The position numbers and the translations under genes are program-made. A model generated the notes under the pieces. That model was not told where the DNA came from. It made no database searches and saw nothing but the letters and a program-made list of their open reading frames with translations. Below, piece after piece: positions 1 through 64,000 of a stretch of DNA of 64,000 nucleotides (its first letter is position 1; the number at the start of each line of letters is the position of its first letter). The DNA comes from Peptoniphilus gorbachii (lineage in GTDB: Bacteria; Bacillota; Clostridia; Tissierellales; Peptoniphilaceae). The DNA lies in NCBI RefSeq assembly GCF_016908115.1, contig NZ_JAFBDH010000002.1, forward strand, positions 124,001 to 188,000. Direction: 5' to 3'.

Positions 1-1571
1 ATCATGATTGATAGCATAAGACCTATTCCTATTACTAGAAATAGAACCATCTTACTTTTTCTTACGATTAGCTCTTTAGAAGCCTTACCTAAACTTAAAA
101 TAGCTTTTTTAACTCTATCCACAAGTCTGGTTTCGTGCTTTTTAGCTATCATGCTTTTCATTTGTTTTCTCTGGTAAAACTTCTTAAATCTATTTTTCTT
201 TATATAGGCATCTGACTTTTTTAAATCTTCCAAGCCACTTTTAAACTCCAACTTGCTTTTTCTCTTTTTTATTTTTTTATCAAGTTTAGATAGCTTTTTT
301 AAGGACTTTTTCTTTTTGTCTAACTTATACTTCCTTATTCCATGCTGGAGTTTAGAGCTTACATTAGCGACTTTTTCTCCAGATTCTACACCAGTATTGT
401 CAGATCCTGAACTTAGATAATCTCTCACTAACTCTGATGACTTAGCTCCAGATAATAAAACCCCAGAAGATAGACTTCCTTTAGTTTTATTCTTTAAAAT
501 ATTATCCTTTAGCTTGCTTTTAGACTTTTCAAGCTCTCCAATCTTTTTATCTGATATAAAATCTTTAACATCTTGTGCTTTCTTAGAATCTTTCGTTGTA
601 ACTTTCTTAGATTCATTTTTTAATTTATCAATTTTCTTTAGAGTGAATTTATCACTTTCATAATTTTTTCTCTTGTAGTAAGTCTTCTTTTTATTAACTT
701 TCTTTTGTTCTGAAAGTTTAAGGCTTGTTTCCTTTTCATCTTTTATAAATTCTTGATTATTGTCTTTAAGCTCAGAATTGTCAAAAGTCTTATCTGTATC
801 AATTTCGCTTAGCTTATTTTCTTTATCTATCTCTTTAGAAATTTTTTCCTTATCTCTAAACTTCTTTTCTTGATAAAGTTTCTGCTTTTGCTTTTTATCG
901 ATATTAGTATTACTTTCGTTCTTACTTACTTCATCTTTAACAAGCTTATCTTTTCTATATATTCTCTTGCTCTTCCTTGCTTCAATAGGTTTATCTTCGC
1001 TTGTGTGGATTCGCTTAGACTCTTTCTCGTTAATTTTGTCTTGGAATTTATCCTTACTATGGATAAGTTTATCCTCATAATTTTTAAGAACTTGTATTTT
1101 ACTTGATGTCTTCTTATTGCTTTTTGGTTGAACCTTAGCTGAAATATCATCTGTTGTTAATTTATTAGAATTAATATTTCTACTGTTTTCACTATCAAAA
1201 TTCACCTTTTTGAAGTCTACATCTAAATCTTCATCAAGTTTAAAGCTTTCATCTGCCCTTATTTCAAGATTAGCTTGTTTTGTTTCTCCAGCCTTATTCT
1301 TATTATCTAAAACTTCTTTTCTAATTCTTTCCTTGTTTTTAGACTTCTGAAAATCTTTTAGTTTATCTTGTTTTTGATCTTTAACTAATACATTCTCATG
1401 GATAAGTTTAGATTCTTTTTCTGAAATTTTATCTCCGAACCTATCCTTAGTCTTAATAATCTTATTGGTATAATCATCTGAATGAACAAGTTTACTATCC
1501 ATGTTTTTTTCAGGAGCGTCCCTATTTCGTATAATTTTCTTTTGAAAATCTTTTTTTAGTTTTTTATCCAT
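1..1571 (-). CDS. CD1108-like conjugation protein, N-terminal part (runs off the window)
   Basis: An open frame of 523 codons runs from ATG at 1571 to the window edge without a stop. It starts 8 nt after the virB4 stop, with AGGTG before the ATG. The first ~440 residues are extremely rich in Lys, Asp, Glu and Ser and hold degenerate repeats (for example 'DRFGDKISEKESKLIH' and 'DKFQDKINEKESKRIH'). Near the left edge comes a basic stretch and then a hydrophobic segment ('MVLFLVIGIGLMLSIMI'), a likely membrane anchor. In related ICEs the gene after virB4 encodes a CD1108-family protein with this layout followed by an extracytoplasmic peptidoglycan hydrolase (NlpC/P60 or lysozyme type) that opens the wall for the transfer channel. 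The hydrolase part is not in the window, so its type is inferred from position. Confidence 0.7.
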   Translation of the reverse strand, partial: MDKKLKKDFQKKIIRNRDAPEKNMDSKLVHSDDYTNKIIKTKDRFGDKISEKESKLIHENVLVKDQKQDKLKDFQKSKNKERIRKEVLDNKNKAGETKQANLEIRADESFKLDEDLDVDFKKVNFDSENSRNINSNKLTTDDISAKVQPKSNKKTSSKIQVLKNYEDKLIHSKDKFQDKINEKESKRIHTSEDKPIEARKSKRIYRKDKLVKDEVSKNESNTNIDKKQKQKLYQEKKFRDKEKISKEIDKENKLSEIDTDKTFDNSELKDNNQEFIKDEKETSLKLSEQKKVNKKKTYYKRKNYESDKFTLKKIDKLKNESKKVTTKDSKKAQDVKDFISDKKIGELEKSKSKLKDNILKNKTKGSLSSGVLLSGAKSSELVRDYLSSGSDNTGVESGEKVANVSSKLQHGIRKYKLDKKKKSLKKLSKLDKKIKKRKSKLEFKSGLEDLKKSDAYIKKNRFKKFYQRKQMKSMIAKKHETRLVDRVKKAILSLGKASKELIVRKSKMVLFLVIGIGLMLSIM

Positions 1572-1578
1572 ATCACAC

Positions 1579-4002
1579 CTACTTAGCTTCTTCTGGTTTT
1601 GTTGTCATTAGCTTATATAGCATGGTGTCTTTAGGGAATTTATCTATAAAGGGAACAATGGTATTTCCAAAGAATAATAGTCCCTCACCTGCGTTTGAAT
1701 TAGTAATATAGTTTAACTGATAAGGCGATATTTTTAATTTCTTAGCAAGAATATCCCTATCTCCAGATGCTTGATTTAACATTAGAACAAAGTCTGTATT
1801 ATCAAAGATATTTTCAATTTCCTGACTTGTTAAAAGGTCTTTTACGTTTTGAGTTATACCTGTTGGAATACCGCCCCATTTTCTAAATCTTTTCCAGATT
1901 TCTACTGAATATGAAGCAGTTTGTGGGTCTTTTAATAAAAGGTGGAACTCATCTATATAGTATCTTGTAGACTTACTTCCTCTATTTAGGGAAACCTTGT
2001 TCCAAACCTGGTCTTGAATTACAAGCATACCTATTTTTTTAAGTTGTGTTCCTAGCTCTTTTATATCAAAACAGAGCAGTTGCCTATTTAGATCAACATT
2101 TGACCTATTATTAAATACATTAAGACTTCCCTTAACATAAATTTCCATTTCTGTTGCTAGTTTCCTACCAACTCCCTCTTCTTGAGATAGGAGCATATCG
2201 TATAAATCTCCTAATATTGGCATATTTTCTGGTTTAGGGTCCTCAAAATATTTTTGATATATCTTTGGTAAGCACCTATCTATAACAGATTTTTCTGCAG
2301 CAGTAAGACCAGATCCTCCTACTACAAGTTCAAGCATAGACATTATGAAATTTGCCTTATCCTTTAAAGGTGCGTCACCATCTCCATAGTTCATATTAAT
2401 ATCTAGTGGATTTAGGTAGTCCTTTGATTTTGCTGAAACTTTAATGACTTCTCCATTAAACTGTTTTACAAGGTTTGAATACTCTCCCTCAGGATCACAA
2501 ATAATTACATCATCGTCTGTTACAAGAATTGCATTTGCCATCTCTCTCTTTGCTGAGAAAGATTTACCAGAACCTGGTGTACCTAATATTAGTCCGTTAG
2601 GGTTCTTTAGTTTCTTCCTATCTGCCATAATCAAGTTTTGGCTAAGAGCGTTTAAGCCATAATACAAAGAATTTGCTGAATCAATAAATAATTCTTCTGT
2701 TGTAAAAGGCATAAAGACTGCCGTTGATGATGAAGTTAAAAATCTTTTTATTTCGATTTGGTTAACTCCTAGAGGTAAGGCAGAAACAAGTCCTTGTTCT
2801 TGTTGATGAGATAATCTTTTTACCTGACAATTGTGTCTATTTGCAATTGATGAAATTTGAGCAATAGTGTTTTCTAATTTTTGATTAGTCCTAGCAAAAT
2901 TCATCATTACTATGCTAACTACAAAGAGCCTTTCATCTCTATTTTGTAAGTCAGATAACATAGACTTAACATCCGCCCCAAAAGTGTTTATATCTGAAGG
3001 AATAATATCCATATCATATCCAGCACGCACTGCTTTCTTTTGTTCTTCAATTTTCATTCTGTCTAGGTCTGTATTCTTTCTCTTAATGAGTTTAATAGCT
3101 TCTGCTTGTTCAACTACATCTATATGAAAAGCCACATAAATATTGTCATCAATATCTAAAAACTCAGATAACATTCTGTCTGATAACTCACTTGCAAGTA
3201 TTTGAAAATGGCTTACCGCTCCAATGAATTTCTCAAATTTAAAATTATTTGCTGGTGCAAAATTAAAGATATTGGGAGTTATATGCGATTTTGTAGACTC
3301 TTTCTTCTTCAAATCTTTATATGAAAAATCAAAGTTCTTGTCCGGATTTAACATATCGTGAACAAGTCTTAGTCTTTCTTCGCCATCAAGACTCTCTGCT
3401 CTTACTCCCATAGATTTAAAGTTAGATAAAATATCTACTTCAAGTCTATTTAACTTTGCTCTTGCTTGCTCTAGGTTATCGGCTTCTGTGGTAAATGTTA
3501 TATATTTCATCTTTTTAAGTCCGTTATTGCCCTTTGCAAGTTGAAGCTTTAACATTTCCCTAAACTCTTTTCTTACCTCGTCATAGAAGTCTCCCTTATC
3601 AGCAATTTTAATTGCATCTTGTAGGTCTTTATTTCTTCCTAGTTGATTTACATATGAAAGTTCAATGTGGACACTTGGATCAAAAGAATTTAAAAAGTTG
3701 GCAAATTGGTTAAAGATTAAATCTCTATCTTCTTCCAATGCCAACTGGTAATTTATATCTTGAAATGAAATTGTCTTTGAATAATTTTTTTCATCTAACT
3801 GGCATATGCCCTCTGGTAACATTCTTATATATGGAATAGTATCCTCAACAGTAAATCTCTTTTTCTCTTTCTTTAAAAGAACACTTAGAAGACTATTTGT
3901 TGGATCTTTCTTTGTTTTTAGCCTTCTTACTTCCTTTCGGTCTTTTTTTAATTGTTTTTCCCTTAGATTTAAGTCGCTGATTTGCTTTTTTCTTTGCTTC
4001 AA
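1579..4002 (-). CDS. virB4: VirB4-family conjugation ATPase
   Basis: An 807-residue protein that powers the type IV secretion channel of the ICE at the inner face of the membrane. Walker A is GTPGSGKS at residues 474-481 and the Walker B-like strand is YYIDEFHLLL at about 681-690. The N-terminal part carries the typical 'VEDTIPY' segment (52-58) seen in the Tn1549 group. The start is a TTG at 4002, chosen because a perfect AAAGGAGG lies 6 nt before it. This makes the first 37 codons overlap the 3' end of prgI in another frame by 110 nt. The next gene, CD1108-like, begins 8 nt after the stop. The frame looks intact, so this part of the transfer machine appears functional. Confidence 0.95.
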   Translation of the reverse strand: MKQRKKQISDLNLREKQLKKDRKEVRRLKTKKDPTNSLLSVLLKKEKKRFTVEDTIPYIRMLPEGICQLDEKNYSKTISFQDINYQLALEEDRDLIFNQFANFLNSFDPSVHIELSYVNQLGRNKDLQDAIKIADKGDFYDEVRKEFREMLKLQLAKGNNGLKKMKYITFTTEADNLEQARAKLNRLEVDILSNFKSMGVRAESLDGEERLRLVHDMLNPDKNFDFSYKDLKKKESTKSHITPNIFNFAPANNFKFEKFIGAVSHFQILASELSDRMLSEFLDIDDNIYVAFHIDVVEQAEAIKLIKRKNTDLDRMKIEEQKKAVRAGYDMDIIPSDINTFGADVKSMLSDLQNRDERLFVVSIVMMNFARTNQKLENTIAQISSIANRHNCQVKRLSHQQEQGLVSALPLGVNQIEIKRFLTSSSTAVFMPFTTEELFIDSANSLYYGLNALSQNLIMADRKKLKNPNGLILGTPGSGKSFSAKREMANAILVTDDDVIICDPEGEYSNLVKQFNGEVIKVSAKSKDYLNPLDINMNYGDGDAPLKDKANFIMSMLELVVGGSGLTAAEKSVIDRCLPKIYQKYFEDPKPENMPILGDLYDMLLSQEEGVGRKLATEMEIYVKGSLNVFNNRSNVDLNRQLLCFDIKELGTQLKKIGMLVIQDQVWNKVSLNRGSKSTRYYIDEFHLLLKDPQTASYSVEIWKRFRKWGGIPTGITQNVKDLLTSQEIENIFDNTDFVLMLNQASGDRDILAKKLKISPYQLNYITNSNAGEGLLFFGNTIVPFIDKFPKDTMLYKLMTTKPEEAK

Positions 4003-4303
4003 GGTATGCCTCCTTTCTTATTCTCTTAGTTGGTTGATAAAACTTATGAAGATAGAAAAATTTAAAATACTTTTCAAAAGTTAAGGTGTCTTTTTCATAT
4101 AAGGTTATAAAAAAGATTGGCAGGGTTACTATTAGCATTACAATGATAGAAACATCATTAGGTAGATATTTCTTCATAAATAGATAGGTTGGTATGCCAA
4201 TTAATCCTGCCACAGAAAAACCTATAAGTTGTCTTTTAGTTAAGTTAAAGGCAACTTTTGTTTTAATCTTGTCCAAATCTTTTGGTATTGGTACATATGC
4301 CAT
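3893..4303 (-). CDS. prgI: PrgI-family membrane protein of the conjugation channel
   Basis: A 136-residue protein with two adjacent transmembrane segments (about residues 27-45 and 50-70) after an amphipathic start ('MAYVPIPKDLDKIKTKVAFNLTKR' region, here given in part) and a very basic C-terminal tail. This is the PrgI/VirB3-like architecture placed directly before virB4 in Gram-positive type IV secretion operons, where it forms part of the membrane complex with VirB4 and the VirB6-like protein. The basic tail is read through the region that also encodes the start of virB4, so the two proteins are likely translationally coupled. The upstream small gene ends 1 nt before this start. Confidence 0.85.
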   Translation of the reverse strand: MAYVPIPKDLDKIKTKVAFNLTKRQLIGFSVAGLIGIPTYLFMKKYLPNDVSIIVMLIVTLPIFFITLYEKDTLTFEKYFKFFYLHKFYQPTKRIRKEAYLEAKKKANQRLKSKGKTIKKRPKGSKKAKNKERSNK

Positions 4304-4304
4304 T

Positions 4305-4595
4305 TTAATCTCCCTCTACTTCTTCTTTGGAAAGTTCAAGTATATGGTCATAATTAGATGTTGTTTCCTCTTCTAGGTAGCTAATTCTTTCTTCTAATTC
4401 TTCTTGTTTTTCTTCATTTCTGTCATTGTATTCTCCTTGATACATAACAAATTCATTGTGACACCTTCCGAGTCTATTTATTCTCTTCTTTAAGTTTCTA
4501 ATTTCTTCATTTCTTTTTTTCTCTTTTAAAATTTCATAAGTTCCTCCCAATAAAATTCCAAGTCCTAATAAAGCACAATTTTTCTTTTTTAACAT
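4305..4595 (-). CDS. Small membrane-anchored coiled-coil protein, unknown function
   Basis: A 96-residue protein with a short hydrophobic N-terminal segment (residues 6-20, 'NCALLGLGILLGGTYEIL') followed by a strongly charged, heptad-like region rich in Glu, Lys, Arg and Asn that looks like a coiled coil. I do not recognise a named family. It sits inside the transfer operon, 9 nt after the VirB6-like gene and 1 nt before prgI, so a structural or accessory role in the membrane complex is the likeliest reading. RBS AGGAGGAATAA precedes the ATG. Confidence 0.7.
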   Translation of the reverse strand: MLKKKNCALLGLGILLGGTYEILKEKKRNEEIRNLKKRINRLGRCHNEFVMYQGEYNDRNEEKQEELEERISYLEEETTSNYDHILELSKEEVEGD

Positions 4596-4604
4596 TTATT
4601 CCTC

Positions 4605-5468
4605 CTAGTGCGTATTCATAATACTTTTCGCAACTGTTCCACTCTTAAACATCATAAGTCCAAGTAGTAGAGCATATCCTAATATACTAAACAAGCTTGC
4701 GTGAATATCTGTAATCTGTACCGTTCTTATTAAAACGGTGTAGATACCTAAACATACCATCAAAAACAAACCTTGTAGTCCCAAGGCAAAAAGTCCCTTG
4801 ATATAATTTGTTCCAATCTGACCCCATTCTTTATTTCCCATAGTAGCAAATGGTATGGATGATACTGATGAGTAGACATATATTTCAAACATACGCCCAT
4901 ATACTATTAAGGTAATAGTTAAAGATATACATTGAATTGCAATCCTTACAAGGCTTGTTTCAACTAATATCATTATTAATGCACCAACATCTTTTTCTTT
5001 TAATGTATCAACCATAGCAACTATTTGATCTCCTGAAACAGTGGCAGAAGTAGTGATTACCCCTGCCGCTTTGTTTACAAGATTTTGTGCCACATCAAAG
5101 ACTGCCATTGAAAATTCAAAGGCATGGCTTGCAAGGTAGACTGCTATAAACATCTTTATAATGTATTTGAAAAACTCAAAAGTATCTGTATCGTGCATAT
5201 TATTCTTTTGCATAACCATATTTATGAGTTCAATACATAAAACTGCTGTTATGATAAGACCTGCTATTGGAACAATCACATTATCATTAATGTTTTTTAT
5301 AAAGTTATATACTTCTCCATTCCAACCCATAGGTGTTTTACCAACATCAGTTGCAATAACTCCTACCTTGTCATTTATATCTAAGAACATGGACTCAAGA
5401 TTTGCTTTGATACCTCCGAGTAGCATATCCTTAAAAAATTCAGTTAGCTTGTCAAAGATACCAAACAT
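4605..5468 (-). CDS. VirB6/TrbL-like polytopic conjugation protein
   Basis: A 287-residue protein with an amphipathic N-terminus ('MFGIFDKLTEFFKDMLLGGI') and about six hydrophobic segments, matching the CD1112-type VirB6/TrbL-like proteins of Tn1549-group ICEs. Members form the central membrane part of the mating channel together with PrgI and VirB4. It follows maff2 by 10 nt and precedes a small coiled-coil protein by 9 nt, within one minus-strand operon. No damage is visible. The assignment rests on hydrophobicity pattern, length and position. Confidence 0.85.
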   Translation of the reverse strand: MFGIFDKLTEFFKDMLLGGIKANLESMFLDINDKVGVIATDVGKTPMGWNGEVYNFIKNINDNVIVPIAGLIITAVLCIELINMVMQKNNMHDTDTFEFFKYIIKMFIAVYLASHAFEFSMAVFDVAQNLVNKAAGVITTSATVSGDQIVAMVDTLKEKDVGALIMILVETSLVRIAIQCISLTITLIVYGRMFEIYVYSSVSSIPFATMGNKEWGQIGTNYIKGLFALGLQGLFLMVCLGIYTVLIRTVQITDIHASLFSILGYALLLGLMMFKSGTVAKSIMNTH

Positions 5469-5478
5469 AGACTTTCTC

Positions 5479-5694
5479 CTATTTTAAAGCATTTGCAAGT
5501 AGTGGAATTAATTTGATACCGATTAGCACAATTCCTCCACCAGCCATAAGCTGCTTAATACCTTGAGATTTAGCACCAGGGTTATCATTACCATAACCTT
5601 CCATTAAGTTAATAACTCCCCATGCTCCTAAACCTGCACCAATTGCAGTTACAAGTGTTTTTAAAACTCCAACTCCAGCTGTAAAAAATTCCAT
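5479..5694 (-). CDS. maff2: Maff2-family small membrane protein
   Basis: A 71-residue protein with two hydrophobic segments around the conserved block 'WGVINLMEGYGNDNPGAKSQ' and then 'GIKQLMAGGGIVLIG'. This is the signature of the Maff2 family found in nearly all Tn1549-type ICEs beside the VirB6-like gene; the fold resembles VirB2-type subunits, so a pilin-like or channel subunit role is a reasonable inference. The gene lies 1 nt after ssb and 10 nt before the VirB6-like gene. Maff2 genes are known targets of IMEs in streptococci, but this copy is intact. Confidence 0.9.
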   Translation of the reverse strand: MEFFTAGVGVLKTLVTAIGAGLGAWGVINLMEGYGNDNPGAKSQGIKQLMAGGGIVLIGIKLIPLLANALK

Positions 5695-5695
5695 A

Positions 5696-6007
5696 TTATT
5701 CCTCCTCGTTTTCTTTCTTATTTTCTATTTTGTTTAGTGATTTAACTATAAAATTCTTGTAGACCTTATCTCCTTTTTTGTTTTCTTTGAAATATCCAAA
5801 GACATGGATCAGATCTCCTTTTTCAAATTCTTTTGCAATTTCTACCTTTTCTCCATATACTGAGCAATTTGTATATTCTTTGCCTTTTCCATATTTTTTT
5901 ACAAGAGCAAAATTAGCTACTTGAACACTTTCTCCATCTTTTTCAAATTCTGAAAATTCAGCTTCCTTAACTAAATTTGCATTAATATTTATCATTTCTC
6001 TATCCAT
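5696..6007 (-). CDS. ssb: Single-stranded DNA-binding protein of the ICE
   Basis: A 103-residue OB-fold protein with SSB hallmarks: an 'ANFALVKKYGKGKEYTNCSVYGE' core (shown in part) followed by 'FEKGDLIHVFGYFKEN' and an acidic C-terminal end (NEEE) like the tail that recruits partner proteins. It would protect the transferred single strand and help replication of the excised ICE. The gene is preceded by a terminator-like hairpin and a possible 8-residue leader peptide (6101-6127), so its expression may be attenuated. It is followed by maff2 with 1 nt spacing. Confidence 0.85.
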   Translation of the reverse strand: MDREMININANLVKEAEFSEFEKDGESVQVANFALVKKYGKGKEYTNCSVYGEKVEIAKEFEKGDLIHVFGYFKENKKGDKVYKNFIVKSLNKIENKKENEEE

Positions 6008-6032
6008 TAATTTCTTCTCCTTAATCTATAAA

Positions 6033-6127
6033 TTTCAATTAAAAAAGCGACTGGATCTATTTATTTCCAATCGCTATACATTATTCCTTATTAAATTGTT
6101 CTAAGTAGGAGCTCTTATCCTTAACAT
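6033..6127 (-). promoter_or_regulatory. Leader peptide plus attenuator-like hairpin before ssb
   Basis: AGGAGG followed 5 nt later by ATG at 6127 opens an 8-codon frame, MLRIRAPT, ending in TAG at 6101-6103. About 20 nt later comes a stem-loop (AGCGATTGG ... CCAGTCGCT) followed by a T-run, then the ssb ribosome binding site. Such a ribosome-bound leader with a terminator is the layout of translational attenuators. Function is inferred; the peptide is too short to be certain. Confidence 0.45.
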
Positions 6128-6151
6128 CTTAACCTCCTAATTTTGAGTATA

Positions 6152-6182
6152 AAAAAAGCAGTAAACTTTATAATTACTGCTT
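6152..6182 (-). terminator. Rho-independent terminator after the PIN-domain gene
   Basis: Stem AGCAGTAA ... TTTACTGCT followed on the minus strand by a run of seven T, starting about 20 nt after the stop of the PIN-domain gene. Confidence 0.7.
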
Positions 6183-6202
6183 TAATAAAATATCCTATAT
6201 TA

Positions 6203-7672
6203 TTAATCATTAAATGAACAATCTCGACAAATACCACCTACATCTTCTCGCCTATCCTTAAATCCCTTTCCACATTTAGAGCAAATAAATGCATAATCAT
6301 TATTGTAATTCTCCTCTTCTAAATAAGAGTCATCGTAGTCTTCTTCATTTTTGTTTATAGAATCTTGATCTATCTGAATTTCAATTATTTCAATATCTGT
6401 ATATTCTTTATCATTATTAATATAAAAAGAATCTTCTTCGATATCATCTTTATTAATTAATCTTGTGACATTAACTATGACACTTCCACTAAATTCTTGT
6501 TCTATTGGTGGTGATTGTATGACTTCTTTTGTATCATCATCACGTCCCCAATAATCAAAGGATACACAACTTAAATTTATTAAATATTCTAGCTCATAAG
6601 TTATACTAACAATCTCGTCTGTAAACTCTTCATAAGTATCTAATATCTCATTGAATTCACAATTATTTATATCTAATTCTTCAATACCCTCACTTCCAAT
6701 AACATACGATTCTAGATAATAATAGTTGTTATTATAAATACTGTCAACTATATCATTAGAAATATCTTGTTTTACTCTTTCTACATATGACACATCTTTT
6801 CTATTTAAATCTACATAAACATTAAAATCATATCTATCATATACTTTTGAAGCGAAATTCTGAAACATTCCTGTTGTTAAAAATTCAATATTTACATTTG
6901 GATTTTTTTCTTTAAATTCACTTAATAATTTATCGTGAACTACTAAATTATCTTGACTATCCTTACTCCACCAGTCTTCTTTTATATCATTCGTAATAAA
7001 AATAATATCTTTTACTGATTTTTCAACTGGTAAATCTAATATCTCTTTCCAAACAAATAAATCTCCAAATTTTTCAACTCCATCTTTATTAATGTCCTCA
7101 TATCCAGGCGGAATTTTATATTTATACCTAAGTTCACCCTCTCTAATAATTTTTAATTGTTCACTAAACCTTATCCTATTACCTATCCTATTATTTTTTT
7201 CTAAATATGAAATAAGATTATCTATATCTTTAATTATTTCAGGAGAATCTGTTGTTATTTCATCATATTCAATACCAACACTATTTTTATAAGATTTGAT
7301 TATTTGTTTTAATTCAACTAACTTGTTATTTAAATCATTCTCCAAATTTTTTCTTCCAAAATAATTATATTTAGATGATTTAATCAAGACACTCTCTAAA
7401 TTTTTTTGACTCCTTTCAATTACTCTTAGTAAATCTTTTTCAAAATTTTGATACTTTTTTTTCAATTGTCCGAATACGCTATATTTATTTTTATTAAATT
7501 CTTTATACACTTGATTCGGAATCCATATTAAATCCTTACACTCCTTGAAAATTTCTAATATGTTTTTGCTACTGTATAATGAATATCGAGCTAAGTCAAG
7601 TATTACATTTGTATCTAATACTATTATAGAGGTTTTTCTATTTATTATTTTTTTAAATTTTTCATAATTCAA
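6203..7672 (-). CDS. Large PIN-like (PIN_8/DUF4935) domain protein with C-terminal zinc ribbon
   Basis: A 489-residue protein. Residues 17-22 'IVLDTN' give the first catalytic Asp of a PIN nuclease, with further acidic positions in 'FGDLFVWKEIL' (about 203-213) and 'IIFITNDIKEDWW' (about 225-237), the spacing of the PIN_8 (PF18476-like) group; a long helical insert lies between. The C-terminus has a CxxC...CxxC zinc-ribbon-like motif ('CSKCGKGF' and 'CRDCSF'). PIN_8 proteins are seen in defence islands as putative RNases, so an RNA- or tRNA-cleaving defence role is an inference. It follows the ClbS-like gene by 17 nt, starts at TTG with a weak RBS, has its own terminator, and lies as cargo inside the transfer operon between virD4 and ssb. 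No antitoxin gene is seen beside it. Confidence 0.75.
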   Translation of the reverse strand: MNYEKFKKIINRKTSIIVLDTNVILDLARYSLYSSKNILEIFKECKDLIWIPNQVYKEFNKNKYSVFGQLKKKYQNFEKDLLRVIERSQKNLESVLIKSSKYNYFGRKNLENDLNNKLVELKQIIKSYKNSVGIEYDEITTDSPEIIKDIDNLISYLEKNNRIGNRIRFSEQLKIIREGELRYKYKIPPGYEDINKDGVEKFGDLFVWKEILDLPVEKSVKDIIFITNDIKEDWWSKDSQDNLVVHDKLLSEFKEKNPNVNIEFLTTGMFQNFASKVYDRYDFNVYVDLNRKDVSYVERVKQDISNDIVDSIYNNNYYYLESYVIGSEGIEELDINNCEFNEILDTYEEFTDEIVSITYELEYLINLSCVSFDYWGRDDDTKEVIQSPPIEQEFSGSVIVNVTRLINKDDIEEDSFYINNDKEYTDIEIIEIQIDQDSINKNEEDYDDSYLEEENYNNDYAFICSKCGKGFKDRREDVGGICRDCSFND

Positions 7673-7689
7673 TTAAAGCACCAACCTTA

Positions 7690-8226
7690 TTATTTAATTA
7701 CATTCACAAAATTATTAAGTTTTTTCCATTTTCTAATCTTAGTCCTAAATGTTCCAAATGGTGCTACTGTATTTACATGGATAAATTTATATACTTCCCA
7801 AGTTGCAGTTTTTGTTGCTTCATCTGCCCATTTTCTCATATGTGGTTTAAATAATTCTTCCTCTGTAAGATTATCTATCAAAGAGTAAATATCTTCTATA
7901 TTCTGTGATAGTTGTTCTTTTAATTCCTTTAACGATTTATGAGCATAGGTATCTGTAAACCATTGATACAATTCTCCAAGTTGATTCCACTTAAATTTGT
8001 CAGATGGCGTTTTAACCTCAATTCCCTTTTTTTCATCTTCTTCCCATTTCAAAACTAAAGTTGTCCAACCTACTTGATAGGCAAGATTTTCAGCTGGTGT
8101 CCTATCAACTTGATCTACTCTTTTATCTTTTAATTCTTCTGGGATATTATCAAACTCTGAAATATATTTTCCAAAAGTTTTCTTTATCTCATTTTTTAAT
8201 TCTTCCTTACTTTCATAAGACCTCAT
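7690..8226 (-). CDS. ClbS/DfsB-family four-helix-bundle protein
   Basis: A 178-residue protein of the ClbS/DfsB family (DUF1706): 'PAENLAYQVGWTTLVLKWE' and 'WFTDTYAHKSLKELKEQL' are typical segments. ClbS itself protects E. coli from colibactin as a cyclopropane hydrolase; most other family members, including this one, have no proven substrate. Lying next to a PIN-domain gene inside the ICE it may be a resistance or stress cargo gene. It starts 61 nt after the stop of the virD4 3' fragment and is followed 17 nt later by the PIN gene. Confidence 0.75.
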   Translation of the reverse strand: MRSYESKEELKNEIKKTFGKYISEFDNIPEELKDKRVDQVDRTPAENLAYQVGWTTLVLKWEEDEKKGIEVKTPSDKFKWNQLGELYQWFTDTYAHKSLKELKEQLSQNIEDIYSLIDNLTEEELFKPHMRKWADEATKTATWEVYKFIHVNTVAPFGTFRTKIRKWKKLNNFVNVIK

Positions 8227-8287
8227 ATGCCTACCTCCATGGTTTATATAGATATTATACCAAAAATATTTTTATCCTAGGCTTAAT

Positions 8288-9097
8288 TCATAATCTTGTA
8301 ATCAAACTGTTCCTGTTTATTTTTATTTTATCTCTATTTGTTAAATACTCTTCCACATCAAACAAGTTTTTCTTATCATAATCTTCCAACAACTTGTAAT
8401 TCTTATGCTTTGTAATATCGAATTTATCAGATAGAAAAGGTCTTACTCCTCTTAACTGATAAATACACTTACCGCCATCCATTACAGTTATTTCATCTTG
8501 ACTCATAAGTTCCTTGCCAGTTTTTTGGTAATTTAGACCAAAAGATTTTTGATTGGATCTTGTTTCTGATGTGTTATATAGGTCTATGGTTTCTTTTCCT
8601 AAGGTTTCAGATAATTCTTTTACTGTTGTTTTTTCTTTTCCTCCTAAAAAGAGTGTAGAGTCGCAGTTACCAACTATTGTATCTGCATGGTCTTTATAGA
8701 TTGCTTTTAATTGAGATTGTGCTTGCAGTATTATGCTTGCCGATATTTCTCTTGAACGAATTGTTGCAATCAATTTTTCAAATTTAGGAATTAATCCTAT
8801 ATTTGCAAACTCATCAAGTAGACACCTAACATGAACTGGAAGTCTTCCACCATACACATCATCTGCCTTATCACATAGAAGATTAAATAGTTGAGAATAC
8901 ATTATTGAAACTACAAAGTTAAAGGTATCATCTGTATCTGATATTATTACGAATAAAGCAGTTTTTCTATCTCCAATTTTATCAAGCTCTAATTCATCTT
9001 CGCTCATTAGTTCTCTAAGCTCTCTTATATCAAAAGGTGCAAGTCTTGCTCCACAAGATATTAGAATTGACTTGGCAGTTTTTCCTGTAACAACTTG
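8288..9097 (-). pseudogene. virD4: virD4 fragment 4 of 4 (C-terminal part)
   Basis: This is the 3' part of the coupling-protein gene, native from 9087. It reads 'GKTAKSILISCGARLAPFDI', then 'VHVRCLLDEFANIG' (Walker B with DEFAN), 'ISASIILQAQSQL' and the usual C-terminal region. No start codon fits: the frame is open back to a TGA at 9098-9100 that belongs to the end of the inserted IME A. An internal ATG at 9007 gives a 239-residue frame but would lack the whole N-terminus. Joined to the other three fragments it gives an intact 596-residue VirD4, so the gene is interrupted rather than decayed. Confidence 0.92.
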
Positions 9098-9108
9098 TCA
9101 AGGACTTT

Positions 9109-9294
9109 TTAATCATTTTTTATCGCTTTTTGATGTTTTTCTCTCTCCATTTCTCTAAGAATTATGCGTTTTAATTTGTCTTGCATTGTTTCTGTTGCAT
9201 TTTCATTAAAGTGAACAACAACCTCATAGGTTGCTTTACCAATTTTCTTTATAGTTTTTGTTCCTGTATTCTGTTCATTTTTATTTTCGTTCAT
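9109..9294 (-). CDS. TnpW-like small transposon protein
   Basis: A 61-residue protein with the core 'IGKATYEVVVHFNENATETMQDKLKRIILRE', only part of which is quoted here as GKATYEVVVHFNENA. This resembles TnpW of Tn4451, a short protein of unknown function coded near the end of such elements. It lies 8 nt from the TTGACA at the left end of IME A, and is preceded by a strong hairpin with T-run. Related genes lie at 25351-25515 (IME B) and 37377-37559 (IME C). Confidence 0.75.
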   Translation of the reverse strand: MNENKNEQNTGTKTIKKIGKATYEVVVHFNENATETMQDKLKRIILREMEREKHQKAIKND

Positions 9295-9323
9295 ATATTT
9301 TTCCTCCTGTTTGTTTCAATAAT

Positions 9324-9360
9324 AAAGGCGATTAGAAAATTAAAAATCTAATCGCCTTTT
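9324..9360 (-). terminator. Hairpin with T-run before tnpW-like gene
   Basis: Stem AAAGGCGATTAG / CTAATCGCCTTT around an AT-rich loop. It stands 30 nt before the tnpW-like start and about 90 nt after the DnaD-like stop, so it could end the upstream transcript or act as a leader attenuator. Confidence 0.7.
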
Positions 9361-9452
9361 AAGTGTCATATTTACATTTTTATTATCTCTGGCATACTTT
9401 TATACCTTTTTAGACTTAAAGTCTTTAATAGTGGCTTTCCACCTCTTTTTAT

Positions 9453-10166
9453 CTATAGAGATTCTCCTACATCATAGTTCATTTTTTTATTTAAACCTTT
9501 CTGTATTAGTTTTTCTTTATCTTCTTCATACCATTTTAAGATTGTCGCATAGTGGTTTTGATAGGTCTTTCCACTGCTTTTCATGTATCTTGATAGTTTA
9601 TTTATCATTATGTCTGTGTGTGAATTTAGTTTTTCTTTAAGATTTTTATATTCTTCTTTGCTTAACCTTACATTTTTGAATTCTCCATAAAAAGAAACTG
9701 GGGCTGCTTGGTTTTCTTTTTCTCCTCTCCCCTTATCTATACTAACCTTATCTAATCTACCCTTATCTATACTGGGTTGACCACTTGACAACCTTTGGTT
9801 AACCAGATGACAACCAACTTTTTCTTCTGAAATGTATGCTCCATTTTCCGTTTGATAAAGCTGTTGTTTCTGCTCTATATACATTGTTGGCTTATATCTG
9901 TCTTTTCTAATATAGTTATTTATCTTCCAATGAGTAATGACGATAATTCCCTGATCAAAGACTATCACAAAGCCTTTGGCAATAAGTATTTTTAGGTCAT
10001 CTTCATTCGCTCCGATAATTTTGATGATTTTCTTAGGATTATTTACAAAACCATCATCATCTGCCCTCATTGATAAATGAAAATATAGGCATTGACTACT
10101 TAGTGGCATATCCAAAAATAAGTCGCTATCAACTATCTTTAGTGAAAACATTCTTTTATCTGCCAT
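9453..10166 (-). CDS. DnaD-like replisome organizer of IME A
   Basis: A 237-residue protein. The N-terminal ~100 residues ('MFSLKIVDSDLFLDMPLSSQ', 'YFHLSMRADDDGFVNNPKKI') form the winged-helix-like part of phage and element replication proteins. A Lys/Asp/Gly-rich linker (about 135-155) follows, and the C-terminal domain has the DnaD motif 'YQNHYATILKWY'. It probably recruits a helicase loader to the element origin. The last residues, MNYDVGESL, are nearly identical to the end of the ICE RepA-like protein (MNYDIGESL). In the ICE that stretch also contains the RBS for dnaC; here no dnaC gene follows, which suggests a deletion. The ATG follows a hairpin by 24 nt. Confidence 0.8.
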   Translation of the reverse strand: MADKRMFSLKIVDSDLFLDMPLSSQCLYFHLSMRADDDGFVNNPKKIIKIIGANEDDLKILIAKGFVIVFDQGIIVITHWKINNYIRKDRYKPTMYIEQKQQLYQTENGAYISEEKVGCHLVNQRLSSGQPSIDKGRLDKVSIDKGRGEKENQAAPVSFYGEFKNVRLSKEEYKNLKEKLNSHTDIMINKLSRYMKSSGKTYQNHYATILKWYEEDKEKLIQKGLNKKMNYDVGESL

Positions 10167-10189
10167 GCTCTCCTACCTTTCTTCAAATA

Positions 10190-10224
10190 AAAAAAGGCGA
10201 TAGTTTTCACTTCTACCGCCTTTT
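10190..10224 (-). terminator. Hairpin with T-run between the DUF1016 and DnaD-like genes
   Basis: Stem AAAAGGCG(G)TAG / CTATCGCCTTTT, 14 nt after the DUF1016 stop and 24 nt before the DnaD-like start, followed by a T-run on the minus strand. Confidence 0.65.
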
Positions 10225-10237
10225 GTAAGTTCATATT

Positions 10238-11311
10238 TTATTTTTCTGAATCTAATTCTTTTATAGACTCTTCTATTTCTTCAATAGATGGTAAGCTACT
10301 TTTATATTCCTGCTCAAGTAGTTTGCTAATTTCATACTTACTTATTCCTATTGGCTGTGAGATATTTTCAAGCGAATATTCAGCGACTACATTATCTTTA
10401 TCTCTGCAAATTAGTATTCCTATGGTTTGATTATCACTATTTGATTTCATATTCTTATTTACAGCTGTTACATAGAAATTGAGTTGACCTGCAAAATCCG
10501 GCTTAAATTTTTCTGTCTTTAATTCTACTACAACATAGGAGTGTAGTTTAACATGATAGAAAAGTAAGTCCATATAAAAATCACTTTCTCCAACCTTGAT
10601 ATGGACTTGCCTACCCATGTAAGAAAATCCTGTCCCAAGTTCCAAAAGAAAAGAAGTTATTTGATTTACTAATGCTTCTTCCAACTCTCTTTCATCATAT
10701 TTATCCCTTATTGTTAGAAAATCAAAGTTGTATGGATCTTTTATTGTTTGCTTAGCTAATTCAGATTGGACAGCCGGTAATCTATTATCAAAATTAGTAA
10801 CTGCATTCCCAACCCTTTTATATAAATCTCCATCAATCTGATGTTCCAAAACCGTCCTGCTCCATCCATTTTCAATGGTCTTATCTATATAAAACAAAGC
10901 CTCTTTGACATCTTTACACTTATACATAATCCTTTGATTATGTCCCCAAGGAATACTTTTTATTCTTCTTTCAATATCCGATAATTGGGTTACAGCTTGT
11001 AACCCAATTAGGTAATCATTATAAAAGTTATACCAATATCTTATGTGTTTTAAGTTTACGGCTGAAAATCCTCCCATGTCTGGAAATTCTTTTCTTAAAT
11101 CACTACTCAATAATTTTAGAAAACTATCACCCCAAGAATATTGTTTTTGTTTTTCAACAATTTCTTTCCCCAAGTTCCAATACAAATCAAGCAACTCATA
11201 ATTAACTTTTACTGCTGCTTTTAATTGACTACGTCTAACTTTTTCCTTTAAATCTAAAAGTAATTTTTTATATTCACTATCTCCTATAATATCTAAATCT
11301 TTTTTATCCAT
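10238..11311 (-). CDS. DUF1016 (YhcG-type) PDDEXK nuclease-fold protein
   Basis: A 357-residue protein. The N-terminal half ('YWNLGKEIVEKQKQYSWGDS', 'LKHIRYWYNFY', 'IPWGHNQRIM') is the DUF1016 N-terminal domain. The C-terminal half has the PDDEXK-type core: 'FLLELGTGFSYMGRQVHI', 'GESDFYMDLLFYH' with the catalytic Asp, and 'YVVVELKTEKFKP' with the E-x-K. Family members are common beside restriction-modification systems and on mobile DNA; their biological role is not settled. Here it has no restriction partner. The start ATG at 11311 is preferred over the GTG at 11320 because GGAG lies 8 nt before it. A good -10 (TATAAT) lies upstream at about 11450. Confidence 0.85.
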   Translation of the reverse strand: MDKKDLDIIGDSEYKKLLLDLKEKVRRSQLKAAVKVNYELLDLYWNLGKEIVEKQKQYSWGDSFLKLLSSDLRKEFPDMGGFSAVNLKHIRYWYNFYNDYLIGLQAVTQLSDIERRIKSIPWGHNQRIMYKCKDVKEALFYIDKTIENGWSRTVLEHQIDGDLYKRVGNAVTNFDNRLPAVQSELAKQTIKDPYNFDFLTIRDKYDERELEEALVNQITSFLLELGTGFSYMGRQVHIKVGESDFYMDLLFYHVKLHSYVVVELKTEKFKPDFAGQLNFYVTAVNKNMKSNSDNQTIGILICRDKDNVVAEYSLENISQPIGISKYEISKLLEQEYKSSLPSIEEIEESIKELDSEK

Positions 11312-11460
11312 TCTAATCACTCCAATCTAATTCTTTATTTTATTCTATTTCTTGCACCAATGGTGGGAGTTTTAATCTTTTTATCACAATCAGCTTACAG
11401 TAAACAAGCTCATTTTATCATTACACATTTAGTTTAATTAATGTGATTATACCAAAAATG

Positions 11461-11633
11461 TTAAATCTTTTCTATCTCTCCCTCTCTCTCTTTATCTATC
11501 TCTATATCTTTCTCTATCTCTATCTCTTGTCGGACATGGGTTGGACTAATTAAGGACAATGTCCTCTGTTTATTTTGTCTGTGAAAAATTCCTCTTTTAA
11601 TTTTATCCAATAATATCTTTTGTTTGTTGCCAT
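11461..11633 (-). pseudogene. Remnant of a phage-type replisome organizer gene
   Basis: An ATG at 11633 with AAAGGAG 5 nt before it opens 'MATNKRYYWIKLKEEFF', the well-known start of phage replisome organizer N-terminal domains. The match ends after about 20 residues and the frame stops at 11550. In another frame the sequence continues to TAA at 11461-11463 with a charged tail (EIEIEKDIEIDKEREGEIEK), which is the kind of linker these proteins carry. The purine-rich tract is therefore a coding remnant left by an internal deletion and frameshift. This also explains the gene-poor stretch 11312-11736. Confidence 0.7.
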
Positions 11634-11651
11634 ATCTGCTCCTTTCTTGAT

Positions 11652-11689
11652 TTTCGATAATCGAAATTCTTAATTTCCGATTTTCGGAA
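11652..11689. repeat. Two 15-bp palindromes of the iteron type shared with ICE repA
   Basis: TTTCGATAATCGAAA (11652-11666) and TTCCGATTTTCGGAA (11675-11689). The second is identical to a palindrome inside the ICE repA-like gene at 42206-42220. They lie upstream of the replisome-organizer remnant, in a gene-free gap, and may be binding sites of a replication initiator. Confidence 0.6.
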
Positions 11690-11736
11690 GTCTTGTTATT
11701 ATAGTTATTTAAGGGTGTAACTTTTCGTTACTCCCT

Positions 11737-12264
11737 TTAGATTTCTCTGGTCATATCTTTTTTGTTTGGTTTTACTTTTTCTTTTACTTTCCTTTTGACT
11801 TTCTCTTTTGTCTTATCCTTGTTCTTGGATAGGTCTTTGTATTTCTTTATTTGTTTTAGGATACTTTCTTTTTCTTTTTTATTTTCTTTGGCTATGACTT
11901 GCTTAAAGGCATATTCCATTACTTTTATGTCTTTGGCTTGGAAAAATACTTCATAGTTTTTGCTTTCTTTGTTTTTCATTACTGAGAAACTTACTCCAAG
12001 TTTGTTTAGTTCTTTTTTTAAGTCTTTGAGGTCGCTTTGATCTAGGCTTATATTTTCTAGTTGTCCTCTTTTGTAGAGGTCTTTCATTTTCATTTCATCG
12101 CCCATAAGACTTTTTAAGTTTCCGTTTGCTTTTTCTAAAGTATCATTCATCTTTTTTCTTATTTCTTTGTCTAAGTTGATTGATTCTTTTGCTGCCTTTA
12201 TTGTGTATGTTATTATGGTTTGTGCTGCTTGACCTACTTCTTTGCTTATTTCTTCGTTTATCAT
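11737..12264 (-). CDS. DUF3801/PcfB-like protein of IME A
   Basis: A 175-residue protein of the DUF3801 family, to which PcfB of pCF10 belongs. The core 'KRGQLENISLDQSDLKDLKK', then 'LGVSFSVMKNKESKNYEVFFQAKDIKVMEYAFKQV' (quoted in part), closely parallels the ICE copy at 40601-41086. The tail is very rich in Lys. PcfB is needed for docking of the relaxosome to the VirD4-type coupling protein, so this IME copy may adapt its relaxase to the ICE channel. It follows a small 57-residue gene and a strong hairpin. Confidence 0.85.
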   Translation of the reverse strand: MINEEISKEVGQAAQTIITYTIKAAKESINLDKEIRKKMNDTLEKANGNLKSLMGDEMKMKDLYKRGQLENISLDQSDLKDLKKELNKLGVSFSVMKNKESKNYEVFFQAKDIKVMEYAFKQVIAKENKKEKESILKQIKKYKDLSKNKDKTKEKVKRKVKEKVKPNKKDMTREI

Positions 12265-12288
12265 GTTTTATCTCCTTTGTTTGAATTA

Positions 12289-12331
12289 AAAAAAGGGAAG
12301 TATAGGTTTTAATTTTTCTATACTTCCCTTT
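12289..12331 (-). terminator. Hairpin with T-run before the DUF3801 gene
   Basis: Stem AAGGGAAGTATAG / CTATACTTCCCTT with a T-run on the minus strand, 25 nt before the DUF3801 start. Confidence 0.7.
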
Positions 12332-12447
12332 GCTTGTTTTTATTTTATTGTTCTTGGTGGTGGAATGCTTTATTTTGATGTTTTTATAGATTACTTAGGT
12401 CTTTGTACCTTTTGTTGTTTTTCTGCTCTTATTTTGCTTTTCCACCT

Positions 12448-12621
12448 TTAGTAGTTTATGTGTGTTCTTTTGTCTGATAGATAGTTTTTCATGTTGGAAT
12501 ATATAATCTGTATTTCTTCATTGTTCATTGCTTTTATTTCTTCTGTGCTTTTATATATTTTATATGTTCCATCTTCGTCTGCTTTTATGAGTTCATATAT
12601 TAGCTCTTGCCTTTTATTCAT
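12448..12621 (-). CDS. Small charged protein, unknown function
   Basis: A 57-codon frame starting ATG at 12621 ('MNKRQELIYELIKADEDGTY...') and ending TAA at 12448. It is Lys/Glu-rich and probably helical. It lies 73 nt after the relaxase stop and about 120 nt before the hairpin that precedes the DUF3801 gene. I do not recognise a family; position suggests a mobilization accessory protein. Confidence 0.5.
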   Translation of the reverse strand: MNKRQELIYELIKADEDGTYKIYKSTEEIKAMNNEEIQIIYSNMKNYLSDKRTHINY

Positions 12622-12694
12622 CTCTATTACCTCCTAGATCTGCCTTTATTTTCTTGGTCATATTATAGCTTGGATAAGATATTTTTACAAGGTC

Positions 12695-14323
12695 TTATCT
12701 TTCTTGATAATAGTCTTTGACTAATTGTCTTTTTTTATTAAACTTATCACTGTCTTTTTTATACTCTTTAATCTTTTCTATGATACTTTCTTTCTCTCCC
12801 CTCTTAATTGCCTTGTCAATTTCTATTGATAGGTCGATACCATATTCTTCATTTACTACTTCTACTGCATATTTAATATGATTTATTTCCTTGTACCTTT
12901 CCCTTATCTTTTCTGACTCTGTATTTAATTTACTGATTTCATCTTCTAAGTTTTTAATTTCTCCTAACCATTCTTTTTCTCTTAAATTTTTCTTTCCACT
13001 GATTTTTTCAATTAAGTTTCTTGCCCTTATATATTGGTCTATTTCCTTTTGATTATTCTTGTAGAAGCTTTCTTTGAGTATTTTCTTGCTTTCATAGTCT
13101 TGGTAGGTTGCTTTTGTTTTTCTTACAGTCTTTGCATAGGCTAAGCACTTATTAAGGTCTTCTATCTTTTGACTGTTTTCTTTTATGGTCTTATATATTT
13201 CAGAGTTTTTGCTTCTTAGGGTGTTTATATGTCCTTGTAGGTCTGATATGGTTTTTATTTTATTTTCTCTTAGATAATTTATTCCACTTGCATATCTTTT
13301 TAGATCATAGATTGCTTTGTTTCTTTTCCCATAAAATGATAATTCATCTCTATTATTTTCTTGCATTTCTTGATAGAAGCTTAAATATTCATAGAGGTTA
13401 AAGAGTCCTGATTCATTTTCGATTTGCTTTTTACTTTGGTCTTTATATTCCTTGTATGATTCTTTTAGCTTATCTTTGAAGCCTGCTAGCCAAGATGTTA
13501 TTTTCTTTATTTCATTGCCTATGTTTTTTAATAGTTCATTCTGTTTTTTTATTTCACGATTTATATCTCCTTTTTCTGTCCTTATTCCTTTTCTTTCCAT
13601 TGCACTAGCACTTGCTCCTAGATGTATTGTTGGTATTTGTTTTATGCCTTGTCTTTTAAAACTCCTATGGTCTACTCTTTTTTCTATTTTGTTTTTTGCC
13701 AGATATTCATTGCAAAGGTCTGAAAAATTTTCTCTCCATTTTTCTACATTGCCTTTATCGTTCCAGGTTGTTAGTTCTACTTTCCTTGTCTTTGGTTTTC
13801 CATTTTTGCTTAAAATCTTTTCTCCTTTTTCATCTAGGATATATTCTTTTTTACTTTTTTGCCCCCATGTTCCATCTTCGTTTATTGGTCTTACTATGGT
13901 CATTATATGAGCATGAATGTTTTGATTTCCCTCTCTACTTTCATCATGAATTGCTAGGTCTACTATCATTCCCTCTTTTACAAAATTGTTTTGAACATAT
14001 TCTTCTATCATCTTTTTATTTTCTTCTATGCTTAACTCTTTTGGTAAAGATATGATAAAGTTTCTTGCAAGTTGGGCATTAGAGTTTTTCTCAAATAGTT
14101 CTACCGAGTTCCACAAGGTTTTTCGGTCTTTATATTCTTTTGGTGCGTGATCTGGCAAAAATATTTCTTTGCTAATTACTCCTTGTTTTTTGGTGTAGTC
14201 ATGGGTTACTCCGTCCCATTCATTTTTTATTTTTTCTCCACTTATATATGCTGCACTTGCTACTGCACTTTTTCCTTTTCCTCTTGATATTATGTTTACT
14301 GAAAAATGAAAACTGTCTGCCAT
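12695..14323 (-). CDS. MobA/MobL-type (MOBQ) relaxase of IME A
   Basis: A 542-residue relaxase that would nick oriT and lead the strand into the mating channel. The MobA/MobL domain spans about residues 1-225: 'FSVNIISRGKGKSAVASAAY' (7-26), and the metal-binding HxH at 137-139 in 'NQNIHAHIMTIVRP'. The rest is a long coiled coil. ATG at 14323 is chosen over the GTG at 14332 because GGAAG lies 8 nt before it. The oriT (14590-14640) lies directly upstream. The protein is clearly different from the two near-identical relaxases of IMEs B and C. Confidence 0.93.
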   Translation of the reverse strand: MADSFHFSVNIISRGKGKSAVASAAYISGEKIKNEWDGVTHDYTKKQGVISKEIFLPDHAPKEYKDRKTLWNSVELFEKNSNAQLARNFIISLPKELSIEENKKMIEEYVQNNFVKEGMIVDLAIHDESREGNQNIHAHIMTIVRPINEDGTWGQKSKKEYILDEKGEKILSKNGKPKTRKVELTTWNDKGNVEKWRENFSDLCNEYLAKNKIEKRVDHRSFKRQGIKQIPTIHLGASASAMERKGIRTEKGDINREIKKQNELLKNIGNEIKKITSWLAGFKDKLKESYKEYKDQSKKQIENESGLFNLYEYLSFYQEMQENNRDELSFYGKRNKAIYDLKRYASGINYLRENKIKTISDLQGHINTLRSKNSEIYKTIKENSQKIEDLNKCLAYAKTVRKTKATYQDYESKKILKESFYKNNQKEIDQYIRARNLIEKISGKKNLREKEWLGEIKNLEDEISKLNTESEKIRERYKEINHIKYAVEVVNEEYGIDLSIEIDKAIKRGEKESIIEKIKEYKKDSDKFNKKRQLVKDYYQER

Positions 14324-14419
14324 TTTTATCACTTCCTTTCTTTTTTTGTTGTTTTAGGTGGAGGCTTAATAGATTTTTTATAGCCACTTTGTGAATGAGC
14401 GTTTTGAAATGATAGAATT

Positions 14420-14470
14420 AAAAAAAGCCGACTACTGAATTAATTTTTGTTGTTTCAGTATGTCGGCTTA
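14420..14470 (-). terminator. Hairpin with T-run before relaxase A
   Basis: Stem AGCCGACATACTGAA / TTCAGTAGTCGGCT followed by seven T on the minus strand, about 100 nt before the relaxase start. The gene-free gap 14324-14668 contains this hairpin and oriT. Confidence 0.7.
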
Positions 14471-14589
14471 ATTGTTTTGTTCATTTCAAATTTTAAAAGT
14501 CAAGGGCGAGCCTCAGCGAGTTTATTTACCCTTGACTTTTAAAAAGCGAATGGTTATTGGTCGCTTCAGGGTTTTGGCTCCGCAGGACG

Positions 14590-14640
14590 CAAGCACCCTT
14601 TAGGGTGTATAATTGCGCCCTTAGAAAATCTAAGGGAGAT
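14590..14640. other. oriT of IME A (MOBQ type)
   Basis: An inverted repeat CACCCTT/TAGGGTG (14594-14607) is followed by TAATTGCGCCCTT (14610-14622) and then AAGGG...(CTAAGGG) at 14630. MOBQ plasmids such as RSF1010 have a hairpin followed by TAAGTGCGCCCT with the nick in the middle. The same arrangement occurs beside the relaxases of IMEs B and C. The nick site is inferred, not shown. Confidence 0.75.
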
Positions 14641-14668
14641 TTGGTTATTTACAGATTCATTTATTTTT

Positions 14669-14959
14669 TTAATTTCCTCTCATTATTTTTAGTGTTTCTT
14701 TAAATTCTTTTGTCTTTGTTGCTTCTTCTAGTAGGATTTTTATTTCTTCATCTGTTAGTTCTTCTGCATTTTCTATAAGGCTTTCTAAAATTGCTCCTCT
14801 TGTTATTAGCCTATGAGTTCTTTCTTTTCTTCTTTTTATTATGTCTTGTTTTAATATCTTTTGTTCTTGATTTTTTAGTTGCCTTAATCTTTCTTCTGTA
14901 TTGTCTATTTTATCTTTTATTTCTTTTGACTCTCGTCTTATTTGTTCTAATTTTTTCAT
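14669..14959 (-). CDS. DUF3847 (MobC-like) mobilization accessory protein of IME A
   Basis: A 96-residue, highly charged, helical protein ('RRESKEIKDKIDNTEERLRQ...', then 'RTHRLITRGAILESLIEN'). The second half is the conserved DUF3847 segment shared with the B and C copies (there 'YEKGGVFESIFTES'). Such proteins precede oriT and the relaxase gene in many IMEs and probably help load or position the relaxase. The stop is about 30 nt from the oriT. Confidence 0.8.
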   Translation of the reverse strand: MKKLEQIRRESKEIKDKIDNTEERLRQLKNQEQKILKQDIIKRRKERTHRLITRGAILESLIENAEELTDEEIKILLEEATKTKEFKETLKIMRGN

Positions 14960-14982
14960 ACAAAACTCCTTTCTTGCAATAT

Positions 14983-15013
14983 AAAAAGAGATAACATTTC
15001 TGCTATCCCTTTT
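14983..15013 (-). terminator. Hairpin with T-run before the DUF3847 gene of IME A
   Basis: Stem AAAGGGATAGCA / TGTTATCTCTTTTT on the minus strand, 24 nt before the start codon of the DUF3847 gene. Confidence 0.6.
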
Positions 15014-15025
15014 AAAGTTTCATTA

Positions 15026-15156
15026 TTAGAATTTTATGTCTTTTGAAATATCATTTATGTTTCTATAATGATTTTCTATTTCTTCTTGCTTCTTTCTTTT
15101 TAATTGTTCTTCTCTTCTTCTAAATTGTTTTTCTTCTTCATTTTATGTTCCTCCAT
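15026..15156 (-). pseudogene. Frameshifted small charged frame
   Basis: GGAGG with ATG at 15141 (or 15156) opens a frame that stops after 12 codons, while the next frame continues with 'EEEKQFRRREEQLKRKKQEE' and on to TAA at 15026. A one-base slip in the GAAGAAGAAAAA run near the start would join them into a protein of about 45 residues. This could also be a leader open frame that is meant to be short. Confidence 0.35.
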
Positions 15157-15224
15157 CTAATATTCTTCTGTTCTCTAAAGAAAGGCTAAGCACCTTTCTT
15201 TGATATTTAACCTTTCATCATTTT

Positions 15225-15641
15225 TTAGATTTTATCTTCTAAAATCTTTCTCAGTTTTTCTAAAATTCTATCCCTCCTCCCACTGATTGCTTGATGTGTA
15301 ACTTTCTCTTTTCTGCTGATCGACCTTAGACTTTCTTCCCTGTAAAAGATGGCTTCTATTAACTCTCTTTCTTCTTTTGTTAGTGTAGCTAATGCCTTGT
15401 TTAGTTCTTCAATTTGCATTTTTACTTCTACGATTTTTTCCAAGTCTATTCTTTCATCTGTTATTGTTTCTACAAAGTGTCCATCATGATCCAGTGCTGA
15501 AAATGGAATTACATTATGCTTCAAATCTTTTCTTTGGAGATATTTTTCATGCTCTGTTATCTTCCAGTAGGCTTTATAGACTTCTTCACTTACAGGTACG
15601 GCTTTTCCTTTGACATAAAGGAAATATTCTTTTTTGTCCAT
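15225..15641 (-). CDS. Sigma-70-like region 4 DNA-binding protein
   Basis: A 138-residue protein. The C-terminal part 'LTKEERELIEAIFYREESLR' followed by 'SISRKEKVTHQAISGRRDRILEKLRKIL' (quoted in part) is a sigma region-4-type helix-turn-helix. Proteins of this size are common on Firmicute mobile elements and probably work as element-specific transcription activators or partial sigma factors. It stands at the head of the mobilization block and follows a hairpin with T-run. Its target promoters are unknown. Confidence 0.8.
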   Translation of the reverse strand: MDKKEYFLYVKGKAVPVSEEVYKAYWKITEHEKYLQRKDLKHNVIPFSALDHDGHFVETITDERIDLEKIVEVKMQIEELNKALATLTKEERELIEAIFYREESLRSISRKEKVTHQAISGRRDRILEKLRKILEDKI

Positions 15642-15687
15642 TGTGTAATCCTCCTTTTTATGCTCTCTGTTTTTGCTTTTTGAGAAT

Positions 15688-15729
15688 AAAAAAAGGAGGA
15701 CTTCTACACTTTGGTGTAAATAGTCCTCC
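15688..15729 (-). terminator. Hairpin with T-run before the sigma-like gene
   Basis: Stem GGAGGACTATTTACACC / GGTGTAGAAGTCCTCC (with one bulge) followed by seven T on the minus strand, 46 nt before the sigma-like start. Confidence 0.75.
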
Positions 15730-15754
15730 GAAAAGAAATGAATCTATCTTTTTT

Positions 15755-15847
15755 TTAGATATATTTAGTTGCTTGAGATAATAAGAAACTATAAGGCAAG
15801 AAGAATTTTTTGTTATTTCTTTCTTCTATATGAAAAGTCTTTTTCAT
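15755..15847 (-). CDS. 30-residue small protein or leader peptide
   Basis: GGGGGAG lies 4 nt before ATG at 15847; the frame 'MKKTFHIEERNNKKFFLPYS...' ends in TAA at 15755. It sits after the last ABC transporter gene and directly before the hairpin of the sigma-like gene. The strong RBS suggests it is translated. It could be an independent small protein or a leader peptide for the attenuator-like hairpin. Confidence 0.45.
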   Translation of the reverse strand: MKKTFHIEERNNKKFFLPYSFLLSQATKYI

Positions 15848-15897
15848 CTTACTCCCCCGTTTCTTACATCTATCTAATATTCATATATCAAACCTTT

Positions 15898-17640
15898 CTA
15901 AACTACCCATTCTTCAGATTGTTTTCTGATTTCAATAAAATCCTTATATATTCCATGTTTAGATGCAAGTTCACTATGTGTTCCTACTTGTTTTATAACA
16001 CCATCTTTTAAAACAACTATCTGATCTGCATTTTTTACAGTAGAAAGCTTGTGTGCAATTACAATAACAGTTTTGCCTTTTAATAAGTTTTTCAAAGCAA
16101 TCAATAATTCTTTTTCATTTTCTGGATCTACGCTTGAAGTTGCCTCATCAAGAACTACAAACCTACTCGGTTTTAACATGGCTCTTGCAATAGAAATTCG
16201 TTGACGCTCACCACCCGATAGATTTGAACCCCCTTCTTGCAAAACAGTTTCATAAGCTTGTGGCAATTTCATAATAAAATCATGGCACTGAGCTTTTTTG
16301 GCAATATCTATCATTTCTTCATCTGTTGCATTTGGATTACCAAACTTAATATTGTTTTTTATGGTATCATCAAAAAGATACACGTCTTGAAAAACAAAGC
16401 TAAAATTTGAAAGCAATTCATCATACTTGTACTGTTTAATATTTAGATTTCCAACTTTTACTTCGCCAGAATTTACATCCCAAAACCTCGCCATTAAATT
16501 GCAAAGTGTTGTTTTACCACTTCCTGAAAATCCAACAAGAGCAGTAGTTTTCCCATCTGGAACAAGCATACTTAGATTATTGAAAAGATTTTCTTTTCCA
16601 TAAGAAAATGAAATATTGTTCATTGATATTTCTGCTTTATCTACTTCTGTCATTTCACCTTCTTCAATTACAGGCAAATTTCTTAAATTTATAACAGTAT
16701 TAAGATTTCGTACAGCAACACCCTTAATACTCTGCATACTTCCTGCTAATTCAAATCCAGAAAAAACAACAAAACTCATAACAATTAATATAATAGCTTT
16801 AGTAACTTCAATATCCCCTGATAAATATCTTATTATAGAACTAAAAATTATCACACAAATACCAAGTTTAAATACTAACAAGAATAAAAACTGTGTTGGA
16901 ACTAAAATTTTTTCTACAGCAAGGAAGCCTTTGCGACTTTTTGTAATACTTTCGTTTAGTTCCTTGACTGTATTTTTATCTTTTCCAAATGCTTTAGTTA
17001 TTCCTATCCCATTTACATACTCAAGCATTTTTTCACTTAAATCCAATTTAAGTCCTAACAATCTCTCTGTTAGTTGATCTGTGCTTTTTTGTGTGAATAA
17101 GTTTACTAAGGTTCCAACAATCAAAGTCAACAATATAATTATAGCTGTTGCAAAATCATAAGGTAGTATGAAAATAACCATAATTAGTGTCTGTATTGTA
17201 CCTACAAGCATTTGCTCAATAATAAAAACTCCTATTGTTTCAAGTTCACCTATAACAGTTGACAATGCTCCTGCTATATTCCCTAAAGAATTTGTGCTGA
17301 AATATCCCATGTTTACATTTTTTAAACGATCACCAATATATAATCTATTTTCTGCTCCTAAATTGTACGAAGCAATGTATTTGTTTTTATCAGCCAGATA
17401 TCCAAATATAATTTTTCCCACCACACTTATAGCTGCAATAATAAAAACAATATACACATCTTTCATTAAAATGCTTTGGTTCGTGAATATATTTTCACAA
17501 ATTTTGGTCAAACATAATAGAATTGCACCTAAAGAAACTCCTTCAAATACTCCCTTAAATACATCAAAAATAAGCATTTTTGTTATTTTATTTGAATATG
17601 ACCCTGACACCTCATATAAAGTTTTTATCAATTCTCTCAC
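15898..17640 (-). CDS. ABC exporter-fold protein 2 (YbtQ-like half transporter)
   Basis: A 580-residue half transporter with six membrane segments (about residues 20-310) and an ATPase domain (about 335-575): Walker A GFSGSGKTT, signature LSGGERQR, Walker B 'FVVLDEAT' and H-loop 'IVIAHKLS'. It pairs with the preceding gene, which ends 1 nt before this GTG start; GAGGTG gives the RBS. Pairs of this type next to an ECF-like module resemble YbtP/YbtQ of yersiniabactin uptake and the equibactin locus of Streptococcus equi, where an exporter fold works in import of a metal chelate. The substrate here is an inference; drug or peptide export is the main alternative. Confidence 0.85.
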   Translation of the reverse strand: MRELIKTLYEVSGSYSNKITKMLIFDVFKGVFEGVSLGAILLCLTKICENIFTNQSILMKDVYIVFIIAAISVVGKIIFGYLADKNKYIASYNLGAENRLYIGDRLKNVNMGYFSTNSLGNIAGALSTVIGELETIGVFIIEQMLVGTIQTLIMVIFILPYDFATAIIILLTLIVGTLVNLFTQKSTDQLTERLLGLKLDLSEKMLEYVNGIGITKAFGKDKNTVKELNESITKSRKGFLAVEKILVPTQFLFLLVFKLGICVIIFSSIIRYLSGDIEVTKAIILIVMSFVVFSGFELAGSMQSIKGVAVRNLNTVINLRNLPVIEEGEMTEVDKAEISMNNISFSYGKENLFNNLSMLVPDGKTTALVGFSGSGKTTLCNLMARFWDVNSGEVKVGNLNIKQYKYDELLSNFSFVFQDVYLFDDTIKNNIKFGNPNATDEEMIDIAKKAQCHDFIMKLPQAYETVLQEGGSNLSGGERQRISIARAMLKPSRFVVLDEATSSVDPENEKELLIALKNLLKGKTVIVIAHKLSTVKNADQIVVLKDGVIKQVGTHSELASKHGIYKDFIEIRKQSEEWVV

Positions 17641-17641
17641 T

Positions 17642-19354
17642 TTATATCACCTCGATTTCTTTAGATTCTGTATATACATCCCACATTTTTTTGTATCTCC
17701 CATTTAACTCTAGTAATTGTTTATGAGTGCCTTCTTCAATTACTTCTCCATTATCCACCACAATTATTTTATTTGCATTTACAATTGTAGATAACCTGTG
17801 AGCTACCATAATCACTGTTTTATCTTTAATTAACTTATCAATAGACTGTTGAATAACTGATTCATTGTCAGGATCAGAATATGCTGTTGCTTCATCAAGT
17901 AGTACAATAGGACTATTCTTTAAAAAACACCTAGCTATTGCAATTCTTTGCTTTTCTCCTCCAGAAAGATTTGCTCCTCCCTTTCCTACAATAGTTTCAT
18001 ATCCATTTGGTAGGCTCTTTATAAAATTATAGCAACTCGCTTTTTCACAAGCCTCTTTAATTTCATCCATACTCGCATCTTCCTTCGCCATCTTTAAATT
18101 TTCTAATATTGTTTTATTAAAAAGAAAGTTTTCTTGCGACACATAGCTAACAAGCTCCATATTCTGTTTTAAAGGCAATTCGTTCAAATTTGTTTTTCCA
18201 ATTAAAATTTCTCCATTAGAAACATTCCAAAATCCTGCGATTAGTTTTGTAATAGTAGACTTTCCACTACCTGAATTTCCAACGATTGCAGTTAACTCAT
18301 TTTCATTTGCTCTAAACGAAATATTATTTAATACATTCTTTGACTCTTCATATGCAAATGTAACATCTTTAAACTCTACATCATAAGATTTTATGTCTCT
18401 TACTTCTTCTCCTCTTTTTAAGTTAGGAATTTCCATTATCTTTTTTATTTCTTCAAATACAACTTTTATATTTGCTATTGTTTCCATATGACTCATAGCT
18501 TTTATTAATGGTTTATATGAAGCATATGATAGCAATATACACATGATAAGAGTCCCTACTTCAACACTACCCTTCATAAAGAAATACAAGGAAGCTGGTA
18601 AAACGAATACCATAGTTGACGGGATAGTTTCCATAGTTGCTGTCATTGAAAAACAAACACTCAAGTACCAATCAAGCATTGCGTTCTTATTTTCTTCAAC
18701 AGTCTTTCTAAATTTCCCAAATGATGATGCTGATTTATTAAATGCTTTTATAACTTTAATACCATTTACATATTCAACCATTGTCGTATTCATAGCTTTA
18801 GCTGCTTCTTGATATCTTTTAGATTTTTCTTCATAACCTCGCATCATTAACATTGAGAACAATAATCCCAATGGAATTGTAAGTAAATTTGCAATTCCTA
18901 TTCTCCAGTCCATTATAAAAATTGTTATGATCAATACTATAGGAATGAATATATTAGCAATAACTTCTGGAATCACATGAGCAATCGGTTTTTCCATTTT
19001 ATCAAGTGTTTCCACCATAAATTGAGACCACTGTCCGCTGCTCTTTCTTTCAACTTCTCCCATAGAAATTTTACTTAATTTGTCAGCTAATAACTTTCTT
19101 TTATCTTCAATAATCCTGTAGGCAAGATTATGAGAAATAATAGTAGATATTTCATGAAATAATATACTTGCCAAAAATCCCAAAAATACAGCAAAAATAT
19201 ATGGATAATAATTATTTAAATTTGCATTTTTTGCAACCAAGTTATTAATAATGGCTGCTACAGAAAAATAAGGTATTACACCAAATCCTACTCCTACTAT
19301 CGCAATGAATACAGCTGCGAAAATCTTGCTTTTATGTCCCTTTAGAATATCCAT
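17642..19354 (-). CDS. ABC exporter-fold protein 1 (YbtP-like half transporter)
   Basis: A 570-residue half transporter with an N-terminal six-helix membrane domain (about residues 10-300) and an ATPase domain: Walker A GNSGSGKST, Q-loop 'SYVSQENFLF', signature LSGGEKQR, Walker B 'IVLLDEAT' and H-loop 'IMVAHRLS'. It forms the likely heterodimer partner of the next gene. It starts 3 nt after the ECF ATPase gene in a tight operon (S, T, AA, ABC1, ABC2), so all five probably act on the same substrate class. Confidence 0.85.
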   Translation of the reverse strand: MDILKGHKSKIFAAVFIAIVGVGFGVIPYFSVAAIINNLVAKNANLNNYYPYIFAVFLGFLASILFHEISTIISHNLAYRIIEDKRKLLADKLSKISMGEVERKSSGQWSQFMVETLDKMEKPIAHVIPEVIANIFIPIVLIITIFIMDWRIGIANLLTIPLGLLFSMLMMRGYEEKSKRYQEAAKAMNTTMVEYVNGIKVIKAFNKSASSFGKFRKTVEENKNAMLDWYLSVCFSMTATMETIPSTMVFVLPASLYFFMKGSVEVGTLIMCILLSYASYKPLIKAMSHMETIANIKVVFEEIKKIMEIPNLKRGEEVRDIKSYDVEFKDVTFAYEESKNVLNNISFRANENELTAIVGNSGSGKSTITKLIAGFWNVSNGEILIGKTNLNELPLKQNMELVSYVSQENFLFNKTILENLKMAKEDASMDEIKEACEKASCYNFIKSLPNGYETIVGKGGANLSGGEKQRIAIARCFLKNSPIVLLDEATAYSDPDNESVIQQSIDKLIKDKTVIMVAHRLSTIVNANKIIVVDNGEVIEEGTHKQLLELNGRYKKMWDVYTESKEIEVI

Positions 19355-19357
19355 CTT

Positions 19358-20773
19358 TTACCTTCTTTCATAAAATCTTTTTATTCTGCCATCACAAATC
19401 TCCAATAATTTATTACATGTACTATCAATCAATTCATTATCATGCGTAACAATAAATATAATTTTATTATTTGAAAATTCTTTAATGACTTTGCTTATTT
19501 CGAGCATATTTGTATAATCAAGTCCACTCGTTGGTTCGTCCAAAATAATAATTTCTCTATCCATTAACATCCCCAATGCTACAGAAAGTCTCTGCATTTG
19601 ACCTCCTGATAAGCACATAGGATGACGATTATCTAATTTTTTAAGATCTAATTTTTCTAGAATATTATCTATTTGCTTTTCATCTATTTTAGAATCAAAT
19701 AAACTAAATTCATCTCTTACAGATTCCGAAAAAAACTGATGAATTACATCTTGCATAACCATATAACAAAGTTTTCTTCGTTTTTTATATTTTATGGGAC
19801 TTCCTTTATAGCTTATTTTTCCTTCGTTTTCTTTCAACAGTCCACACAAAATTCTCATTAATGTTGTTTTTCCTTGACCATTTTTACCTGTTATTGCAAT
19901 AATATCTCCCTTGTTTCCGGAAATATTTATCTTATCTAAAATTTTTTGTTTCTTATTTTCATATTCTAAATTTGAAACTACAAAGTCATCAGATTCACAA
20001 AATGTGACAGGATTTGCAAAATCATCATTTTTCTTTCTTACAAAAGTTCTAAGTCCCAGTTTCTTTCGTGATTCGTCAGTAATTGAAGAAAATTCCACAT
20101 TTGAAAAAACATATTTTATTTTTCCGTCTTGTAAATAAATAGCTCTATCAATTAAATCCATTAAATAATAGAGTCTATGTTCAGAAATAATAATTGTCTT
20201 GCCCTGAGTTTTAAGATTTATAAGCATCTCTCTTATTCTTTCAATGCCATACTCATCAATATTTGCAGAAGGTTCATCAAACACATATACATCTGGATTG
20301 GTAGCATAAATAGATGCAATAGCAAGTAATTGCTTTTCTCCACCTGACATCATAAAAACATTTCTGTTTTTTAATCTTTCAATTCCCAAATCACGTACCA
20401 CTTTAAAAACTTGTCTTTTTATTTTATCAGGGTTTTCACCTAAATTTTCTAATCCAAATGTTAGTTCACTATCTGAATCTAAATTAAAAAACTGTGTTTT
20501 GGGGTTTTGAAAAATTGTTCCCACTTTTTCAGAAATTTCATATATCTTCATTTGTTTTGTGTTTATCCCATTTATAAAAATATTTCCTAATAAATTTCCC
20601 TCTAAAAAATGAGGAATCAATCCATTGATTAATTTTGTTATAGTTGTTTTCCCAGAACCAGATTTTCCGCATAATAAGATAACTTCTCCTTGATTAATCT
20701 TTATTGAAATTTTCTTTAACTGGTTTTCTAAGCTTCTCTTATAGGAATATGAAGCTTCATTTATATTAATCAT
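19358..20773 (-). CDS. ECF-type transporter ATPase with two fused ATPase domains
   Basis: A 471-residue cytoplasmic protein with two ABC ATPase domains in one chain. Domain 1 has Walker A CGKSGSGKTT (about 35-44), signature 'MSGGEKQLL' and Walker B 'VYVFDEPSA'. Domain 2 has Walker A TGKNGQGKTT, signature 'LSGGQMQRL' and Walker B 'IIILDEPTS'. This is the energising A-A' unit of energy-coupling-factor transporters. It lies between the T component (12 nt upstream) and the two ABC half transporters. Confidence 0.88.
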   Translation of the reverse strand: MININEASYSYKRSLENQLKKISIKINQGEVILLCGKSGSGKTTITKLINGLIPHFLEGNLLGNIFINGINTKQMKIYEISEKVGTIFQNPKTQFFNLDSDSELTFGLENLGENPDKIKRQVFKVVRDLGIERLKNRNVFMMSGGEKQLLAIASIYATNPDVYVFDEPSANIDEYGIERIREMLINLKTQGKTIIISEHRLYYLMDLIDRAIYLQDGKIKYVFSNVEFSSITDESRKKLGLRTFVRKKNDDFANPVTFCESDDFVVSNLEYENKKQKILDKINISGNKGDIIAITGKNGQGKTTLMRILCGLLKENEGKISYKGSPIKYKKRRKLCYMVMQDVIHQFFSESVRDEFSLFDSKIDEKQIDNILEKLDLKKLDNRHPMCLSGGQMQRLSVALGMLMDREIIILDEPTSGLDYTNMLEISKVIKEFSNNKIIFIVTHDNELIDSTCNKLLEICDGRIKRFYERR

Positions 20774-20785
20774 GTTTCGTACCTC

Positions 20786-21472
20786 TTATAAAAATAACTT
20801 GAACTTTACATTAAAGAACATCAGAATACATAATAGAATAATTATTAGATCCCAAATGTTAAATCCTGCATCATCCATAAAGGTCTTTCTTGCAGGATTT
20901 TCTATCCCTCTTACTGTAATAGCCTGAGCTAATTCATCTGCGGTATTAGAAGCTGTAACTATTAAAGATATTAGTCCTAATTGTATCTTTTTAAATCCAG
21001 TCACGCCTCTTATTTTTATTGCATCTGAGATTAATATTTTTTCTTCTCTTAAAGATGGAAAATATCTGATGCCTATTGCTAGAGAAATAATTAGGCTTTT
21101 TGGAAAATGCATCATTTTTAAGGCATACATAATATTTCGTATAGGATTAGTTTTTACAAGAATTTGACCAACTAAAAAAATCGGTATTAACTTAGGAGCA
21201 TGAATCACCAATAATCCAAAATGTGCTGATATGACATCTGGTAGAATCGGCAAAACAAAATATTTCAATCCCTGTAATAATACAAACATAGATAATGCCT
21301 TTAAAGATATTTTAACAAGTCCCATAAATAACGCTATAATAGCAACCATTAAAAGAATAAAAACATCTAATTTTAAGCTATTATTTGCAAAGCTAATAAT
21401 ACTAACTGAAATCAAAAAAATGATTTCAGTTAGTGGATTTAGCTTTATAATGCCTCTTACAATACCCTCCAT
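20786..21472 (-). CDS. ECF transporter T component (CbiQ-like)
   Basis: A 228-residue membrane protein with about five hydrophobic segments and the two charged coupling motifs of the T family: 'ALKMMHFPKSLIISLAIGIR' region (A-x-R-like) and 'ITVRGIENPARK' (A-R-G-like). It couples the ATPase unit to the S component. Its ATG follows the stop codon of the S-component gene directly (TAA ATG), so translation is coupled. Confidence 0.85.
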   Translation of the reverse strand: MEGIVRGIIKLNPLTEIIFLISVSIISFANNSLKLDVFILLMVAIIALFMGLVKISLKALSMFVLLQGLKYFVLPILPDVISAHFGLLVIHAPKLIPIFLVGQILVKTNPIRNIMYALKMMHFPKSLIISLAIGIRYFPSLREEKILISDAIKIRGVTGFKKIQLGLISLIVTASNTADELAQAITVRGIENPARKTFMDDAGFNIWDLIIILLCILMFFNVKFKLFL

Positions 21473-22066
21473 TTACATAATTCCAGCTTTCTCAAAACGT
21501 TTTTTGAACATTGCTTTACCTATATATGCACCAATGACTCCTCCAATAAATGCAGTAATGATCATCCCGATAAGTGTTGGAATTGAAATTAAAGTTTGTA
21601 ATTTATTTACATATTCTGGACTCATTCCCATTTTAATAATAGATTTCATATAAGATTCTTGGAACAACCACATAGGCAATGGTGAGCCAATCAATCCAAT
21701 GCAAATCAATCCTGAAGATACTATTACGCTTTTTTGACTTTTATATCCCAAAATTTTTCTAGTAATTTCTGCTAAAACCCCTGCAATAACGCAAGTTATG
21801 ACAATTGTAAAAGTGCATTCTCCTATAGCAAAATATATAATCCCTGTAATTGCTATCAAAAGTAAAGCCGTTCCTGGTTTTGGCACCTTAGAGACCAACA
21901 ACATGTAAATAAAATTACATATTATGCCTGTCATTGCTGGCCATAATAACCAAAGTATCGGTGAAAGTATTGGAATAATCATTACCGCCATGGATAACGC
22001 CATATAAATCACTGAAAAAATGCCGATGTTAACTAAATCTTTTGTTTTTAATTTTGTTTCATTCAT
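21473..22066 (-). CDS. MptD/Trep_Strep-family ECF substrate-binding (S) component
   Basis: A 197-residue membrane protein with about six hydrophobic segments and the N-terminal pattern 'LKTKDLVNIGIFSVIYMAL' typical of the Trep_Strep/MptD S-component group. The substrate is not known for this family; the same S/T/AA plus two-ABC layout occurs in the equibactin locus, which points to a metallophore, but this is inference. Start at 22066 is set by AAGGAGG 7 nt upstream; a longer frame from 22111 has no RBS. Confidence 0.82.
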   Translation of the reverse strand: MNETKLKTKDLVNIGIFSVIYMALSMAVMIIPILSPILWLLWPAMTGIICNFIYMLLVSKVPKPGTALLLIAITGIIYFAIGECTFTIVITCVIAGVLAEITRKILGYKSQKSVIVSSGLICIGLIGSPLPMWLFQESYMKSIIKMGMSPEYVNKLQTLISIPTLIGMIITAFIGGVIGAYIGKAMFKKRFEKAGIM

Positions 22067-22097
22067 TTGAATACCTCCTTTTAAATTTTTATATTTA

Positions 22098-22144
22098 TTT
22101 ACCAGTTGCAATATGATTGATTCAAAATAATCTTTACTGGTAAA
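22098..22144. promoter_or_regulatory. Long inverted repeat before the transporter operon
   Basis: TTTACCAGT (22098-22106) and ACTGGTAAA (22136-22144) form perfect 9-bp arms 29 nt apart, just upstream of the S-component RBS. It may be the operator of the TetR regulator or an RNA stem in the leader. Function is not shown. Confidence 0.4.
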
Positions 22145-22181
22145 TTTTTCTTATTTTTGTTTACTTTCCATAAAACGCAGA

Positions 22182-22202
22182 AAATCGGGATTAACCCGAT
22201 TT
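22182..22202 (-). terminator. Hairpin after tetR
   Basis: AAATCGGG / CCCGATTT with a 5-nt loop, followed by a T-rich stretch, about 35 nt after the tetR stop. A weak terminator that may limit read-through from tetR into the transporter operon. Confidence 0.45.
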
Positions 22203-22236
22203 CAAAATTTATTATTTTTAATTTTATATTATGTTT

Positions 22237-22848
22237 TCATTTAATAATCCTCCTCCAACCAAAATTCATTGCTGCCTCCATCATATCGATAAAATTCAAG
22301 GCTTCATTATATGAATACCTATGTGTGATTACCTCAAATAAAGGTGTACATGCCATTGTATAAAGAACATGAAGTTCATCATCATTCAAATCATTTACTT
22401 CAATCTTTTTTTCTTTAAGAACCTCGATCAATTTCTTAGCACCCTGCACTTCAAGATTCACTAAATCATGACGAATTGATTCAAATTCCGTACCCTGAGA
22501 ACAGTTAAACAGAAGATTAACTATAGGATCGTTTTGGTAAATAAATTCCAATAATTCCCTATTACTATCATCAGATTTTTCTCCAAAAGCTTGTAAACCA
22601 TTTACTTTAATTTCTTCAATCGCTTGATTTGTCAATTCTTTACTTCTTCTGTATAAGTGATTAAGTATAGGACTTACAAGTACCTTAAAAATATCTTCTT
22701 TAGATTTAAAATGCTTATATATTGCACCAGGTGTAATTCCTGCATTTTTAGCAATAGTGCGAATAGAAGCCTCTTCGAATCCATGCTCTGTAAACTCGCT
22801 TTTTGCACTTTTTAATATTTTCTTTATTGTAACATCTTTGTCTCTCAG
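22237..22848 (-). CDS. TetR-family regulator with no canonical start codon
   Basis: The frame codes for a full-length TetR-type protein of about 203 residues: DNA-binding region 'LRDKDVTIKKILKSAKSEF', then 'EASIRTIAKNAGITPGAIYK' and 'HFKSKEDIFKVL', followed by a helical ligand domain. However, between an upstream in-frame TGA and the helix-turn-helix there is no ATG, GTG or TTG. GGGAGG lies 9 nt before a CTG at 22848, where ATG would be expected; deletion of one C would give TTATGAGAGAC. The first usable TTG (22635) would remove the whole DNA-binding domain. So this is either a CTG-started gene or a repressor damaged at its start. It would control the transporter operon just downstream. Confidence 0.7.
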   Translation of the reverse strand: MRDKDVTIKKILKSAKSEFTEHGFEEASIRTIAKNAGITPGAIYKHFKSKEDIFKVLVSPILNHLYRRSKELTNQAIEEIKVNGLQAFGEKSDDSNRELLEFIYQNDPIVNLLFNCSQGTEFESIRHDLVNLEVQGAKKLIEVLKEKKIEVNDLNDDELHVLYTMACTPLFEVITHRYSYNEALNFIDMMEAAMNFGWRRIIK

Positions 22849-22888
22849 TAAGTTTCACCTCCCAAATTAAGATAACACCGTTTACTAT

Positions 22889-22917
22889 ATTTTAGCATAA
22901 TCTAACCTCAAAGTCAA
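22889..22917 (-). promoter_or_regulatory. Sigma-A-type promoter of tetR
   Basis: On the minus strand TTGACT (22917-22912), 17 nt, TAAAAT (22894-22889), about 40 nt before the tetR start region. It lies between the recombinase stop and tetR, so the cargo has its own promoter. Confidence 0.6.
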
Positions 22918-22930
22918 TCCACAATATTCT

Positions 22931-22967
22931 ACTGAAAATCTCTTGCCTTTACTGAAAATCTCTTGCC
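22931..22967. repeat. 20-bp-period tandem repeat at the 3' end of recombinase A
   Basis: ACTGAAAATCTCTTGCC occurs at 22931-22947 and again at 22951-22967. The second copy is the coding end of the recombinase (ARDFQ stop); the first lies just past the stop codon. It marks the joint between the recombinase gene and the cargo block. Confidence 0.75.
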
Positions 22968-24775
22968 GGTATCCCCTCTCTTTTCAAAACCTTTAATTTC
23001 TCTTGTTTCTTCTGCTCCCTTCTTGCCTTATATTTATCCTCATACTCTTTCTGTTTTCCGCTTGCTTTTCGTTTCAGGTAATTTTGATGTAGCTTGTCTT
23101 TTCTTTCTTCGATTTTTCTTTCTTCTTCCTCAAGTTTTTGTTTTTCTTCATCACTTAACTCCGCCTGTGGCAGTTCATAATTGCCTATGAAATTAAAGTA
23201 AATTTCTATCTTTTGCTTTGATGTCTGACTTCCTTTTCTATCTCTTTCATGTACGATAATCTTTTCTACAAACTCATTTATCATTGTGGTTGTAAGTTCA
23301 TCAAAGTTTTCATAACGACTGATAAGAGATATAAATTTTTTAGCTCTGTCTGTTTCTTTTTCATATCTTGATACCTGCTGCTCCAAATCCTTAATTTCTT
23401 TACTTAAAGTTATCTGCTCCGTTTCATATTGGTTATTTAAAATTTCATAGCGATTATTCGGTATCTTATTTAAAATCATATCTTCATAAATTCTGCACAT
23501 CAATCGTTCCAGCTCTTGAAGCCTGTTTTGGCTTTCTGTTAATCTTATCTTTTTCTTTTCTATATGTGCCTTTTCCTTTTCTTCCATTTCATTTTGAATG
23601 GAATGAATAAATGCTTCATTATCTTCATCAAGATAATTTTTTATATCTTTTAATGTTTCTTGGATAAGGTTTAAGACTACTTCTGCTTTTATCCTATGAG
23701 CTGATGGACATAGCGTTCCGCAAGGTGCTTTCTTATAATTACTGCAAACATAATAAGGAATATTCTTATAGTTATTTGTCCTATGAACATACATCTTGCT
23801 TCCACAATCTGCACAATACATCAGTCCTGTTAGTGGGTGATATTCGCCCCAACCATCAGGATACCTTTTTACATTTCCTCTTATCCTTTGCACATTATCA
23901 AAGGTTTCTTGGTCTATGATGGCTTCGTGAGTATTTTCAAAGATGAGCCAATTATCTTCGGATACATATTTACTTTTCTTATCCTTGAAATGCTTTCTTG
24001 TTTTAAAGTTAACTGTATGCCCTAAGTATTCTTTTTTCTTTAAGATACTTGCAATTGTGGAGCTACACCAACGATAAGGATATTCAAAGTTTTTGCTTTG
24101 ATGTAATCCATATCCCAATTTTTTCTGATGATAAGCGGGTATATCTATCTTATCCGCTTCCAGTATCTTTGCTATTTTGTATGGTCCTGCTCCGTCCATT
24201 GTAAGATTAAATATTCGTCTTACTATCTCGGCTGCTTTTTCATCTACAACCCACTTATCTTTGTCTTTTTCATCTTTGATGTATCCATAAGGCGGTGTGC
24301 TTGCCGTATGCTTTCCGCTTTCTCCTTTTGATCTGAATGTAGATTGTATTTTTCTTGAAGTATCTCTTGCATACCATTCATTCATAATATTTCTAAAAGG
24401 GGTAAAATCATCTTCTCTGTAAAAGCTGTCTACATTGTCATTTATAGCAATCAGTCTTATGCCCTTTTGTCTTAATATCTCCATACATTGACCGACTTTG
24501 AGATAATCTCTGCCGAGTCTACTCATATCCTTTACGATGATACAACCGATATTTCCAGTATTTACTCCATTCATCATTTCCATAAAGCCTGGTCTATCAA
24601 ACTGTGTCCCGCTTATTCCGTCATCTGTAAAATGGATGATGTTGGTTAAATTATTCTTACTTGCATATTCTTCAAGGATTTTCTTTTGATTAACGATTGA
24701 GTTACTTTCTCCTTCAAGTTCATCATCTCGACTTAATCTCTCATAGAGTGCTGTTATCTTTTCAAAATTCCTCAC
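22949..24775 (-). CDS. Large serine recombinase of IME A (TnpX-like)
   Basis: A 608-residue site-specific recombinase for excision and integration. The catalytic domain begins 'ITALYERLSRDDELEGESNS' with the nucleophile Ser in YERLS. Then come 'VKDMSRLGRDYLKVG', the recombinase domain, a zinc ribbon ('CADCGSKMYVHR' and 'YVCSNYKKAPCG'), a long coiled coil and a charged tail. The start is GTG at 24775 with GGAGG 5 nt before it. It is 97 nt from the element core, with a terminator-like hairpin between (24805-24866). The circle junction would supply the promoter. Confidence 0.93.
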   Translation of the reverse strand: MRNFEKITALYERLSRDDELEGESNSIVNQKKILEEYASKNNLTNIIHFTDDGISGTQFDRPGFMEMMNGVNTGNIGCIIVKDMSRLGRDYLKVGQCMEILRQKGIRLIAINDNVDSFYREDDFTPFRNIMNEWYARDTSRKIQSTFRSKGESGKHTASTPPYGYIKDEKDKDKWVVDEKAAEIVRRIFNLTMDGAGPYKIAKILEADKIDIPAYHQKKLGYGLHQSKNFEYPYRWCSSTIASILKKKEYLGHTVNFKTRKHFKDKKSKYVSEDNWLIFENTHEAIIDQETFDNVQRIRGNVKRYPDGWGEYHPLTGLMYCADCGSKMYVHRTNNYKNIPYYVCSNYKKAPCGTLCPSAHRIKAEVVLNLIQETLKDIKNYLDEDNEAFIHSIQNEMEEKEKAHIEKKKIRLTESQNRLQELERLMCRIYEDMILNKIPNNRYEILNNQYETEQITLSKEIKDLEQQVSRYEKETDRAKKFISLISRYENFDELTTTMINEFVEKIIVHERDRKGSQTSKQKIEIYFNFIGNYELPQAELSDEEKQKLEEEERKIEERKDKLHQNYLKRKASGKQKEYEDKYKARREQKKQEKLKVLKREGIPARDFQ

Positions 24776-24804
24776 TTTTTCCTCCTTCCTCTTAATTTCC
24801 TAAA

Positions 24805-24866
24805 TAAAAAAGAATTAAGAAGTACATGTTTCACTAAAACAGTGATTAAGTGTTCTCCTTAATTCT
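24805..24866 (-). terminator. Attenuator-like hairpin between the end of IME A and its recombinase
   Basis: On the minus strand AGAATTAAG pairs with CTTAATTCT across an inner small stem (CACT/AGTG) and is followed by TTTTTTATT. Its first arm overlaps the -10 hexamer TAGAAT (24867-24862) that the circular form would use. It may damp read-through from virD4 into the recombinase. Confidence 0.55.
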
Positions 24867-25318
24867 ATTACTCCTGCTGCAAGCTTATATTTCTTATATT
24901 GCTTAACTGCAAAATGACTTGGGTCTTTCTTTTCAAGAGCTTCAAAAAGCCTATCAATTGGGTTCATATAGGTTTCATCATCTTCTCTAACTTCACTTGC
25001 GTCAATCATATACAAAAGCGTCTTAAAGTTCTTTTCCTCTTCTGGTGCTTCATAATATATATAACCGATGAGAGCAGTGTAATATAACTTTTCAGCCTTT
25101 ACCCAGAAATCTTCTCCTGCCTTTTCTCCATCTCCCTTTGTATTAGCAATTATAGTTTGAACAAGCTTTAAAATATCTTTTTCACTTCTCAAATAGGCAA
25201 ATGGATTGTATTTCATAGATTTTTTAAAGTTTATTGTATTTAAAATCTTTATGTCATATCCATTTTCATAAAGCATTTTTCCACACTCTAACACAAGTGT
25301 GCCTTTTGGGAAGATTTG
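24815..25318 (-). pseudogene. virD4: virD4 fragment 3 of 4
   Basis: Native coupling-protein sequence runs from 25306 ('GTLVLECGKMLYENGYDIK') to the core at 24872 ('KQYKKYKLAAG'), about 145 residues. The frame then continues for 19 foreign residues into IME A and stops at 24815. Upstream it is open only to a TGA at 25319-25321, inside IME B. No start codon or RBS of its own is present, so it is an internal exon-like piece of the split gene. Confidence 0.92.
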
Positions 25319-25350
25319 TCAAGGACATAAACAAAATTTCTTTGACAAAT

Positions 25351-25515
25351 TTATATCTTTTCTATTTCTCTTTTGAGTAGCTTTAGTATTTTATCCTTGT
25401 ATGTTTCACCTGTACCTTGCTTGAAATGTAGGTTTACAGTGTATTTTGTCTTTCCAATATCCATAATTAACTGTTTATGTGGTGGTACTTGTATTTTTCT
25501 TTTTTCTTCTTCCAT
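25351..25515 (-). CDS. TnpW-like small transposon protein of IME B
   Basis: A 54-residue frame from ATG 25515 (RBS AAAGGAGG, 5 nt) to TAA 25351. It contains 'IGKTKYTVNLHFKQGTGETY' followed by 'KDKILKLLKRE', the same pattern as the 61-residue protein of IME A. It lies at the end of the element opposite the recombinase, 28 nt from the TTGACA end motif. Confidence 0.7.
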   Translation of the reverse strand: MEEEKRKIQVPPHKQLIMDIGKTKYTVNLHFKQGTGETYKDKILKLLKREIEKI

Positions 25516-25540
25516 GTATCCTCCTTTCCATTTTTAGGCA

Positions 25541-25593
25541 AATAAAAAACAGTAAACCTTTTTTGATTTACTGCTTTCGTGTTAGCTTTTATT
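25541..25593 (-). promoter_or_regulatory. Conserved leader hairpin block, copy 1 (IME B, before tnpW-like gene)
   Basis: Minus strand: AAAAGCTAACACGAAAGC, then AGTAAATC / GGTTTACT stem (25548-25577) and a T-run. The same block stands before the DUF3847 genes of IME B and IME C, and the hairpin alone recurs at 33424-33459. Confidence 0.6.
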
Positions 25594-25623
25594 GACTTGT
25601 TAGTTTAGCAAGCTAAAAATATC

Positions 25624-26262
25624 CTACCTGCAATACTCTTTTATCTTATCTGCATATTCAGTCGAAAGATTCTTTGAATAAATTTTTTCATTTTTTGAAT
25701 TTCTGACTTCTTTCCAAAGAATAGAGGCTACTTTTAATTTGTTCGAATATTTGCAACTATTTTTGTCTGCACAGAAATCCTTTAAAAATTGGTTCCATTG
25801 ACAAACTGAATTATCATACTTCGCATAATTTGATTTTCCATAATAAACTTTTAGCATATCTTGAATTGTAAAACTCAAATCATTTTCTCTTTTTACTTTT
25901 CTCCAAGCAGTAGCCATATCAGCAGTAAATTTAAATGGCGAAACATCTGTTAAAATTGAGAAATACTCTCTGAAATGTGTGTTAAAGGAGAACCCGCATT
26001 CAAGTAATGGAGTATCTAAGGTAATAGTTTCTACTTGTTTCTTTTCATTTTTTATTGATGACTTTTTAATCAAATCACCCTTAAAGTACTGCTCAATAAT
26101 ATAATTGAGTTCCTGTTTTGTACCTCTGTATTCTAATCCTAATGACTTGCATATCCGTGAAAGTTCTTCACGATACCAATAGTATTTATTAAACTCATCA
26201 AACGATGTAATTTTGTCAAACTCAGGTCTACTTTCTATCAATATTCTATCTCCTAAAACCAA
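25624..26262 (-). CDS. SAP-domain/DUF6434-like protein
   Basis: A 212-residue protein. Residues about 20-60 ('YYWYREELSRICKSLGLEYR') look like a SAP helix-extension-helix nucleic-acid-binding motif. The rest ('ITLDTPLLECGFSFNTHFRE', 'FKFTADMATAWRKVKRENDL') matches the DUF6434-type region that often follows such SAP domains in Firmicutes. Function is unknown. The start overlaps the end of the NTF2-like gene by 10 nt, so the two are a coupled pair. Confidence 0.65.
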   Translation of the reverse strand: MVLGDRILIESRPEFDKITSFDEFNKYYWYREELSRICKSLGLEYRGTKQELNYIIEQYFKGDLIKKSSIKNEKKQVETITLDTPLLECGFSFNTHFREYFSILTDVSPFKFTADMATAWRKVKRENDLSFTIQDMLKVYYGKSNYAKYDNSVCQWNQFLKDFCADKNSCKYSNKLKVASILWKEVRNSKNEKIYSKNLSTEYADKIKEYCR

Positions 26263-26672
26263 TTTGCTTTTTCATCTCTAAATAATGGTGTTTCACTCTC
26301 TTTGTAAGGATTGTAGTTGTTACAATTACAACCAAACTCTTTCAATGCTTTTATCTTATTATCGGCTGTCCAAACAATCAAAGAGATACCGTCAAATTCT
26401 TCAACTTTCCCCTCATTCATTTTATTTTTGAAGTGCCATTCTACAATAGTTTGATTATCCTTATGAAAAAATTGCTTTATATCCCACGCAAGAACTTTTC
26501 CTCTTGTATTCCACTCATTAAACCAGTGCTTTACTGTTTGCAGATTTTCATACTTAGGACACCAACTCTCAATATAAATCACATCATCTGAAAAAATATC
26601 ATCTATTCCTAAGTCTTTTTGTGTAAGCCACATATCAAACCATAAACGAATGATTTTCTCTCTTTCATCCAT
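26253..26672 (-). CDS. NTF2-like/SnoaL-fold protein
   Basis: A 139-residue protein with the cone-shaped NTF2-like pattern: 'IIRLWFDMWLTQKDLGIDDI', 'WFNEWNTRGKVLAWDIKQFF' and 'VEWHFKNKMNEGKVEEFDGI'. Such domains bind or convert small molecules and occur in many contexts; no substrate can be named. The ATG at 26672 is preferred (GGAGG 11 nt upstream). It is cargo of IME B placed after the relaxase-proximal block and coupled to the SAP gene. Confidence 0.7.
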   Translation of the reverse strand: MDEREKIIRLWFDMWLTQKDLGIDDIFSDDVIYIESWCPKYENLQTVKHWFNEWNTRGKVLAWDIKQFFHKDNQTIVEWHFKNKMNEGKVEEFDGISLIVWTADNKIKALKEFGCNCNNYNPYKESETPLFRDEKANWF

Positions 26673-26733
26673 GAATTTAAACACCTCCAAAATCAAATAC
26701 TTATTTGATATTATACCATTTTTTCACTCAATT

Positions 26734-28194
26734 TTATAGGTCTAACTCGTTCCTCTTTACCTGTGTTAGTCCTCTGTTTTCTTGTAGTAATTTCTCTATA
26801 CAGCTTCTAACACTTTCAGCTTGTTTAACTTCCTCTCGTATTTCTAATATTTGATTGTATAGGCTCTTTTTCTCTTTCTTCAAAGTGCTAGCCTCTGATT
26901 TCCACTTGGATATATTTAAGGTCTTACTTTCACCTAAATGCTCTTTCAGATATTTCTTGGCACTCTCAAATAGAATAATCTCTGCAGTATGCTCATTATA
27001 AAAATCTTCCTGTTTGCTTTTCTTTAATTTGGTATAGGCTTTGTAGATATCTTTATGTTTCAAATATTTCTCGGCTTGGTCGATAAGCTGTGTTTTATCA
27101 TCAATTCTTTTTTCAATGTCTTTGATAGCTTTTGTGGTCTTGTAATTCTTATCTCTTAAAGTAACTATGCTTTCTTTCAGTTCAGATATGGAAGTGATGT
27201 TTTTATCTTTAAGAAGCTGATAACTCTCAATATATTTCTCTAAGTCTGCATTATTGCTATCTGCGTTTTGATTGATAAGATTTTCAAAAATGGATAGTAG
27301 ATTTTCTTTTGGTGGGATGGTGGATTTTATGTTTTCTGTTTCTGCTGTTTCTTCTTTTCCAATTCCTCTTATCCAATTTAACAAGGCTTTTATTCTTCTT
27401 GAGATTTCTCTTAAAATCGCATTTTGATGTTTGATTTCTCGGTTAATATTTCCTCTGTCTGTAGCTATGCCTTTCTTCTCCATTTGTGTTGCTGATTCTC
27501 CTAAATGAATGGTCGGTATTTGCTCTATTCCTTGTCTTTGATAGGAACGATGGTCTACTTTTTCCTGTATGCTGTTTTCTTCAAGATATTTGTTTGTAAT
27601 GTCTGCCCATGCTTTTCGCCACTCTTCCGCTTTTTCTTGCTCATTCCAATCGGTTGTATTGATTTTTCTTGTTTTGTAATTGCCGTTTTTGAGTTTTATC
27701 TTTTCTCCGTTTTTATCAAGGATATATTCTTTTTTTGATTTTGCTCCCCATGTTTTATCTTCGTTTAACGGTCGCATGGTAAGTAAGATATGTGCGTGTG
27801 GATTTCCGTCATTTTTATCGTGCAAAGCAACATCGGCACACATACCGACTTTCACAAAATTTTCTTTTACATATTTCCTTACAAGCTCTATCTGTTTTTC
27901 TCTACTCAGTTCTTTGGGTAAGGCAATTTCGATTTCTCTTGCAAGCTGTGAGTTTTTACTTTTTTCTATTTTCTCAACACTGTTCCACAAGACAGAACGA
28001 CTTGCAAATTCCTGTGGTGCATTTCGTGGCAATAAAATTTCGGTATGGGCTATTCCGCCTTTCCTTGTAAAGTCGTGGACTATGCCATCATATTCATTTT
28101 TTATCTTTTCGCCACTGCGATAGGAAGCTGCCGCAACTGCACTTTTCCCTTTGCCTCTTGATATAATCTTTATACTGAGATGATATATCGCCAT
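26734..28194 (-). CDS. MobA/MobL-type (MOBQ) relaxase of IME B
   Basis: A 486-residue relaxase. The N-terminal MobA/MobL domain has 'IKIISRGKGKSAVAAASYRS' (8-27) and the HxH metal site at residues 133-135 ('GNPHAHILLTMRPL'); the C-terminal half is coiled coil. It acts on the oriT at 28390-28432 just upstream. Length and almost all residues match the relaxase of IME C, while the recombinases of the two elements differ strongly. This shows that mobilization modules and recombination modules have been exchanged. Confidence 0.93.
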   Translation of the reverse strand: MAIYHLSIKIISRGKGKSAVAAASYRSGEKIKNEYDGIVHDFTRKGGIAHTEILLPRNAPQEFASRSVLWNSVEKIEKSKNSQLAREIEIALPKELSREKQIELVRKYVKENFVKVGMCADVALHDKNDGNPHAHILLTMRPLNEDKTWGAKSKKEYILDKNGEKIKLKNGNYKTRKINTTDWNEQEKAEEWRKAWADITNKYLEENSIQEKVDHRSYQRQGIEQIPTIHLGESATQMEKKGIATDRGNINREIKHQNAILREISRRIKALLNWIRGIGKEETAETENIKSTIPPKENLLSIFENLINQNADSNNADLEKYIESYQLLKDKNITSISELKESIVTLRDKNYKTTKAIKDIEKRIDDKTQLIDQAEKYLKHKDIYKAYTKLKKSKQEDFYNEHTAEIILFESAKKYLKEHLGESKTLNISKWKSEASTLKKEKKSLYNQILEIREEVKQAESVRSCIEKLLQENRGLTQVKRNELDL

Positions 28195-28252
28195 AGCTAA
28201 AAACCCCCTTTCGTTTTTCTGATACTTTTATGTGGCGATGGATAAGACTTCC

Positions 28253-28284
28253 TAAAAAAATCGGATAGTTTTTTATCCGATTTC
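28253..28284 (-). terminator. Hairpin with T-run before relaxase B
   Basis: AAATCGGATA / (C)TATCCGATTT followed by TTTTTTT on the minus strand, about 60 nt before the relaxase start. Confidence 0.7.
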
Positions 28285-28389
28285 TTTTTGGAAGTACACA
28301 CGGGGTAGGAAATTTATTTCCGTAGGGGAGTGTAGCTCCCCTGTATCAGCGTTGGCTGATGTGCTCTCTGCAAGAGCCTTCGGAGAACG

Positions 28390-28432
28390 CACACACCCTT
28401 TAGGGTGTATAAGTGCGCCCTTGTAAACAAGG
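28390..28432. other. oriT of IME B (MOBQ type)
   Basis: Inverted repeat CACCCTT/TAGGGTG (28394-28407), then TAAGTGCGCCCTT (28410-28422), which matches the RSF1010/R1162-type nic region exactly, then a small stem (CCCTTGT/ACAAGGG). It lies between the DUF3847 gene and the relaxase. The gap 28195-28440 holds this site and the hairpin. Confidence 0.85.
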
Positions 28433-28440
28433 GACTATTC

Positions 28441-28755
28441 CTATGTGTCGCTTTCTTCCTCTTGGTTTTCTGTATTTTGATTTTCGCTTTGTTCTCTGCT
28501 CTCTATAATTTTCTTGATTTTTTGATTTACTAACTCTTTTATATTCGGAAATGTGATTAGCTGATAGAATTCATCTTTGGTAAAATCTTTACTTTCGGTG
28601 AAGATACTTTCAAAGACTCCTCCTTTTTCATAAAGGCGTCTATCTCTCTTTTTTCTCTCTTCCTGTTTCTGCTGACTGATGAGTTTTTTTCTTTTGTTTT
28701 GTAACTGCTTAATTTCTTCATCTGCCATTAAGATTTTTTCTTCTATGTTTTTCAT
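28441..28755 (-). CDS. DUF3847 (MobC-like) mobilization accessory protein of IME B
   Basis: A 104-residue charged helical protein: 'IEEKILMADEEIKQLQNKRK' coiled coil, then 'YEKGGVFESIFTESKDFTKD' the DUF3847 core, and an acidic Gln/Glu/Asn-rich tail. It is about 75% identical by eye to the C copy. It precedes oriT and probably joins the relaxosome. Confidence 0.8.
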   Translation of the reverse strand: MKNIEEKILMADEEIKQLQNKRKKLISQQKQEERKKRDRRLYEKGGVFESIFTESKDFTKDEFYQLITFPNIKELVNQKIKKIIESREQSENQNTENQEEESDT

Positions 28756-28790
28756 TTTTTTCGTTTCCTCTCTTTCTAATTTTTGGAAAT

Positions 28791-28850
28791 AAAAAACAGT
28801 AAACCTTTTTTTCGATTTACTGTTCCTGTGTTAGTTTTTATTAAATTGTT
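28791..28850 (-). promoter_or_regulatory. Conserved leader hairpin block, copy 2 (IME B, before DUF3847 gene)
   Basis: Minus strand: TTAATAAAAACTAACACAGG, then AACAGTAAATC / GGTTTACTGTT stem and T-run, then the RBS of the DUF3847 gene. Nearly identical to 25541-25593 and 36504-36560. Confidence 0.65.
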
Positions 28851-28887
28851 AATTCGACAAACTGCTTTTTAAACTTCAAAAATAAAA

Positions 28888-29739
28888 TTACTTTCTTTTG
28901 CTTTTGATTTTTAAAGTACAAACAATTATAATTGCCCCAAAAATAAAACCGCAACCTCCAATAATTCCTGTGAGTTCAGGACCTACAAATGGATTACTAT
29001 TTTTTGACATAAAAATTGATGTTGGTTTCCATAAATCAACCCCATTAATTGATGCATGAAATATTACTGGAACCCATATTGATTTAACCTTATAGAACAA
29101 AAATGCTGAAAATACCCCTATAATTACACAAAAAACAATCATTGCTAAACTACCTAATAAGGGATGTTCACCTCCATAATTATATCCCGATAAAATAATT
29201 GGTATGTGCCAAATCCCCCATATCAATCCAGTAATTATTGTTGCACTAAATTTTGAAAGTCCTTTTGTAAGTTTCGGTAATAAATAACCTCGCCAACCAA
29301 GTTCCTCACCAAAACATTGTACTAATCCCATTATAGGATTTATAAGAACTGCCAATGGTATTAAGATTAATAGATGTTTTGCATAATCAGACATAGAGGT
29401 TATACCTTCAGCAAGAGCCAGTTCTGAGGCAAGAGGATTAAAATCACATTTAAACATTATGAAATATACAATTACGCCAAAGTATGCTATTAACGGTGTT
29501 AAAAACCATGCAGAAAAATACCACTTCAAGTTTCCCTTGATATTCACCTTTAAATACATATTTTTGAAGCCTTCTCTAGTTAATATTCTTGTTAGTACAG
29601 AGCAAAAAGCTGGTGTAAACATCATAAGAGTAAGGGTAACTGGACTTTTACTAAAATGATATGCTATACCTAGAATGGTAGAACACATCATCGTAAATGT
29701 AAAAAATAAATATATTCTTTTCCTATCAATTGCTTCCAT
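28888..29739 (-). CDS. CPBP-family intramembrane metalloprotease
   Basis: A 283-residue membrane protein with about eight hydrophobic segments and the CPBP (CAAX protease/bacteriocin-processing) motifs: EELGWRGYLLP, 'LIWGIWHIPI' and 'VIFHASING'. In bacteria such proteins take part in bacteriocin maturation, self-immunity or membrane stress; no bacteriocin gene is seen here. It is the last gene of the padR operon, 14 nt after the hydrolase. Confidence 0.85.
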   Translation of the reverse strand: MEAIDRKRIYLFFTFTMMCSTILGIAYHFSKSPVTLTLMMFTPAFCSVLTRILTREGFKNMYLKVNIKGNLKWYFSAWFLTPLIAYFGVIVYFIMFKCDFNPLASELALAEGITSMSDYAKHLLILIPLAVLINPIMGLVQCFGEELGWRGYLLPKLTKGLSKFSATIITGLIWGIWHIPIILSGYNYGGEHPLLGSLAMIVFCVIIGVFSAFLFYKVKSIWVPVIFHASINGVDLWKPTSIFMSKNSNPFVGPELTGIIGGCGFIFGAIIIVCTLKIKSKRK

Positions 29740-29753
29740 TTTTACTCCTTAAC

Positions 29754-30395
29754 CTAATTGAAACTATATTTCAGATTCAAAATTTCATCGTATGCTTTAT
29801 TTATAATATCTGCTAGCTCATAAGGCTTATCTATGTTTACTTCATGCTTCGCATTGCAAACTAAGTGTAAGCTTGATTCTGGTAATAGTTGATTTAATTT
29901 TATTGTCGCTTTCATATTTGCTTTATCTTTATTCCCACAAACAATATAAACAGGACAAGATATTCTTTTAATTTTATCGCTATAATCAAGATTTCTCATG
30001 GATGAAGATATCGAAATCATATTATTTTTTGATGTTCCTGTTTTGGGAAAAAATTTATTTGGCATTAACCTGAAAATAAAATTTTGAACATCCATAAGTA
30101 TTGTTGGTATCTTGTATTGAGGAGCAATAAGTACTAACCCTGATATTTTTTCAGGATGTCTGAAATACAATTCAAATCCTAAAACTGCTCCAAGACTTAA
30201 TCCACAAATAATTATAGGATTTTGTTCTTCAATTAGTTTCATCTCTAGTTGATCCGCTAAATAATTAAAACTAGGATTATCTAATTTATTAGAAATTACA
30301 TCAAGACATTTAACATCTTCGCAATTAAGTTGTTTAATGGTTTGATTCCACGCTTTTTTACTTTGACCAAGACCATGCAAAAATAGTATTTTCAT
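29754..30395 (-). CDS. Alpha/beta hydrolase
   Basis: A 213-residue cytoplasmic protein with the alpha/beta hydrolase plan: 'ILFLHGLGQSKKAWNQTI' oxyanion-side strand, nucleophile elbow G-L-S-L-G ('ICGLSLGAVLGFEL'), an acid in 'PVYIVCGNKDKANM' and the catalytic His in 'CNAKHEVNIDKP'. The substrate cannot be told. ATG at 30395 with AAAAGGAA 9 nt before is preferred over TTG at 30404. The upstream HAAS gene ends inside this region, so translation is coupled. Confidence 0.8.
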   Translation of the reverse strand: MKILFLHGLGQSKKAWNQTIKQLNCEDVKCLDVISNKLDNPSFNYLADQLEMKLIEEQNPIIICGLSLGAVLGFELYFRHPEKISGLVLIAPQYKIPTILMDVQNFIFRLMPNKFFPKTGTSKNNMISISSSMRNLDYSDKIKRISCPVYIVCGNKDKANMKATIKLNQLLPESSLHLVCNAKHEVNIDKPYELADIINKAYDEILNLKYSFN

Positions 30396-30400
30396 TTGTG

Positions 30401-30982
30401 TCAATTCCTTTTATTATTTAATTTCCATCTTTGTACTTGTAAAAAACTAATTATTTGTATAGTTCCTTTCCAGCATAAAATACCAAGTCCAATAAATACT
30501 ATTGCCAGCAACAAGCCTAAAAGCAAAGCAGGAACTCCTTTTAATTCATATAAAAAAAACATAAATTTCATATTATCAATTAAAGAAATATGAACAATCC
30601 CCTTTAGCAGTCCCATAATTCCGGCTAAAACACTAACAACACTTGAAAAAAAGAAAGAAATTGAAAGCACCGCTAAAGTCGGAATGATTGACATCCATGC
30701 CATCGTTGCAATTGAATAGAAACCCACCACCATCATAAATCTTCTGAAAGAAAATCCTTTCTTTTTAATAATTGATTCACCCATATAGCTCATAGCCAAT
30801 TCTTTCGGTGTACCCAATTCAGCAATAATTGATTCTTCAGATTGTCCATTATTTAGACGTTCATAAAATGTGCTTTTCAGTTCACTTAAAATATCTGTTT
30901 TTTCAGAAACAGGCATATACCTAAGATAAGAATCTAATTGAGATAAATATTTTTCCAATTGTTTATTTTGTCCTTTATTCAT
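30401..30982 (-). CDS. DUF1700/HAAS-domain membrane protein
   Basis: A 193-residue protein. Residues about 1-75 form the HAAS signalling helical domain ('KYLSQLDSYLRYMPVSEKTD', 'LGTPKELAMSYM'); then three to four membrane segments. Genes of this type almost always sit directly after a padR gene, as here (5 nt), and are thought to sense the membrane and act with the PadR regulator. Confidence 0.8.
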   Translation of the reverse strand: MNKGQNKQLEKYLSQLDSYLRYMPVSEKTDILSELKSTFYERLNNGQSEESIIAELGTPKELAMSYMGESIIKKKGFSFRRFMMVVGFYSIATMAWMSIIPTLAVLSISFFFSSVVSVLAGIMGLLKGIVHISLIDNMKFMFFLYELKGVPALLLGLLLAIVFIGLGILCWKGTIQIISFLQVQRWKLNNKRN

Positions 30983-30987
30983 AAAAT

Positions 30988-31317
30988 TTAACCTCTTCTC
31001 AACTCATTAATATTTTGAACAAGCATTTCCCAATCATCATTTAACTGATTGAGATAAGAAATACCTAATTCGGTAATCTTATAATACTTCCTAGCTGGTA
31101 TTCCCTCTCCCATATTTTGCCAATATGATTCAAGATATCCATTTTTCAAAAGTCTCCTCAGCAAAGGATATATTGTGCTTTCCTTGGTTTTTAGCATAGG
31201 ATAGTTATCTAGCGTTTGGATAACATCATAACCATATCTATCTTTGTTTTGAATCAATGACATAATTACAAATTCTAATGTCCCTCGTTTGATTTGTGAC
31301 ACCCATTCTTCGTTCAT
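30988..31317 (-). CDS. PadR-family transcriptional regulator
   Basis: A 109-residue winged-helix protein with the PadR pattern 'FVIMSLIQNKDRYGYDVIQT', 'STIYPLLRRLLKNGYLESYW' and 'ARKYYKITELGISYL'. It heads the operon padR-HAAS-hydrolase-CPBP of IME B and probably represses it through the inverted repeat at 31366-31385 in its own promoter. Confidence 0.9.
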   Translation of the reverse strand: MNEEWVSQIKRGTLEFVIMSLIQNKDRYGYDVIQTLDNYPMLKTKESTIYPLLRRLLKNGYLESYWQNMGEGIPARKYYKITELGISYLNQLNDDWEMLVQNINELRRG

Positions 31318-31365
31318 TTTTATACCTAATTTCTATATTTTATTAATACTCAATATTGTTCGCTC

Positions 31366-31400
31366 TATGTACATCGTACCACATAGTATATATTTGTCAA
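31366..31400 (-). promoter_or_regulatory. padR promoter with overlapping operator-like inverted repeat
   Basis: On the minus strand TTGACA (31400-31395), 16 nt, TACGAT. A perfect inverted repeat TATGT-N10-ACATA (31366-31385) covers the -10 region. PadR operators are of the ATGT...ACAT type, so autoregulation is likely. Confidence 0.6.
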
Positions 31401-31414
31401 TAGGTATTCCTGTT

Positions 31415-33067
31415 CTAGTTTTTCTGTGGTACTTGACAGTTGCCTATAAAGTTAAAATACACATCAACTTGTTGTTTTCTATCTTTTCCTTGCCTACCCC
31501 CTGTGGCTTCGTGGACTACAACTTTTTCTATATACTCATTTATCATTGGTACTGTCAGTTCCTCAATGTCTGTATATTTATCTATCATTTTTAGGAATTT
31601 ATCAGTATCAACTTTTCTTTGATGATAGCTTTCTATTTCTTGCTCAAAATACTGTATTTGTTTTTCTAAATCCTGTTGCTCAGTATCATAAACATTAAAT
31701 AATCTATCAAAGTGTTTTACAGGAATTTTCCCAAGTGCATGGTCTTCATACAGTTTTGTAATAAGGGTTGTTAGTTCTGCATTTCTTGACGATAGCTTTT
31801 CTAACTTCTCTTTATCTCCTTGATACTTTTCTTCTCTTTTTTCATCGGATAACTCGTTCATCACTTTTATAAATTCTTGCTTTTCTTCTTTTGCAAAGTC
31901 GGTGATTTCTTTGATTGATTTTAAGAGAATTTCATTCACTGTTTTTAGTTTGATATAGTGAATACTGCAAGTTCCTTTTCTGTGTCTGTAATGTTGACAT
32001 ACAAAGCAATAATCACAATCATATTTCTTTTCTTTATGTTCTGCCGGCTCTCTGTAACTTAATTTACCGCCACAATCTGCACATATTAATAGTCCTGTAA
32101 GTGGATTTGATGTTGTACCATACTTTGGACTTCTTCTAACTGTTTTTCTTAGCCTTTGGGCGTTTTTCCATGTTTCTTCATCAATGATGGCTTCATGAGT
32201 GTTCTTAAAGATAATCAGTTCATCTTCTTTCGCCTTTCTGCGTTTCTTGGTTTTGTAATCAACACATATTGTTTTACCAAGAACAGTGTGTCCCATGTAT
32301 TCTCTTTTTTCTAAGATATAGCCTATTGTAGTTGGTGTCCAAAAATATGGATCGTCTATTCCTCTTTTCTTGGAACTGTGGTTATTTTCAGGATAGTGTA
32401 TTTCTGCATAGGCTGACGGAATAAGGACTTTATCTTTTGTTAGTATCTCTGCTATCTGTGTTACTCCATATCCCTCTATAACAAGTCTGTAAATACGTTT
32501 TACGACCTTTGCACTCTCTTTATCGACAAGTAGCTCCTGTTTGTTCTTAGGGTTTCTGTAATAGCCGTATGGAACGCTTGGTGATACTCTTTTACCCTCT
32601 TCCATTCTTGCTCTGAAGATGGATTGTATCTTTCTTGAGGTATCTCTTGCATACCATTCATTCATGATGTTTAGAAAAGGGGTAAAGTCGCTTTCTACTT
32701 GTTTCTCACTGTCTATTCCGTTATTGATAGCAATAAATCTTACTCCCTTTTCTTTGAAGAGTATTTCGGTGTAAAAGCCTACTTTGAGGTAATCTCTGCC
32801 AAACCTACTCATATCTTTTACTATCACAGTAGATACTTTGTTTTCTTCTACTGCTTTTATCATTTTTTGAAATCCCTCTCTATCAAAGGTTGTTCCACTT
32901 ACTCCGTCATCGGTATAGTGATAGATATTTACAAAGCCGTTTCTTTTGGCATAGCTTTCAAGTAGCTGCTTCTGATTGGTGATGGAATTGCTTTCTCCTT
33001 GCATTTCATCATCACGACTTAAACGCTCATAAAGGGCTGTTTGTCCTGTTCTTTTCATATTTGACAT
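31415..33067 (-). CDS. Large serine recombinase of IME B
   Basis: A 550-residue recombinase. Catalytic domain 'QTALYERLSRDDEMQGESNS' with Ser in YERLS, then 'VKDMSRFGRDYLKVG', the recombinase domain, zinc ribbon 'CADCGGKLSY' ... 'CFVCQHYRHRKGTC', coiled coil and DUF4368-like end 'VVHEATGGRQGKDRKQQ'. It starts 56 nt inside the element core with AAAGGAGG 7 nt before ATG. There is no full promoter between the core and the gene in the integrated state. Confidence 0.93.
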   Translation of the reverse strand: MSNMKRTGQTALYERLSRDDEMQGESNSITNQKQLLESYAKRNGFVNIYHYTDDGVSGTTFDREGFQKMIKAVEENKVSTVIVKDMSRFGRDYLKVGFYTEILFKEKGVRFIAINNGIDSEKQVESDFTPFLNIMNEWYARDTSRKIQSIFRARMEEGKRVSPSVPYGYYRNPKNKQELLVDKESAKVVKRIYRLVIEGYGVTQIAEILTKDKVLIPSAYAEIHYPENNHSSKKRGIDDPYFWTPTTIGYILEKREYMGHTVLGKTICVDYKTKKRRKAKEDELIIFKNTHEAIIDEETWKNAQRLRKTVRRSPKYGTTSNPLTGLLICADCGGKLSYREPAEHKEKKYDCDYCFVCQHYRHRKGTCSIHYIKLKTVNEILLKSIKEITDFAKEEKQEFIKVMNELSDEKREEKYQGDKEKLEKLSSRNAELTTLITKLYEDHALGKIPVKHFDRLFNVYDTEQQDLEKQIQYFEQEIESYHQRKVDTDKFLKMIDKYTDIEELTVPMINEYIEKVVVHEATGGRQGKDRKQQVDVYFNFIGNCQVPQKN

Positions 33068-33109
33068 GAGAATTACCTCCTTTCCAAGTTTTTATTATTT
33101 TCTCTGTCC

Positions 33110-33364
33110 CTAAGAGGTTAATCCTTTAGGATCTGTTACTACATAGGAAGAGTGCATTTGCATTAGGTTTGGCTTTACATAAAATCTTGTTTTACCTGAT
33201 CCAGAACCTCCTATTACTAAAACATTTTTATTTCTAGCGTATTTAGGATTTTTAGGTCTTGAGTTCATTGTAAGTCTTTCGGTATTAGTTATTAGTACAT
33301 TATTTTCAAACTTAGGATCAATATATGGAGCAATATCCTTGCTTTCCCCCCAGGAAGCGTTTTG
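33110..33364 (-). pseudogene. virD4: virD4 fragment 2 of 4 (Walker A part)
   Basis: Native sequence from 33348 ('GESKDIAPYIDPKFENN') to the core at 33123 ('HSSYVVTDPKG'), about 76 residues, including Walker A GGSGSGKT ('NVLVIGGSGSGKTRFYVKPN'). It is open upstream to a TGA at 33365-33367 in IME C and stops at 33110 after three foreign residues (LTS) in IME B. This 250-bp piece is all that separates the two elements. Confidence 0.93.
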
Positions 33365-33423
33365 TCAAGTACCTTTTTATATTTATGGACACGTTTTTTA
33401 ATATTTTTCATTTTTAGGCAAAG

Positions 33424-33459
33424 AAAAAACAGTAAATCTAATTTTTGATTTACTGTTTC
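33424..33459 (-). terminator. Leader hairpin at the left end of IME C
   Basis: AACAGTAAATC / GATTTACTGTT followed by TTTTTTC on the minus strand, the same hairpin as in IME B. The sequence after it (TTTGCCTAAAAATG) also matches IME B but the tnpW-like gene that follows there is absent. Only a short frame of unclear meaning ('MKNIKKRVHKYKKVLDK') runs into the virD4 fragment. Confidence 0.6.
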
Positions 33460-33511
33460 TCAAATTGCTACATTCCATTAAATAAACATGAAGTTTCTTC
33501 AATATTTTATT

Positions 33512-33862
33512 TTAATTATGACTCTTAATGAATTCTTCCACATTCTCTTGCCTTATATCAATAAAATCATCCTTGTTTTCATTATATACTAATCTGATAT
33601 ACATTGGGGTTTCCTTTTTATCTCCCCCTCCTATAATGAGATGATATTCATTATTTATTTCATATGCCAAAATATATAATCCTGATCCGACCTCTTTGCC
33701 CTCATATTTTTCAAAATCATCCCACGATAAATCATTGCCTTTCTGAGAAAGCTCAATAACTTTTTCAATAGATAGTATATTCTCGTCCTCCTTTTTAGAA
33801 TAACATCCTGCTACTGAAAGGATAATTGAAAATATCAAAATCATTAAAACAATTTTTTTCAT
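33512..33862 (-). CDS. Small putative lipoprotein
   Basis: A 116-residue protein with a lipoprotein signal peptide: 'MKKIVLMILIFSIILSVAGC', with lipobox SVAGC and the modified Cys at residue 20. The mature part is acidic, about 95 residues, with no recognised domain. It would be held on the outer face of the membrane. ATG at 33862 has GGAAG 8 nt upstream. It is the last gene before the left end of IME C. Confidence 0.7.
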   Translation of the reverse strand: MKKIVLMILIFSIILSVAGCYSKKEDENILSIEKVIELSQKGNDLSWDDFEKYEGKEVGSGLYILAYEINNEYHLIIGGGDKKETPMYIRLVYNENKDDFIDIRQENVEEFIKSHN

Positions 33863-33907
33863 TATCTTCACTTCCATAATTTGAAAATTTGCACATTTAC
33901 TCTTCTA

Positions 33908-34372
33908 CTATTCCTTGTTTCCAAAATCCGAAATATCCATTACTGGGTATCCATATTTTTCTAGCATTTTTGCAAATACACCTTTACCTTCTATTAGTTG
34001 ATTTTGAAATTTACCATCATAAATTGTTTTCACTCCACAACTTGGACTTCTAGACTGTAAAATAATCAGTTTGGGATTTTCTGAGATAACCCTCTCAAGT
34101 GCTAGTTTTGCTCCTTTAATAAATTCTTCATGAACACACTCGCCATCCTTATTTATCACAACTCCATTTGCAATTTCAGCAGGCAAACGCGGAGTAGAAA
34201 GCCCACCTAAAATCTCAGGACATATGGAAACATATTTTTTATCCTTTAACCAATCGATTAAATTTTGATTGGCATTATTTTTACCATTATATTTGCAATT
34301 AATACCAATTAAACATGCACTAACTACAATTTTATCTCCTGCATTAATTTCACTTATCAATTGTGTATACAT
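33908..34372 (-). CDS. DUF523-family protein
   Basis: A 154-residue protein of the DUF523 family: 'VVSACLIGINCKYNGKNNAN', 'SICPEILGGLSTPRLPAEI' and 'ILQSRSPSCGVKTIYDG' hold the conserved cysteines that suggest metal or cluster binding. The biochemical role of the family is not established. It is encoded after relaxase C and is probably cargo. Confidence 0.85.
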   Translation of the reverse strand: MYTQLISEINAGDKIVVSACLIGINCKYNGKNNANQNLIDWLKDKKYVSICPEILGGLSTPRLPAEIANGVVINKDGECVHEEFIKGAKLALERVISENPKLIILQSRSPSCGVKTIYDGKFQNQLIEGKGVFAKMLEKYGYPVMDISDFGNKE

Positions 34373-34444
34373 CCACTCTCCCTACAATATAACAATTCCT
34401 ATTACTATTACTGTTTTCCAATATTGTATCATATCCCCCCAATT

Positions 34445-35905
34445 TTACAAGTCTAACTCATTTTTCTTTACCTGTGTTAGTTCTCTGTTTTCTTGTTGTA
34501 ATTTCTCTATACAGTTCTTAACCTTTTCTGCCTGTTCAACTTCTTCTCGTATCTCTATTATTTGATTGTATAGGTTCTTCTTCTCTTTCTTCAAAGTGGC
34601 AAGTTCTGATTTCCATTTACTGATGGCTAAGGTTTTACTTTCTCCTAAATACTCTTTCAGATGTTTCTTGGCACTTTCAAATAAAATGAGTTCTGCCGTA
34701 TGCTCGTTATAAAAATCTTCCTGTTTGCTTTTCTTTAATTTTGTATAGACTTTATAAGTGTCTTTATACTTCAAATATTTTTCTGATTGGTCTATGAGTT
34801 GTGTTTTTTCATCAATCTTCTTTTCGGTATCTTTTAAAGCTCTTGTAGTCTTATAATTCTTATCTCGTAAATCGGTAATGCTCTCTTTTAATTGATTGAT
34901 ACTTGTAATGTTTTTCTCTTTGAGTAGCTGATAACTTTCAATATATTTTTCCAAGTCTGCATTATTCTTATCTGCGTTTTTACGGATAAGATTTTCGAAG
35001 ATTGACAACAGATTTTCTTTAGGTGGGAGGGTGGACTTTGTATTTTCATTTTCTGCTTTTTCTTCTTTTCCTATCCCTCTTATCCAATTTAACAAAGCTT
35101 TTATTCTTCTTGAGATTTCTCTTAAAATTGCATTTTGATGTTTGATTTCTCTGTTGATATTTCCTCTGTCTGTAGCTATTCCTTTCTTCTCCATTTGGGT
35201 TGCTGACACTCCTAAATGAATGGTCGGTATTTGTTCTATGCCTTGTCTTTGATAAGAACGATGATCCACTTTGTCATGTATGCTGTTTTCTTCAAGATAT
35301 TTGTTTGTAATGTCTGCCCATGCTTTTCGCCACTCTTCCGCTTTGTCTTGCTCGTTCCAGTCTGTTGTATTTATTTTTCTTGTTTTGTAATTACCATTTT
35401 TGAGTTTTACCTTTTCTCCGTTTTCATCAAGGATATATTCTTTTTTTGATTTTGCTCCCCATGTTTTATCTTCGTCTAATGGTCGCATGGTTAGTAGGAT
35501 ATGACAATGTGGGTTTCCGTCATTTTTATCATGTAGGGCAATATCTGCACACATACCGACTTTTACAAAATTTTCTTTTACATATTCTCGTACAAGATTT
35601 ATTTGTTTTTCTCGGTCTAATTCTTTGGGTAAGGCTACTTCAATTTCTCTTGCAAGCTGTGAGTTTTTATTCTTTTCTACTTTCTCGACACTGTTCCATA
35701 ATGTTTCTCTATCTGAAAATTCCTGTGGTGCATTTTGCGGTAAAAGAATTTCTGTATGAGCTATTCCGCCTTTTCTTGTAAAGTCATGGACGATACCGTC
35801 ATATTCGTTTTTTATCTTTTCGCCACTTCGATAGGCGGAAGCTGCTACTACACTTTTGCCTTTGCCTCTTGAAATAATCTTTATACAAAGATGATATATC
35901 GCCAT
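34445..35905 (-). CDS. MobA/MobL-type (MOBQ) relaxase of IME C
   Basis: A 486-residue relaxase nearly identical to that of IME B. 'IKIISRGKGKSVVAASAYRS' and the HxH in 'GNPHCHILLTMRPL' (133-135) mark the catalytic domain; the rest is coiled coil. The ATG at 35905 (RBS AAAGGAGG, 8 nt) is chosen; a longer frame to 36013 only reads through the terminator and oriT-side region. It would act on the oriT at 36100-36150. Confidence 0.93.
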   Translation of the reverse strand: MAIYHLCIKIISRGKGKSVVAASAYRSGEKIKNEYDGIVHDFTRKGGIAHTEILLPQNAPQEFSDRETLWNSVEKVEKNKNSQLAREIEVALPKELDREKQINLVREYVKENFVKVGMCADIALHDKNDGNPHCHILLTMRPLDEDKTWGAKSKKEYILDENGEKVKLKNGNYKTRKINTTDWNEQDKAEEWRKAWADITNKYLEENSIHDKVDHRSYQRQGIEQIPTIHLGVSATQMEKKGIATDRGNINREIKHQNAILREISRRIKALLNWIRGIGKEEKAENENTKSTLPPKENLLSIFENLIRKNADKNNADLEKYIESYQLLKEKNITSINQLKESITDLRDKNYKTTRALKDTEKKIDEKTQLIDQSEKYLKYKDTYKVYTKLKKSKQEDFYNEHTAELILFESAKKHLKEYLGESKTLAISKWKSELATLKKEKKNLYNQIIEIREEVEQAEKVKNCIEKLQQENRELTQVKKNELDL

Positions 35906-35964
35906 AAAAGAAAACCTCCTTTCCATTTTTCGGTATGGTTGTGGTGGCGATAGATAAGACTTCC

Positions 35965-35996
35965 TAAAAAAATCGGATGGCTTTTTATCCGATTTC
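35965..35996 (-). terminator. Hairpin with T-run before relaxase C
   Basis: AAATCGGATA / CATCCGATTT with TTTTTTT on the minus strand, the counterpart of the hairpin at 28253-28284. Confidence 0.7.
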
Positions 35997-36099
35997 TTCC
36001 CCGAAGTACACAAGGGGTAGGAAATTTATTTCCGTAGGGGAATGTAGTTCCCCTGTATCAGCGTTAGCTGATATGCTTATCTAGCAAGAGCCTTCGGAG

Positions 36100-36150
36100 A
36101 ACGCACACACCTGTTAAGGTGTATATGTGCGCCCTTGTAAACAAGGGACT
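36100..36150. other. oriT of IME C (MOBQ type)
   Basis: Inverted repeat CACCTGTTAAGGTG (36108-36121), then TATGTGCGCCCTT (36124-36136) and the stem CCCTTGT/ACAAGGG. The neighbourhood (36003-36150) is almost the same as in IME B; the nic-side differs at two positions. Confidence 0.8.
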
Positions 36151-36469
36151 ATTCCTCTATGTCCGTTTCTTCCTCTTGGGTTTCGGTGTTTTGATTTTCC
36201 GTTTCTTCTCTGCTTTCAATGATTTTTTTAATTTTGATATTGGCTTCTTCTTTACGAATTAGAGATGTGATTAGCTGATAAAATTCATCTTTAGTTAGAT
36301 TTTTACTTTCTGTAAAGATACTTTCAAAGACTGCTCCTTTTTCATATATCCTTTTATCTCTCTTTTTTCTTTCTTCCTGTTTCTGTTGACTGATGAGCTT
36401 TTTTCTTTTGTTTTGTAATTGCTTGATTTCTTCATCTGCCATTAAGATTTTTTCTTCTATGTTTTTCAT
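36149..36469 (-). CDS. DUF3847 (MobC-like) mobilization accessory protein of IME C
   Basis: A 106-residue charged helical protein starting 'MKNIEEKILMADEEIKQLQN' and with 'YEKGAVFESIFTESKNLTKD'. It is the counterpart of the IME B gene but the middle ('ITSLIRKEEANIKIKK') differs. ATG at 36469 has GAGAGG 9 nt upstream. It probably acts with the relaxase at oriT. Confidence 0.8.
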   Translation of the reverse strand: MKNIEEKILMADEEIKQLQNKRKKLISQQKQEERKKRDKRIYEKGAVFESIFTESKNLTKDEFYQLITSLIRKEEANIKIKKIIESREETENQNTETQEEETDIEE

Positions 36470-36503
36470 TTTTTCGTTTCCTCTCTTTCTAATTTTGAGC
36501 AAA

Positions 36504-36560
36504 GAAAAAACAGTAAACCTTTTTTGATTTACTGTTTCTGTGTTAGTTTTTATTAAGTTA
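36504..36560 (-). promoter_or_regulatory. Conserved leader hairpin block, copy 3 (IME C, before DUF3847 gene)
   Basis: Minus strand: TTAATAAAAACTAACACAG, then AACAGTAAATC / GGTTTACTGTT and T-run, then the RBS. It separates the methyltransferase gene from the DUF3847 gene. Confidence 0.65.
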
Positions 36561-36564
36561 TTAG

Positions 36565-37284
36565 TTAGTTGTTTTTCTTAAAAATTACAACTCCGAAAAA
36601 TGGACAAATAGCTACAGTTTTTACTAATCCCATATTTGCTTTTTCTGACCAATGTTCCAACTCTTTCAAAGAGTAAAACCAATTATCATTGGGACTGTTT
36701 TCTCTCATATCTTCAACTGTGTAAACTTCATTTTCTTTAAGGTATGGTTCTATATAATTTTTATATATTTCTTCAGGGGTGGTTTCTTTTAATAAAAATC
36801 TATATACCTTATTAAATAATTCTGTATCATTTTCTGCGTCAAATAAAAGCATGGTATCGCACAAATAAAAATAACCATCCGTTGTAAGTATCTTTGAAAT
36901 ATTTTCTAACGACTTTTCTTTATAATCCCATGGCACTTGATGGAATGCTAACATACTAATAACTTTATTAACGCTTTGATTACAATTTAATTCTTCAAAA
37001 CTTCCTTGAATGTATTTCACATTTCCATTACTACGATTTATAGCTTCCTGTAAATTATCTGCATTTGGCTCAATACCTATAACTTCATCTGAAAAATTAC
37101 TACAAACCTTTGAAAAATTTCCCCAGCCACAACCTATATCCATTACCTTATCGCTTTTTTTCAATTCAGCTAATTTAAGCATAAGATTAACTAATTCATC
37201 TTTACTTTCATAGGTCTGTCTTCCATCAGGACTAATAAGTTTGTTGATGTATTTATCTAATAATGCTGTCCAATTTTCAGCCAT
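36565..37284 (-). CDS. Class I SAM-dependent methyltransferase
   Basis: A 239-residue cytoplasmic protein with a Rossmann-type methyltransferase domain: motif I 'VMDIGCGWGNFSK' (about 47-59), acidic loop 'VIGIEPNADNLQEA' and 'KVISMLAFHQVPWDYK'. The substrate is not evident; small-molecule or resistance-type methylation is possible but not supported by any specific motif. It is cargo of IME C, between the tnpW-like gene and the mobilization block. Confidence 0.85.
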   Translation of the reverse strand: MAENWTALLDKYINKLISPDGRQTYESKDELVNLMLKLAELKKSDKVMDIGCGWGNFSKVCSNFSDEVIGIEPNADNLQEAINRSNGNVKYIQGSFEELNCNQSVNKVISMLAFHQVPWDYKEKSLENISKILTTDGYFYLCDTMLLFDAENDTELFNKVYRFLLKETTPEEIYKNYIEPYLKENEVYTVEDMRENSPNDNWFYSLKELEHWSEKANMGLVKTVAICPFFGVVIFKKNN

Positions 37285-37376
37285 AACTTACCTCCCATTT
37301 ATATTGTGTAAATTACTAAATATTATAGCATTTTTTAGGCATTTTTTCTACTGCCAGATTTCTCACTTACTCGCTA

Positions 37377-37559
37377 CTATTTATCCTTTGAGTGTATTAC
37401 CTTAAACAGTTTATCTTGAAAAGTTTCTTTGCTCTTTTTATCAAAATATATCTCTGTTACAAAGGTCTTTCCATTTATCTTTTTTGTTAGAATACCATCA
37501 GGCTTTTGGGGTTGTTCTGCCTGTATTTCTTTAATATCTGTTTTCTCATTTTCTGCCAT
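37377..37559 (-). CDS. TnpW-like small transposon protein of IME C
   Basis: A 60-residue protein whose second half, 'KKINGKTFVTEIYFDKKSKE' then 'TFQDKLFKVIH', matches the pattern of the TnpW-like proteins of IMEs A and B. Unlike those it lies beside the recombinase gene rather than at the opposite end. It follows a hairpin with T-run. Confidence 0.65.
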   Translation of the reverse strand: MAENEKTDIKEIQAEQPQKPDGILTKKINGKTFVTEIYFDKKSKETFQDKLFKVIHSKDK

Positions 37560-37582
37560 TTAGTTTCTCCTTTCGACTTGCA

Positions 37583-37620
37583 CAAAAAAAGATTTCCTGT
37601 GATTAGGAAACCTCTTTTTT
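37583..37620 (-). terminator. Hairpin with T-run after recombinase C
   Basis: AAAAAGAGGTTTCCT / AGGAAATCTTTTTTT on the minus strand, 20 nt after the recombinase stop and 24 nt before the tnpW-like start. Confidence 0.65.
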
Positions 37621-37639
37621 TATTGGTTGATATTTAGTT

Positions 37640-39478
37640 TTAGGTTGTTGCTTGTAGTTTCTTTTTTGCTCTGTATTCTCTTGCTTTTAATTTTTCATAC
37701 TCTCGGCACTTTTCAAGATTTTTGGCTCGGTATTCTTTGTAATATGCCCTACGATATGCTCTGGTTTTTTCTTTCTTTGCTTCTTCTATTTCTTCCCTCA
37801 TCTGTAGCATTTCTTCTTTTGTCGGCTCTATCTGTTTTGTAAGTTCATTTTCAAATTTTCCAATATAGTTAAAATAAACCTCTATTCGCTGAACTACATA
37901 TTTTGCTCTTTTTACATCTCTTTCATGCACTACGATTTTACTTATAAACTCATTGATAATGGTAGGGGTAAGTTCTTCAAAGTTGGAATAGCTCTCTGCA
38001 AGTCTGATAAATTTCTTTGCTCTTTGGCTTGCATTTTCGCATTCGGATAAGCGTTCTTTGATTTCTTCTTTTTCTGCTTTTAAGGTGTAGTATTCTTCTG
38101 CATACTTTCTTGATAACTGTTCATAGCGTTCTGTATCCATATTTCCAAGTGCATTATCTTCATAGAGCTTATTCATCACTCTTTCTATCTGCTCCATTCG
38201 ATCTGTGATTTGTGGCATACTCTTTTGATTTTTCTTTACTTCTTCGGTCTGCTCTTTATACAGACTTTCTTTTACAAGTTTCTCAAATTCTGCTTTGTTT
38301 TCCAAAGAATACTGTGCTATCTTTCGCAAGACTTCTGCGATATTTTCCATAACCTCATCAACATCAATGCGGTGTGGGGAGTTGCATTTGGGGTGCTTTG
38401 CTTTCCCTTTGGCATATTCACTGCAATAGGTTACATGCTGTACTCTTCCATTTTTGTGTATGGTGCGAATGTGCATTTTTGTTCCGCAATCTTTACAGTA
38501 CATCAAGCCTGAAAGTGCGTGAATTTCTCCATCTCCGTTTGGTCTTTTTACAGGTGCATTTTTTAACATACGCTCTACATTTTCAAAGGTAGTTCTATCT
38601 ATTATTGGCTCATGCACATTTTCTGTTATTTGCCATTTGCTTTTATCTACATAATGGTTTCTCTTATCTCTGTAATGCTTTTCGGTCTTAAAATTGACTA
38701 CATCACCACAATACTCTTGTCTTTTCAGTATGCGTGTTAGAGTTGCTTTGTTCCAGTTATATCTGTTTTCTTCATTTAGTGGTTTGTTTTTTGCTGTTCC
38801 TCTGTTTTGCTGTTTCATATAAAAGGTTGGAGTTAGTATTTCTTTTTCTTTCAGGTAAACAGCTATCTGATTTCTGTTTTTCCCCTCCATAAATAGCCTA
38901 AAAATGAGTTTTACAACTTCGGCAGCTTCTTTATCGACGATCCAATAATCTTTGTTCTCAGGGTCTTTTATATAGCCGTATGGGGCTTCTGTTGCGACAG
39001 GCTTTCCGTCTGCTCCTTTGGTCTTAATTCCTGTCTTTACTTTCTTGCTGATGTCTCTTGCATACCACTCTGACATGATGTTGATAAAGGGAGCAAATTC
39101 CAATGTATTTTGGTCTATGCTATCTATACCGTTGTTGATGGCGATAAAGCGTACATTGTTTCTTCGAAATATCTCCATAGCGTTTCCGACTTGAAGATAA
39201 TCTCTTCCCCATCTTGTCATATCTTTCATGATGACAATACCGATTTTGCCTTGTTCTACATCGTTTATCATCTGTGTATAGGCTGAACGGTCAAAGAACC
39301 TACCGCTTTCGTCATCATCGATATAGTGGCGAATGTTTATCAGCTTTTTATCTCTTGCATACCTTTCTAAAAAGGCTTTTTGATTTACAATACTATTACT
39401 CTCGCCACCGTCTCTATCTTCATCACCAACTGAAAGGCGGGAGTATAGTGCTGTAATTTTATTGTGATATTCTATCAT
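37640..39478 (-). CDS. Large serine recombinase of IME C
   Basis: A 612-residue recombinase. Catalytic region 'ITALYSRLSVGDEDRDGGES' (Ser in YSRLS), 'MKDMTRWGRDYLQVG', recombinase domain, zinc ribbon 'CKDCGTKMHIR' ... 'CSEYAKGKAKHPKC', coiled coil and a basic tail. ATG at 39478 has AAAGGAGG 7 nt upstream and lies 60 nt inside the core. It is more distant from the other two than they are from each other ('ERLSRDDE' in A and B). Confidence 0.93.
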   Translation of the reverse strand: MIEYHNKITALYSRLSVGDEDRDGGESNSIVNQKAFLERYARDKKLINIRHYIDDDESGRFFDRSAYTQMINDVEQGKIGIVIMKDMTRWGRDYLQVGNAMEIFRRNNVRFIAINNGIDSIDQNTLEFAPFINIMSEWYARDISKKVKTGIKTKGADGKPVATEAPYGYIKDPENKDYWIVDKEAAEVVKLIFRLFMEGKNRNQIAVYLKEKEILTPTFYMKQQNRGTAKNKPLNEENRYNWNKATLTRILKRQEYCGDVVNFKTEKHYRDKRNHYVDKSKWQITENVHEPIIDRTTFENVERMLKNAPVKRPNGDGEIHALSGLMYCKDCGTKMHIRTIHKNGRVQHVTYCSEYAKGKAKHPKCNSPHRIDVDEVMENIAEVLRKIAQYSLENKAEFEKLVKESLYKEQTEEVKKNQKSMPQITDRMEQIERVMNKLYEDNALGNMDTERYEQLSRKYAEEYYTLKAEKEEIKERLSECENASQRAKKFIRLAESYSNFEELTPTIINEFISKIVVHERDVKRAKYVVQRIEVYFNYIGKFENELTKQIEPTKEEMLQMREEIEEAKKEKTRAYRRAYYKEYRAKNLEKCREYEKLKAREYRAKKKLQATT

Positions 39479-39529
39479 GGCATTATCCTCCTTTTCTCGT
39501 GTCTATATATCACTCCTGTTCAGTTAATA

Positions 39530-39877
39530 TTATGCAACCCATCTTGCAGATCCATATTCCTTACCTTGCCTATATTTCTTTTTGTTTTTACCTTTGCTAT
39601 AAACAATTAGCTTAACAAGACAAGCAACTGAAATACCTACTAACAAGTCCCTTGGATTAAGGCTTGGTATATAAGATAAAGTTCCTATATCAGAAATTCC
39701 CACCATTATTTTATCAATAATATCTCCTCCTACATAAGAATTGATGTGCTTAGAAAAGATATTTCCAATGTAGAAGAATGATAGATAGGGAATGTTTGAT
39801 AATATAAATTTCTTTGGGTTGTCTATTTTAATTAGGTTTTTAATATCAGAAAGAATGGCTTCTAATATCTTATTCAT
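39530..39877 (-). pseudogene. virD4: virD4 fragment 1 of 4 (N-terminal part)
   Basis: The native start of the coupling protein: ATG at 39877 (GAAGG 8 nt upstream, overlapping the end of the BRO gene), two membrane segments (about residues 25-45 and 75-100) and 'YRQGKEYGSARW' before the core at 39541-39538. It ends at TAA 39530 after two foreign residues (VA). A GTG at 39892 is a less likely start. The N-terminal membrane anchor is thus separated by about 6 kb from the Walker A piece. Confidence 0.92.
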
Positions 39878-40604
39878 CGTAGAAACCTTCACTATCTAAT
39901 AAAATTAGTAGGTAGTGTCTTCCCTTTGGTGTTATTAATGTTTGTATTCCTACAAGTGTACCTAGTGGATCAATCCATTCTTTTACTTCAAAATATCCCT
40001 TGTTCTTATCTGCATAAGGTAAGAGTTTCTTTTTCTTATCTCTGTAAATTAATCCCTTATCCATTAGAAAACTTATAAATTGATTTTGTGGTATTCCTAA
40101 CTCTTTGGCAGTATTTCTAAAGTTTGTAAGTAGGTTATAATCTACTAATTTGTCATAATAATCTGCCTTTGGTCTTAATTCTTCAATTTCTTCTTCTCTT
40201 TCAGCAATAATTCTATTGGCTACAAGAATTGCATCTGCAAGTAGATCTTCATTAGTTTTCTTTTCTTGCCCTACTATATATCCTCCGTTTTTTCTAATAC
40301 TTGGTAAGACTTCTCTAGTTACCCAAGCTTTGAATATTTTTGCTTGTGGTAGTTTTGATGAGAGGATAAGTGAATACAATCCTGATTCGTTAATTATTGA
40401 AATATTCTGTATTCCTCTAGGGGTGTTCCATTTCGTTACACCCTTATCTTCTTCGTCTACATGGTCATAAATAGCTTTTCTGGGATTGACATATCCTAGC
40501 ATAGTTGCTACTTCATTTGCTATAAAGAAAAACTCACCATCTTTTTCAATAACAGTGAGTTTCCCAAAATTCTTATTTTCAAATGTTTTTAGATTACTTA
40601 TCAT
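39870..40604 (-). CDS. BRO-N/KilA-C type antirepressor-like protein
   Basis: A 244-residue protein with an N-terminal BRO-N domain ('ANEVATMLGYVNPRKAIYDH', 'NESGLYSLILSSKLPQAKIF', 'WVTREVLPSIRKNGGY') and a C-terminal ANT/KilA-C-like domain ('NTAKELGIPQNQFISFLMDK'). Phage proteins of this type oppose repressors; in ICEs they may sense or modulate element activation. It lies between the PcfB-like gene (4-nt overlap) and virD4 (8-nt overlap). Confidence 0.85.
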   Translation of the reverse strand: MISNLKTFENKNFGKLTVIEKDGEFFFIANEVATMLGYVNPRKAIYDHVDEEDKGVTKWNTPRGIQNISIINESGLYSLILSSKLPQAKIFKAWVTREVLPSIRKNGGYIVGQEKKTNEDLLADAILVANRIIAEREEEIEELRPKADYYDKLVDYNLLTNFRNTAKELGIPQNQFISFLMDKGLIYRDKKKKLLPYADKNKGYFEVKEWIDPLGTLVGIQTLITPKGRHYLLILLDSEGFYDE

Positions 40605-41086
40605 AAGCTTTGCTCCTTATGTTTATTTTTAACTTTATCTTTACTAATGGTGTCCTTAGCCATATCTTTAAACTTATTTATAGTCTTCGTTATTGAATCT
40701 TTTCTATCGGCCTTTTTTTCAGAAGCCTTAACTGCTTTTTTAAAGGCGTGTTCCATTACTTTTATATCCTTAGATTGAAAAAACACAGAGTGGTTACCAG
40801 TTTCCTTATCTTTCATAACAGAAAACTTCACTCCGTGTTTGTTTAAAATTTTCTTTAATTCTTTTAACTCAGGATCTTTTAGATTAATTTCTTCTAACTG
40901 TCCCTTTTTAACCATATCTTTTAGTTTTACTTCTTCTCCATTATTTTTTATTACATTTTTCAAGCCTCCTTGATCTTCTATTTGCTTGTGAACTTTCTTT
41001 AAGGCATCAAGAATTGCTTTACTTGTTGCTTTTGCAAGCCTTACTTCAAGGTTAAGACTCGACCTAGATACTTCTTCATTAATCAT
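40601..41086 (-). CDS. DUF3801/PcfB-like protein of the ICE
   Basis: A 161-residue protein of the DUF3801 family ('KKGQLEEINLKDPELKELKK', 'HGVKFSVMKDKETGNHSVFF'). PcfB of pCF10 works with the VirD4-type protein PcfC to dock the relaxosome. It overlaps dnaC by 8 nt and the BRO gene by 4 nt. IME A has its own diverged copy. Confidence 0.87.
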   Translation of the reverse strand: MINEEVSRSSLNLEVRLAKATSKAILDALKKVHKQIEDQGGLKNVIKNNGEEVKLKDMVKKGQLEEINLKDPELKELKKILNKHGVKFSVMKDKETGNHSVFFQSKDIKVMEHAFKKAVKASEKKADRKDSITKTINKFKDMAKDTISKDKVKNKHKEQSL

Positions 41087-41906
41087 CTATTCCACCTCCA
41101 TATAAAAGTAACTCTTTGTATTTTCTTAACTTCTCTTGATGGATTTTTCTTCTAAAATCTTCTCCCGTAACTTTAACTGGTATTGTCATTTCAAGTATTC
41201 TTGAATATATCCTCTGATACTCAAGTTCAATATTAGGATTTTGAATAATTTCCAATGATAAGTTTGTAGTAAAAATTGTCGGCCTACCTTTTAAGTATCT
41301 TGAGTTTATAATGTTATATACTTGTTCTCTTGCATAAGATGTATCCCTTTCAATTCCAAGATCATCTAAAATTAACAACGGAATGTTTGATAGGTTATCT
41401 ATAATTTCATTTGAATCTAGCTTAAATGCTGATTTTTGTATTTGATTTATAACCTGAGATAAATTCATAATCTTAACTTTAACTTGTTCTCTTTCAATTA
41501 ATTCATTTGCAATAGAACAAGCAAGATAAGTCTTTCCACTGCCAACATCTCCATGAAATAAAAGTCCAACATTGTCTTCCTTCATTTGTTCAAAACTTTT
41601 AGCATAATTGTAAGCAACCTTGTAAGCTTGACCTTTTTCATTTAAGAATCTCTCAAAATTATATTGGTGTTGGAGTGGCGATGAGAAACAATCTCTTTTT
41701 AGCGATGATATTTTCATTAGTCTTTCTCTTTCTTCATTTTCCTTATCTCTTTTTATTTCACATTCACATTTAATTCTGGGAATAAACTTTGTAAAGCCAA
41801 GGTCAAGTAATTCTCCATCGACTCTTTTATCACATACCTTACAATAAATATGTCCATTTCTTTCAATATCATTTTCTCTTAATACAAAATCTTTTAAGTT
41901 CTTCAT
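41079..41906 (-). CDS. DnaC/IstB-like helicase loader
   Basis: A 275-residue AAA+ protein. N-terminal zinc-binding part ('CKVCDKRVDGE' ... 'RIKCECE'), then Walker A 'LLFHGDVGSGKTYLACSIAN' (G-D-V-G-S-G-K-T), Walker B 'IPLLILDDLGIER' and 'TIFTTNLSLE'. It loads the replicative helicase during replication of the excised ICE. Its ATG overlaps the end of repA; the RBS is coded by the last repA codons. Confidence 0.9.
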   Translation of the reverse strand: MKNLKDFVLRENDIERNGHIYCKVCDKRVDGELLDLGFTKFIPRIKCECEIKRDKENEERERLMKISSLKRDCFSSPLQHQYNFERFLNEKGQAYKVAYNYAKSFEQMKEDNVGLLFHGDVGSGKTYLACSIANELIEREQVKVKIMNLSQVINQIQKSAFKLDSNEIIDNLSNIPLLILDDLGIERDTSYAREQVYNIINSRYLKGRPTIFTTNLSLEIIQNPNIELEYQRIYSRILEMTIPVKVTGEDFRRKIHQEKLRKYKELLLYGGGIDD

Positions 41907-42676
41907 AAACTCTCTCCTATATCGTAATTCATTTTCCTTGTTGTATTATCATTAATGTTTTTTGCCTGATCATTAAGATACCAATTGATTATCGTTGCCT
42001 TGTAATCTTGATACACTCTGTTATTTGCTTTCATATATGACGACAACCTATCAATGTAGTCACTAATTCTACTTCCTAACTCATTTGTTAAGTCCTTGTA
42101 TTCTTCATCAGTCAAAAATATGTTTTTATATATTCCATAAGGCTTTTGTCCCTTACTAAAATCATTCTTTCTTAACTCATTATTACTAATATTGTTATAG
42201 TTACCTTCCGATTTTCGGAAATCTTGAAGTCTGTTATTAGGAGTTCTTGAATTCCGATTATCGGAAGTCTGGACTTCTGCTTTTCGGAAATCTGGATTTC
42301 TATTATTTGAATCGGAGAAAACACTCATAAAATCTTTAACATATATCCTATTTGGTTTTCCAAGTCCTTGTCTTTTCTTTTCTATCAATCCAATTCCTGA
42401 TTTTATATCAAGCTCATTTATAATCTTTAAGGCTTTATCATTAGCACAGTTAAATTGCTCTTTAATAGCATCCATTGTGTAGTAAATAAAGACTTTTCCA
42501 TCTTCATCTATCCAGCCATTTTTATATGAAAGACCCATTCGATTAAGCATATATGAATACAAAACTTTAGCTTCAATAGAAATGCTCTCAAAAATCTCAT
42601 CTTCCATTAATACCATAGGTAACCTAATGAAGTTATACATCTCAGATTGCCTATTATAAAAATAATCAAAATTCAT
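41903..42676 (-). CDS. RepA_N-like/replication initiator protein
   Basis: A 257-residue protein. The N-terminal ~95 residues ('FIRLPMVLMEDEIFESISIE', 'AKVLYSYMLNRMGLSYKNGW') form the RepA_N-type DNA-binding domain of plasmid and ICE initiators. A middle segment (about 120-165) encodes palindromic DNA repeats that may be the origin. The C-terminal DnaD-like motif is 'YQDYKATIINWY'. It is the first gene of the replication block; RBS AAGGAGG 4 nt before ATG. The IS110-family copy lies directly upstream and may affect its promoter. Confidence 0.87.
   Translation of the reverse strand: MNFDYFYNRQSEMYNFIRLPMVLMEDEIFESISIEAKVLYSYMLNRMGLSYKNGWIDEDGKVFIYYTMDAIKEQFNCANDKALKIINELDIKSGIGLIEKKRQGLGKPNRIYVKDFMSVFSDSNNRNPDFRKAEVQTSDNRNSRTPNNRLQDFRKSEGNYNNISNNELRKNDFSKGQKPYGIYKNIFLTDEEYKDLTNELGSRISDYIDRLSSYMKANNRVYQDYKATIINWYLNDQAKNINDNTTRKMNYDIGESL
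42206..42289. repeat. Iteron-like palindromes inside repA (candidate origin)
   Basis: TTCCGATTTTCGGAA (42206-42220), TTCCGATTATCGGAA (42252-42266) and TTCTGCTTTTCGGAA (42275-42289), each followed by (A/G)TCTnG. RepA_N replicons are known to carry their origin inside the repA coding sequence. The first repeat is also present in IME A at 11675-11689. Confidence 0.65.
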
Positions 42677-42749
42677 CCTTACCTCCTTATATAATGTATT
42701 TAGGTTGTTAAAGGTAACCTATAACCCTTTATCGACTAAGTATTATTCA

Positions 42750-42948
42750 GTTTTACTGTATAATATTGTTATTAGATAGAGTGTACTCGTCCCCTCCTTG
42801 AGATTTAATCTCGTACTTGAAAGAGTGAGTCCTCTAATCTTTTAACTGTTTACGTATAAGTTAGATGTTGACTGATTTTCAGTACTTCGTATCTCCCATA
42901 AGGCAGTAACGTTATTAGATTTAGAAGGTTCTATCTAAAATACTTTTT
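42750..42948 (+). ncRNA. Candidate bridge RNA region in the left flank of the IS110 element
   Basis: About 200 nt of non-coding sequence before the transposase holds several possible stems (for example GAGAT-TTA-ATCTC at 42800-42812). In IS110-group elements this flank is known to be transcribed as a bridge RNA that pairs with donor and target DNA. Here it is a candidate by position only; loop guide sequences were not worked out. Confidence 0.4.
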
Positions 42949-42960
42949 ATGAGGTTTCAA

Positions 42961-44127
42961 ATGTTTTATTTAGGTATCGATATTGGTAAAAATACTCATG
43001 TTGCTTCATTAGTTGATGACAAGAAAAAAGTTATCTTTAAGGCTTTTTCTTTTTCAAATTCCATTGATGGTGCTGAAAGTTTAATCCTTAAACTAGAAGC
43101 TTTCAAAAATGAACTTGAAGTTGGTATGGAAGCTACAGGTCATTATTGGTTATCTCTATACTCATATCTTGTTGAAAAAAACTTTACTGTTCGTGTTATC
43201 AACCCTATCCAAACTGACGGTTGGCGACAAGGTATTGAGATTAGAAATAGAAAAACTGATATTATTGATTCTCTTTTAATAGCTGATCTTCTTAGATATG
43301 GAGATTTCGTTGAGACTTCACTTTCTAATGAAGATTATTTGTCTTTGAGGAATCTTTCCAGATTTAGGTCCTACCTTATTTCTTCTATTGGCGATCTTAA
43401 AAGAAAAACTATTGCGCTTTTAGATCAAGTTTTCCCTGAATATGCCTCTTCTTTTAGTAATATTTTTGGGAAGACTTCTAAGGAAATTCTTTCAAATTTC
43501 TCTACTCCTTCTGATTTTGAGGATATTAATTCTGATGATTTGAATACTTTTCTTGAATCTGTTACTAGGAAAAACTATGCTTCTAAGAAGATTGATGAGC
43601 TTTCTAAAAAGGCTTCTTCTTTTGGTATTAATTTCTGTCTGGACTCATTTAGTCTTCAAATCAAAATGCTTATTGAGCAAATTTCTTTTATTCAAAATCA
43701 GGTTTCTGATGTTGAGAATGAAATTGAGGTTTTACTTGAAAAACTTAATTCTCCAATTACTACTATTCCAGGTATTGGTTCTGTTAATGCTGCTACTATA
43801 TTAGGTGAGATTGGTGATATTAAAAGATTTTCTAATCCTTCAAAACTTGTCGCTTATGCTGGTTTGGATGCTAGCGTTTCTCAGTCTGGAGAATATGAAT
43901 CTACTTACAATCATATGAGTAAAAGAGGTTCTCCTTACTTAAGGCGTGCTCTTTTTCAATCCGCTCTTAGAGCTGAATTTTGTGACCCTGTTTTTTCTGA
44001 TTATTATCAGAAGAAAATCAGTGAAGGCAAGCATCATTTAGTTGCTACAAACGCTGTTGCTAGAAAGCTTTGTCATACTATTTTTGCTGTCCTTACTAAG
44101 AATGAACCTTATCAAGTGCAGAGTTAG
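42961..44127 (+). CDS. IS110-family transposase (DEDD recombinase)
   Basis: A 388-residue protein. The N-terminal RuvC-like DEDD domain has 'YLGIDIGKNTHVASLVDD' (first Asp), 'VGMEATGHYWLSL' (Glu) and 'KTDIIDSLLIADLLR' (Asp pair). The C-terminal Tnp_20 domain has 'TTIPGIGSVNAATILGEIGD' and 'MSKRGSPYLRRALFQ' with the conserved Ser. ATG at 42961 (GAGG 6 nt before) is preferred over 42949. The frame is intact, so the IS may be active. Confidence 0.93.
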   Translation: MFYLGIDIGKNTHVASLVDDKKKVIFKAFSFSNSIDGAESLILKLEAFKNELEVGMEATGHYWLSLYSYLVEKNFTVRVINPIQTDGWRQGIEIRNRKTDIIDSLLIADLLRYGDFVETSLSNEDYLSLRNLSRFRSYLISSIGDLKRKTIALLDQVFPEYASSFSNIFGKTSKEILSNFSTPSDFEDINSDDLNTFLESVTRKNYASKKIDELSKKASSFGINFCLDSFSLQIKMLIEQISFIQNQVSDVENEIEVLLEKLNSPITTIPGIGSVNAATILGEIGDIKRFSNPSKLVAYAGLDASVSQSGEYESTYNHMSKRGSPYLRRALFQSALRAEFCDPVFSDYYQKKISEGKHHLVATNAVARKLCHTIFAVLTKNEPYQVQS

Positions 44128-44154
44128 TTTTTGCTTAACTGTTTACAAATTTTT

Positions 44155-44210
44155 GATAAAGGTTCTGTAAATGGCGAGCTTTGCTCGGGCGGAGCCTTTA
44201 TCATTTACAG
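44155..44210 (+). ncRNA. Pseudoknot-like structured element after the transposase
   Basis: GATAAAGG (44155-44162) can pair with CCTTTATC (44195-44202); CTGTAAAT (44165-44172) can pair with ATTTACAG (44203-44210). The order a-b-a'-b' is that of a pseudoknot, with an inner hairpin CGAGC/GCTCG (44175-44187). It may be an RNA structure or the recombination end of the IS. The rest of the gap to 44382 shows nothing I can name. Confidence 0.5.
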
Positions 44211-44382
44211 GTTCTTTTGAAAAAATTACTATTTAAAAGGCAAAAACTTTACTTACCCTATTTTTAATCTTAAACTTTAGGGTGCTTTTTCATGCTTATT
44301 TTTATTCAGTTTTTATCAATATCATTACTTATATTTTCTTTGTTTCACCTCTTGACTTTTAATAGTTAGTCTTTCTGTGAAA

Positions 44383-44420
44383 TAAAAAAAGACGACAGAA
44401 TATTGCTTTCTATCGTCTAC
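44383..44420 (-). terminator. Terminator after the CD1845-like gene
   Basis: AGACGATAGAAA / TTCTGTCGTCT followed by TTTTTTT on the minus strand, about 25 nt after the stop codon. Confidence 0.7.
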
Positions 44421-44443
44421 GATTGTCTAATATTTATTTTTCT

Positions 44444-44725
44444 TTAAATTGATTTTATTGTATAGTTTAATAATTCTAATAATCCAATAACATATATACC
44501 TAATTTAGGTAATCCAAATGGACTAAATAAAAATGCTAATATTAGTGCTTCAATTACAATTTGCTTGTCTCCTTGAAATATGCTAGCTAATCCAATTATA
44601 AAAATTAAAGTAGAAACTACGCTTAACAACGCAGTACTCAAACTTAATATGAAGGTTAAAAAAGCTATGAGCAAACTCAACACTAATCTTATCGGTAATA
44701 AAATTATTCTAATTATCCATCTCAT
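44444..44725 (-). CDS. CD1845-like small membrane protein at the ICE right end
   Basis: A 93-residue, very hydrophobic protein with three to four membrane segments; 'FLFSPFGLPKLGIYVIGLLE' matches the end of CD1845-family proteins found at the same place in Tn1549-type ICEs. Function is unknown. ATG has AGGGG 5 nt before it. No clear promoter is seen between it and the lysS terminator. Confidence 0.75.
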   Translation of the reverse strand: MRWIIRIILLPIRLVLSLLIAFLTFILSLSTALLSVVSTLIFIIGLASIFQGDKQIVIEALILAFLFSPFGLPKLGIYVIGLLELLNYTIKSI

Positions 44726-44734
44726 ACATACCCC

Positions 44735-44771
44735 TAAAAATTAAACTGGGATTCATAACAAATCCCAGTTT
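44735..44771 (-). terminator. lysS terminator at the chromosome-ICE border
   Basis: AAACTGGGATT / AATCCCAGTTT with a 6-7 nt loop, followed by AATTTTTA on the minus strand, 18 nt after the lysS stop. Confidence 0.75.
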
Positions 44772-44788
44772 CATAATTAGCGTGTCCT

Positions 44789-46711
44789 TTAATATAATTT
44801 TGATCCTGCTGGAATATTATCATCCAACATTATTAAGTTAAGTTTTTCCTCTCCATCGTACTCACAAATTGCAGATATAATCATACCTTCTGAGTCGATT
44901 CCCATCATCTTACGTGGAGGAAGATTACAAATCGCAAGTAGTGTCTTTCCAATTAAGCTCTCTGCACTGTAATATTCCTTAATACCAGATAAAATAACTC
45001 TTTCTTTTTCAGAACCATCATCTAATGTAAATTTCAATAGCTTTTTTGACTTTGGAACTTCTTCGCAGTTCTTAACTTTTACAACTCTAAAATCAGATTT
45101 TGAGAATGTATCAAAATCAACCATATCTTCAAATAATGGCTCTACTTTTACTTTTGAAAAGTCGATTTTTTCTGTCGTAAGTTTGTCGTAAGTTTCGTAA
45201 GTTTCTTTTGACAAATCCCCATTTTCTGCCTTTTCTAAGCCTATTGGCTTCATTGTTGGGAATAAAAGTACATCTCTAATAGATGGTTGGTCTGTTAAAA
45301 GTACAATCATTCTGTCAACACCAATTCCTAGTCCTCCTGTTGGTGGAAGTCCTACTTCAATTGCATTTATAAAGTCTGAATCCATTGGGTGAGCTTCATC
45401 GTCGCCTGCTTCTTTTTCAGCAACTTGTGCTTCAAATCTTTCTCTTTGATCGATTGGATCGTTAAGTTCAGAGAAGGCATTGGCAAATTCCCAAGTGTTT
45501 ATAAAGGCTTCAAATCTTTGTGTAAGTCTTGGGTCCTTTGGATTTCTCTTTGCAAGTGGAGAAACTTCTACAGGATGGCCAATTACAAAAGTTGGTTCAA
45601 CAAGGTGTTCTTCGCAGAATTCTTCAAACATTTCTGAAAGAATTTTGCCCCAAGTGTCGTGATCTGAAATTTCTAGTCCCTTTTCTCTTGCAATTTCTCT
45701 TGCCTTTTCATCTGTGTCGATTTCGTTAAAGTCTACATCAGCGTATTTTTTAACTGCATCTATCATTGTGATTCTCTTCCAAGGTGCTTTTAGTGAAATT
45801 TCTGTGCCTTGATAATTTATTGTGTCAGTTCCAAGAACTTCAAGTGCTACATATTCGAATAAGTTTTCAGTTATTCTCATCATTTCTTCGTAGTCTACAT
45901 AGGCTTGGTAAAGTTCAATATTTGTAAATTCTGGATTGTGTTTAGGGTCCATTCCTTCGTTTCTAAACATCTTGCCCATTTCGTAAACTTTTTCAAAGCC
46001 ACCTACGATTAATCTCTTTAAGAAAAGTTCGTTGGCAATTCTAAGTTGCATGTCAATGTCAAGAGTGTTGTGATGAGTGTAGAAAGGTCTTGCATTTGCT
46101 CCACCTGCTACTGTGCCAAGGATTGGTGTTTCAACTTCCAAAAATCCTAAGTTATCTAAAAATTCTCTGATTATTTTGATGATTTTATTTCTCTTTATAA
46201 ATACATCTTTTACTTCTGGATTTACGATTAAATCAACATATCTTTGTCTATATCTAAGGTCTGGGTCCTTTAGTCCGTGGAATTTTTCTGGAAGAATTTG
46301 AAGTGATTTTGAAAGTAGAGTCAAGTCAGTGGCACGAACTGTGATTTCGCCTGCTTCTGTTTTAAATACAAGGCCCTTTACTCCAATGATGTCTCCAATG
46401 TCAAGTCCCTTTACTTCTTCGTATTTATCTTCAAGGACATCTTTTCTTGCGAAAACTTGGATAGTTCCCAATGCATCTCTCACATCTAGGAAACAAATTT
46501 TGCCGTGGCGTCTCTTGCTCATTACACGACCAGCAATAGAAACTTCTCTTTCTTCATCTTCCTTAAATTCTTCTTTAATGTCCTTTGAACGAGCAGTTAC
46601 CTCGTAAGATTCATTGACAAAGGGATCTTTTCCTTCATTTCTTAACTCGTCAAGCTTTTGTCTCTTTAACAAAAGCATTTCATTTAGATTTGCATCTTCT
46701 GTCTTTTTCAC
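44789..46711 (-). CDS. lysS: Lysyl-tRNA synthetase with C-terminal tRNA-binding domain
   Basis: A 640-residue class II aminoacyl-tRNA synthetase that charges tRNA-Lys. An N-terminal OB anticodon-binding domain (about 55-165) is followed by the catalytic core with motif 2 ('[20 protein letters not shown]') and motif 3 ('[20 protein letters not shown]'). Residues about 530-640 are an added EMAP/Trbp111-type tRNA-binding domain ('[20 protein letters not shown]'), as is common at the end of MetRS; this makes it about 140 residues longer than the usual bacterial enzyme. It follows greA by 10 nt. Its 3' end borders the ICE but is intact. Confidence 0.97.
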
Positions 46712-46721
46712 AAATTGCCTC

Positions 46722-47195
46722 CTAAATAGTTATTCCACAAATTTCATACTTGATTATTCCATCTGGAACTTCAACTTCAACTACATCACCAATGCGATTG
46801 CCAAGAAGTTTTGAGCCAACTGGTGATTCGTTAGAAATTTTTCCTTCAAGAGGATCTGCTTCTGCTGAACCAACAATTGTATATTCGTCTTCTTCCATAG
46901 TGTCTAGTTCTCTAACTTTTACAGAAGAACCAATATTAACTACATCTGTATTTAAATCTTTTTCATCAATTATCTTTGCATTACGAACCATCATTTCAAG
47001 TTTTGCGATTCTCTCTTCAACTTGTGCTTGTTCGTTTTTAGCTTCATCATATTCAGAGTTTTCAGAAAGGTCGCCATATCCTAGTGCAACTTTAATTCTT
47101 TCAGAAACTTCCTTTCTTCTAACAGTTTTTAAATACTCAATTTCATTTTCGATTTTTTCTAGACCTTCCGGTGTAAAAAATATATCTTTTTCCAA
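46722..47195 (-). CDS. greA: Transcription elongation factor GreA
   Basis: A 157-residue protein with the GreA plan: N-terminal coiled coil ('[20 protein letters not shown]', '[20 protein letters not shown]' with the acidic tip) and C-terminal FKBP-like domain ending '[17 protein letters not shown]'. It rescues backtracked RNA polymerase. The start is TTG with GGAG 6 nt before. It is in operon with lysS and is preceded by a consensus promoter and a terminator-like hairpin. Confidence 0.97.
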
Positions 47196-47217
47196 AATTC
47201 TCTCTCCTCAATATATA

Positions 47218-47295
47218 AAAAATAAGGCGTCAGCCGCCCTTTAACAAAAACCTTTTAATCTAGGCTATTATAGTTGAAAGTTCTCTAAATGTCAA
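47218..47295 (-). promoter_or_regulatory. greA-lysS promoter followed by attenuator-like hairpin
   Basis: Minus strand: TTGACA (47295-47290), 17 nt, TATAAT (47272-47267), a consensus sigma-A promoter. Inside the leader AAGGGCG-GCTGA-CGCCTT (about 47241-47224) is followed by ATTTTTT, a terminator-like stem 25 nt before the greA start. This could attenuate the operon. Confidence 0.75.
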
Positions 47296-47336
47296 GATTT
47301 TAAAGTATTTCAATGCTTTTTTTAATAATTTTTTCA

Positions 47337-47371
47337 AAAAAGAAAACCCTGCAACTTTCACCACAGAGTTT
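47337..47371 (-). terminator. dusB terminator
   Basis: AAACTCTG / CAGGGTTT followed by TCTTTTTT on the minus strand, 12 nt after the dusB stop. Confidence 0.7.
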
Positions 47372-47382
47372 TAAAATTTATT

Positions 47383-48312
47383 TTAGTCTAAAGTTTCAAT
47401 ATAAGATCTAATAAGATTTATTATCTCATCCTTGTCCTTTAGTGTGTTTAATTTATTCCTAACTTCCTTGGAGTCCTTCATTCCCTTAAAATAATTTGCA
47501 TAAACTTTTCTCATTTCAAGGATGCCAAGTTTTTCTCCCCTATAAGATATTTTTCTTTCAAGTTCATCTATCATAAGTAGAAGTTTTTCTCTATCACTTG
47601 GTTTATAATAGTCTCCAGTTTTGATTAGCTCTTCAATTTGATTAAAGATATAGGGGTTTCCTACTGCTCCCCGACCTATTGCTATGCCGTCAACATTTGA
47701 ATAGTTTATTTTTTCTAGGGCATCTTCTGGACTCTCGATGTCGCCATTTCCAATTACGGGAATTTTTACATTTTCTTTAACTTCTTTTATAAAATCCCAG
47801 TCTGCCTTACCTGTGTAATATTCTTCTCTAGTCCTTCCATGAACTGTTACAAAACTTGCTCCTGCTGCCTCAATATTTTTTATGGCTTTCATAGAAGAAA
47901 TTCCCTTTATTCCCTTTCTAACTTTTACAGAAACGGGCTTTTTTGAATTTTCTACAACAGCTTTTACAATGTCATATACAAGTGATGGGTCGCTTAAAAG
48001 ATAGGAACCAGAATTATTTTTTACAATTTTTGGTGCAGGGCAACCCATATTAATGTCGATATAGGAAAAGTCATAATCATTTAAAATGCTTGCAGCTTCT
48101 CCCATAATTTTTGCGTCAGAGCCAAAAATTTGCACAGAAACTTTTTTCTCCTTGGGAGAAATTTCTAAAAGGTCCAGGGTTTTTTTATTTTCATAGACAA
48201 GTGCCATGGCTGAAACCATTTCTGTCACAGTTATATCTGCTCCCTTTTCACTTGCAACTTCTCTAAAGGCTATGTCGGTGTAGCCTGCCATTGGTGCTAA
48301 AATTTTTAACAA
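47383..48312 (-). CDS. dusB: tRNA-dihydrouridine synthase B
   Basis: A 309-residue FMN enzyme that reduces uridines in the tRNA D-loop. The TIM barrel shows 'LAPMAGYTDIAFREVASEKG', the active-site Cys in 'NMGCPAPKIVKNNSGS', 'VHGRTREEYYTGKADW' and FMN phosphate loops 'IGNGDIESPED' and 'IGRGAVGNP'. TTG start, 10 nt after coaX in the same operon. Confidence 0.95.
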   Translation of the reverse strand: MLKILAPMAGYTDIAFREVASEKGADITVTEMVSAMALVYENKKTLDLLEISPKEKKVSVQIFGSDAKIMGEAASILNDYDFSYIDINMGCPAPKIVKNNSGSYLLSDPSLVYDIVKAVVENSKKPVSVKVRKGIKGISSMKAIKNIEAAGASFVTVHGRTREEYYTGKADWDFIKEVKENVKIPVIGNGDIESPEDALEKINYSNVDGIAIGRGAVGNPYIFNQIEELIKTGDYYKPSDREKLLLMIDELERKISYRGEKLGILEMRKVYANYFKGMKDSKEVRNKLNTLKDKDEIINLIRSYIETLD

Positions 48313-48322
48313 AAAATCACTC

Positions 48323-49105
48323 TCAATCTATATTGTTGTTTTTTTCAAATATAATTTTAAGTCCTTCAAGAGTTAAGAATTTATTTATTATAAAATTATA
48401 TTTTGAATCGCTAGTAAGCATTGTGGAGAAACCACCAGTGGAAATTATATTTGTGTCTTCTTCCTTCCAATTTAACTCTTTTAAAAGTTTTGCCACAATT
48501 CCATCAATCATTTCTGTGTAACCATAGTAGAGTCCAGATTGCATTGCCCCAACTGTGTTAGATTGAATAACTTTATCTGGCGCAATAATTTCAATTTTTG
48601 GAAGTTTTGAAGTCATCATAAAAAGTGCTTCAGCAGAAATTCCTATGCCTGGCATAATTAAACCACCAAGATAATTTTTTTCCTTGTCAACTACACAAAA
48701 AGTCATTGCCGTTCCTATGTCTACTATAATGGATTTTTTTCCATAAATTTCTAGTGCCCCAACAGCATTTACAAGTCTATCGGCACCAACTTCCTTTGGA
48801 TTATCGTATTTTATATTAAGTCCCAAGTCTAAATCTGCACTTACTATCATTGGATTTTTATTAAAATATTTTCTAATCATAGAAGGAAGTGTGTGCATAA
48901 GGTTTGGCACAACGGAAGAAATTATTACATTTTCAATATCTTGTGGATCAATGTTGGCATGAGTTAGTGTATTTATAAAAATAAGACCGTACTCATCTGA
49001 TGTTCTAGTCTTCACAGTGGAAGTCCTAAAATCATTTACAAGTTCATCCCCCTTATAAACACCCCAAGTTATGGAAGTATTGCCTACATCTATTACTAAT
49101 AACAT
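48323..49105 (-). CDS. coaX: Type III pantothenate kinase
   Basis: A 260-residue ASKHA-fold kinase for the first step of coenzyme A synthesis. 'LVIDVGNTSITWGVY' (phosphate 1), 'KEVGADRLVNAVGA' and 'IVDIGTAMTFCVVDKEKNYL' (phosphate 2) with 'GGLIMPGIGISAEALF' are typical. It precedes dusB, as in the Bacillus order, and is divergent from bioY. Confidence 0.95.
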   Translation of the reverse strand: MLLVIDVGNTSITWGVYKGDELVNDFRTSTVKTRTSDEYGLIFINTLTHANIDPQDIENVIISSVVPNLMHTLPSMIRKYFNKNPMIVSADLDLGLNIKYDNPKEVGADRLVNAVGALEIYGKKSIIVDIGTAMTFCVVDKEKNYLGGLIMPGIGISAEALFMMTSKLPKIEIIAPDKVIQSNTVGAMQSGLYYGYTEMIDGIVAKLLKELNWKEEDTNIISTGGFSTMLTSDSKYNFIINKFLTLEGLKIIFEKNNNID

Positions 49106-49237
49106 TATTACACCTCATTTAACAAATTGTTTTCATTATATATTTTATAATCTTCACTTTCAACTAATTATTTACCCAAATTTTAAAATTAGTCCTTTAA
49201 AATTATTTCTTTGTAAATATTTTTCGCAATTATTTTT

Positions 49238-49277
49238 TGTTAACCTCATTGACAATATAGTAAACATTGTGTACTAT
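49238..49277 (+). promoter_or_regulatory. bioY promoter overlapped by a BirA-type operator
   Basis: TTGACA (49249-49254), 17 nt, TACTAT (49272-49277). The inverted repeat TGTTAAC-N15-GTAAACA (49238-49266) covers it and has the form of biotin-repressor (BirA) operators of Firmicutes. Biotin-dependent repression of bioY is the likely meaning. Confidence 0.7.
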
Positions 49278-49292
49278 ATTTATCGGAGGTTA

Positions 49293-49835
49293 ATGATGAA
49301 AATTAAAACAAGAGACATAACAAAAATTGCACTTTTAGTTGCACTTATTGCAGTAGGTGCCTTTATATCTATACCAATTGGACCTGTTCCCTTCACTTTG
49401 CAAAACTTTTTTGTATTTATGACAGGACTTTTACTTACACCCTTTTATGCGGGACTTACAGTTTTTATATATGTATTATTGGGCTTAATTGGTATTCCAA
49501 TTTTCGCAGGTTTTACAGGAGGTTATCAATCTTTTTTAAAACCAAGTTTTGGATTTTTAATTGCCTTTATAATAGGAGCAGCCTTTATATCTAAATTTGC
49601 CCATGGTGAAAAAAACTTTGGCAAAATTATGGTTGTTTTAGTTTTAGCAGAAGTTATTTTCTACGCAATAGGTCTTCCCTATATGTATGTAATTTTAAAT
49701 AATGTAATGGGCACTTCCATGGACGTGGCAAAAGTCTTTTCTATTGGCATGATACCTTTTATCATACCTGACATGGCAAAGGCAGTAGTTGCAGCAATAA
49801 TTGCTCCAAGAATTTTAAAAGCTTTGAATAACTAG
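49293..49835 (+). CDS. bioY: Biotin transporter S component BioY
   Basis: A 180-residue membrane protein of the BioY family: 'ALLVALIAVGAFISIPIGPV', 'LTPFYAGLTVFIYVLLGLIG' and 'GGYQSFLKPSFGFLIAF' hold the family pattern with six membrane segments. It binds biotin for an ECF module coded elsewhere. The start ATG ATG at 49293 follows GGAGG by 4-7 nt; the longer upstream frame crosses the promoter and is not used. Confidence 0.95.
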   Translation: MMKIKTRDITKIALLVALIAVGAFISIPIGPVPFTLQNFFVFMTGLLLTPFYAGLTVFIYVLLGLIGIPIFAGFTGGYQSFLKPSFGFLIAFIIGAAFISKFAHGEKNFGKIMVVLVLAEVIFYAIGLPYMYVILNNVMGTSMDVAKVFSIGMIPFIIPDMAKAVVAAIIAPRILKALNN

Positions 49836-49877
49836 CTTTTAAAGATTAAATAGTTTATAAATAATAGAATAATTTAT

Positions 49878-49910
49878 GAAAAAGTCTCGCCATAGTGCGG
49901 GATTTTTTCA
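49878..49910 (+). terminator. bioY terminator
   Basis: AAAAAGTCTCGC / GTGCGGGATTTTTT stem with a 4-nt loop, ending in a T-run, 43 nt after bioY. Confidence 0.75.
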
Positions 49911-49968
49911 TATCTCATTATAGTTATATGATAAAAATTCTGTTATAATATCAAGATAGGAGGTTATT

Positions 49969-52392
49969 ATGAAGGATTCCAAAAATAATAAAGCTCGTGG
50001 AATGATAAAACTTTCAAGCCTAATAAAAATACTAATACTTATAGTTCTTGCAGCAATAATTATTTTAGGTTCAATGGTTACTGCTATTGTGCTTGGTATT
50101 TTTAAAAAAGCTCCTGTAATTGATCCATCGGAATACAGAACACAACTTTCTGAAACTTCTAGGATCTATACAGATGATGGAAAGCTTATAGAGACTTTAG
50201 TTTCTGATCAGTTTAGTGAATTTGTTCCCTACGAGGATATACCAAAAGATTTAAAAAATGCCATTGTGGCAATAGAAGATGAAAGATTTTTCGAACACAG
50301 CGGTGTTGACTATAGAAGAGTTGCAGGTGCTCTAGTCCATGACATAAAGACAAAATCTTTTGATCAAGGTGCATCGACTATTACTATGCAGCTTGCAAAA
50401 AACTTATACACATCTTTTTCCAAGAGTGTAGTTAGAAAAATTACAGACATCTACTATTCCTACCAAATAGAAGAAAAACTTACAAAAGAGCAGATACTTG
50501 AAGCTTACTTAAACTCTGCAGGATTTTCTAAGGGTACAGTTGGTGTTCAAGCTGCTGCAAAAACTTTTTTCAATAAAAATGTATCTGAACTTGACCTTGC
50601 TGAATGTGCACTATTAGCTGGTGTAACAAACTTGCCAGAAAAGTACACTCCTTATAATACACAAGAGATAAGTGAAGATGATGACCTTGGAAACATTGAA
50701 ATAGTTTTACTTCCAAAAAGTGAAGGTTCAGAAGAAAATTCTGATAAAATTATTGAAATTGCAGAAAATTTAAATGAACTTGGACAAATTGATAACTTTG
50801 AACTTATTCAAATAAAAAATAATTTAGTGGTTCCTGTAAAGGCTGTCTTTAATGAAACTTCACAAGTTAGACAAAAATTAGTCCTAAAGAGAATGCTTGA
50901 TCAAAATCTCATTACTAAAGAAGATTATGAAAATGCATTAAATGAAAAAATCGACATAAACATAGGATCTCGTAAAGAAAGTGGAATTTCATCTTTCTAC
51001 ACAGATGTTGTGCAAAAAAATACAATTAAAATTTTGATGAACTCTGGCTATTCAGAGGAAGAAGCTACAAATAAATTATTTAATGGCGGACTAAAAATTT
51101 ATACTCCAATGGATATTGATATGCAAAGGACGCTAGAACAAGTTGTATCAAATCCAAAATATTATTATGGAGGCTTCACTGATAAAAATGGAATAATTCA
51201 ACCACAAGTTGCATCAGTTATTATTGATCAAAAAACTCACCAAGTTAAGGCCCTTGTTGGCGGTAGAAATGTAAGTGGTGGTAGACTTTTAAATAGGGCT
51301 TTAGTTCCAAGACAACCTGGATCTTCCATTAAACCAATTTCTGTTTATTTAACTGCCTTTAATAATGGTGCAACTGCAGGAGATGTATATCTCGATACAA
51401 AGATGCCAGAAAAATTATTTGGTCACTCACCTAAAAATGCAGGCAACTATTACCAAGGTTGGACTACAATAAGAAATCTTCTTCGCCAATCTTCAAATGT
51501 TGGTGCCTATCAAGTTGCAAGAGATATTTCTGCAGATAAAGATGCAAAGGCAAATAAAAATTCAACTTATTCAAAGGCTTATAATGACGAAGAGTCAATT
51601 AATAAAATGATTGAAACTTTAAAATCAATTGGCGTAAGCACAATTGTAGATAAAAAGGATAATCCTACTTGGAATGATATGGATTATGCACCTCTTACTC
51701 TTGGCGGTATGAGTTATGGAATTAGTCCCTTTGAAATGGCTGGAGCTTTTACAAGTATTGCTAATGAAGGAAGATATGCTAACCCTTATGTAATTTCAAA
51801 AATTGAATCTAACACTGGCGAAATTATTTATCAAGTTGATCCTAAAGAAGAAGAGATTACAACTCCTCAAAATGCTTACATTTTAACAGATATGTTAAGA
51901 GATGTTGTAAGACGAGGAACTGGTCGAAATGCTTCCTTCCCAGGTCAAGATGTTGCTGGTAAAACTGGTACAACAACTGATAAGAAAGATGTTTGGTTTG
52001 TTGGTTACACTCCATATTACACTTGCTCAGTTTGGATTGGAAATGACAAACATCAAAAGCTAGCTTTTGGTTCAACTCAATCTGCTTATCTTTGGAAACA
52101 AATAATGAAAGCAGTTCACGAAGATTTAGATAAAAAAGAATTTGAAGAACCTGATGGCATTTACACAAAATATGTAAATGGAAGAAGGGAACTTTTCGTT
52201 GACGGTACTAAGCCACATTATTTAAATAAACTTGGCTGGTATAGAGCTTATGAAAAAAAGAAAAAAGAAAGTAAAAATGATAAGAATAATAATAACAACA
52301 ATAACAATGACAACAAGAAAAAATCATCTGATAATAACGGAAGAAAAAAATCTCATTCAAAATCAATTTTAAATAATGAAAATGAAGAATAA
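49969..52392 (+). CDS. Class A penicillin-binding protein
   Basis: An 807-residue cell-wall synthase with both glycosyltransferase and transpeptidase activity. One membrane segment (18-43) anchors it. The GT51 domain (about 75-235) has the catalytic Glu in 'AIEDERFFEHSGVD' (Glu103 region) and 'GASTITMQLAKNLY' (134-147). The transpeptidase domain has SSIK (Ser452/Lys455), SSN (508-510) and KTG (665-667). The C-terminal tail is a low-complexity Asn/Lys/Ser run. About 60 residues between the GT and TP domains (230-290) are an acidic insert. RBS AGGAGG 6 nt before ATG; it has its own terminator. Confidence 0.95.
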   Translation: MKDSKNNKARGMIKLSSLIKILILIVLAAIIILGSMVTAIVLGIFKKAPVIDPSEYRTQLSETSRIYTDDGKLIETLVSDQFSEFVPYEDIPKDLKNAIVAIEDERFFEHSGVDYRRVAGALVHDIKTKSFDQGASTITMQLAKNLYTSFSKSVVRKITDIYYSYQIEEKLTKEQILEAYLNSAGFSKGTVGVQAAAKTFFNKNVSELDLAECALLAGVTNLPEKYTPYNTQEISEDDDLGNIEIVLLPKSEGSEENSDKIIEIAENLNELGQIDNFELIQIKNNLVVPVKAVFNETSQVRQKLVLKRMLDQNLITKEDYENALNEKIDINIGSRKESGISSFYTDVVQKNTIKILMNSGYSEEEATNKLFNGGLKIYTPMDIDMQRTLEQVVSNPKYYYGGFTDKNGIIQPQVASVIIDQKTHQVKALVGGRNVSGGRLLNRALVPRQPGSSIKPISVYLTAFNNGATAGDVYLDTKMPEKLFGHSPKNAGNYYQGWTTIRNLLRQSSNVGAYQVARDISADKDAKANKNSTYSKAYNDEESINKMIETLKSIGVSTIVDKKDNPTWNDMDYAPLTLGGMSYGISPFEMAGAFTSIANEGRYANPYVISKIESNTGEIIYQVDPKEEEITTPQNAYILTDMLRDVVRRGTGRNASFPGQDVAGKTGTTTDKKDVWFVGYTPYYTCSVWIGNDKHQKLAFGSTQSAYLWKQIMKAVHEDLDKKEFEEPDGIYTKYVNGRRELFVDGTKPHYLNKLGWYRAYEKKKKESKNDKNNNNNNNNDNKKKSSDNNGRKKSHSKSILNNENEE

Positions 52393-52422
52393 AAAAACTG
52401 GACTAAGATCCAGTTTTTTTTT
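52392..52422. terminator. Bidirectional terminator between the PBP gene and the AEC gene
   Basis: AAAAAACTGGA / TCCAGTTTTTT with a 6-nt loop and T-runs on both strands; it can serve the convergent genes on either side. Confidence 0.8.
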
Positions 52423-52453
52423 ATGTTTTTATGGTTTTTGAAATTTTTAAAAT

Positions 52454-53389
52454 TTACAAAAAATTATATAAATATAATATCAAAGGCAATGTCAAAATAC
52501 ATAAAATTGTAGACTGCATTACGATTTTTGTTGCAAAAGCTGGATCAACATCGTACTTAGCAGAAAATATTCCAGTAATTGCTGCCACTGGCATGGCAAA
52601 TAAAATTACAATTATTTTTTCAACAAGAGAATCAATGTTAAAAGGCATTATATAAAAAATGGCAATTAAAATTATAGGAAATATTATAAGTCTATAAAAA
52701 CTCATTAGATAAGTTATTTTTTCTAAGAAAATATCCTTTAAATCCATTTCTCCAAGCATTAAGCCTATTATAATCATGGAAAATAAGCCTGTGGCACCAC
52801 CAACAATTTCTAACACTCTATAAATAAAATCTGGTATTTTTATTCCTGTAAATAAAATAATAAGTCCAATCAAAGTAGCAATATTGGCATTGTTAAAGAA
52901 GTCTCTGACATTAAGTTTTCCCTCTCTTGTAGAATTTTTCTTTATTAAACCTATTCCCATTGTGTAAGTAAAATAATTTGAAACCATATTAACTATGGAT
53001 GCAATATATAAACCCTCTTTGCCAAACATTGCAAATATCAAGGGAAAGCCTAAAAATCCCAAGTTAGTAAAAATCCCTCCAACCATAATTTGTGATCTAT
53101 TTGGTTCTTGGACTTTATAGAATTTTAAAAGAAAATAAATTAAAAAATAAGAAAAAACAAAAAGTGCATTTGTAATTATAAAGGCATCTCTTGCTTGAAT
53201 TAATTTTTCCTCAGTAAATTCCACAGCCATTGATGTAATTATAAGGCAGGGTGTTGTTACATCTGTAAGCAAATAGGACATATCCTTTTGCAACTTGTGA
53301 CTAACTTTATTATTTTTTCTCACAAAAAAAGCCATCATTATTATGATTAAAAAAATTAACAGATTTTTAAATAATATTAATGTTTCCAT
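52454..53389 (-). CDS. AEC-family (auxin efflux carrier-like) transporter 1
   Basis: A 311-residue protein with about ten membrane segments in two halves and the AEC pattern 'LLTDVTTPCLIITSMAVEFT', 'GGIFTNLGFLGFPLIFAMFG', 'MPVAAITGIFSAKYDVDPAF'. Bacterial members carry organic acids such as malate or other small anions; the substrate here is open. It is a single gene ending at the shared terminator. Confidence 0.9.
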   Translation of the reverse strand: METLILFKNLLIFLIIIMMAFFVRKNNKVSHKLQKDMSYLLTDVTTPCLIITSMAVEFTEEKLIQARDAFIITNALFVFSYFLIYFLLKFYKVQEPNRSQIMVGGIFTNLGFLGFPLIFAMFGKEGLYIASIVNMVSNYFTYTMGIGLIKKNSTREGKLNVRDFFNNANIATLIGLIILFTGIKIPDFIYRVLEIVGGATGLFSMIIIGLMLGEMDLKDIFLEKITYLMSFYRLIIFPIILIAIFYIMPFNIDSLVEKIIVILFAMPVAAITGIFSAKYDVDPAFATKIVMQSTILCILTLPLILYLYNFL

Positions 53390-53407
53390 ATTCCTCCTAA
53401 TATAAGT

Positions 53408-53443
53408 TAAAAAAAAATTAAGCCTCTTTTTGCAGAGGCTTAA
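53408..53443 (-). terminator. ftsH terminator
   Basis: AAGCCTCT / AGAGGCTT with loop GCAAAA and a following run of nine T on the minus strand. Confidence 0.8.
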
Positions 53444-53459
53444 ACTCTTAGCTTAAATT

Positions 53460-55424
53460 TTAAATTTCATCATCACTTGATTTTTTTTCATCTAAATCCT
53501 TTGATTTTTCACTTTCTTTTTTATTTATAATCTCACGAGCTTCTTCAGAAAGATCAGTAACTTTTATTGAATCTTCAATGTCTAAGGATTCTTCTTCCAA
53601 TTTTTCTCCCTTAAAAATTCTTTCGAAATCTTGGGCATAAATTGTTTCTTTTTCTAAAAGTGCATCGGAAAGTGCTAAAAGTTTATCTAAGTTGTCGCTT
53701 AAAAGTTCTTTACACTTTGAGTAACCTTCATTTATTATTCTTGAAACTTCTTCGTCTATTTCTGCAGCAGTTCTTTCAGAATAATCCTTTGATCTGCCAA
53801 GATCACGACCAATAAAGACTTCATTTTCAGATGAATCATAATTTATTGTGCCAAGTCTGTCGCTCATTCCATATTGAGTAACCATGGCACGAGCAATTTT
53901 TGTAGCTCTTTCTATGTCATTAGATGCTCCAGTTGAAATATCATCAAGAACTAGGGACTCTGCAACTCTACCTCCAAGAAGAGATACTATTGATGCTTCC
54001 ATTTTTTTCTTTGTCATAAAGGATACATCATCTTCAGGAAGATAAGCTGTAAAACCGCCAGCCATTCCCCTTGGAATAATTGTTATCATGTGCACTGGAT
54101 CTTCTTCTGGAAGAAGTCTTGACACTATGGCATGACCAGATTCATGAACTGCAGTTAACTTTCTTTCTTTTTCTGAAACTACACGAGATTTTTTTGCTGG
54201 ACCTGCTTGCACTTTAATTGATGCTTCATCAACATCCTCCATAGAAATTTCATCGTCATTTCTTCTTGCAGCAAGTAGTGCAGATTCATTCATTAAATTT
54301 TCAAGATCTGCTGGAGTAAAGCCAGGAGTTCTCTTGGCAATTACTTCTAAATCAACATCGCTGGCAAGTTTTTTGCCTCTTGCGTGAATTTCAAGTATTG
54401 CCTTTCTAGCACGAACATCAGGTTTTCCAACATAAACAGTTCTGTCAAATCTTCCTGGTCTTAATATTGCAGGATCAAGTATGTCTGCTCTATTTGTTGC
54501 AGCCATAACTATTACACCTTCGTTAGTGCCAAAGCCATCCATTTCAACTAAAAGTTGGTTAAGAGTTTGTTCTCTTTCGTCATGACCGCCACCAAGGCCT
54601 GCCCCTCTTCTTCTACCAACAGCGTCAATTTCGTCAATAAAAATTATACATGGTGCATTTTTCTTTGCAGTTTCAAATAAATCTCTTACTCTTGAAGCAC
54701 CAACACCGACAAACATTTCTACAAAGTCAGATCCACTCATGATAAAGAAGGGAACACCTGCTTCTCCTGCAACGGCTTTAGATAAATAGGTTTTACCAGT
54801 TCCTGGAGGACCTACTAAGAGAACTCCCTTAGGTATTCTTGCTCCCATATTAATAAATTTCTTAGGATTTTTTAAGAAATCAACAATTTCTCCAAGCTCT
54901 TCTTTTTCTTCTTCAAGACCAGCAACATCTTTAAACTTAACTAAATTTTTTGAATCTTCTTTATTTATAAGTTTTGCCTTGCTCTTGCCAAAGGAATTCA
55001 TTTTTCCTCCGCCACCACCGGCTTGTTGCATCATTTTATACCAGAAGAAAATTAATACTCCCAACATCAATAGAGTTGGAATCCATTCAACAAGAAAAGA
55101 AGATTGCTTAGTAGGTGTTGATAGGACATTTATCTCACCAGAATCAGATTTTTCTTTTAAATAATCATTATAAAAAGTATCAGAAGCTTCCTTAGGAATT
55201 ATAGTTCTAAAACTATCATCGTTTTTTAATTTAACGCTGGCAATTGAATCAACGCCATTTTGTAAAGTTATACTTTTAACATTGCCCTTATCAAGTTCTG
55301 TAACAAATTCAGTAAAACTTTTTTCATCCACTGTACTTGCAGGTGGGCTGAAAAATTTTATTGTAAGCACTAATACAACAATTAGTACAATATAAAATCC
55401 GACTCCTCCATATTTTTTATTCAA
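53460..55424 (-). CDS. ftsH: ATP-dependent zinc metalloprotease FtsH
   Basis: A 654-residue membrane AAA+ protease for quality control of membrane and regulatory proteins. Two membrane segments frame an external domain (about 10-115). The AAA domain has Walker A GPPGTGKT, Walker B '[12 protein letters not shown]' and second-region Arg fingers ('[15 protein letters not shown]'). The protease site is HESGH with the third ligand in '[17 protein letters not shown]'. A TTG at 55424 is preferred because AGGGG lies 8 nt before it; the GTG at 55433 overlaps that RBS. It ends the tilS-hpt-ftsH series. Confidence 0.96.
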
Positions 55425-55439
55425 TAATATCACCCCTCA

Positions 55440-55973
55440 TTATTTTGTATATACAGACTCGTCTAATATTCCAATATAAGGAAGAGCTCTGTATTTTTCG
55501 TCATAATCCATGCCATAACCAATTACAAAATTATCTTCAATTTCAAATCCATTATATTTTACTGGCAAGTCAACTTTTCTTCTACTTGGTTTAGAAAGCA
55601 TTGTTACAATTTCAATAGAATTTGCACCTCTAGACTTCAAAACTTTTGTAAGATAGTTTAGGGTAATGCCAGTGTCAATGATATCTTCTACAATTAAAAT
55701 ATCTTTGCCAACAATTGAAGTAGAAATGTCTTTTAAAATTCTAACTTCTCCTAAGGATCTAGTTCCTTGATAGCTAGACACATCCATAAAATCATATTCA
55801 AGATCTAAATCTATTTTTCTCATAATATCTGCCATAAAAGGAACTGCTCCCTTTAATATGCCAAGCAAAAATAAATTTTTATCCCTATAATCTTCAGTAA
55901 TTTTTTTGCCAAGTTCTTTTACTTTATTTTGAATTTCTTCTTCACTTATAAGAACTTCTTTAATATCTGACAT
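55440..55973 (-). CDS. hpt: Hypoxanthine phosphoribosyltransferase
   Basis: A 177-residue purine salvage enzyme. The PRPP-binding motif is 'DILIVEDIIDTGITLNYL'; 'FLLGILKGAVPFMADIMRKI' and 'YDFMDVSSYQGTRSLGEV' are typical of the family. It overlaps the end of tilS by 14 nt and precedes ftsH by 15 nt, the classical tilS-hpt-ftsH order of Firmicutes. Confidence 0.96.
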   Translation of the reverse strand: MSDIKEVLISEEEIQNKVKELGKKITEDYRDKNLFLLGILKGAVPFMADIMRKIDLDLEYDFMDVSSYQGTRSLGEVRILKDISTSIVGKDILIVEDIIDTGITLNYLTKVLKSRGANSIEIVTMLSKPSRRKVDLPVKYNGFEIEDNFVIGYGMDYDEKYRALPYIGILDESVYTK

Positions 55974-57294
55974 TTTTAACCTCCAAAATGAGTTTATTTA
56001 AAGTACTCTCATCTATTTTGACATCTTCAGAAATATCCATGCCAATAATATAAATGATTTTCTCATCATCACATATAAGACCTATTTCATCCCTTTTTAT
56101 TCTGTCAACTTTTCTGTCGATAAAATAGTCCTTTAGCTTCTTATTATTTTTCATGCCAAGAGGCTTAAATCTGTCGCCTCTTTTTCTTGACCTAATATAA
56201 AGTCTTCCCTTAATTTTATCACAGTCTATAGTTTTTATAAAGAAATCTCCCTTAGAAATTACACCATCTTTAGAAATATTTATTTCTCCAAAGTCTGTGT
56301 AATTAATACCTAAATTTAATTCTACTTCCCTTTTGGGTATTTTTGTCTTTTCCTCTTCCACAAAAACTTTATCATAGGACTTTCTTGCAGAAAGCTTGCT
56401 GCCAAGATGAATAGTTCTTCCACTTTCTCCCAATATTAAATCGTAAATATTTAAAATATTATCTCTATTTAAAATATTTTCACTGTAGAAGTTTTCTTCC
56501 AAATAAGTTTTTATAATTTCGCAAGCAATAAATTTATGAAGCTTTGTCATTTCATCTACGAGAAAATAATTATCTCTTACGCATTTCTTATAATTTTCGC
56601 GAAGAATTTCCTCTATAAAATTATTGGCATCAGTTGCATTTTCTGAAAGTCTAAGAAGAGCATCTATAATATTTGGATTAAGTTCTCTAAGTTTTGGTAT
56701 TAAACTTAACCTAATTTTATTTCTAGTGTAAATTTCTTTAAAGTTCGTCTCATCATCTACATACTTTAAATTATTTTTATGTAAATAATCCTCAATGTCA
56801 CTTCTTTTTATGTCAATTAGAGGTCTGTAAATGTCCTCATTTACTTCATTTATACCAATTAAACCCCTAAGACCTGTCCCCCTAATAATATTAAATAAAA
56901 TGGTTTCAGCACGGTCATTGGCATTGTGGGCAGTTAAAATTTTTCTTTCCTTAGAATTTTCTCTAAAAAATTCATACCTTAAAATTCTTCCAGCTTCTTC
57001 AGATGAAAGTTTATTAAGCCTTGCAAATTCATCCATGTTTACAGTTTTTGTTAGGCATTTTACCTTATATTTTTCGCAGGCTTTTTTTACAAAGTCCTCA
57101 TCTCTTTTTGCAGTCTCACGAATGCCATGGTTTAAATGACAGACTATTATATCTAAATCAAAATCATCTTTTAAATCCATAAAGTTGTAAAAAAGATACA
57201 TGGAATCAGCTCCACCAGAAACTGCAAGAGTTAATTTGTCGCCTTTTTTTATAATATTTAATTTTTTTAAATTTTCAAAAAATAATCTATCCAT
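55960..57294 (-). CDS. tilS: tRNA(Ile)-lysidine synthetase
   Basis: A 444-residue enzyme that makes lysidine at the wobble base of the AUA-reading tRNA-Ile. The N-type ATP pyrophosphatase motif is 'LAVSGGADSMYLFYNF'; 'VCHLNHGIRETAKRDEDFVK' and 'LTAHNANDRAETILFNIIRG' complete the active site, and a C-terminal domain follows ('SRKRGDRFKPLGMKNNKKLK'). The ATG stands directly after the U-run of a strong terminator-like stem and has no visible ribosome binding site, which is unusual. Confidence 0.95.
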   Translation of the reverse strand: MDRLFFENLKKLNIIKKGDKLTLAVSGGADSMYLFYNFMDLKDDFDLDIIVCHLNHGIRETAKRDEDFVKKACEKYKVKCLTKTVNMDEFARLNKLSSEEAGRILRYEFFRENSKERKILTAHNANDRAETILFNIIRGTGLRGLIGINEVNEDIYRPLIDIKRSDIEDYLHKNNLKYVDDETNFKEIYTRNKIRLSLIPKLRELNPNIIDALLRLSENATDANNFIEEILRENYKKCVRDNYFLVDEMTKLHKFIACEIIKTYLEENFYSENILNRDNILNIYDLILGESGRTIHLGSKLSARKSYDKVFVEEEKTKIPKREVELNLGINYTDFGEINISKDGVISKGDFFIKTIDCDKIKGRLYIRSRKRGDRFKPLGMKNNKKLKDYFIDRKVDRIKRDEIGLICDDEKIIYIIGMDISEDVKIDESTLNKLILEVKNVRY

Positions 57295-57298
57295 AATA

Positions 57299-57337
57299 AA
57301 AAAGTGGTAGAACTATCAAAAGATAGTCAACCACTTG
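57299..57337 (-). terminator. Terminator-like stem between the S1 gene and tilS
   Basis: AAGTGGTTGACTATC / GATAGTTCTACCACTT followed by TTTTTT on the minus strand. The T-run ends 3 nt before the tilS ATG. Confidence 0.8.
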
Positions 57338-57715
57338 CTAATTTCTAGAATTCCTCTTCTTAGTCTTTTGATTATATCTAGCTCTTGCTTCATCAAGTTT
57401 AGTATTGCTTTCCTTTAAAAATTTGCTTAAAATATCTTCAAATCTTGAATCCACTTTTTCTTCTTTAGGCTCTTCTTTTTTTTCAATTGCATCCTTAATT
57501 GATAGAGCAATTTTTCCCTTTTCGTCAATGCTAAGAACCTTAACCTTAACTTCGTCGCCTTCCTTAACGTGATCATCAATATTTTTAACAAAAGTATCTG
57601 CAATCTCTGAAATATGTACTAAACCACTTTTGCCTTCTTTTAAATCAACAAAGGCTCCAAACTTAGTTACCTTACTAACTACACCTTCAACAATATCGCC
57701 TGGCGATAAATCCAT
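57338..57715 (-). CDS. S1-domain RNA-binding protein (YabR-like)
   Basis: A 125-residue protein with one S1 domain at residues about 4-75 ('GDIVEGVVSKVTKFGAFVDL', 'GLVHISEIADTFVKNIDDHV') and a charged tail. Its place between divIC and tilS corresponds to Bacillus yabR. Likely binds RNA or ribosomes; the exact role is not known. Confidence 0.9.
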   Translation of the reverse strand: MDLSPGDIVEGVVSKVTKFGAFVDLKEGKSGLVHISEIADTFVKNIDDHVKEGDEVKVKVLSIDEKGKIALSIKDAIEKKEEPKEEKVDSRFEDILSKFLKESNTKLDEARARYNQKTKKRNSRN

Positions 57716-57731
57716 AATTTCCTCCTAAATT

Positions 57732-58070
57732 TTATTTTAAATCTTCCGATTTATTATTATCATACTTATTTATTTTTGAATCTTTTTCCTTGTTTTTGTC
57801 AACATAGATTACCTCTCTAGGTTTAACCATGCCTAAATCTTCTCTTGCGACTTTTTCCACAAAATCTGTAGAAGAAGAATTTTCAAGTTCTGAATTTAAA
57901 TTATCTATTTCAAGTTTTAAATTAGAAATTTCTTTTTTATTCCCAGAAATAATTTCAAGCTTTTGATTTCTTATAGAAATTGATTTGCCAATTTTCACAG
58001 AACCATAAACCACTGAAAATAAAATAATAATAGCAAGAGCCACAGGGAATTTTTTTCTTTTAATATTCAT
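57732..58070 (-). CDS. divIC: DivIC/FtsB-like septum formation protein
   Basis: A 112-residue bitopic protein: a membrane segment (about 10-25), then a coiled coil ('KKEISNLKLEIDNLNSELEN') and the FtsB/DivIC-type motif 'VEKVAREDLGMVKPREVIYV'. It would act in the division complex with FtsL and DivIB. It lies between the S4 gene and the S1 gene, as divIC does in Bacillus. Confidence 0.88.
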   Translation of the reverse strand: MNIKRKKFPVALAIIILFSVVYGSVKIGKSISIRNQKLEIISGNKKEISNLKLEIDNLNSELENSSSTDFVEKVAREDLGMVKPREVIYVDKNKEKDSKINKYDNNKSEDLK

Positions 58071-58100
58071 AAAATCTCTCCCAATTTAAATTCAAAAACT

Positions 58101-58343
58101 TTAGTCGATTCTATCGTAAAGAGTTTCTGCATCCTTCTTGCTATTAACATCAGAAATATCCTTAACCTTAACTTTTATTTCTCTTTCACCAAGCTTTAAA
58201 GTTAATATATCATCAATATTTACATCATCTGAAGGTTTTGAAACTTTGTCATTAATTTTAACAAGTCCCTTTTCACAAGCTTCCTTTGCAATAGTTCTTC
58301 TTTTAATAAGTCTTGAGTTTTTTAAAAATTTATCTAATCTCAT
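58101..58343 (-). CDS. rqcP: S4-domain RNA-binding protein (YabO/RqcP)
   Basis: An 80-residue protein made of one S4 domain ('MRLDKFLKNSRLIKRRTIAK', 'GLVKINDKVSKPSDDVNIDD'). The Bacillus homologue RqcP works with RqcH in adding alanine tails to stalled nascent chains. The ATG at 58343 has GGAGA 7 nt upstream; the longer frame to 58370 has none. yabP and yabQ, which follow in spore formers, are absent. Confidence 0.88.
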   Translation of the reverse strand: MRLDKFLKNSRLIKRRTIAKEACEKGLVKINDKVSKPSDDVNIDDILTLKLGEREIKVKVKDISDVNSKKDAETLYDRID

Positions 58344-58411
58344 AATCTTCTCCAAATAAAAATATATCAAAAAAACCAGAAAATTTCAATACTAAGAAGA
58401 AATTTGAGCAT

Positions 58412-58438
58412 AAAAAAAGAAGGCCCTGCCTTCTCTTT
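58412..58438 (-). terminator. HU terminator
   Basis: AGAAGGC-AGG-GCCTTCT followed by TTTTTTT on the minus strand, directly after the hup stop. Confidence 0.8.
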
Positions 58439-58440
58439 TA

Positions 58441-58719
58441 TTACTTATTAACAGCTTCTTTAAGAGCTTTACCTGATCTGAAAACTGGTGCTTTAGATGC
58501 AGGAATCTTAATAACTTCTTCTGGATTTCTAGGGTTTCTTCCTTCTCTAGCTTTTCTTTGTCTAACTTCGAAAGTTCCAAATCCAACTAATTGAACTTTT
58601 TCTCCCTTAGCAAGAGCTTCTTGAACTGAAGAAATGAATCCGTTTAAAGCTTGTTCAGCGTCTTTTTTAGTAAGACCTGATTTTTCAGCAATATTTGCTA
58701 CTAATTCTGATTTGTTCAT
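58441..58719 (-). CDS. hup: HU-family DNA-binding protein
   Basis: A 92-residue histone-like protein with the family pattern 'MNKSELVANIAEKSGLTKKD', 'VQLVGFGTFEVRQRKAREGR' and 'NPRNPEEVIKIPASKAPVFR'. It bends and compacts DNA. RBS AAGGAGG 7 nt before ATG; -10-like TATAAT at about 58820. It has its own terminator, so it is likely expressed strongly and alone. Another overlapping frame on the same strand is a shadow. Confidence 0.96.
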   Translation of the reverse strand: MNKSELVANIAEKSGLTKKDAEQALNGFISSVQEALAKGEKVQLVGFGTFEVRQRKAREGRNPRNPEEVIKIPASKAPVFRSGKALKEAVNK

Positions 58720-58848
58720 TTTATATCCTCCTTGAAGAATTTTTATCTTTTCTTAGAATTGAAATGTTTTAGAAAACATCACGCACACATAGGCACGCAA
58801 ACCTAAGACTGTTACAATTATAACTCATGTTAGATTTATTTTCTACAA

Positions 58849-59766
58849 TTATTTTAAAAAAATCGCTATTTTATCCAATTTTTTATAGATTTCTTCAAAA
58901 ATTTGACGCAAATCAATTAAACCATCATTGTCCTTTAATAAAAGTAAGAAAAGTGACAAGGCTAAAAGATCTTTTTCATCTTCATCATCTATGGAAAGTG
59001 ACTTTGCCTTTTCTAAAATTTCCTCTTTTATCTCTTCAAAATTTTCCTCATCTAAATAAAGATCTTTTTCTTTAATAATAGATGAAATTTCATTTAAAAT
59101 AATGTTTAAATTTTTGCCCTTTGCCCTTGGAATATATATACATGACTGATGATTGTAATCGTCAAGTCTTGGAAGTTCATAAATTTTAACTTTTCTAAGA
59201 ATTTCATCATCTAATCCAGCATTGGTAATTACAAAGGCTAAATCTTCTTCATCATAAATTTCTTGGAGACTAAGAGATAAGTCTGATGCAATTCTCTTGT
59301 TGTAAACCTGTGTAATTAGTGTATCACGTCTTGTGTCAAAGTCAAATTTATTAGCATCAGAATCTAAAAATAATAGTCCGTCAACGGCATCTCTTCCAAC
59401 TGAGGCAAGAACTGGCTCAATAAAAGAAATCCCATTTATAATTCTTATGTCAATATTTTTTTCTATTAACATCTTTACAGTTTTTTCTGCAACAAGAGGT
59501 GTCCCTGGGACAAAATAATTTATATCTTCATTTTTTGATTTTTCTATTAAAATTTCTACTATTTTAGAGTAAACTTCCTCAAAGCTTTTCATTTCATCAT
59601 AGAGATAGTCAAAGGACTGGTAATTAATATTGTTTTCTTTAAAAAAAGAAAGAGAATCATGTCTTTCTGTCCTGAGAAAATTTTTATTTCCATTTTTCAT
59701 AATTTTTACTGCTTCAAGAGTAAGATCTTTAAAAGATGTGGAACCAAGTCCAACTACATTTATCAT
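58849..59766 (-). CDS. YabN-like tetrapyrrole methylase/MazG-type protein
   Basis: A 305-residue protein. The N-terminal part ('MINVVGLGSTSFKDLTLEAV', 'INYFVPGTPLVAEKTVKML', 'GISFIEPVLASVGRD') is the tetrapyrrole-methylase fold of YabN. The C-terminal ~80 residues, where MazG pyrophosphatase domains with EExxE motifs are expected, are acidic and shortened ('LSIDDEDEKDLLALSLFLLL') and end early, so the hydrolase function may be lost or altered. Its position before hup and the S4 gene is the yabN place of Bacillus. Confidence 0.75.
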   Translation of the reverse strand: MINVVGLGSTSFKDLTLEAVKIMKNGNKNFLRTERHDSLSFFKENNINYQSFDYLYDEMKSFEEVYSKIVEILIEKSKNEDINYFVPGTPLVAEKTVKMLIEKNIDIRIINGISFIEPVLASVGRDAVDGLLFLDSDANKFDFDTRRDTLITQVYNKRIASDLSLSLQEIYDEEDLAFVITNAGLDDEILRKVKIYELPRLDDYNHQSCIYIPRAKGKNLNIILNEISSIIKEKDLYLDEENFEEIKEEILEKAKSLSIDDEDEKDLLALSLFLLLLKDNDGLIDLRQIFEEIYKKLDKIAIFLK

Positions 59767-59837
59767 TTTTATCACCAAATACATTATATCAGCTAGTCCT
59801 TAAAAAATCTTTTATTTATCTAGTTACTTTTAAGCAT

Positions 59838-59863
59838 AAAAAAGAGAGGTTTCCCTCTCTTTA
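59838..59863 (-). terminator. Terminator after the racemase-fold gene
   Basis: AAAGAGAGG / CCTCTCTTT with a short loop and T-run on the minus strand. Confidence 0.8.
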
Positions 59864-59901
59864 AATCTTTTTATAAATTTTTATTGAATAAATCTCAAAA
59901 A

Positions 59902-60852
59902 TTAATCAAAGCCAAATTTTTTTCTCATTATTTCAAGTTCTTCATCAGTTAAGTCGTTTTCGTCAACAACTTTTTCTTCTTCAACTATATGTTTTTTACG
60001 TTCTTCAACAATTTTGTCATGTTCAGCAATTACACTTGCAACAACTTCTTGTGGAATGTCTATTGATTTCTTTTCTACTTCAGAAAGTTCAACTTTTCCA
60101 CCTACACATAACTTTTTGCCATCTTCAAATTCGTAGACAAAAACTTCAAGTTCCCCTGCTGGATTCTTAATTGAAATTTTATATTCTTCATCAAGTGAAT
60201 TAATATCATCTTCAATATAATTTATAACAGCAACTGTAGCTGAACCACAAGATCCTTCTCTAACTAAAGTATCTGAACCTTCTACATAAACGTAAGGAAC
60301 AATTTCAAGTTTTTCTTTGTCAAAGAAAATAATTCCATAAGCTTCAGCCTTGTAATTTTCTTTCAAAATCTTTAGGGCCTCATCTACAAATTCTTTATCT
60401 TCTTTTTCTTCAACTATAAGATGACTTATGCCAGGAAGTTCAATTAATTTTAATTTTTTGCCAGCTATTTCCACATCTTTTTTATCAATAGCTGCATCAA
60501 GTGCTACATAAGCCTTTTGATTTTTTACATCAGCTATAACATCAGTTGTTCCTTCATGTCCACTTACATATACTTCAATGTCAACAAGTCCATCTGTGTC
60601 ATAAAATCCTGCAGAATAAAGTCCATAGGCTCTAGTTGCATTGGCACAAAATTCTCCACCCATCATATCCATTCTAAGTGGTGCACCTTCGTAAGCTGGT
60701 GAAATAAATCCAACTTGTTCAACGTCTTTATCTATTTGATCAATTATACACTTTGTATAAGCTTTTCTATAACCAGGGTAAACTGGTGCTACTACAAATC
60801 CTGTAATATTTCCACAAGGGTTAGCTCTAAAATATTTAAAACTTTTCTTCAT
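59902..60852 (-). CDS. DapF/PLP-independent racemase-fold protein
   Basis: A 316-residue protein of the diaminopimelate epimerase fold. The two catalytic-Cys motifs are 'MMGGEFCANATRAYGLY' and 'REGSCGSATVAVINYI', and the start 'FKYFRANPCGNITGFVVAPV' fits. True DapF has GNG-type and 'GSGTCA' variants; here the motifs resemble amino-acid racemases of this fold such as the histidine racemase group (CntK and relatives), so the substrate is open. A charged tail of about 50 residues ('VVDENDLTDEELEIMRKKFG') extends past the usual end. ATG at 60852 has AGAGG 6 nt before it. Confidence 0.75.
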   Translation of the reverse strand: MKKSFKYFRANPCGNITGFVVAPVYPGYRKAYTKCIIDQIDKDVEQVGFISPAYEGAPLRMDMMGGEFCANATRAYGLYSAGFYDTDGLVDIEVYVSGHEGTTDVIADVKNQKAYVALDAAIDKKDVEIAGKKLKLIELPGISHLIVEEKEDKEFVDEALKILKENYKAEAYGIIFFDKEKLEIVPYVYVEGSDTLVREGSCGSATVAVINYIEDDINSLDEEYKISIKNPAGELEVFVYEFEDGKKLCVGGKVELSEVEKKSIDIPQEVVASVIAEHDKIVEERKKHIVEEEKVVDENDLTDEELEIMRKKFGFD

Positions 60853-60967
60853 AATCATCCTCTTCTCGAATCTAAAATTTAAACTTACGCAATTATTATA
60901 ACATACTAAGTTAGTATTTTTTCCCAACAATTGTTTTGTACCCGATTTTTTATTTTTAATTCAATAA

Positions 60968-62140
60968 TTATTTTAAATATTTTTTTAATTCTTCAGCTCT
61001 GTCTGTTTTTTCCCAAGGAAGGTCTAAATCATTTCTGCCAAAGTGACCATAGGATGCAGTTTGTCTATAAATTGGTCTTAATAAATCAAGTTCACGAATA
61101 ATATTTGCTGGTCTCATATCAAAGTTTTCCATAATAATTTTTTCAATTTCTTCGTGAGATAATTTTCCAGTGCCAAAAGTTTCTACATATACAGAAGTTG
61201 GTCTAGCAATTCCAATTGCATAGGCAAGTCCAATTTCAACTTTATCTGCAAGTCCTGCTGCAACTAAATTTTTTGCAATATATCTTGCATAATAAGCTCC
61301 AGATCTATCTACCTTTGTTGGATCTTTTCCTGAAAAAGCCCCTCCTCCATGTCTTCCAAAACCACCATAAGTGTCTACAATAATTTTTCTTCCAGTAAGT
61401 CCTGCATCTGCCATTGGTCCACCAATTACAAATCTTCCTGTTGGATTTATGAAAAATTCTGTGTCCTTGTCAATTAATTCTTCTGGAACAACTTTTTTTA
61501 CAACTTCTCTTATTATATCTTCTCTAATTTTTTCCATTGGAATTTCTAGGGCGTGTTGTGAAGATACTACTACATTTTTAAGTCTTACAGGTTTATCTTC
61601 TTCATACTCAACAGTTACTTGAGTCTTGCCATCAGGTCTTAAGTAGTCTAGAGTTCCATCTTTTCTCACTTCAGTAAGTCTTCTTGAAAGCTTATGAGCA
61701 AGAGAAATTGGAAGTGGCATTAATTCTTCTGTTTCATTTGTGGCAAAACCAAACATAATTCCTTGGTCTCCAGCTCCAAAAGCGTCAAGTTCATCAACTC
61801 CAGCTTCTTTAAATCTGTCAACTCCCATAGCTATATCAGAAGATTGTTCTTTTATTGCAGATAAAACTGCACAAGTTCTTCCATCAAAGCCATATTTTGC
61901 TCTATTGTATCCAATATCTTCTAAGACTTCTCTTGCTGTCTTTTCAAAATCAACATAAGTTTCTGTTGAAATTTCTCCAGTTATAACTATCATCCCTGTA
62001 GATGCCATAGTTTCGCAAGCAACTCTGGCAAATTTATCTTCTGCTAAAATTTTATCTAAGATAGCATCAGAAATTTGGTCGCAAACTTTGTCAGGATGTC
62101 CTTCAGTTACGGACTCTGAACTAAATTGCCATTTTTTCAT
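60968..62140 (-). CDS. metK: S-adenosylmethionine synthetase
   Basis: A 390-residue enzyme making SAM from methionine and ATP. '[20 protein letters not shown]', '[13 protein letters not shown]' and '[19 protein letters not shown]' are the family signatures. RBS GGAGG 9 nt before ATG. It is controlled by the SAM-I riboswitch directly upstream. Confidence 0.97.
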
Positions 62141-62224
62141 TTTTTAATTCCTCCATTTTAAATACCTTTGATTTAATGTATGAATTTATTTTTGTCTTTA
62201 TCTCATAGTTAAATTAACAATCCA

Positions 62225-62352
62225 TAAAAAAATCCTCACGCAAAAAGTGAGGACCATTAAACCTCATCTTTCAGATAAAAATCTGTGGGATTTAGCACCA
62301 ACTAGGTTGCCGGGTTTCAAAGTGCCCATTCACTCCACCACTCTCAATAAGG
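62225..62352 (-). promoter_or_regulatory. SAM-I (S-box) riboswitch of metK
   Basis: Minus strand: CTTATTGAGAGTGGTGGAG, then TGAAACCCGGCAACC and GGTGCTAAATCCC are the S-box core in the right order (62352 to about 62262). A terminator TCCTCAC-TTTTTGC-GTGAGGA followed by seven T (62253-62225) completes an OFF switch: high SAM ends transcription before metK. Confidence 0.95.
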
Positions 62353-62395
62353 TATTATTTTTTATTTGTAATGTGATTATAGCATTTACATATAA

Positions 62396-63349
62396 TTAGT
62401 GCAATAGATTAAAATAATTCATAATAGATATACCTACTGGATAGGTTATTATGCTCATTATGAAACTAAGAGTTATTACCTTAGATGCAAATTCATAATC
62501 AGAATTCATTTGTTTTGTAAATATAAAACAATTTGCTGCACATGGTGTTGCCCAAAATACATAAGCAATGCCAAGTTCCATATTTGTAAAGCCAAGTTTA
62601 ACTCCTATAGGAATAAGTAGGGCTGGTGCCACAACAGTTTTTATAAAAGCTGAAATAAACATAAGTCTAAAGTCACTTTTTGAAGATTCAAAATTTAAAC
62701 TTGCACCTATTAATATAAGAGACATTGGTGTAGAAATTTTTGCAACCATTTCTATGGCTCTGTCCACTCCTTGATATACTGGCAAATGTAAAAAATTAAA
62801 AATTGCACCAAAAACAACTCCAGCTATCATTGGATTTTTTAGAATTTTTATAATTATATCTAAAATAGAAATTCTCTTTTCTTCAGCTTCACTGTAATAA
62901 GTAAGAAGAACTATAGCTGAAATATTGTATAAAGTTAAGCCAAAAGAAATTATAACTATCATGTGTTCCATTGATGGCGCACCATTGTAAATAATATCTA
63001 ATATTGGAAAGCCAACATAGACAAAATTTGAACGGTAGGCACAATGTACAAAGGCAGATAATTTTCGCTTATCTTTAATTTTTAAACTTTTAGCAATAAT
63101 TATTGAAATAAATATTATAAAAATTACTCCCAATAAAATATATGCCACATATTTTGGATGCAGAGATTCAATCCTTGCATTTTTTACGTCATAAAATAAT
63201 TTAAAGGGTAGTGCCAGATAAAATACAATCCAGGTGCCTTTATCCACAAAATTATTATCTATATAACCCTTTTGTTTTGCAAAATATCCTATGAGCAAAA
63301 CAAAAAAAACGGGTGATATAATATTAATCCCCATTAACAAATTTTCCAT
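62396..63349 (-). CDS. AEC-family transporter 2
   Basis: A 317-residue protein with about ten membrane segments: 'FVDKGTWIVFYLALPFKLFY', 'YRSNFVYVGFPILDIIYNGA', 'VAKISTPMSLILIGASLNFE' and 'VFWATPCAANCFIFTKQMNS' match the auxin-efflux-carrier family. It is a diverged relative of the protein at 52454-53389. Its end lies 44 nt before the metK riboswitch, so it ends upstream of that unit. AGGTG 5 nt before ATG. Confidence 0.88.
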   Translation of the reverse strand: MENLLMGINIISPVFFVLLIGYFAKQKGYIDNNFVDKGTWIVFYLALPFKLFYDVKNARIESLHPKYVAYILLGVIFIIFISIIIAKSLKIKDKRKLSAFVHCAYRSNFVYVGFPILDIIYNGAPSMEHMIVIISFGLTLYNISAIVLLTYYSEAEEKRISILDIIIKILKNPMIAGVVFGAIFNFLHLPVYQGVDRAIEMVAKISTPMSLILIGASLNFESSKSDFRLMFISAFIKTVVAPALLIPIGVKLGFTNMELGIAYVFWATPCAANCFIFTKQMNSDYEFASKVITLSFIMSIITYPVGISIMNYFNLLH

Positions 63350-63435
63350 TTCATCACCTAATTTAATTATAGGTTAAATTTTTCTTCTTGTCGAGGGTCA
63401 TCTTTTACAATACAATAGGGATAGGGGGTAGTATT

Positions 63436-64000
63436 ATGAAAAAAATTTTAGGAACAATAGTTACATCTCTTGTTTTATTTTCTAGCGTTAATGTTTTTGC
63501 TGGTGCAAAAGTTTCTAGTCAAAGTATCTTACTAGATGGCAAGGACACTGATGTGAAAGGATATATAATCCAAGATAACAATTATTTTAAACTTAGAGAT
63601 GTTGCAGCTCTTTTAGATGGAAAAGATGCAGAATTTAATGTAAGTTATGATGAAGATAGATCTGCTGTTATTATTACTAGCAAATCTGATTACAAAAAAA
63701 CTGATGCTGATTTAACTCCACTAAAGGATAGTGATTCTGACATAAAAAAATCAACTCACAATGTTTATGTAAATGGCGTAAGACATTCTTTTAATGTTTA
63801 TTCTATTGATGGTTACAATTATTTTAAACTAAGAGAATTAGGAAAAACTATTGGCTTTGATGTAAATTTTGATGAAAAAAATAACAAGGTTTTAATTGAC
63901 TCCAAAGCTATAAAACCAAGATCTCTTGTAAATAATCAAGTTGAAGTAAAAATTGTTGATTATGCTGCAGGTTATAATGAAAAAGAACTTGACATTATAA
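63436..64000 (+). CDS. Secreted protein with copper-amine-oxidase-N-like domains (N-terminal part)
   Basis: 188 codons run to the window edge with no stop. A signal peptide ('MKKILGTIVTSLVLFSSVNV', cut near AGA) is followed by two stalk-domain units of the copper amine oxidase N-like family: 'GYIIQDNNYFKLRDVAALLD' and 'VYSIDGYNYFKLRELGKTIG'. Such domains are common on exported proteins of Firmicutes and do not by themselves mean amine oxidase activity. GGGGG 6-7 nt before ATG is the RBS. Confidence 0.85.
   Translation, partial: MKKILGTIVTSLVLFSSVNVFAGAKVSSQSILLDGKDTDVKGYIIQDNNYFKLRDVAALLDGKDAEFNVSYDEDRSAVIITSKSDYKKTDADLTPLKDSDSDIKKSTHNVYVNGVRHSFNVYSIDGYNYFKLRELGKTIGFDVNFDEKNNKVLIDSKAIKPRSLVNNQVEVKIVDYAAGYNEKELDII

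What the first reader, a model, noticed from the sequence alone, without database searches (positions are those of the whole stretch)
8288..39877. One coupling-protein gene split by three mobilizable elements, exactly repairable
The four virD4 pieces (39877-39538, 33348-33123, 25301-24872, 9082-8288) add to 1,791 nt and read as one frame of 596 residues with Walker A and DEFAN in place. The joins read ARW|GES, DPKG|TLV and KLAAG|KTA, which are native VirD4 order. Three different serine recombinases thus each chose a site in the same gene, all in the same direction. The ICE cannot make its coupling protein until all three leave, yet the IMEs themselves need a coupling protein to move. IMEs in ICE genes are known in streptococci; three in one gene is a striking case.
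Basis: partly seen in the sequence, partly recalled or inferred. Interest (0 to 1): 0.92.

Follow-up and report, generated by a model that had tools for sequence, protein, structure and literature searches.

The report
Three mobile elements stacked in virD4
A bacterial gene needed to export DNA to other cells is cut at three exact places by three hitch-hiking DNA elements, each with its own recombining enzyme, and the same three places are used again and again in related bacteria.

Summary
Four virD4 pieces at the stated coordinates align end to end, gaplessly, to uninterrupted natural homologues; a plasmid-borne copy in Aerococcus tenax is an annotated 1,791-nt CDS. Between them lie three mobilizable elements (6,189, 7,821 and 15,789 bp), each with a large serine recombinase and a MobQ relaxase on the virD4 strand. 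The genome shows no second VirD4 and no further PF07508 recombinase. The arrangement recurs: of 130 virD4 places found in 130 genomes of the family, 70 are intact, 49 interrupted at sites A, B and/or C, 11 unclear. At 62 of 62 breaks examined at these sites the nearest recombinase fits the site and strand. Three triples in the family hold up on inspection, this one included. New detail: all three right ends carry TTGACA; across the two ends, 17 nt on, stands a good -10 for A and C, a weak one for B, suggesting a recombinase promoter completed only in the circle, as in Tn4451. Two IMEs in one traG are published; I found no report of three. Excision coupled to conjugation is inferred. New variant of a known kind.

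The parts
39538..39877 (-). virD4 piece 1 (N-terminal part, to site A)
   Evidence: gapless alignment to intact homologues
33349..39537 (-). IME A, 6,189 bp, in site A
   Evidence: junctions read; compared
37640..39478 (-). large serine recombinase A (612 aa), next gene after the 5' virD4 piece
   Evidence: class A at 13 of 13 site-A breaks
34445..36013 (-). MobQ relaxase of IME A
   Evidence: NF041496
33123..33348 (-). virD4 piece 2 (sites A to B)
25302..33122 (-). IME B, 7,821 bp, in site B
   Evidence: junctions read; compared
31415..33067 (-). large serine recombinase B (550 aa)
   Evidence: class B at 19 of 19 site-B breaks
26734..28194 (-). MobQ relaxase of IME B
   Evidence: NF041496
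25351..25515 (-). TnpW-like 54-aa ORF at the right end of IME B
   Evidence: PF14202
24872..25301 (-). virD4 piece 3 (sites B to C)
   Evidence: NF045973 66-207
9083..24871 (-). IME C, 15,789 bp, in site C
   Evidence: junctions read; compared
22949..24775 (-). large serine recombinase C (608 aa)
   Evidence: class C at 30 of 30 site-C breaks
12695..14332 (-). MobQ relaxase of IME C
   Evidence: NF041496
15898..22111 (-). IME C cargo: two ABC exporter half-genes, double ECF-type ATPase, CbiQ-like T component, MptD-like S component
9109..9294 (-). TnpW-like 61-aa ORF at the right end of IME C
   Evidence: PF14202
8288..9082 (-). virD4 piece 4 (C-terminal part)
   Evidence: NF045973 209-442, 315 bits
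33363..33368 (-). TTGACA in the right end of IME A, 14 nt from the junction
39529..39534 (-). CATAAT in the left end of IME A; summed spacer 17
25317..25322 (-). TTGACA in the right end of IME B, 15 nt from the junction
33115..33120 (-). TAACCT in the left end of IME B at summed spacer 17 (weak, 3 of 6)
9096..9101 (-). TTGACA in the right end of IME C, 13 nt from the junction
24862..24867 (-). TAGAAT in the left end of IME C; summed spacer 17
33420..33475 (-). terminator-like hairpin near the right end of IME A
   Evidence: -16.2 kcal/mol, z -4.1
25540..25600 (-). terminator-like hairpin near the right end of IME B
   Evidence: -14.8 kcal/mol, z -5.5
9316..9365 (-). terminator-like hairpin near the right end of IME C
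   Evidence: -18.4 kcal/mol, z -6.7
39870..42676 (-). host-element genes upstream of virD4: RepA_N, DnaC-like ATPase, DUF3801/PcfB, BRO/KilAC
   Evidence: same order in L227 and L228
1579..8226 (-). host-element genes downstream: DUF1706, PIN_8, TrbL/VirB6-like, PrgI, VirB4-like ATPase
   Evidence: bases 1-8287 are 97.1% identical to L227

Best explanation
The virD4 gene of a CD1115-type conjugative element holds three separate attachment sites, each the address of one large-serine-recombinase subfamily, and all three are occupied here by mobilizable elements. Shown: exact, co-directional insertion; the pairing of recombinase class and site; and the recombinase gene placed as the next gene after the 5' virD4 piece. 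Suggested by sequence: the recombinase promoter is split, with -35 at the right end and -10 at the left end, so that it exists only in the excised circle and drives re-integration, as described for Tn4451 (clear for A and C, doubtful for B). Inferred: while integrated, each recombinase is transcribed mainly by read-through from the host transfer operon, so that switching on conjugation also switches on excision, restores virD4 and lends the elements the machine they need. Because each element ends in a terminator-like hairpin, the stack should come out in order, A then B then C.
For: Gapless contiguity of the pieces in natural homologues. Class equals site and same strand at 62 of 62 breaks examined, 54 from the 42 region sets and 8 from 7 of 10 named loci outside the family that I picked from 80. 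Recombinase match begins 60-61 (A), 44-128 (B) and 67-106 nt (C) after the break by tblastn coordinates, leaving little room for a promoter; small uncapped scans find no promoter-like pair ahead of recombinase C and, for A, only one that straddles the start codon. TTGACA in 55 of 55 right ends, and in 21 of 24 in the partly overlapping named set. -10-like hexamer at spacer 17 of 5/6 for A and C. A diverged C recombinase (59%, L210) has TTGACT and, by my count on its two ends, TATGCT at the same spacing. Hairpins with z -4.1 to -6.7 near all three right ends. Many interrupted genes look maintained: in G000 dN 0.0066 against dS 0.11; an interrupted copy (G096, sites A+C) shows no difference over 581 codons from an intact copy in another species. 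Excision on ICE induction was already proposed by Coluzzi et al. 2017 (PMC5357655, passages).
Against: No excision, transcript or transfer data. The B -10 is weak (3 of 6), and a promoter-like pair (TTAACC-16-AATAAT, 9 of 12) lies in the left end of B ahead of its recombinase, so B may have its own promoter. Promoter-like hits in the window are no more frequent than in shuffles. In-frame stops in 6 of 39 interrupted region sets (G146, and perhaps G009 and G034, by alignment running into the insert) and hybrid elements in G068 and G108 show that some stacks decay. The pooled non-synonymous to synonymous ratio is higher in interrupted sets (0.39) than in intact pairs (0.25). Pairs of occupied sites occur more often than independence predicts, which also fits stranded elements collecting insertions. 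Low dN/dS may date from before the insertions. In C. difficile R20291 the related Tn6103, with three such elements, excised but its transfer was not detected, and only one of its three elements was seen to excise (PMC3158075, passages).
Confidence: 0.6

Rival explanations
1. Dead stack: the insertions have stranded the host element for good. The elements use virD4 as a safe harbour that costs the cell nothing and move, if at all, by another conjugative element.
For: Excess co-occupancy of sites (A-C 12 against 5.7 expected, B-C 10 against 4.3); stops in 6 of 39 sets and a higher pooled N/S ratio than in intact pairs; hybrid elements; no transfer detected for Tn6103 in R20291 (PMC3158075).
Against: Exact junctions with intact cores; low dN/dS in many interrupted copies; interrupted and uninterrupted copies with identical codons in different species; no second VirD4 found in this genome to act as helper, though TcpA-type proteins were not searched for.
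Confidence: 0.22
2. Independent, unregulated excision: each recombinase works at a low constant level from its own weak promoter, so empty sites arise by chance in rare cells without any link to the transfer operon.
For: A weak promoter-like pair ahead of recombinase B. The review states that the Tn4451 recombinase excises and integrates without a directionality factor (PMC5704250, passages).
Against: No such pair ahead of recombinase C, and for A only one straddling the start codon; same strand and next after the 5' piece at 62 of 62 breaks; the TTGACA sits at the far end.
Confidence: 0.15
3. Assembly artefact: a misassembly placed unrelated elements inside virD4.
For: The genome is a draft of 18 contigs.
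Against: Each of the three junction pairs recurs, nearly letter for letter, in many other assemblies; the window lies well inside a 258 kb contig.
Confidence: 0.01

Closest known systems
IME_Sco1050_traG_site1 and site2 in a Tn5252-superfamily ICE of Streptococcus constellatus (PMC5704250 Table 1; PMC5357655 passages)
   Same: IMEs with serine integrases in internal sites of the VirD4 coupling gene of an ICE; two sites in one gene; excision on ICE induction proposed. In PMC5357655, 12 of 16 serine-integrase IMEs carry MobQ relaxases.
   Different: Two sites, not three. Their sequences were not among those I had, so which of sites A, B and C they match is untested. No split promoter is described in the passages I read; the word promoter does not occur in the held main text of PMC5357655.
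Tn6104 and Tn6105 in Tn6103 of Clostridioides difficile R20291 (PMC3158075); Tn6105 plus a cfrE insert in Tn7806 (PMC11983580)
   Same: Mobilizable transposons with large serine recombinases; two in one ORF (1743); PMC5704250 lists Tn6104 as integrated in traG; Tn6104 shown to excise and leave the target with a 2-bp repeat.
   Different: Two per gene in R20291, with the third element in another ORF; drug-resistance cargo in Tn7806; cargo differs.
Tn4451/Tn4453 family (TnpX)
   Same: Large serine recombinase, TnpW-like small ORF (Pfam name), and a promoter formed by circularisation (title of Lyras and Rood 2000, seen in the reference list of PMC13023037; paper not read).
   Different: Tn4451 has numerous GA targets and a MobV relaxase (PMC5704250); here the sites are fixed with a GG core and the relaxases are MobQ.
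Gene-interrupting elements excised on demand (comK prophage of Listeria, skin element; names recalled)
   Same: A host gene restored by precise excision; PMC5357655 draws this analogy with prophages.
   Different: Here the interrupted gene belongs to another mobile element, on which the inserts depend for transfer.

Membership tests
Integrative and mobilizable element (IME) | Own site-specific recombinase | tested here: met
   four-domain large serine recombinase in each insert
Integrative and mobilizable element (IME) | Own relaxase, no mating-pore genes | tested here: met
   MobQ relaxases over the NF041496 cut-off in all three; no T4SS gene among the minus-strand ORFs of the inserts that were scanned
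Integrative and mobilizable element (IME) | Defined ends with a short shared core | tested here: met
   GG-containing core at both ends of each insert
Integrative and mobilizable element (IME) | Excises and is mobilized in trans | not testable with these tools
   needs wet-lab or read data
traG/virD4-targeting serine-integrase IMEs | Internal, specific site in a VirD4 gene of an ICE | tested here: met
   62 of 62 breaks; 42 region sets plus 10 of 80 named loci, chosen partly by recombinase or virD4 similarity
traG/virD4-targeting serine-integrase IMEs | Same sites as IME_Sco1050_traG_site1/2 | not tested
   reference sequences not obtained; a Streptococcus anginosus locus (L204) has site A occupied by a 98% recombinase A
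Tn4451-type circle promoter | -35 and -10 brought together at the circle joint at about 17 nt | tested here: inconclusive
   met by sequence for A and C, weak for B; activity not measured
ICE (host element) | Mating-pore genes, coupling protein, relaxase and integrase in one delimited element | tested here: inconclusive
   VirB4-like, VirB6-like, PrgI and CD1108 present; coupling gene interrupted; own relaxase and integrase not assigned; near-identical backbones lie on plasmid records

The most novel reading that the evidence does not exclude
VirD4 of these conjugative elements is a three-position dock whose occupants form an ordered, transcription-driven excision relay: the transfer operon reads recombinase A, whose exit lets transcription reach B, then C. 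The coupling protein is made only in cells where all three have left, so the hitch-hikers act together as an AND gate on conjugation.
Probability: 0.22. Interest if true: 0.82.

Novelty: new variant of a known kind. Interest (0 to 1): 0.56.

Why it matters
It turns an isolated curiosity into a pattern. One transfer gene is a shared docking platform for three recombinase subfamilies, seen in Peptoniphilus-like genomes, Anaerococcus, streptococci, Veillonella and Lachnospiraceae, and 49 of 130 virD4 places in the family are interrupted. That bears on why annotated elements of this type often look broken and on how mobilizable elements and their hosts avoid destroying each other. It makes a 2017 proposal (excision when conjugation is switched on) testable with a concrete mechanism, and it supplies three recombinase and site pairs that appear not to overlap, with natural empty controls.

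Tried and rejected
Idea that the recombinases chose the most conserved DNA of virD4: rejected; 40-nt windows at sites A, B and C rank at the 35th, 26th and 76th percentile of conservation among 58 distinct intact genes.

Counting triples by frame length alone: one search gave 5, but inspection kept 3 (G000, G077, G152). G034 shows no recombinase-A element upstream, and G108 carries a hybrid with a broken B-type recombinase and an A-type right end. In G077 and G152 the 3' piece lies on another contig and its assignment is inferred. A further case outside the family set, Suipraeoptans L210, has sites A (recombinase cut by the locus edge), B and C occupied. The triple-excess figure used 5 and is too strong; I do not rely on it.

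Rows dropped: the G012 stretch (L051), with overlapping virD4 fragments on both strands, was left out of the 42 sets onwards; 3 of the 42 sets had too few shared codons; only 10 of the 80 named loci went into. Breaks elsewhere in virD4 than within four residues of the three sites were not counted (the L210 site-C end, 14 residues further in the alignment, was admitted by hand), and two of the 62 recombinases are fragments (G010_x, G056).

Consensus promoter and terminator scans: promoter hits at or below the shuffle level and lists capped, so the left ends were rescanned alone. The scans listed none of the three right-end hairpins folded. Enterococcus faecium plasmid hits (one opened): a virD4 stretch among insertion sequences with an aminoglycoside-resistance gene nearby; described only, not pursued. 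Structure prediction and viral-contig scans were not used. The ten paper searches, not all aimed at this point, showed no report of three IMEs in one coupling gene; I read passages and one whole section (PMC5704250 section 13), no paper whole, and no supplements.
Full report
WHAT IS THERE. The window lies at 124001-188000 of a 258 kb contig in a 1.87 Mb genome of 18 contigs. The four virD4 pieces are real. Pieces 2-4 hit the NCBIfam model for VirD4-like CD1115 proteins. Searched one by one against intact relatives at 93-96% nucleotide identity (L013, L014, L017) they are contiguous without gap. A copy on a plasmid record of Aerococcus tenax is an annotated CDS of 1,791 nt, in the same gene order (RepA, ATPase, PcfB, BRO, VirD4, DfsB, PIN), and takes the four pieces end to end.

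THE INSERTS. IME A (33349-39537), B (25302-33122) and C (9083-24871) each begin, after the 5' virD4 piece, with a large serine recombinase of the four-domain plan and carry a MobQ relaxase over its curated cut-off. B and C end in a TnpW-like ORF. The insert genes I identified lie on the virD4 strand; only minus-strand ORFs were scanned. Cargo, much of it by matches below curated cut-offs: a methyltransferase and a TudS-like protein in A; PadR, HAAS, an alpha/beta hydrolase and a CPBP protein in B; an ECF-type importer, two ABC exporter halves, a sigma factor and a YhcG nuclease in C. No drug-resistance model shown passed its cut-off (lists are capped at 25 families per protein). The three PF07508 recombinases here are the only ones found in the genome. 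No second VirD4 was found: PF02534 matches only these pieces, NF045973 these and a weak cross-hit to VirB4.

THE PATTERN ELSEWHERE. Two searches with pieces 3 and 2 of virD4 over the 130 held genomes of the family gave 130 piece-3 places in 77 genomes. From frame lengths and spacing 70 are intact, 49 interrupted (A 5, B 3, C 22, AC 7, BC 5, ABC 5, BC with an unclear A side 1, AB with an unclear C side 1) and 11 are contig edges or fragments. Of the 5 ABC calls, 3 survive inspection (G000, G077, G152), the last two with the 3' piece on another contig; G034 and G108 do not. In 42 fetched region sets plus 10 of the 80 named loci (my pick, outside the family), 62 breaks lie at the three sites; a recombinase was found at 62, its class equalled the site in 62 and its strand that of virD4 in 62 (A 13, B 19, C 30; identities to the window protein 89-100, 89-100 and 57-100%). 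Regions were picked partly through recombinase similarity, so the figure shows the pairing, not how often other recombinases use virD4. Named carriers include Streptococcus anginosus (A), S. massiliensis (B, with an A-type right end before it), S. pseudoporcinus and Veillonella seminalis (C), Lachnospiraceae bacterium KA00044 (C, with an A-type right end before it) and Suipraeoptans intestinalis (A, B, C; a Lachnospiraceae member from recall). Relaxases and cargo are swapped while recombinase and ends stay: between this triple and G077's, IME B shares 26% of its length, at the two ends. The triples were therefore put together from different elements, or have since exchanged their middles.

ENDS AND PROMOTER. 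Right ends carry TTGACA in 19 of 19 A, 16 of 16 B and 20 of 20 C cases. In the overlapping named set it is 11 of 13 A (L199 and L218 differ by one base), 10 of 10 B and 0 of 1 C (L210, TTGACT). In the window TTGACA stands 14, 15 and 13 nt before the junction, and the hexamer that would lie 17 nt downstream across the circle joint is CATAAT (5 of 6 to TATAAT), TAACCT (3 of 6) and TAGAAT (5 of 6). From the frequency of TTGACA on that strand, a copy within 20 positions of all three ends has a chance probability of about 7e-7, taking the ends as independent, which related elements need not be. Distances were computed on the two ends separately. Uncapped scans of the integrated left ends find no promoter-like pair for C, one straddling the recombinase start codon for A, and a weak one ahead of the gene for B. 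A promoter formed on circularisation is known for Tn4451 by the title of Lyras and Rood 2000, which I saw only in a reference list. Terminator-like hairpins lie near all three right ends (z -4.1 for A, -5.5 for B, -6.7 for C).

IS THE GENE ALIVE? Against the nearest intact gene, the window's pieces show 36 synonymous and 9 non-synonymous differences over 574 codons (dN 0.0066, dS 0.11). Over 39 interrupted sets the non-synonymous to synonymous difference ratio is 0.39, against 0.25 for 43 intact pairs; the former includes outliers I did not drop (G064 and G068_C14, poorly matched or hybrid; G146, an alignment artefact). Stops occur in 6 of 39 (G008, G009, G010_x, G034, G145_C5, G146), of which G146 and perhaps G009 and G034 come from alignment running into the insert. 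G096 (A and C occupied) shows no difference over 581 codons from an intact gene of Anaerococcus sp. Marseille-P3625. So many interrupted copies look recently or reversibly interrupted, and some are decaying.

CO-OCCUPANCY. Among 117 fully classified loci, pairs exceed independence: A-B 5 against 1.9 (P 0.02), B-C 10 against 4.3 (P 0.0009), A-C 12 against 5.7 (P 0.0008). This ignores relatedness and uses the 5 uncorrected triples. It says the sites do not exclude each other; it does not tell shared induction from stranded hosts.

MECHANISM. Shown: exact docking, class-site pairing, orientation and position of the recombinases. Suggested by sequence: a recombinase promoter completed only in the circle for A and C, doubtful for B. 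Inferred: read-through from the transfer operon as the integrated-state source of recombinase, hence excision coupled to conjugation and an ordered exit. Excision on ICE induction was proposed by Coluzzi et al. 2017 (PMC5357655, passages) and repeated in PMC5704250 (section 13 and table passages); the split promoter and ordered relay are what I add to that idea for these elements.

WHAT IS KNOWN. Two IMEs in two sites of traG in Streptococcus constellatus, and Tn6104 in traG of C. difficile, are listed in PMC5704250. Two elements in ORF 1743 of Tn6103, excision of Tn6104 and no detected transfer of Tn6103 are in PMC3158075 (passages). An IME in Tn1549_traG of S. suis is in PMC7168690 (passages). 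A doubly interrupted virD4 in C. difficile Tn7806 is in PMC11983580 (passages). The ten searches listed in Tried and rejected showed no gene with three. The finding is therefore a new variant of a known kind: three sites in one gene, triple stacking, class-site pairing over many genomes, and the split-promoter ends.

Noticed in passing
window 42949-44127: IS110-family RNA-guided transposase (NF033542) between the host element's RepA gene and lysS.
   Followed up: no
window 44789-46711: Lysine-tRNA ligase fused to a C-terminal tRNA-binding domain like that of methionine-tRNA ligase.
   Followed up: no
window 62261-62353: SAM riboswitch (RF00162) on the minus strand, upstream of the ORF at 60968-62140.
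   Followed up: no
window 10238-11320: YhcG-type PDDEXK nuclease with DUF1016 domain as cargo of IME C; possible defence gene.
   Followed up: no
L128-L129 (G068 C14) and L132/L230 (G108): Hybrid elements with a B-type recombinase end and an A-type right end; in G068 a stretch of virD4 (residues 116-195) occurs twice, which looks like recombination between stacked elements.
   Followed up: partly
L048 4229-11872: A 2,547-aa ORF with a SNF2-like helicase stretch in the host element; an SNF2-type gene is a published IME target and this one is open.
   Followed up: no
L048 472-2969: Two-component system resembling VanR/VanS, both below curated cut-offs, next to a weak match to a lantibiotic-immunity permease.
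   Followed up: no
plasmid record AP031233.1 (L229): Enterococcus faecium plasmid records listed carry a 98.8% identical stretch of virD4 piece 4 (residues 1-250); in the one record opened it sits among insertion sequences.
   Followed up: no
L044 8817-8957, L182 15810-15950, L220 13852-13992, L228 21133-21502: Stray virD4 fragments, inside a C-site insert (L044 and L182 are the same place) or downstream of virD4, possibly left by earlier recombination.
   Followed up: no
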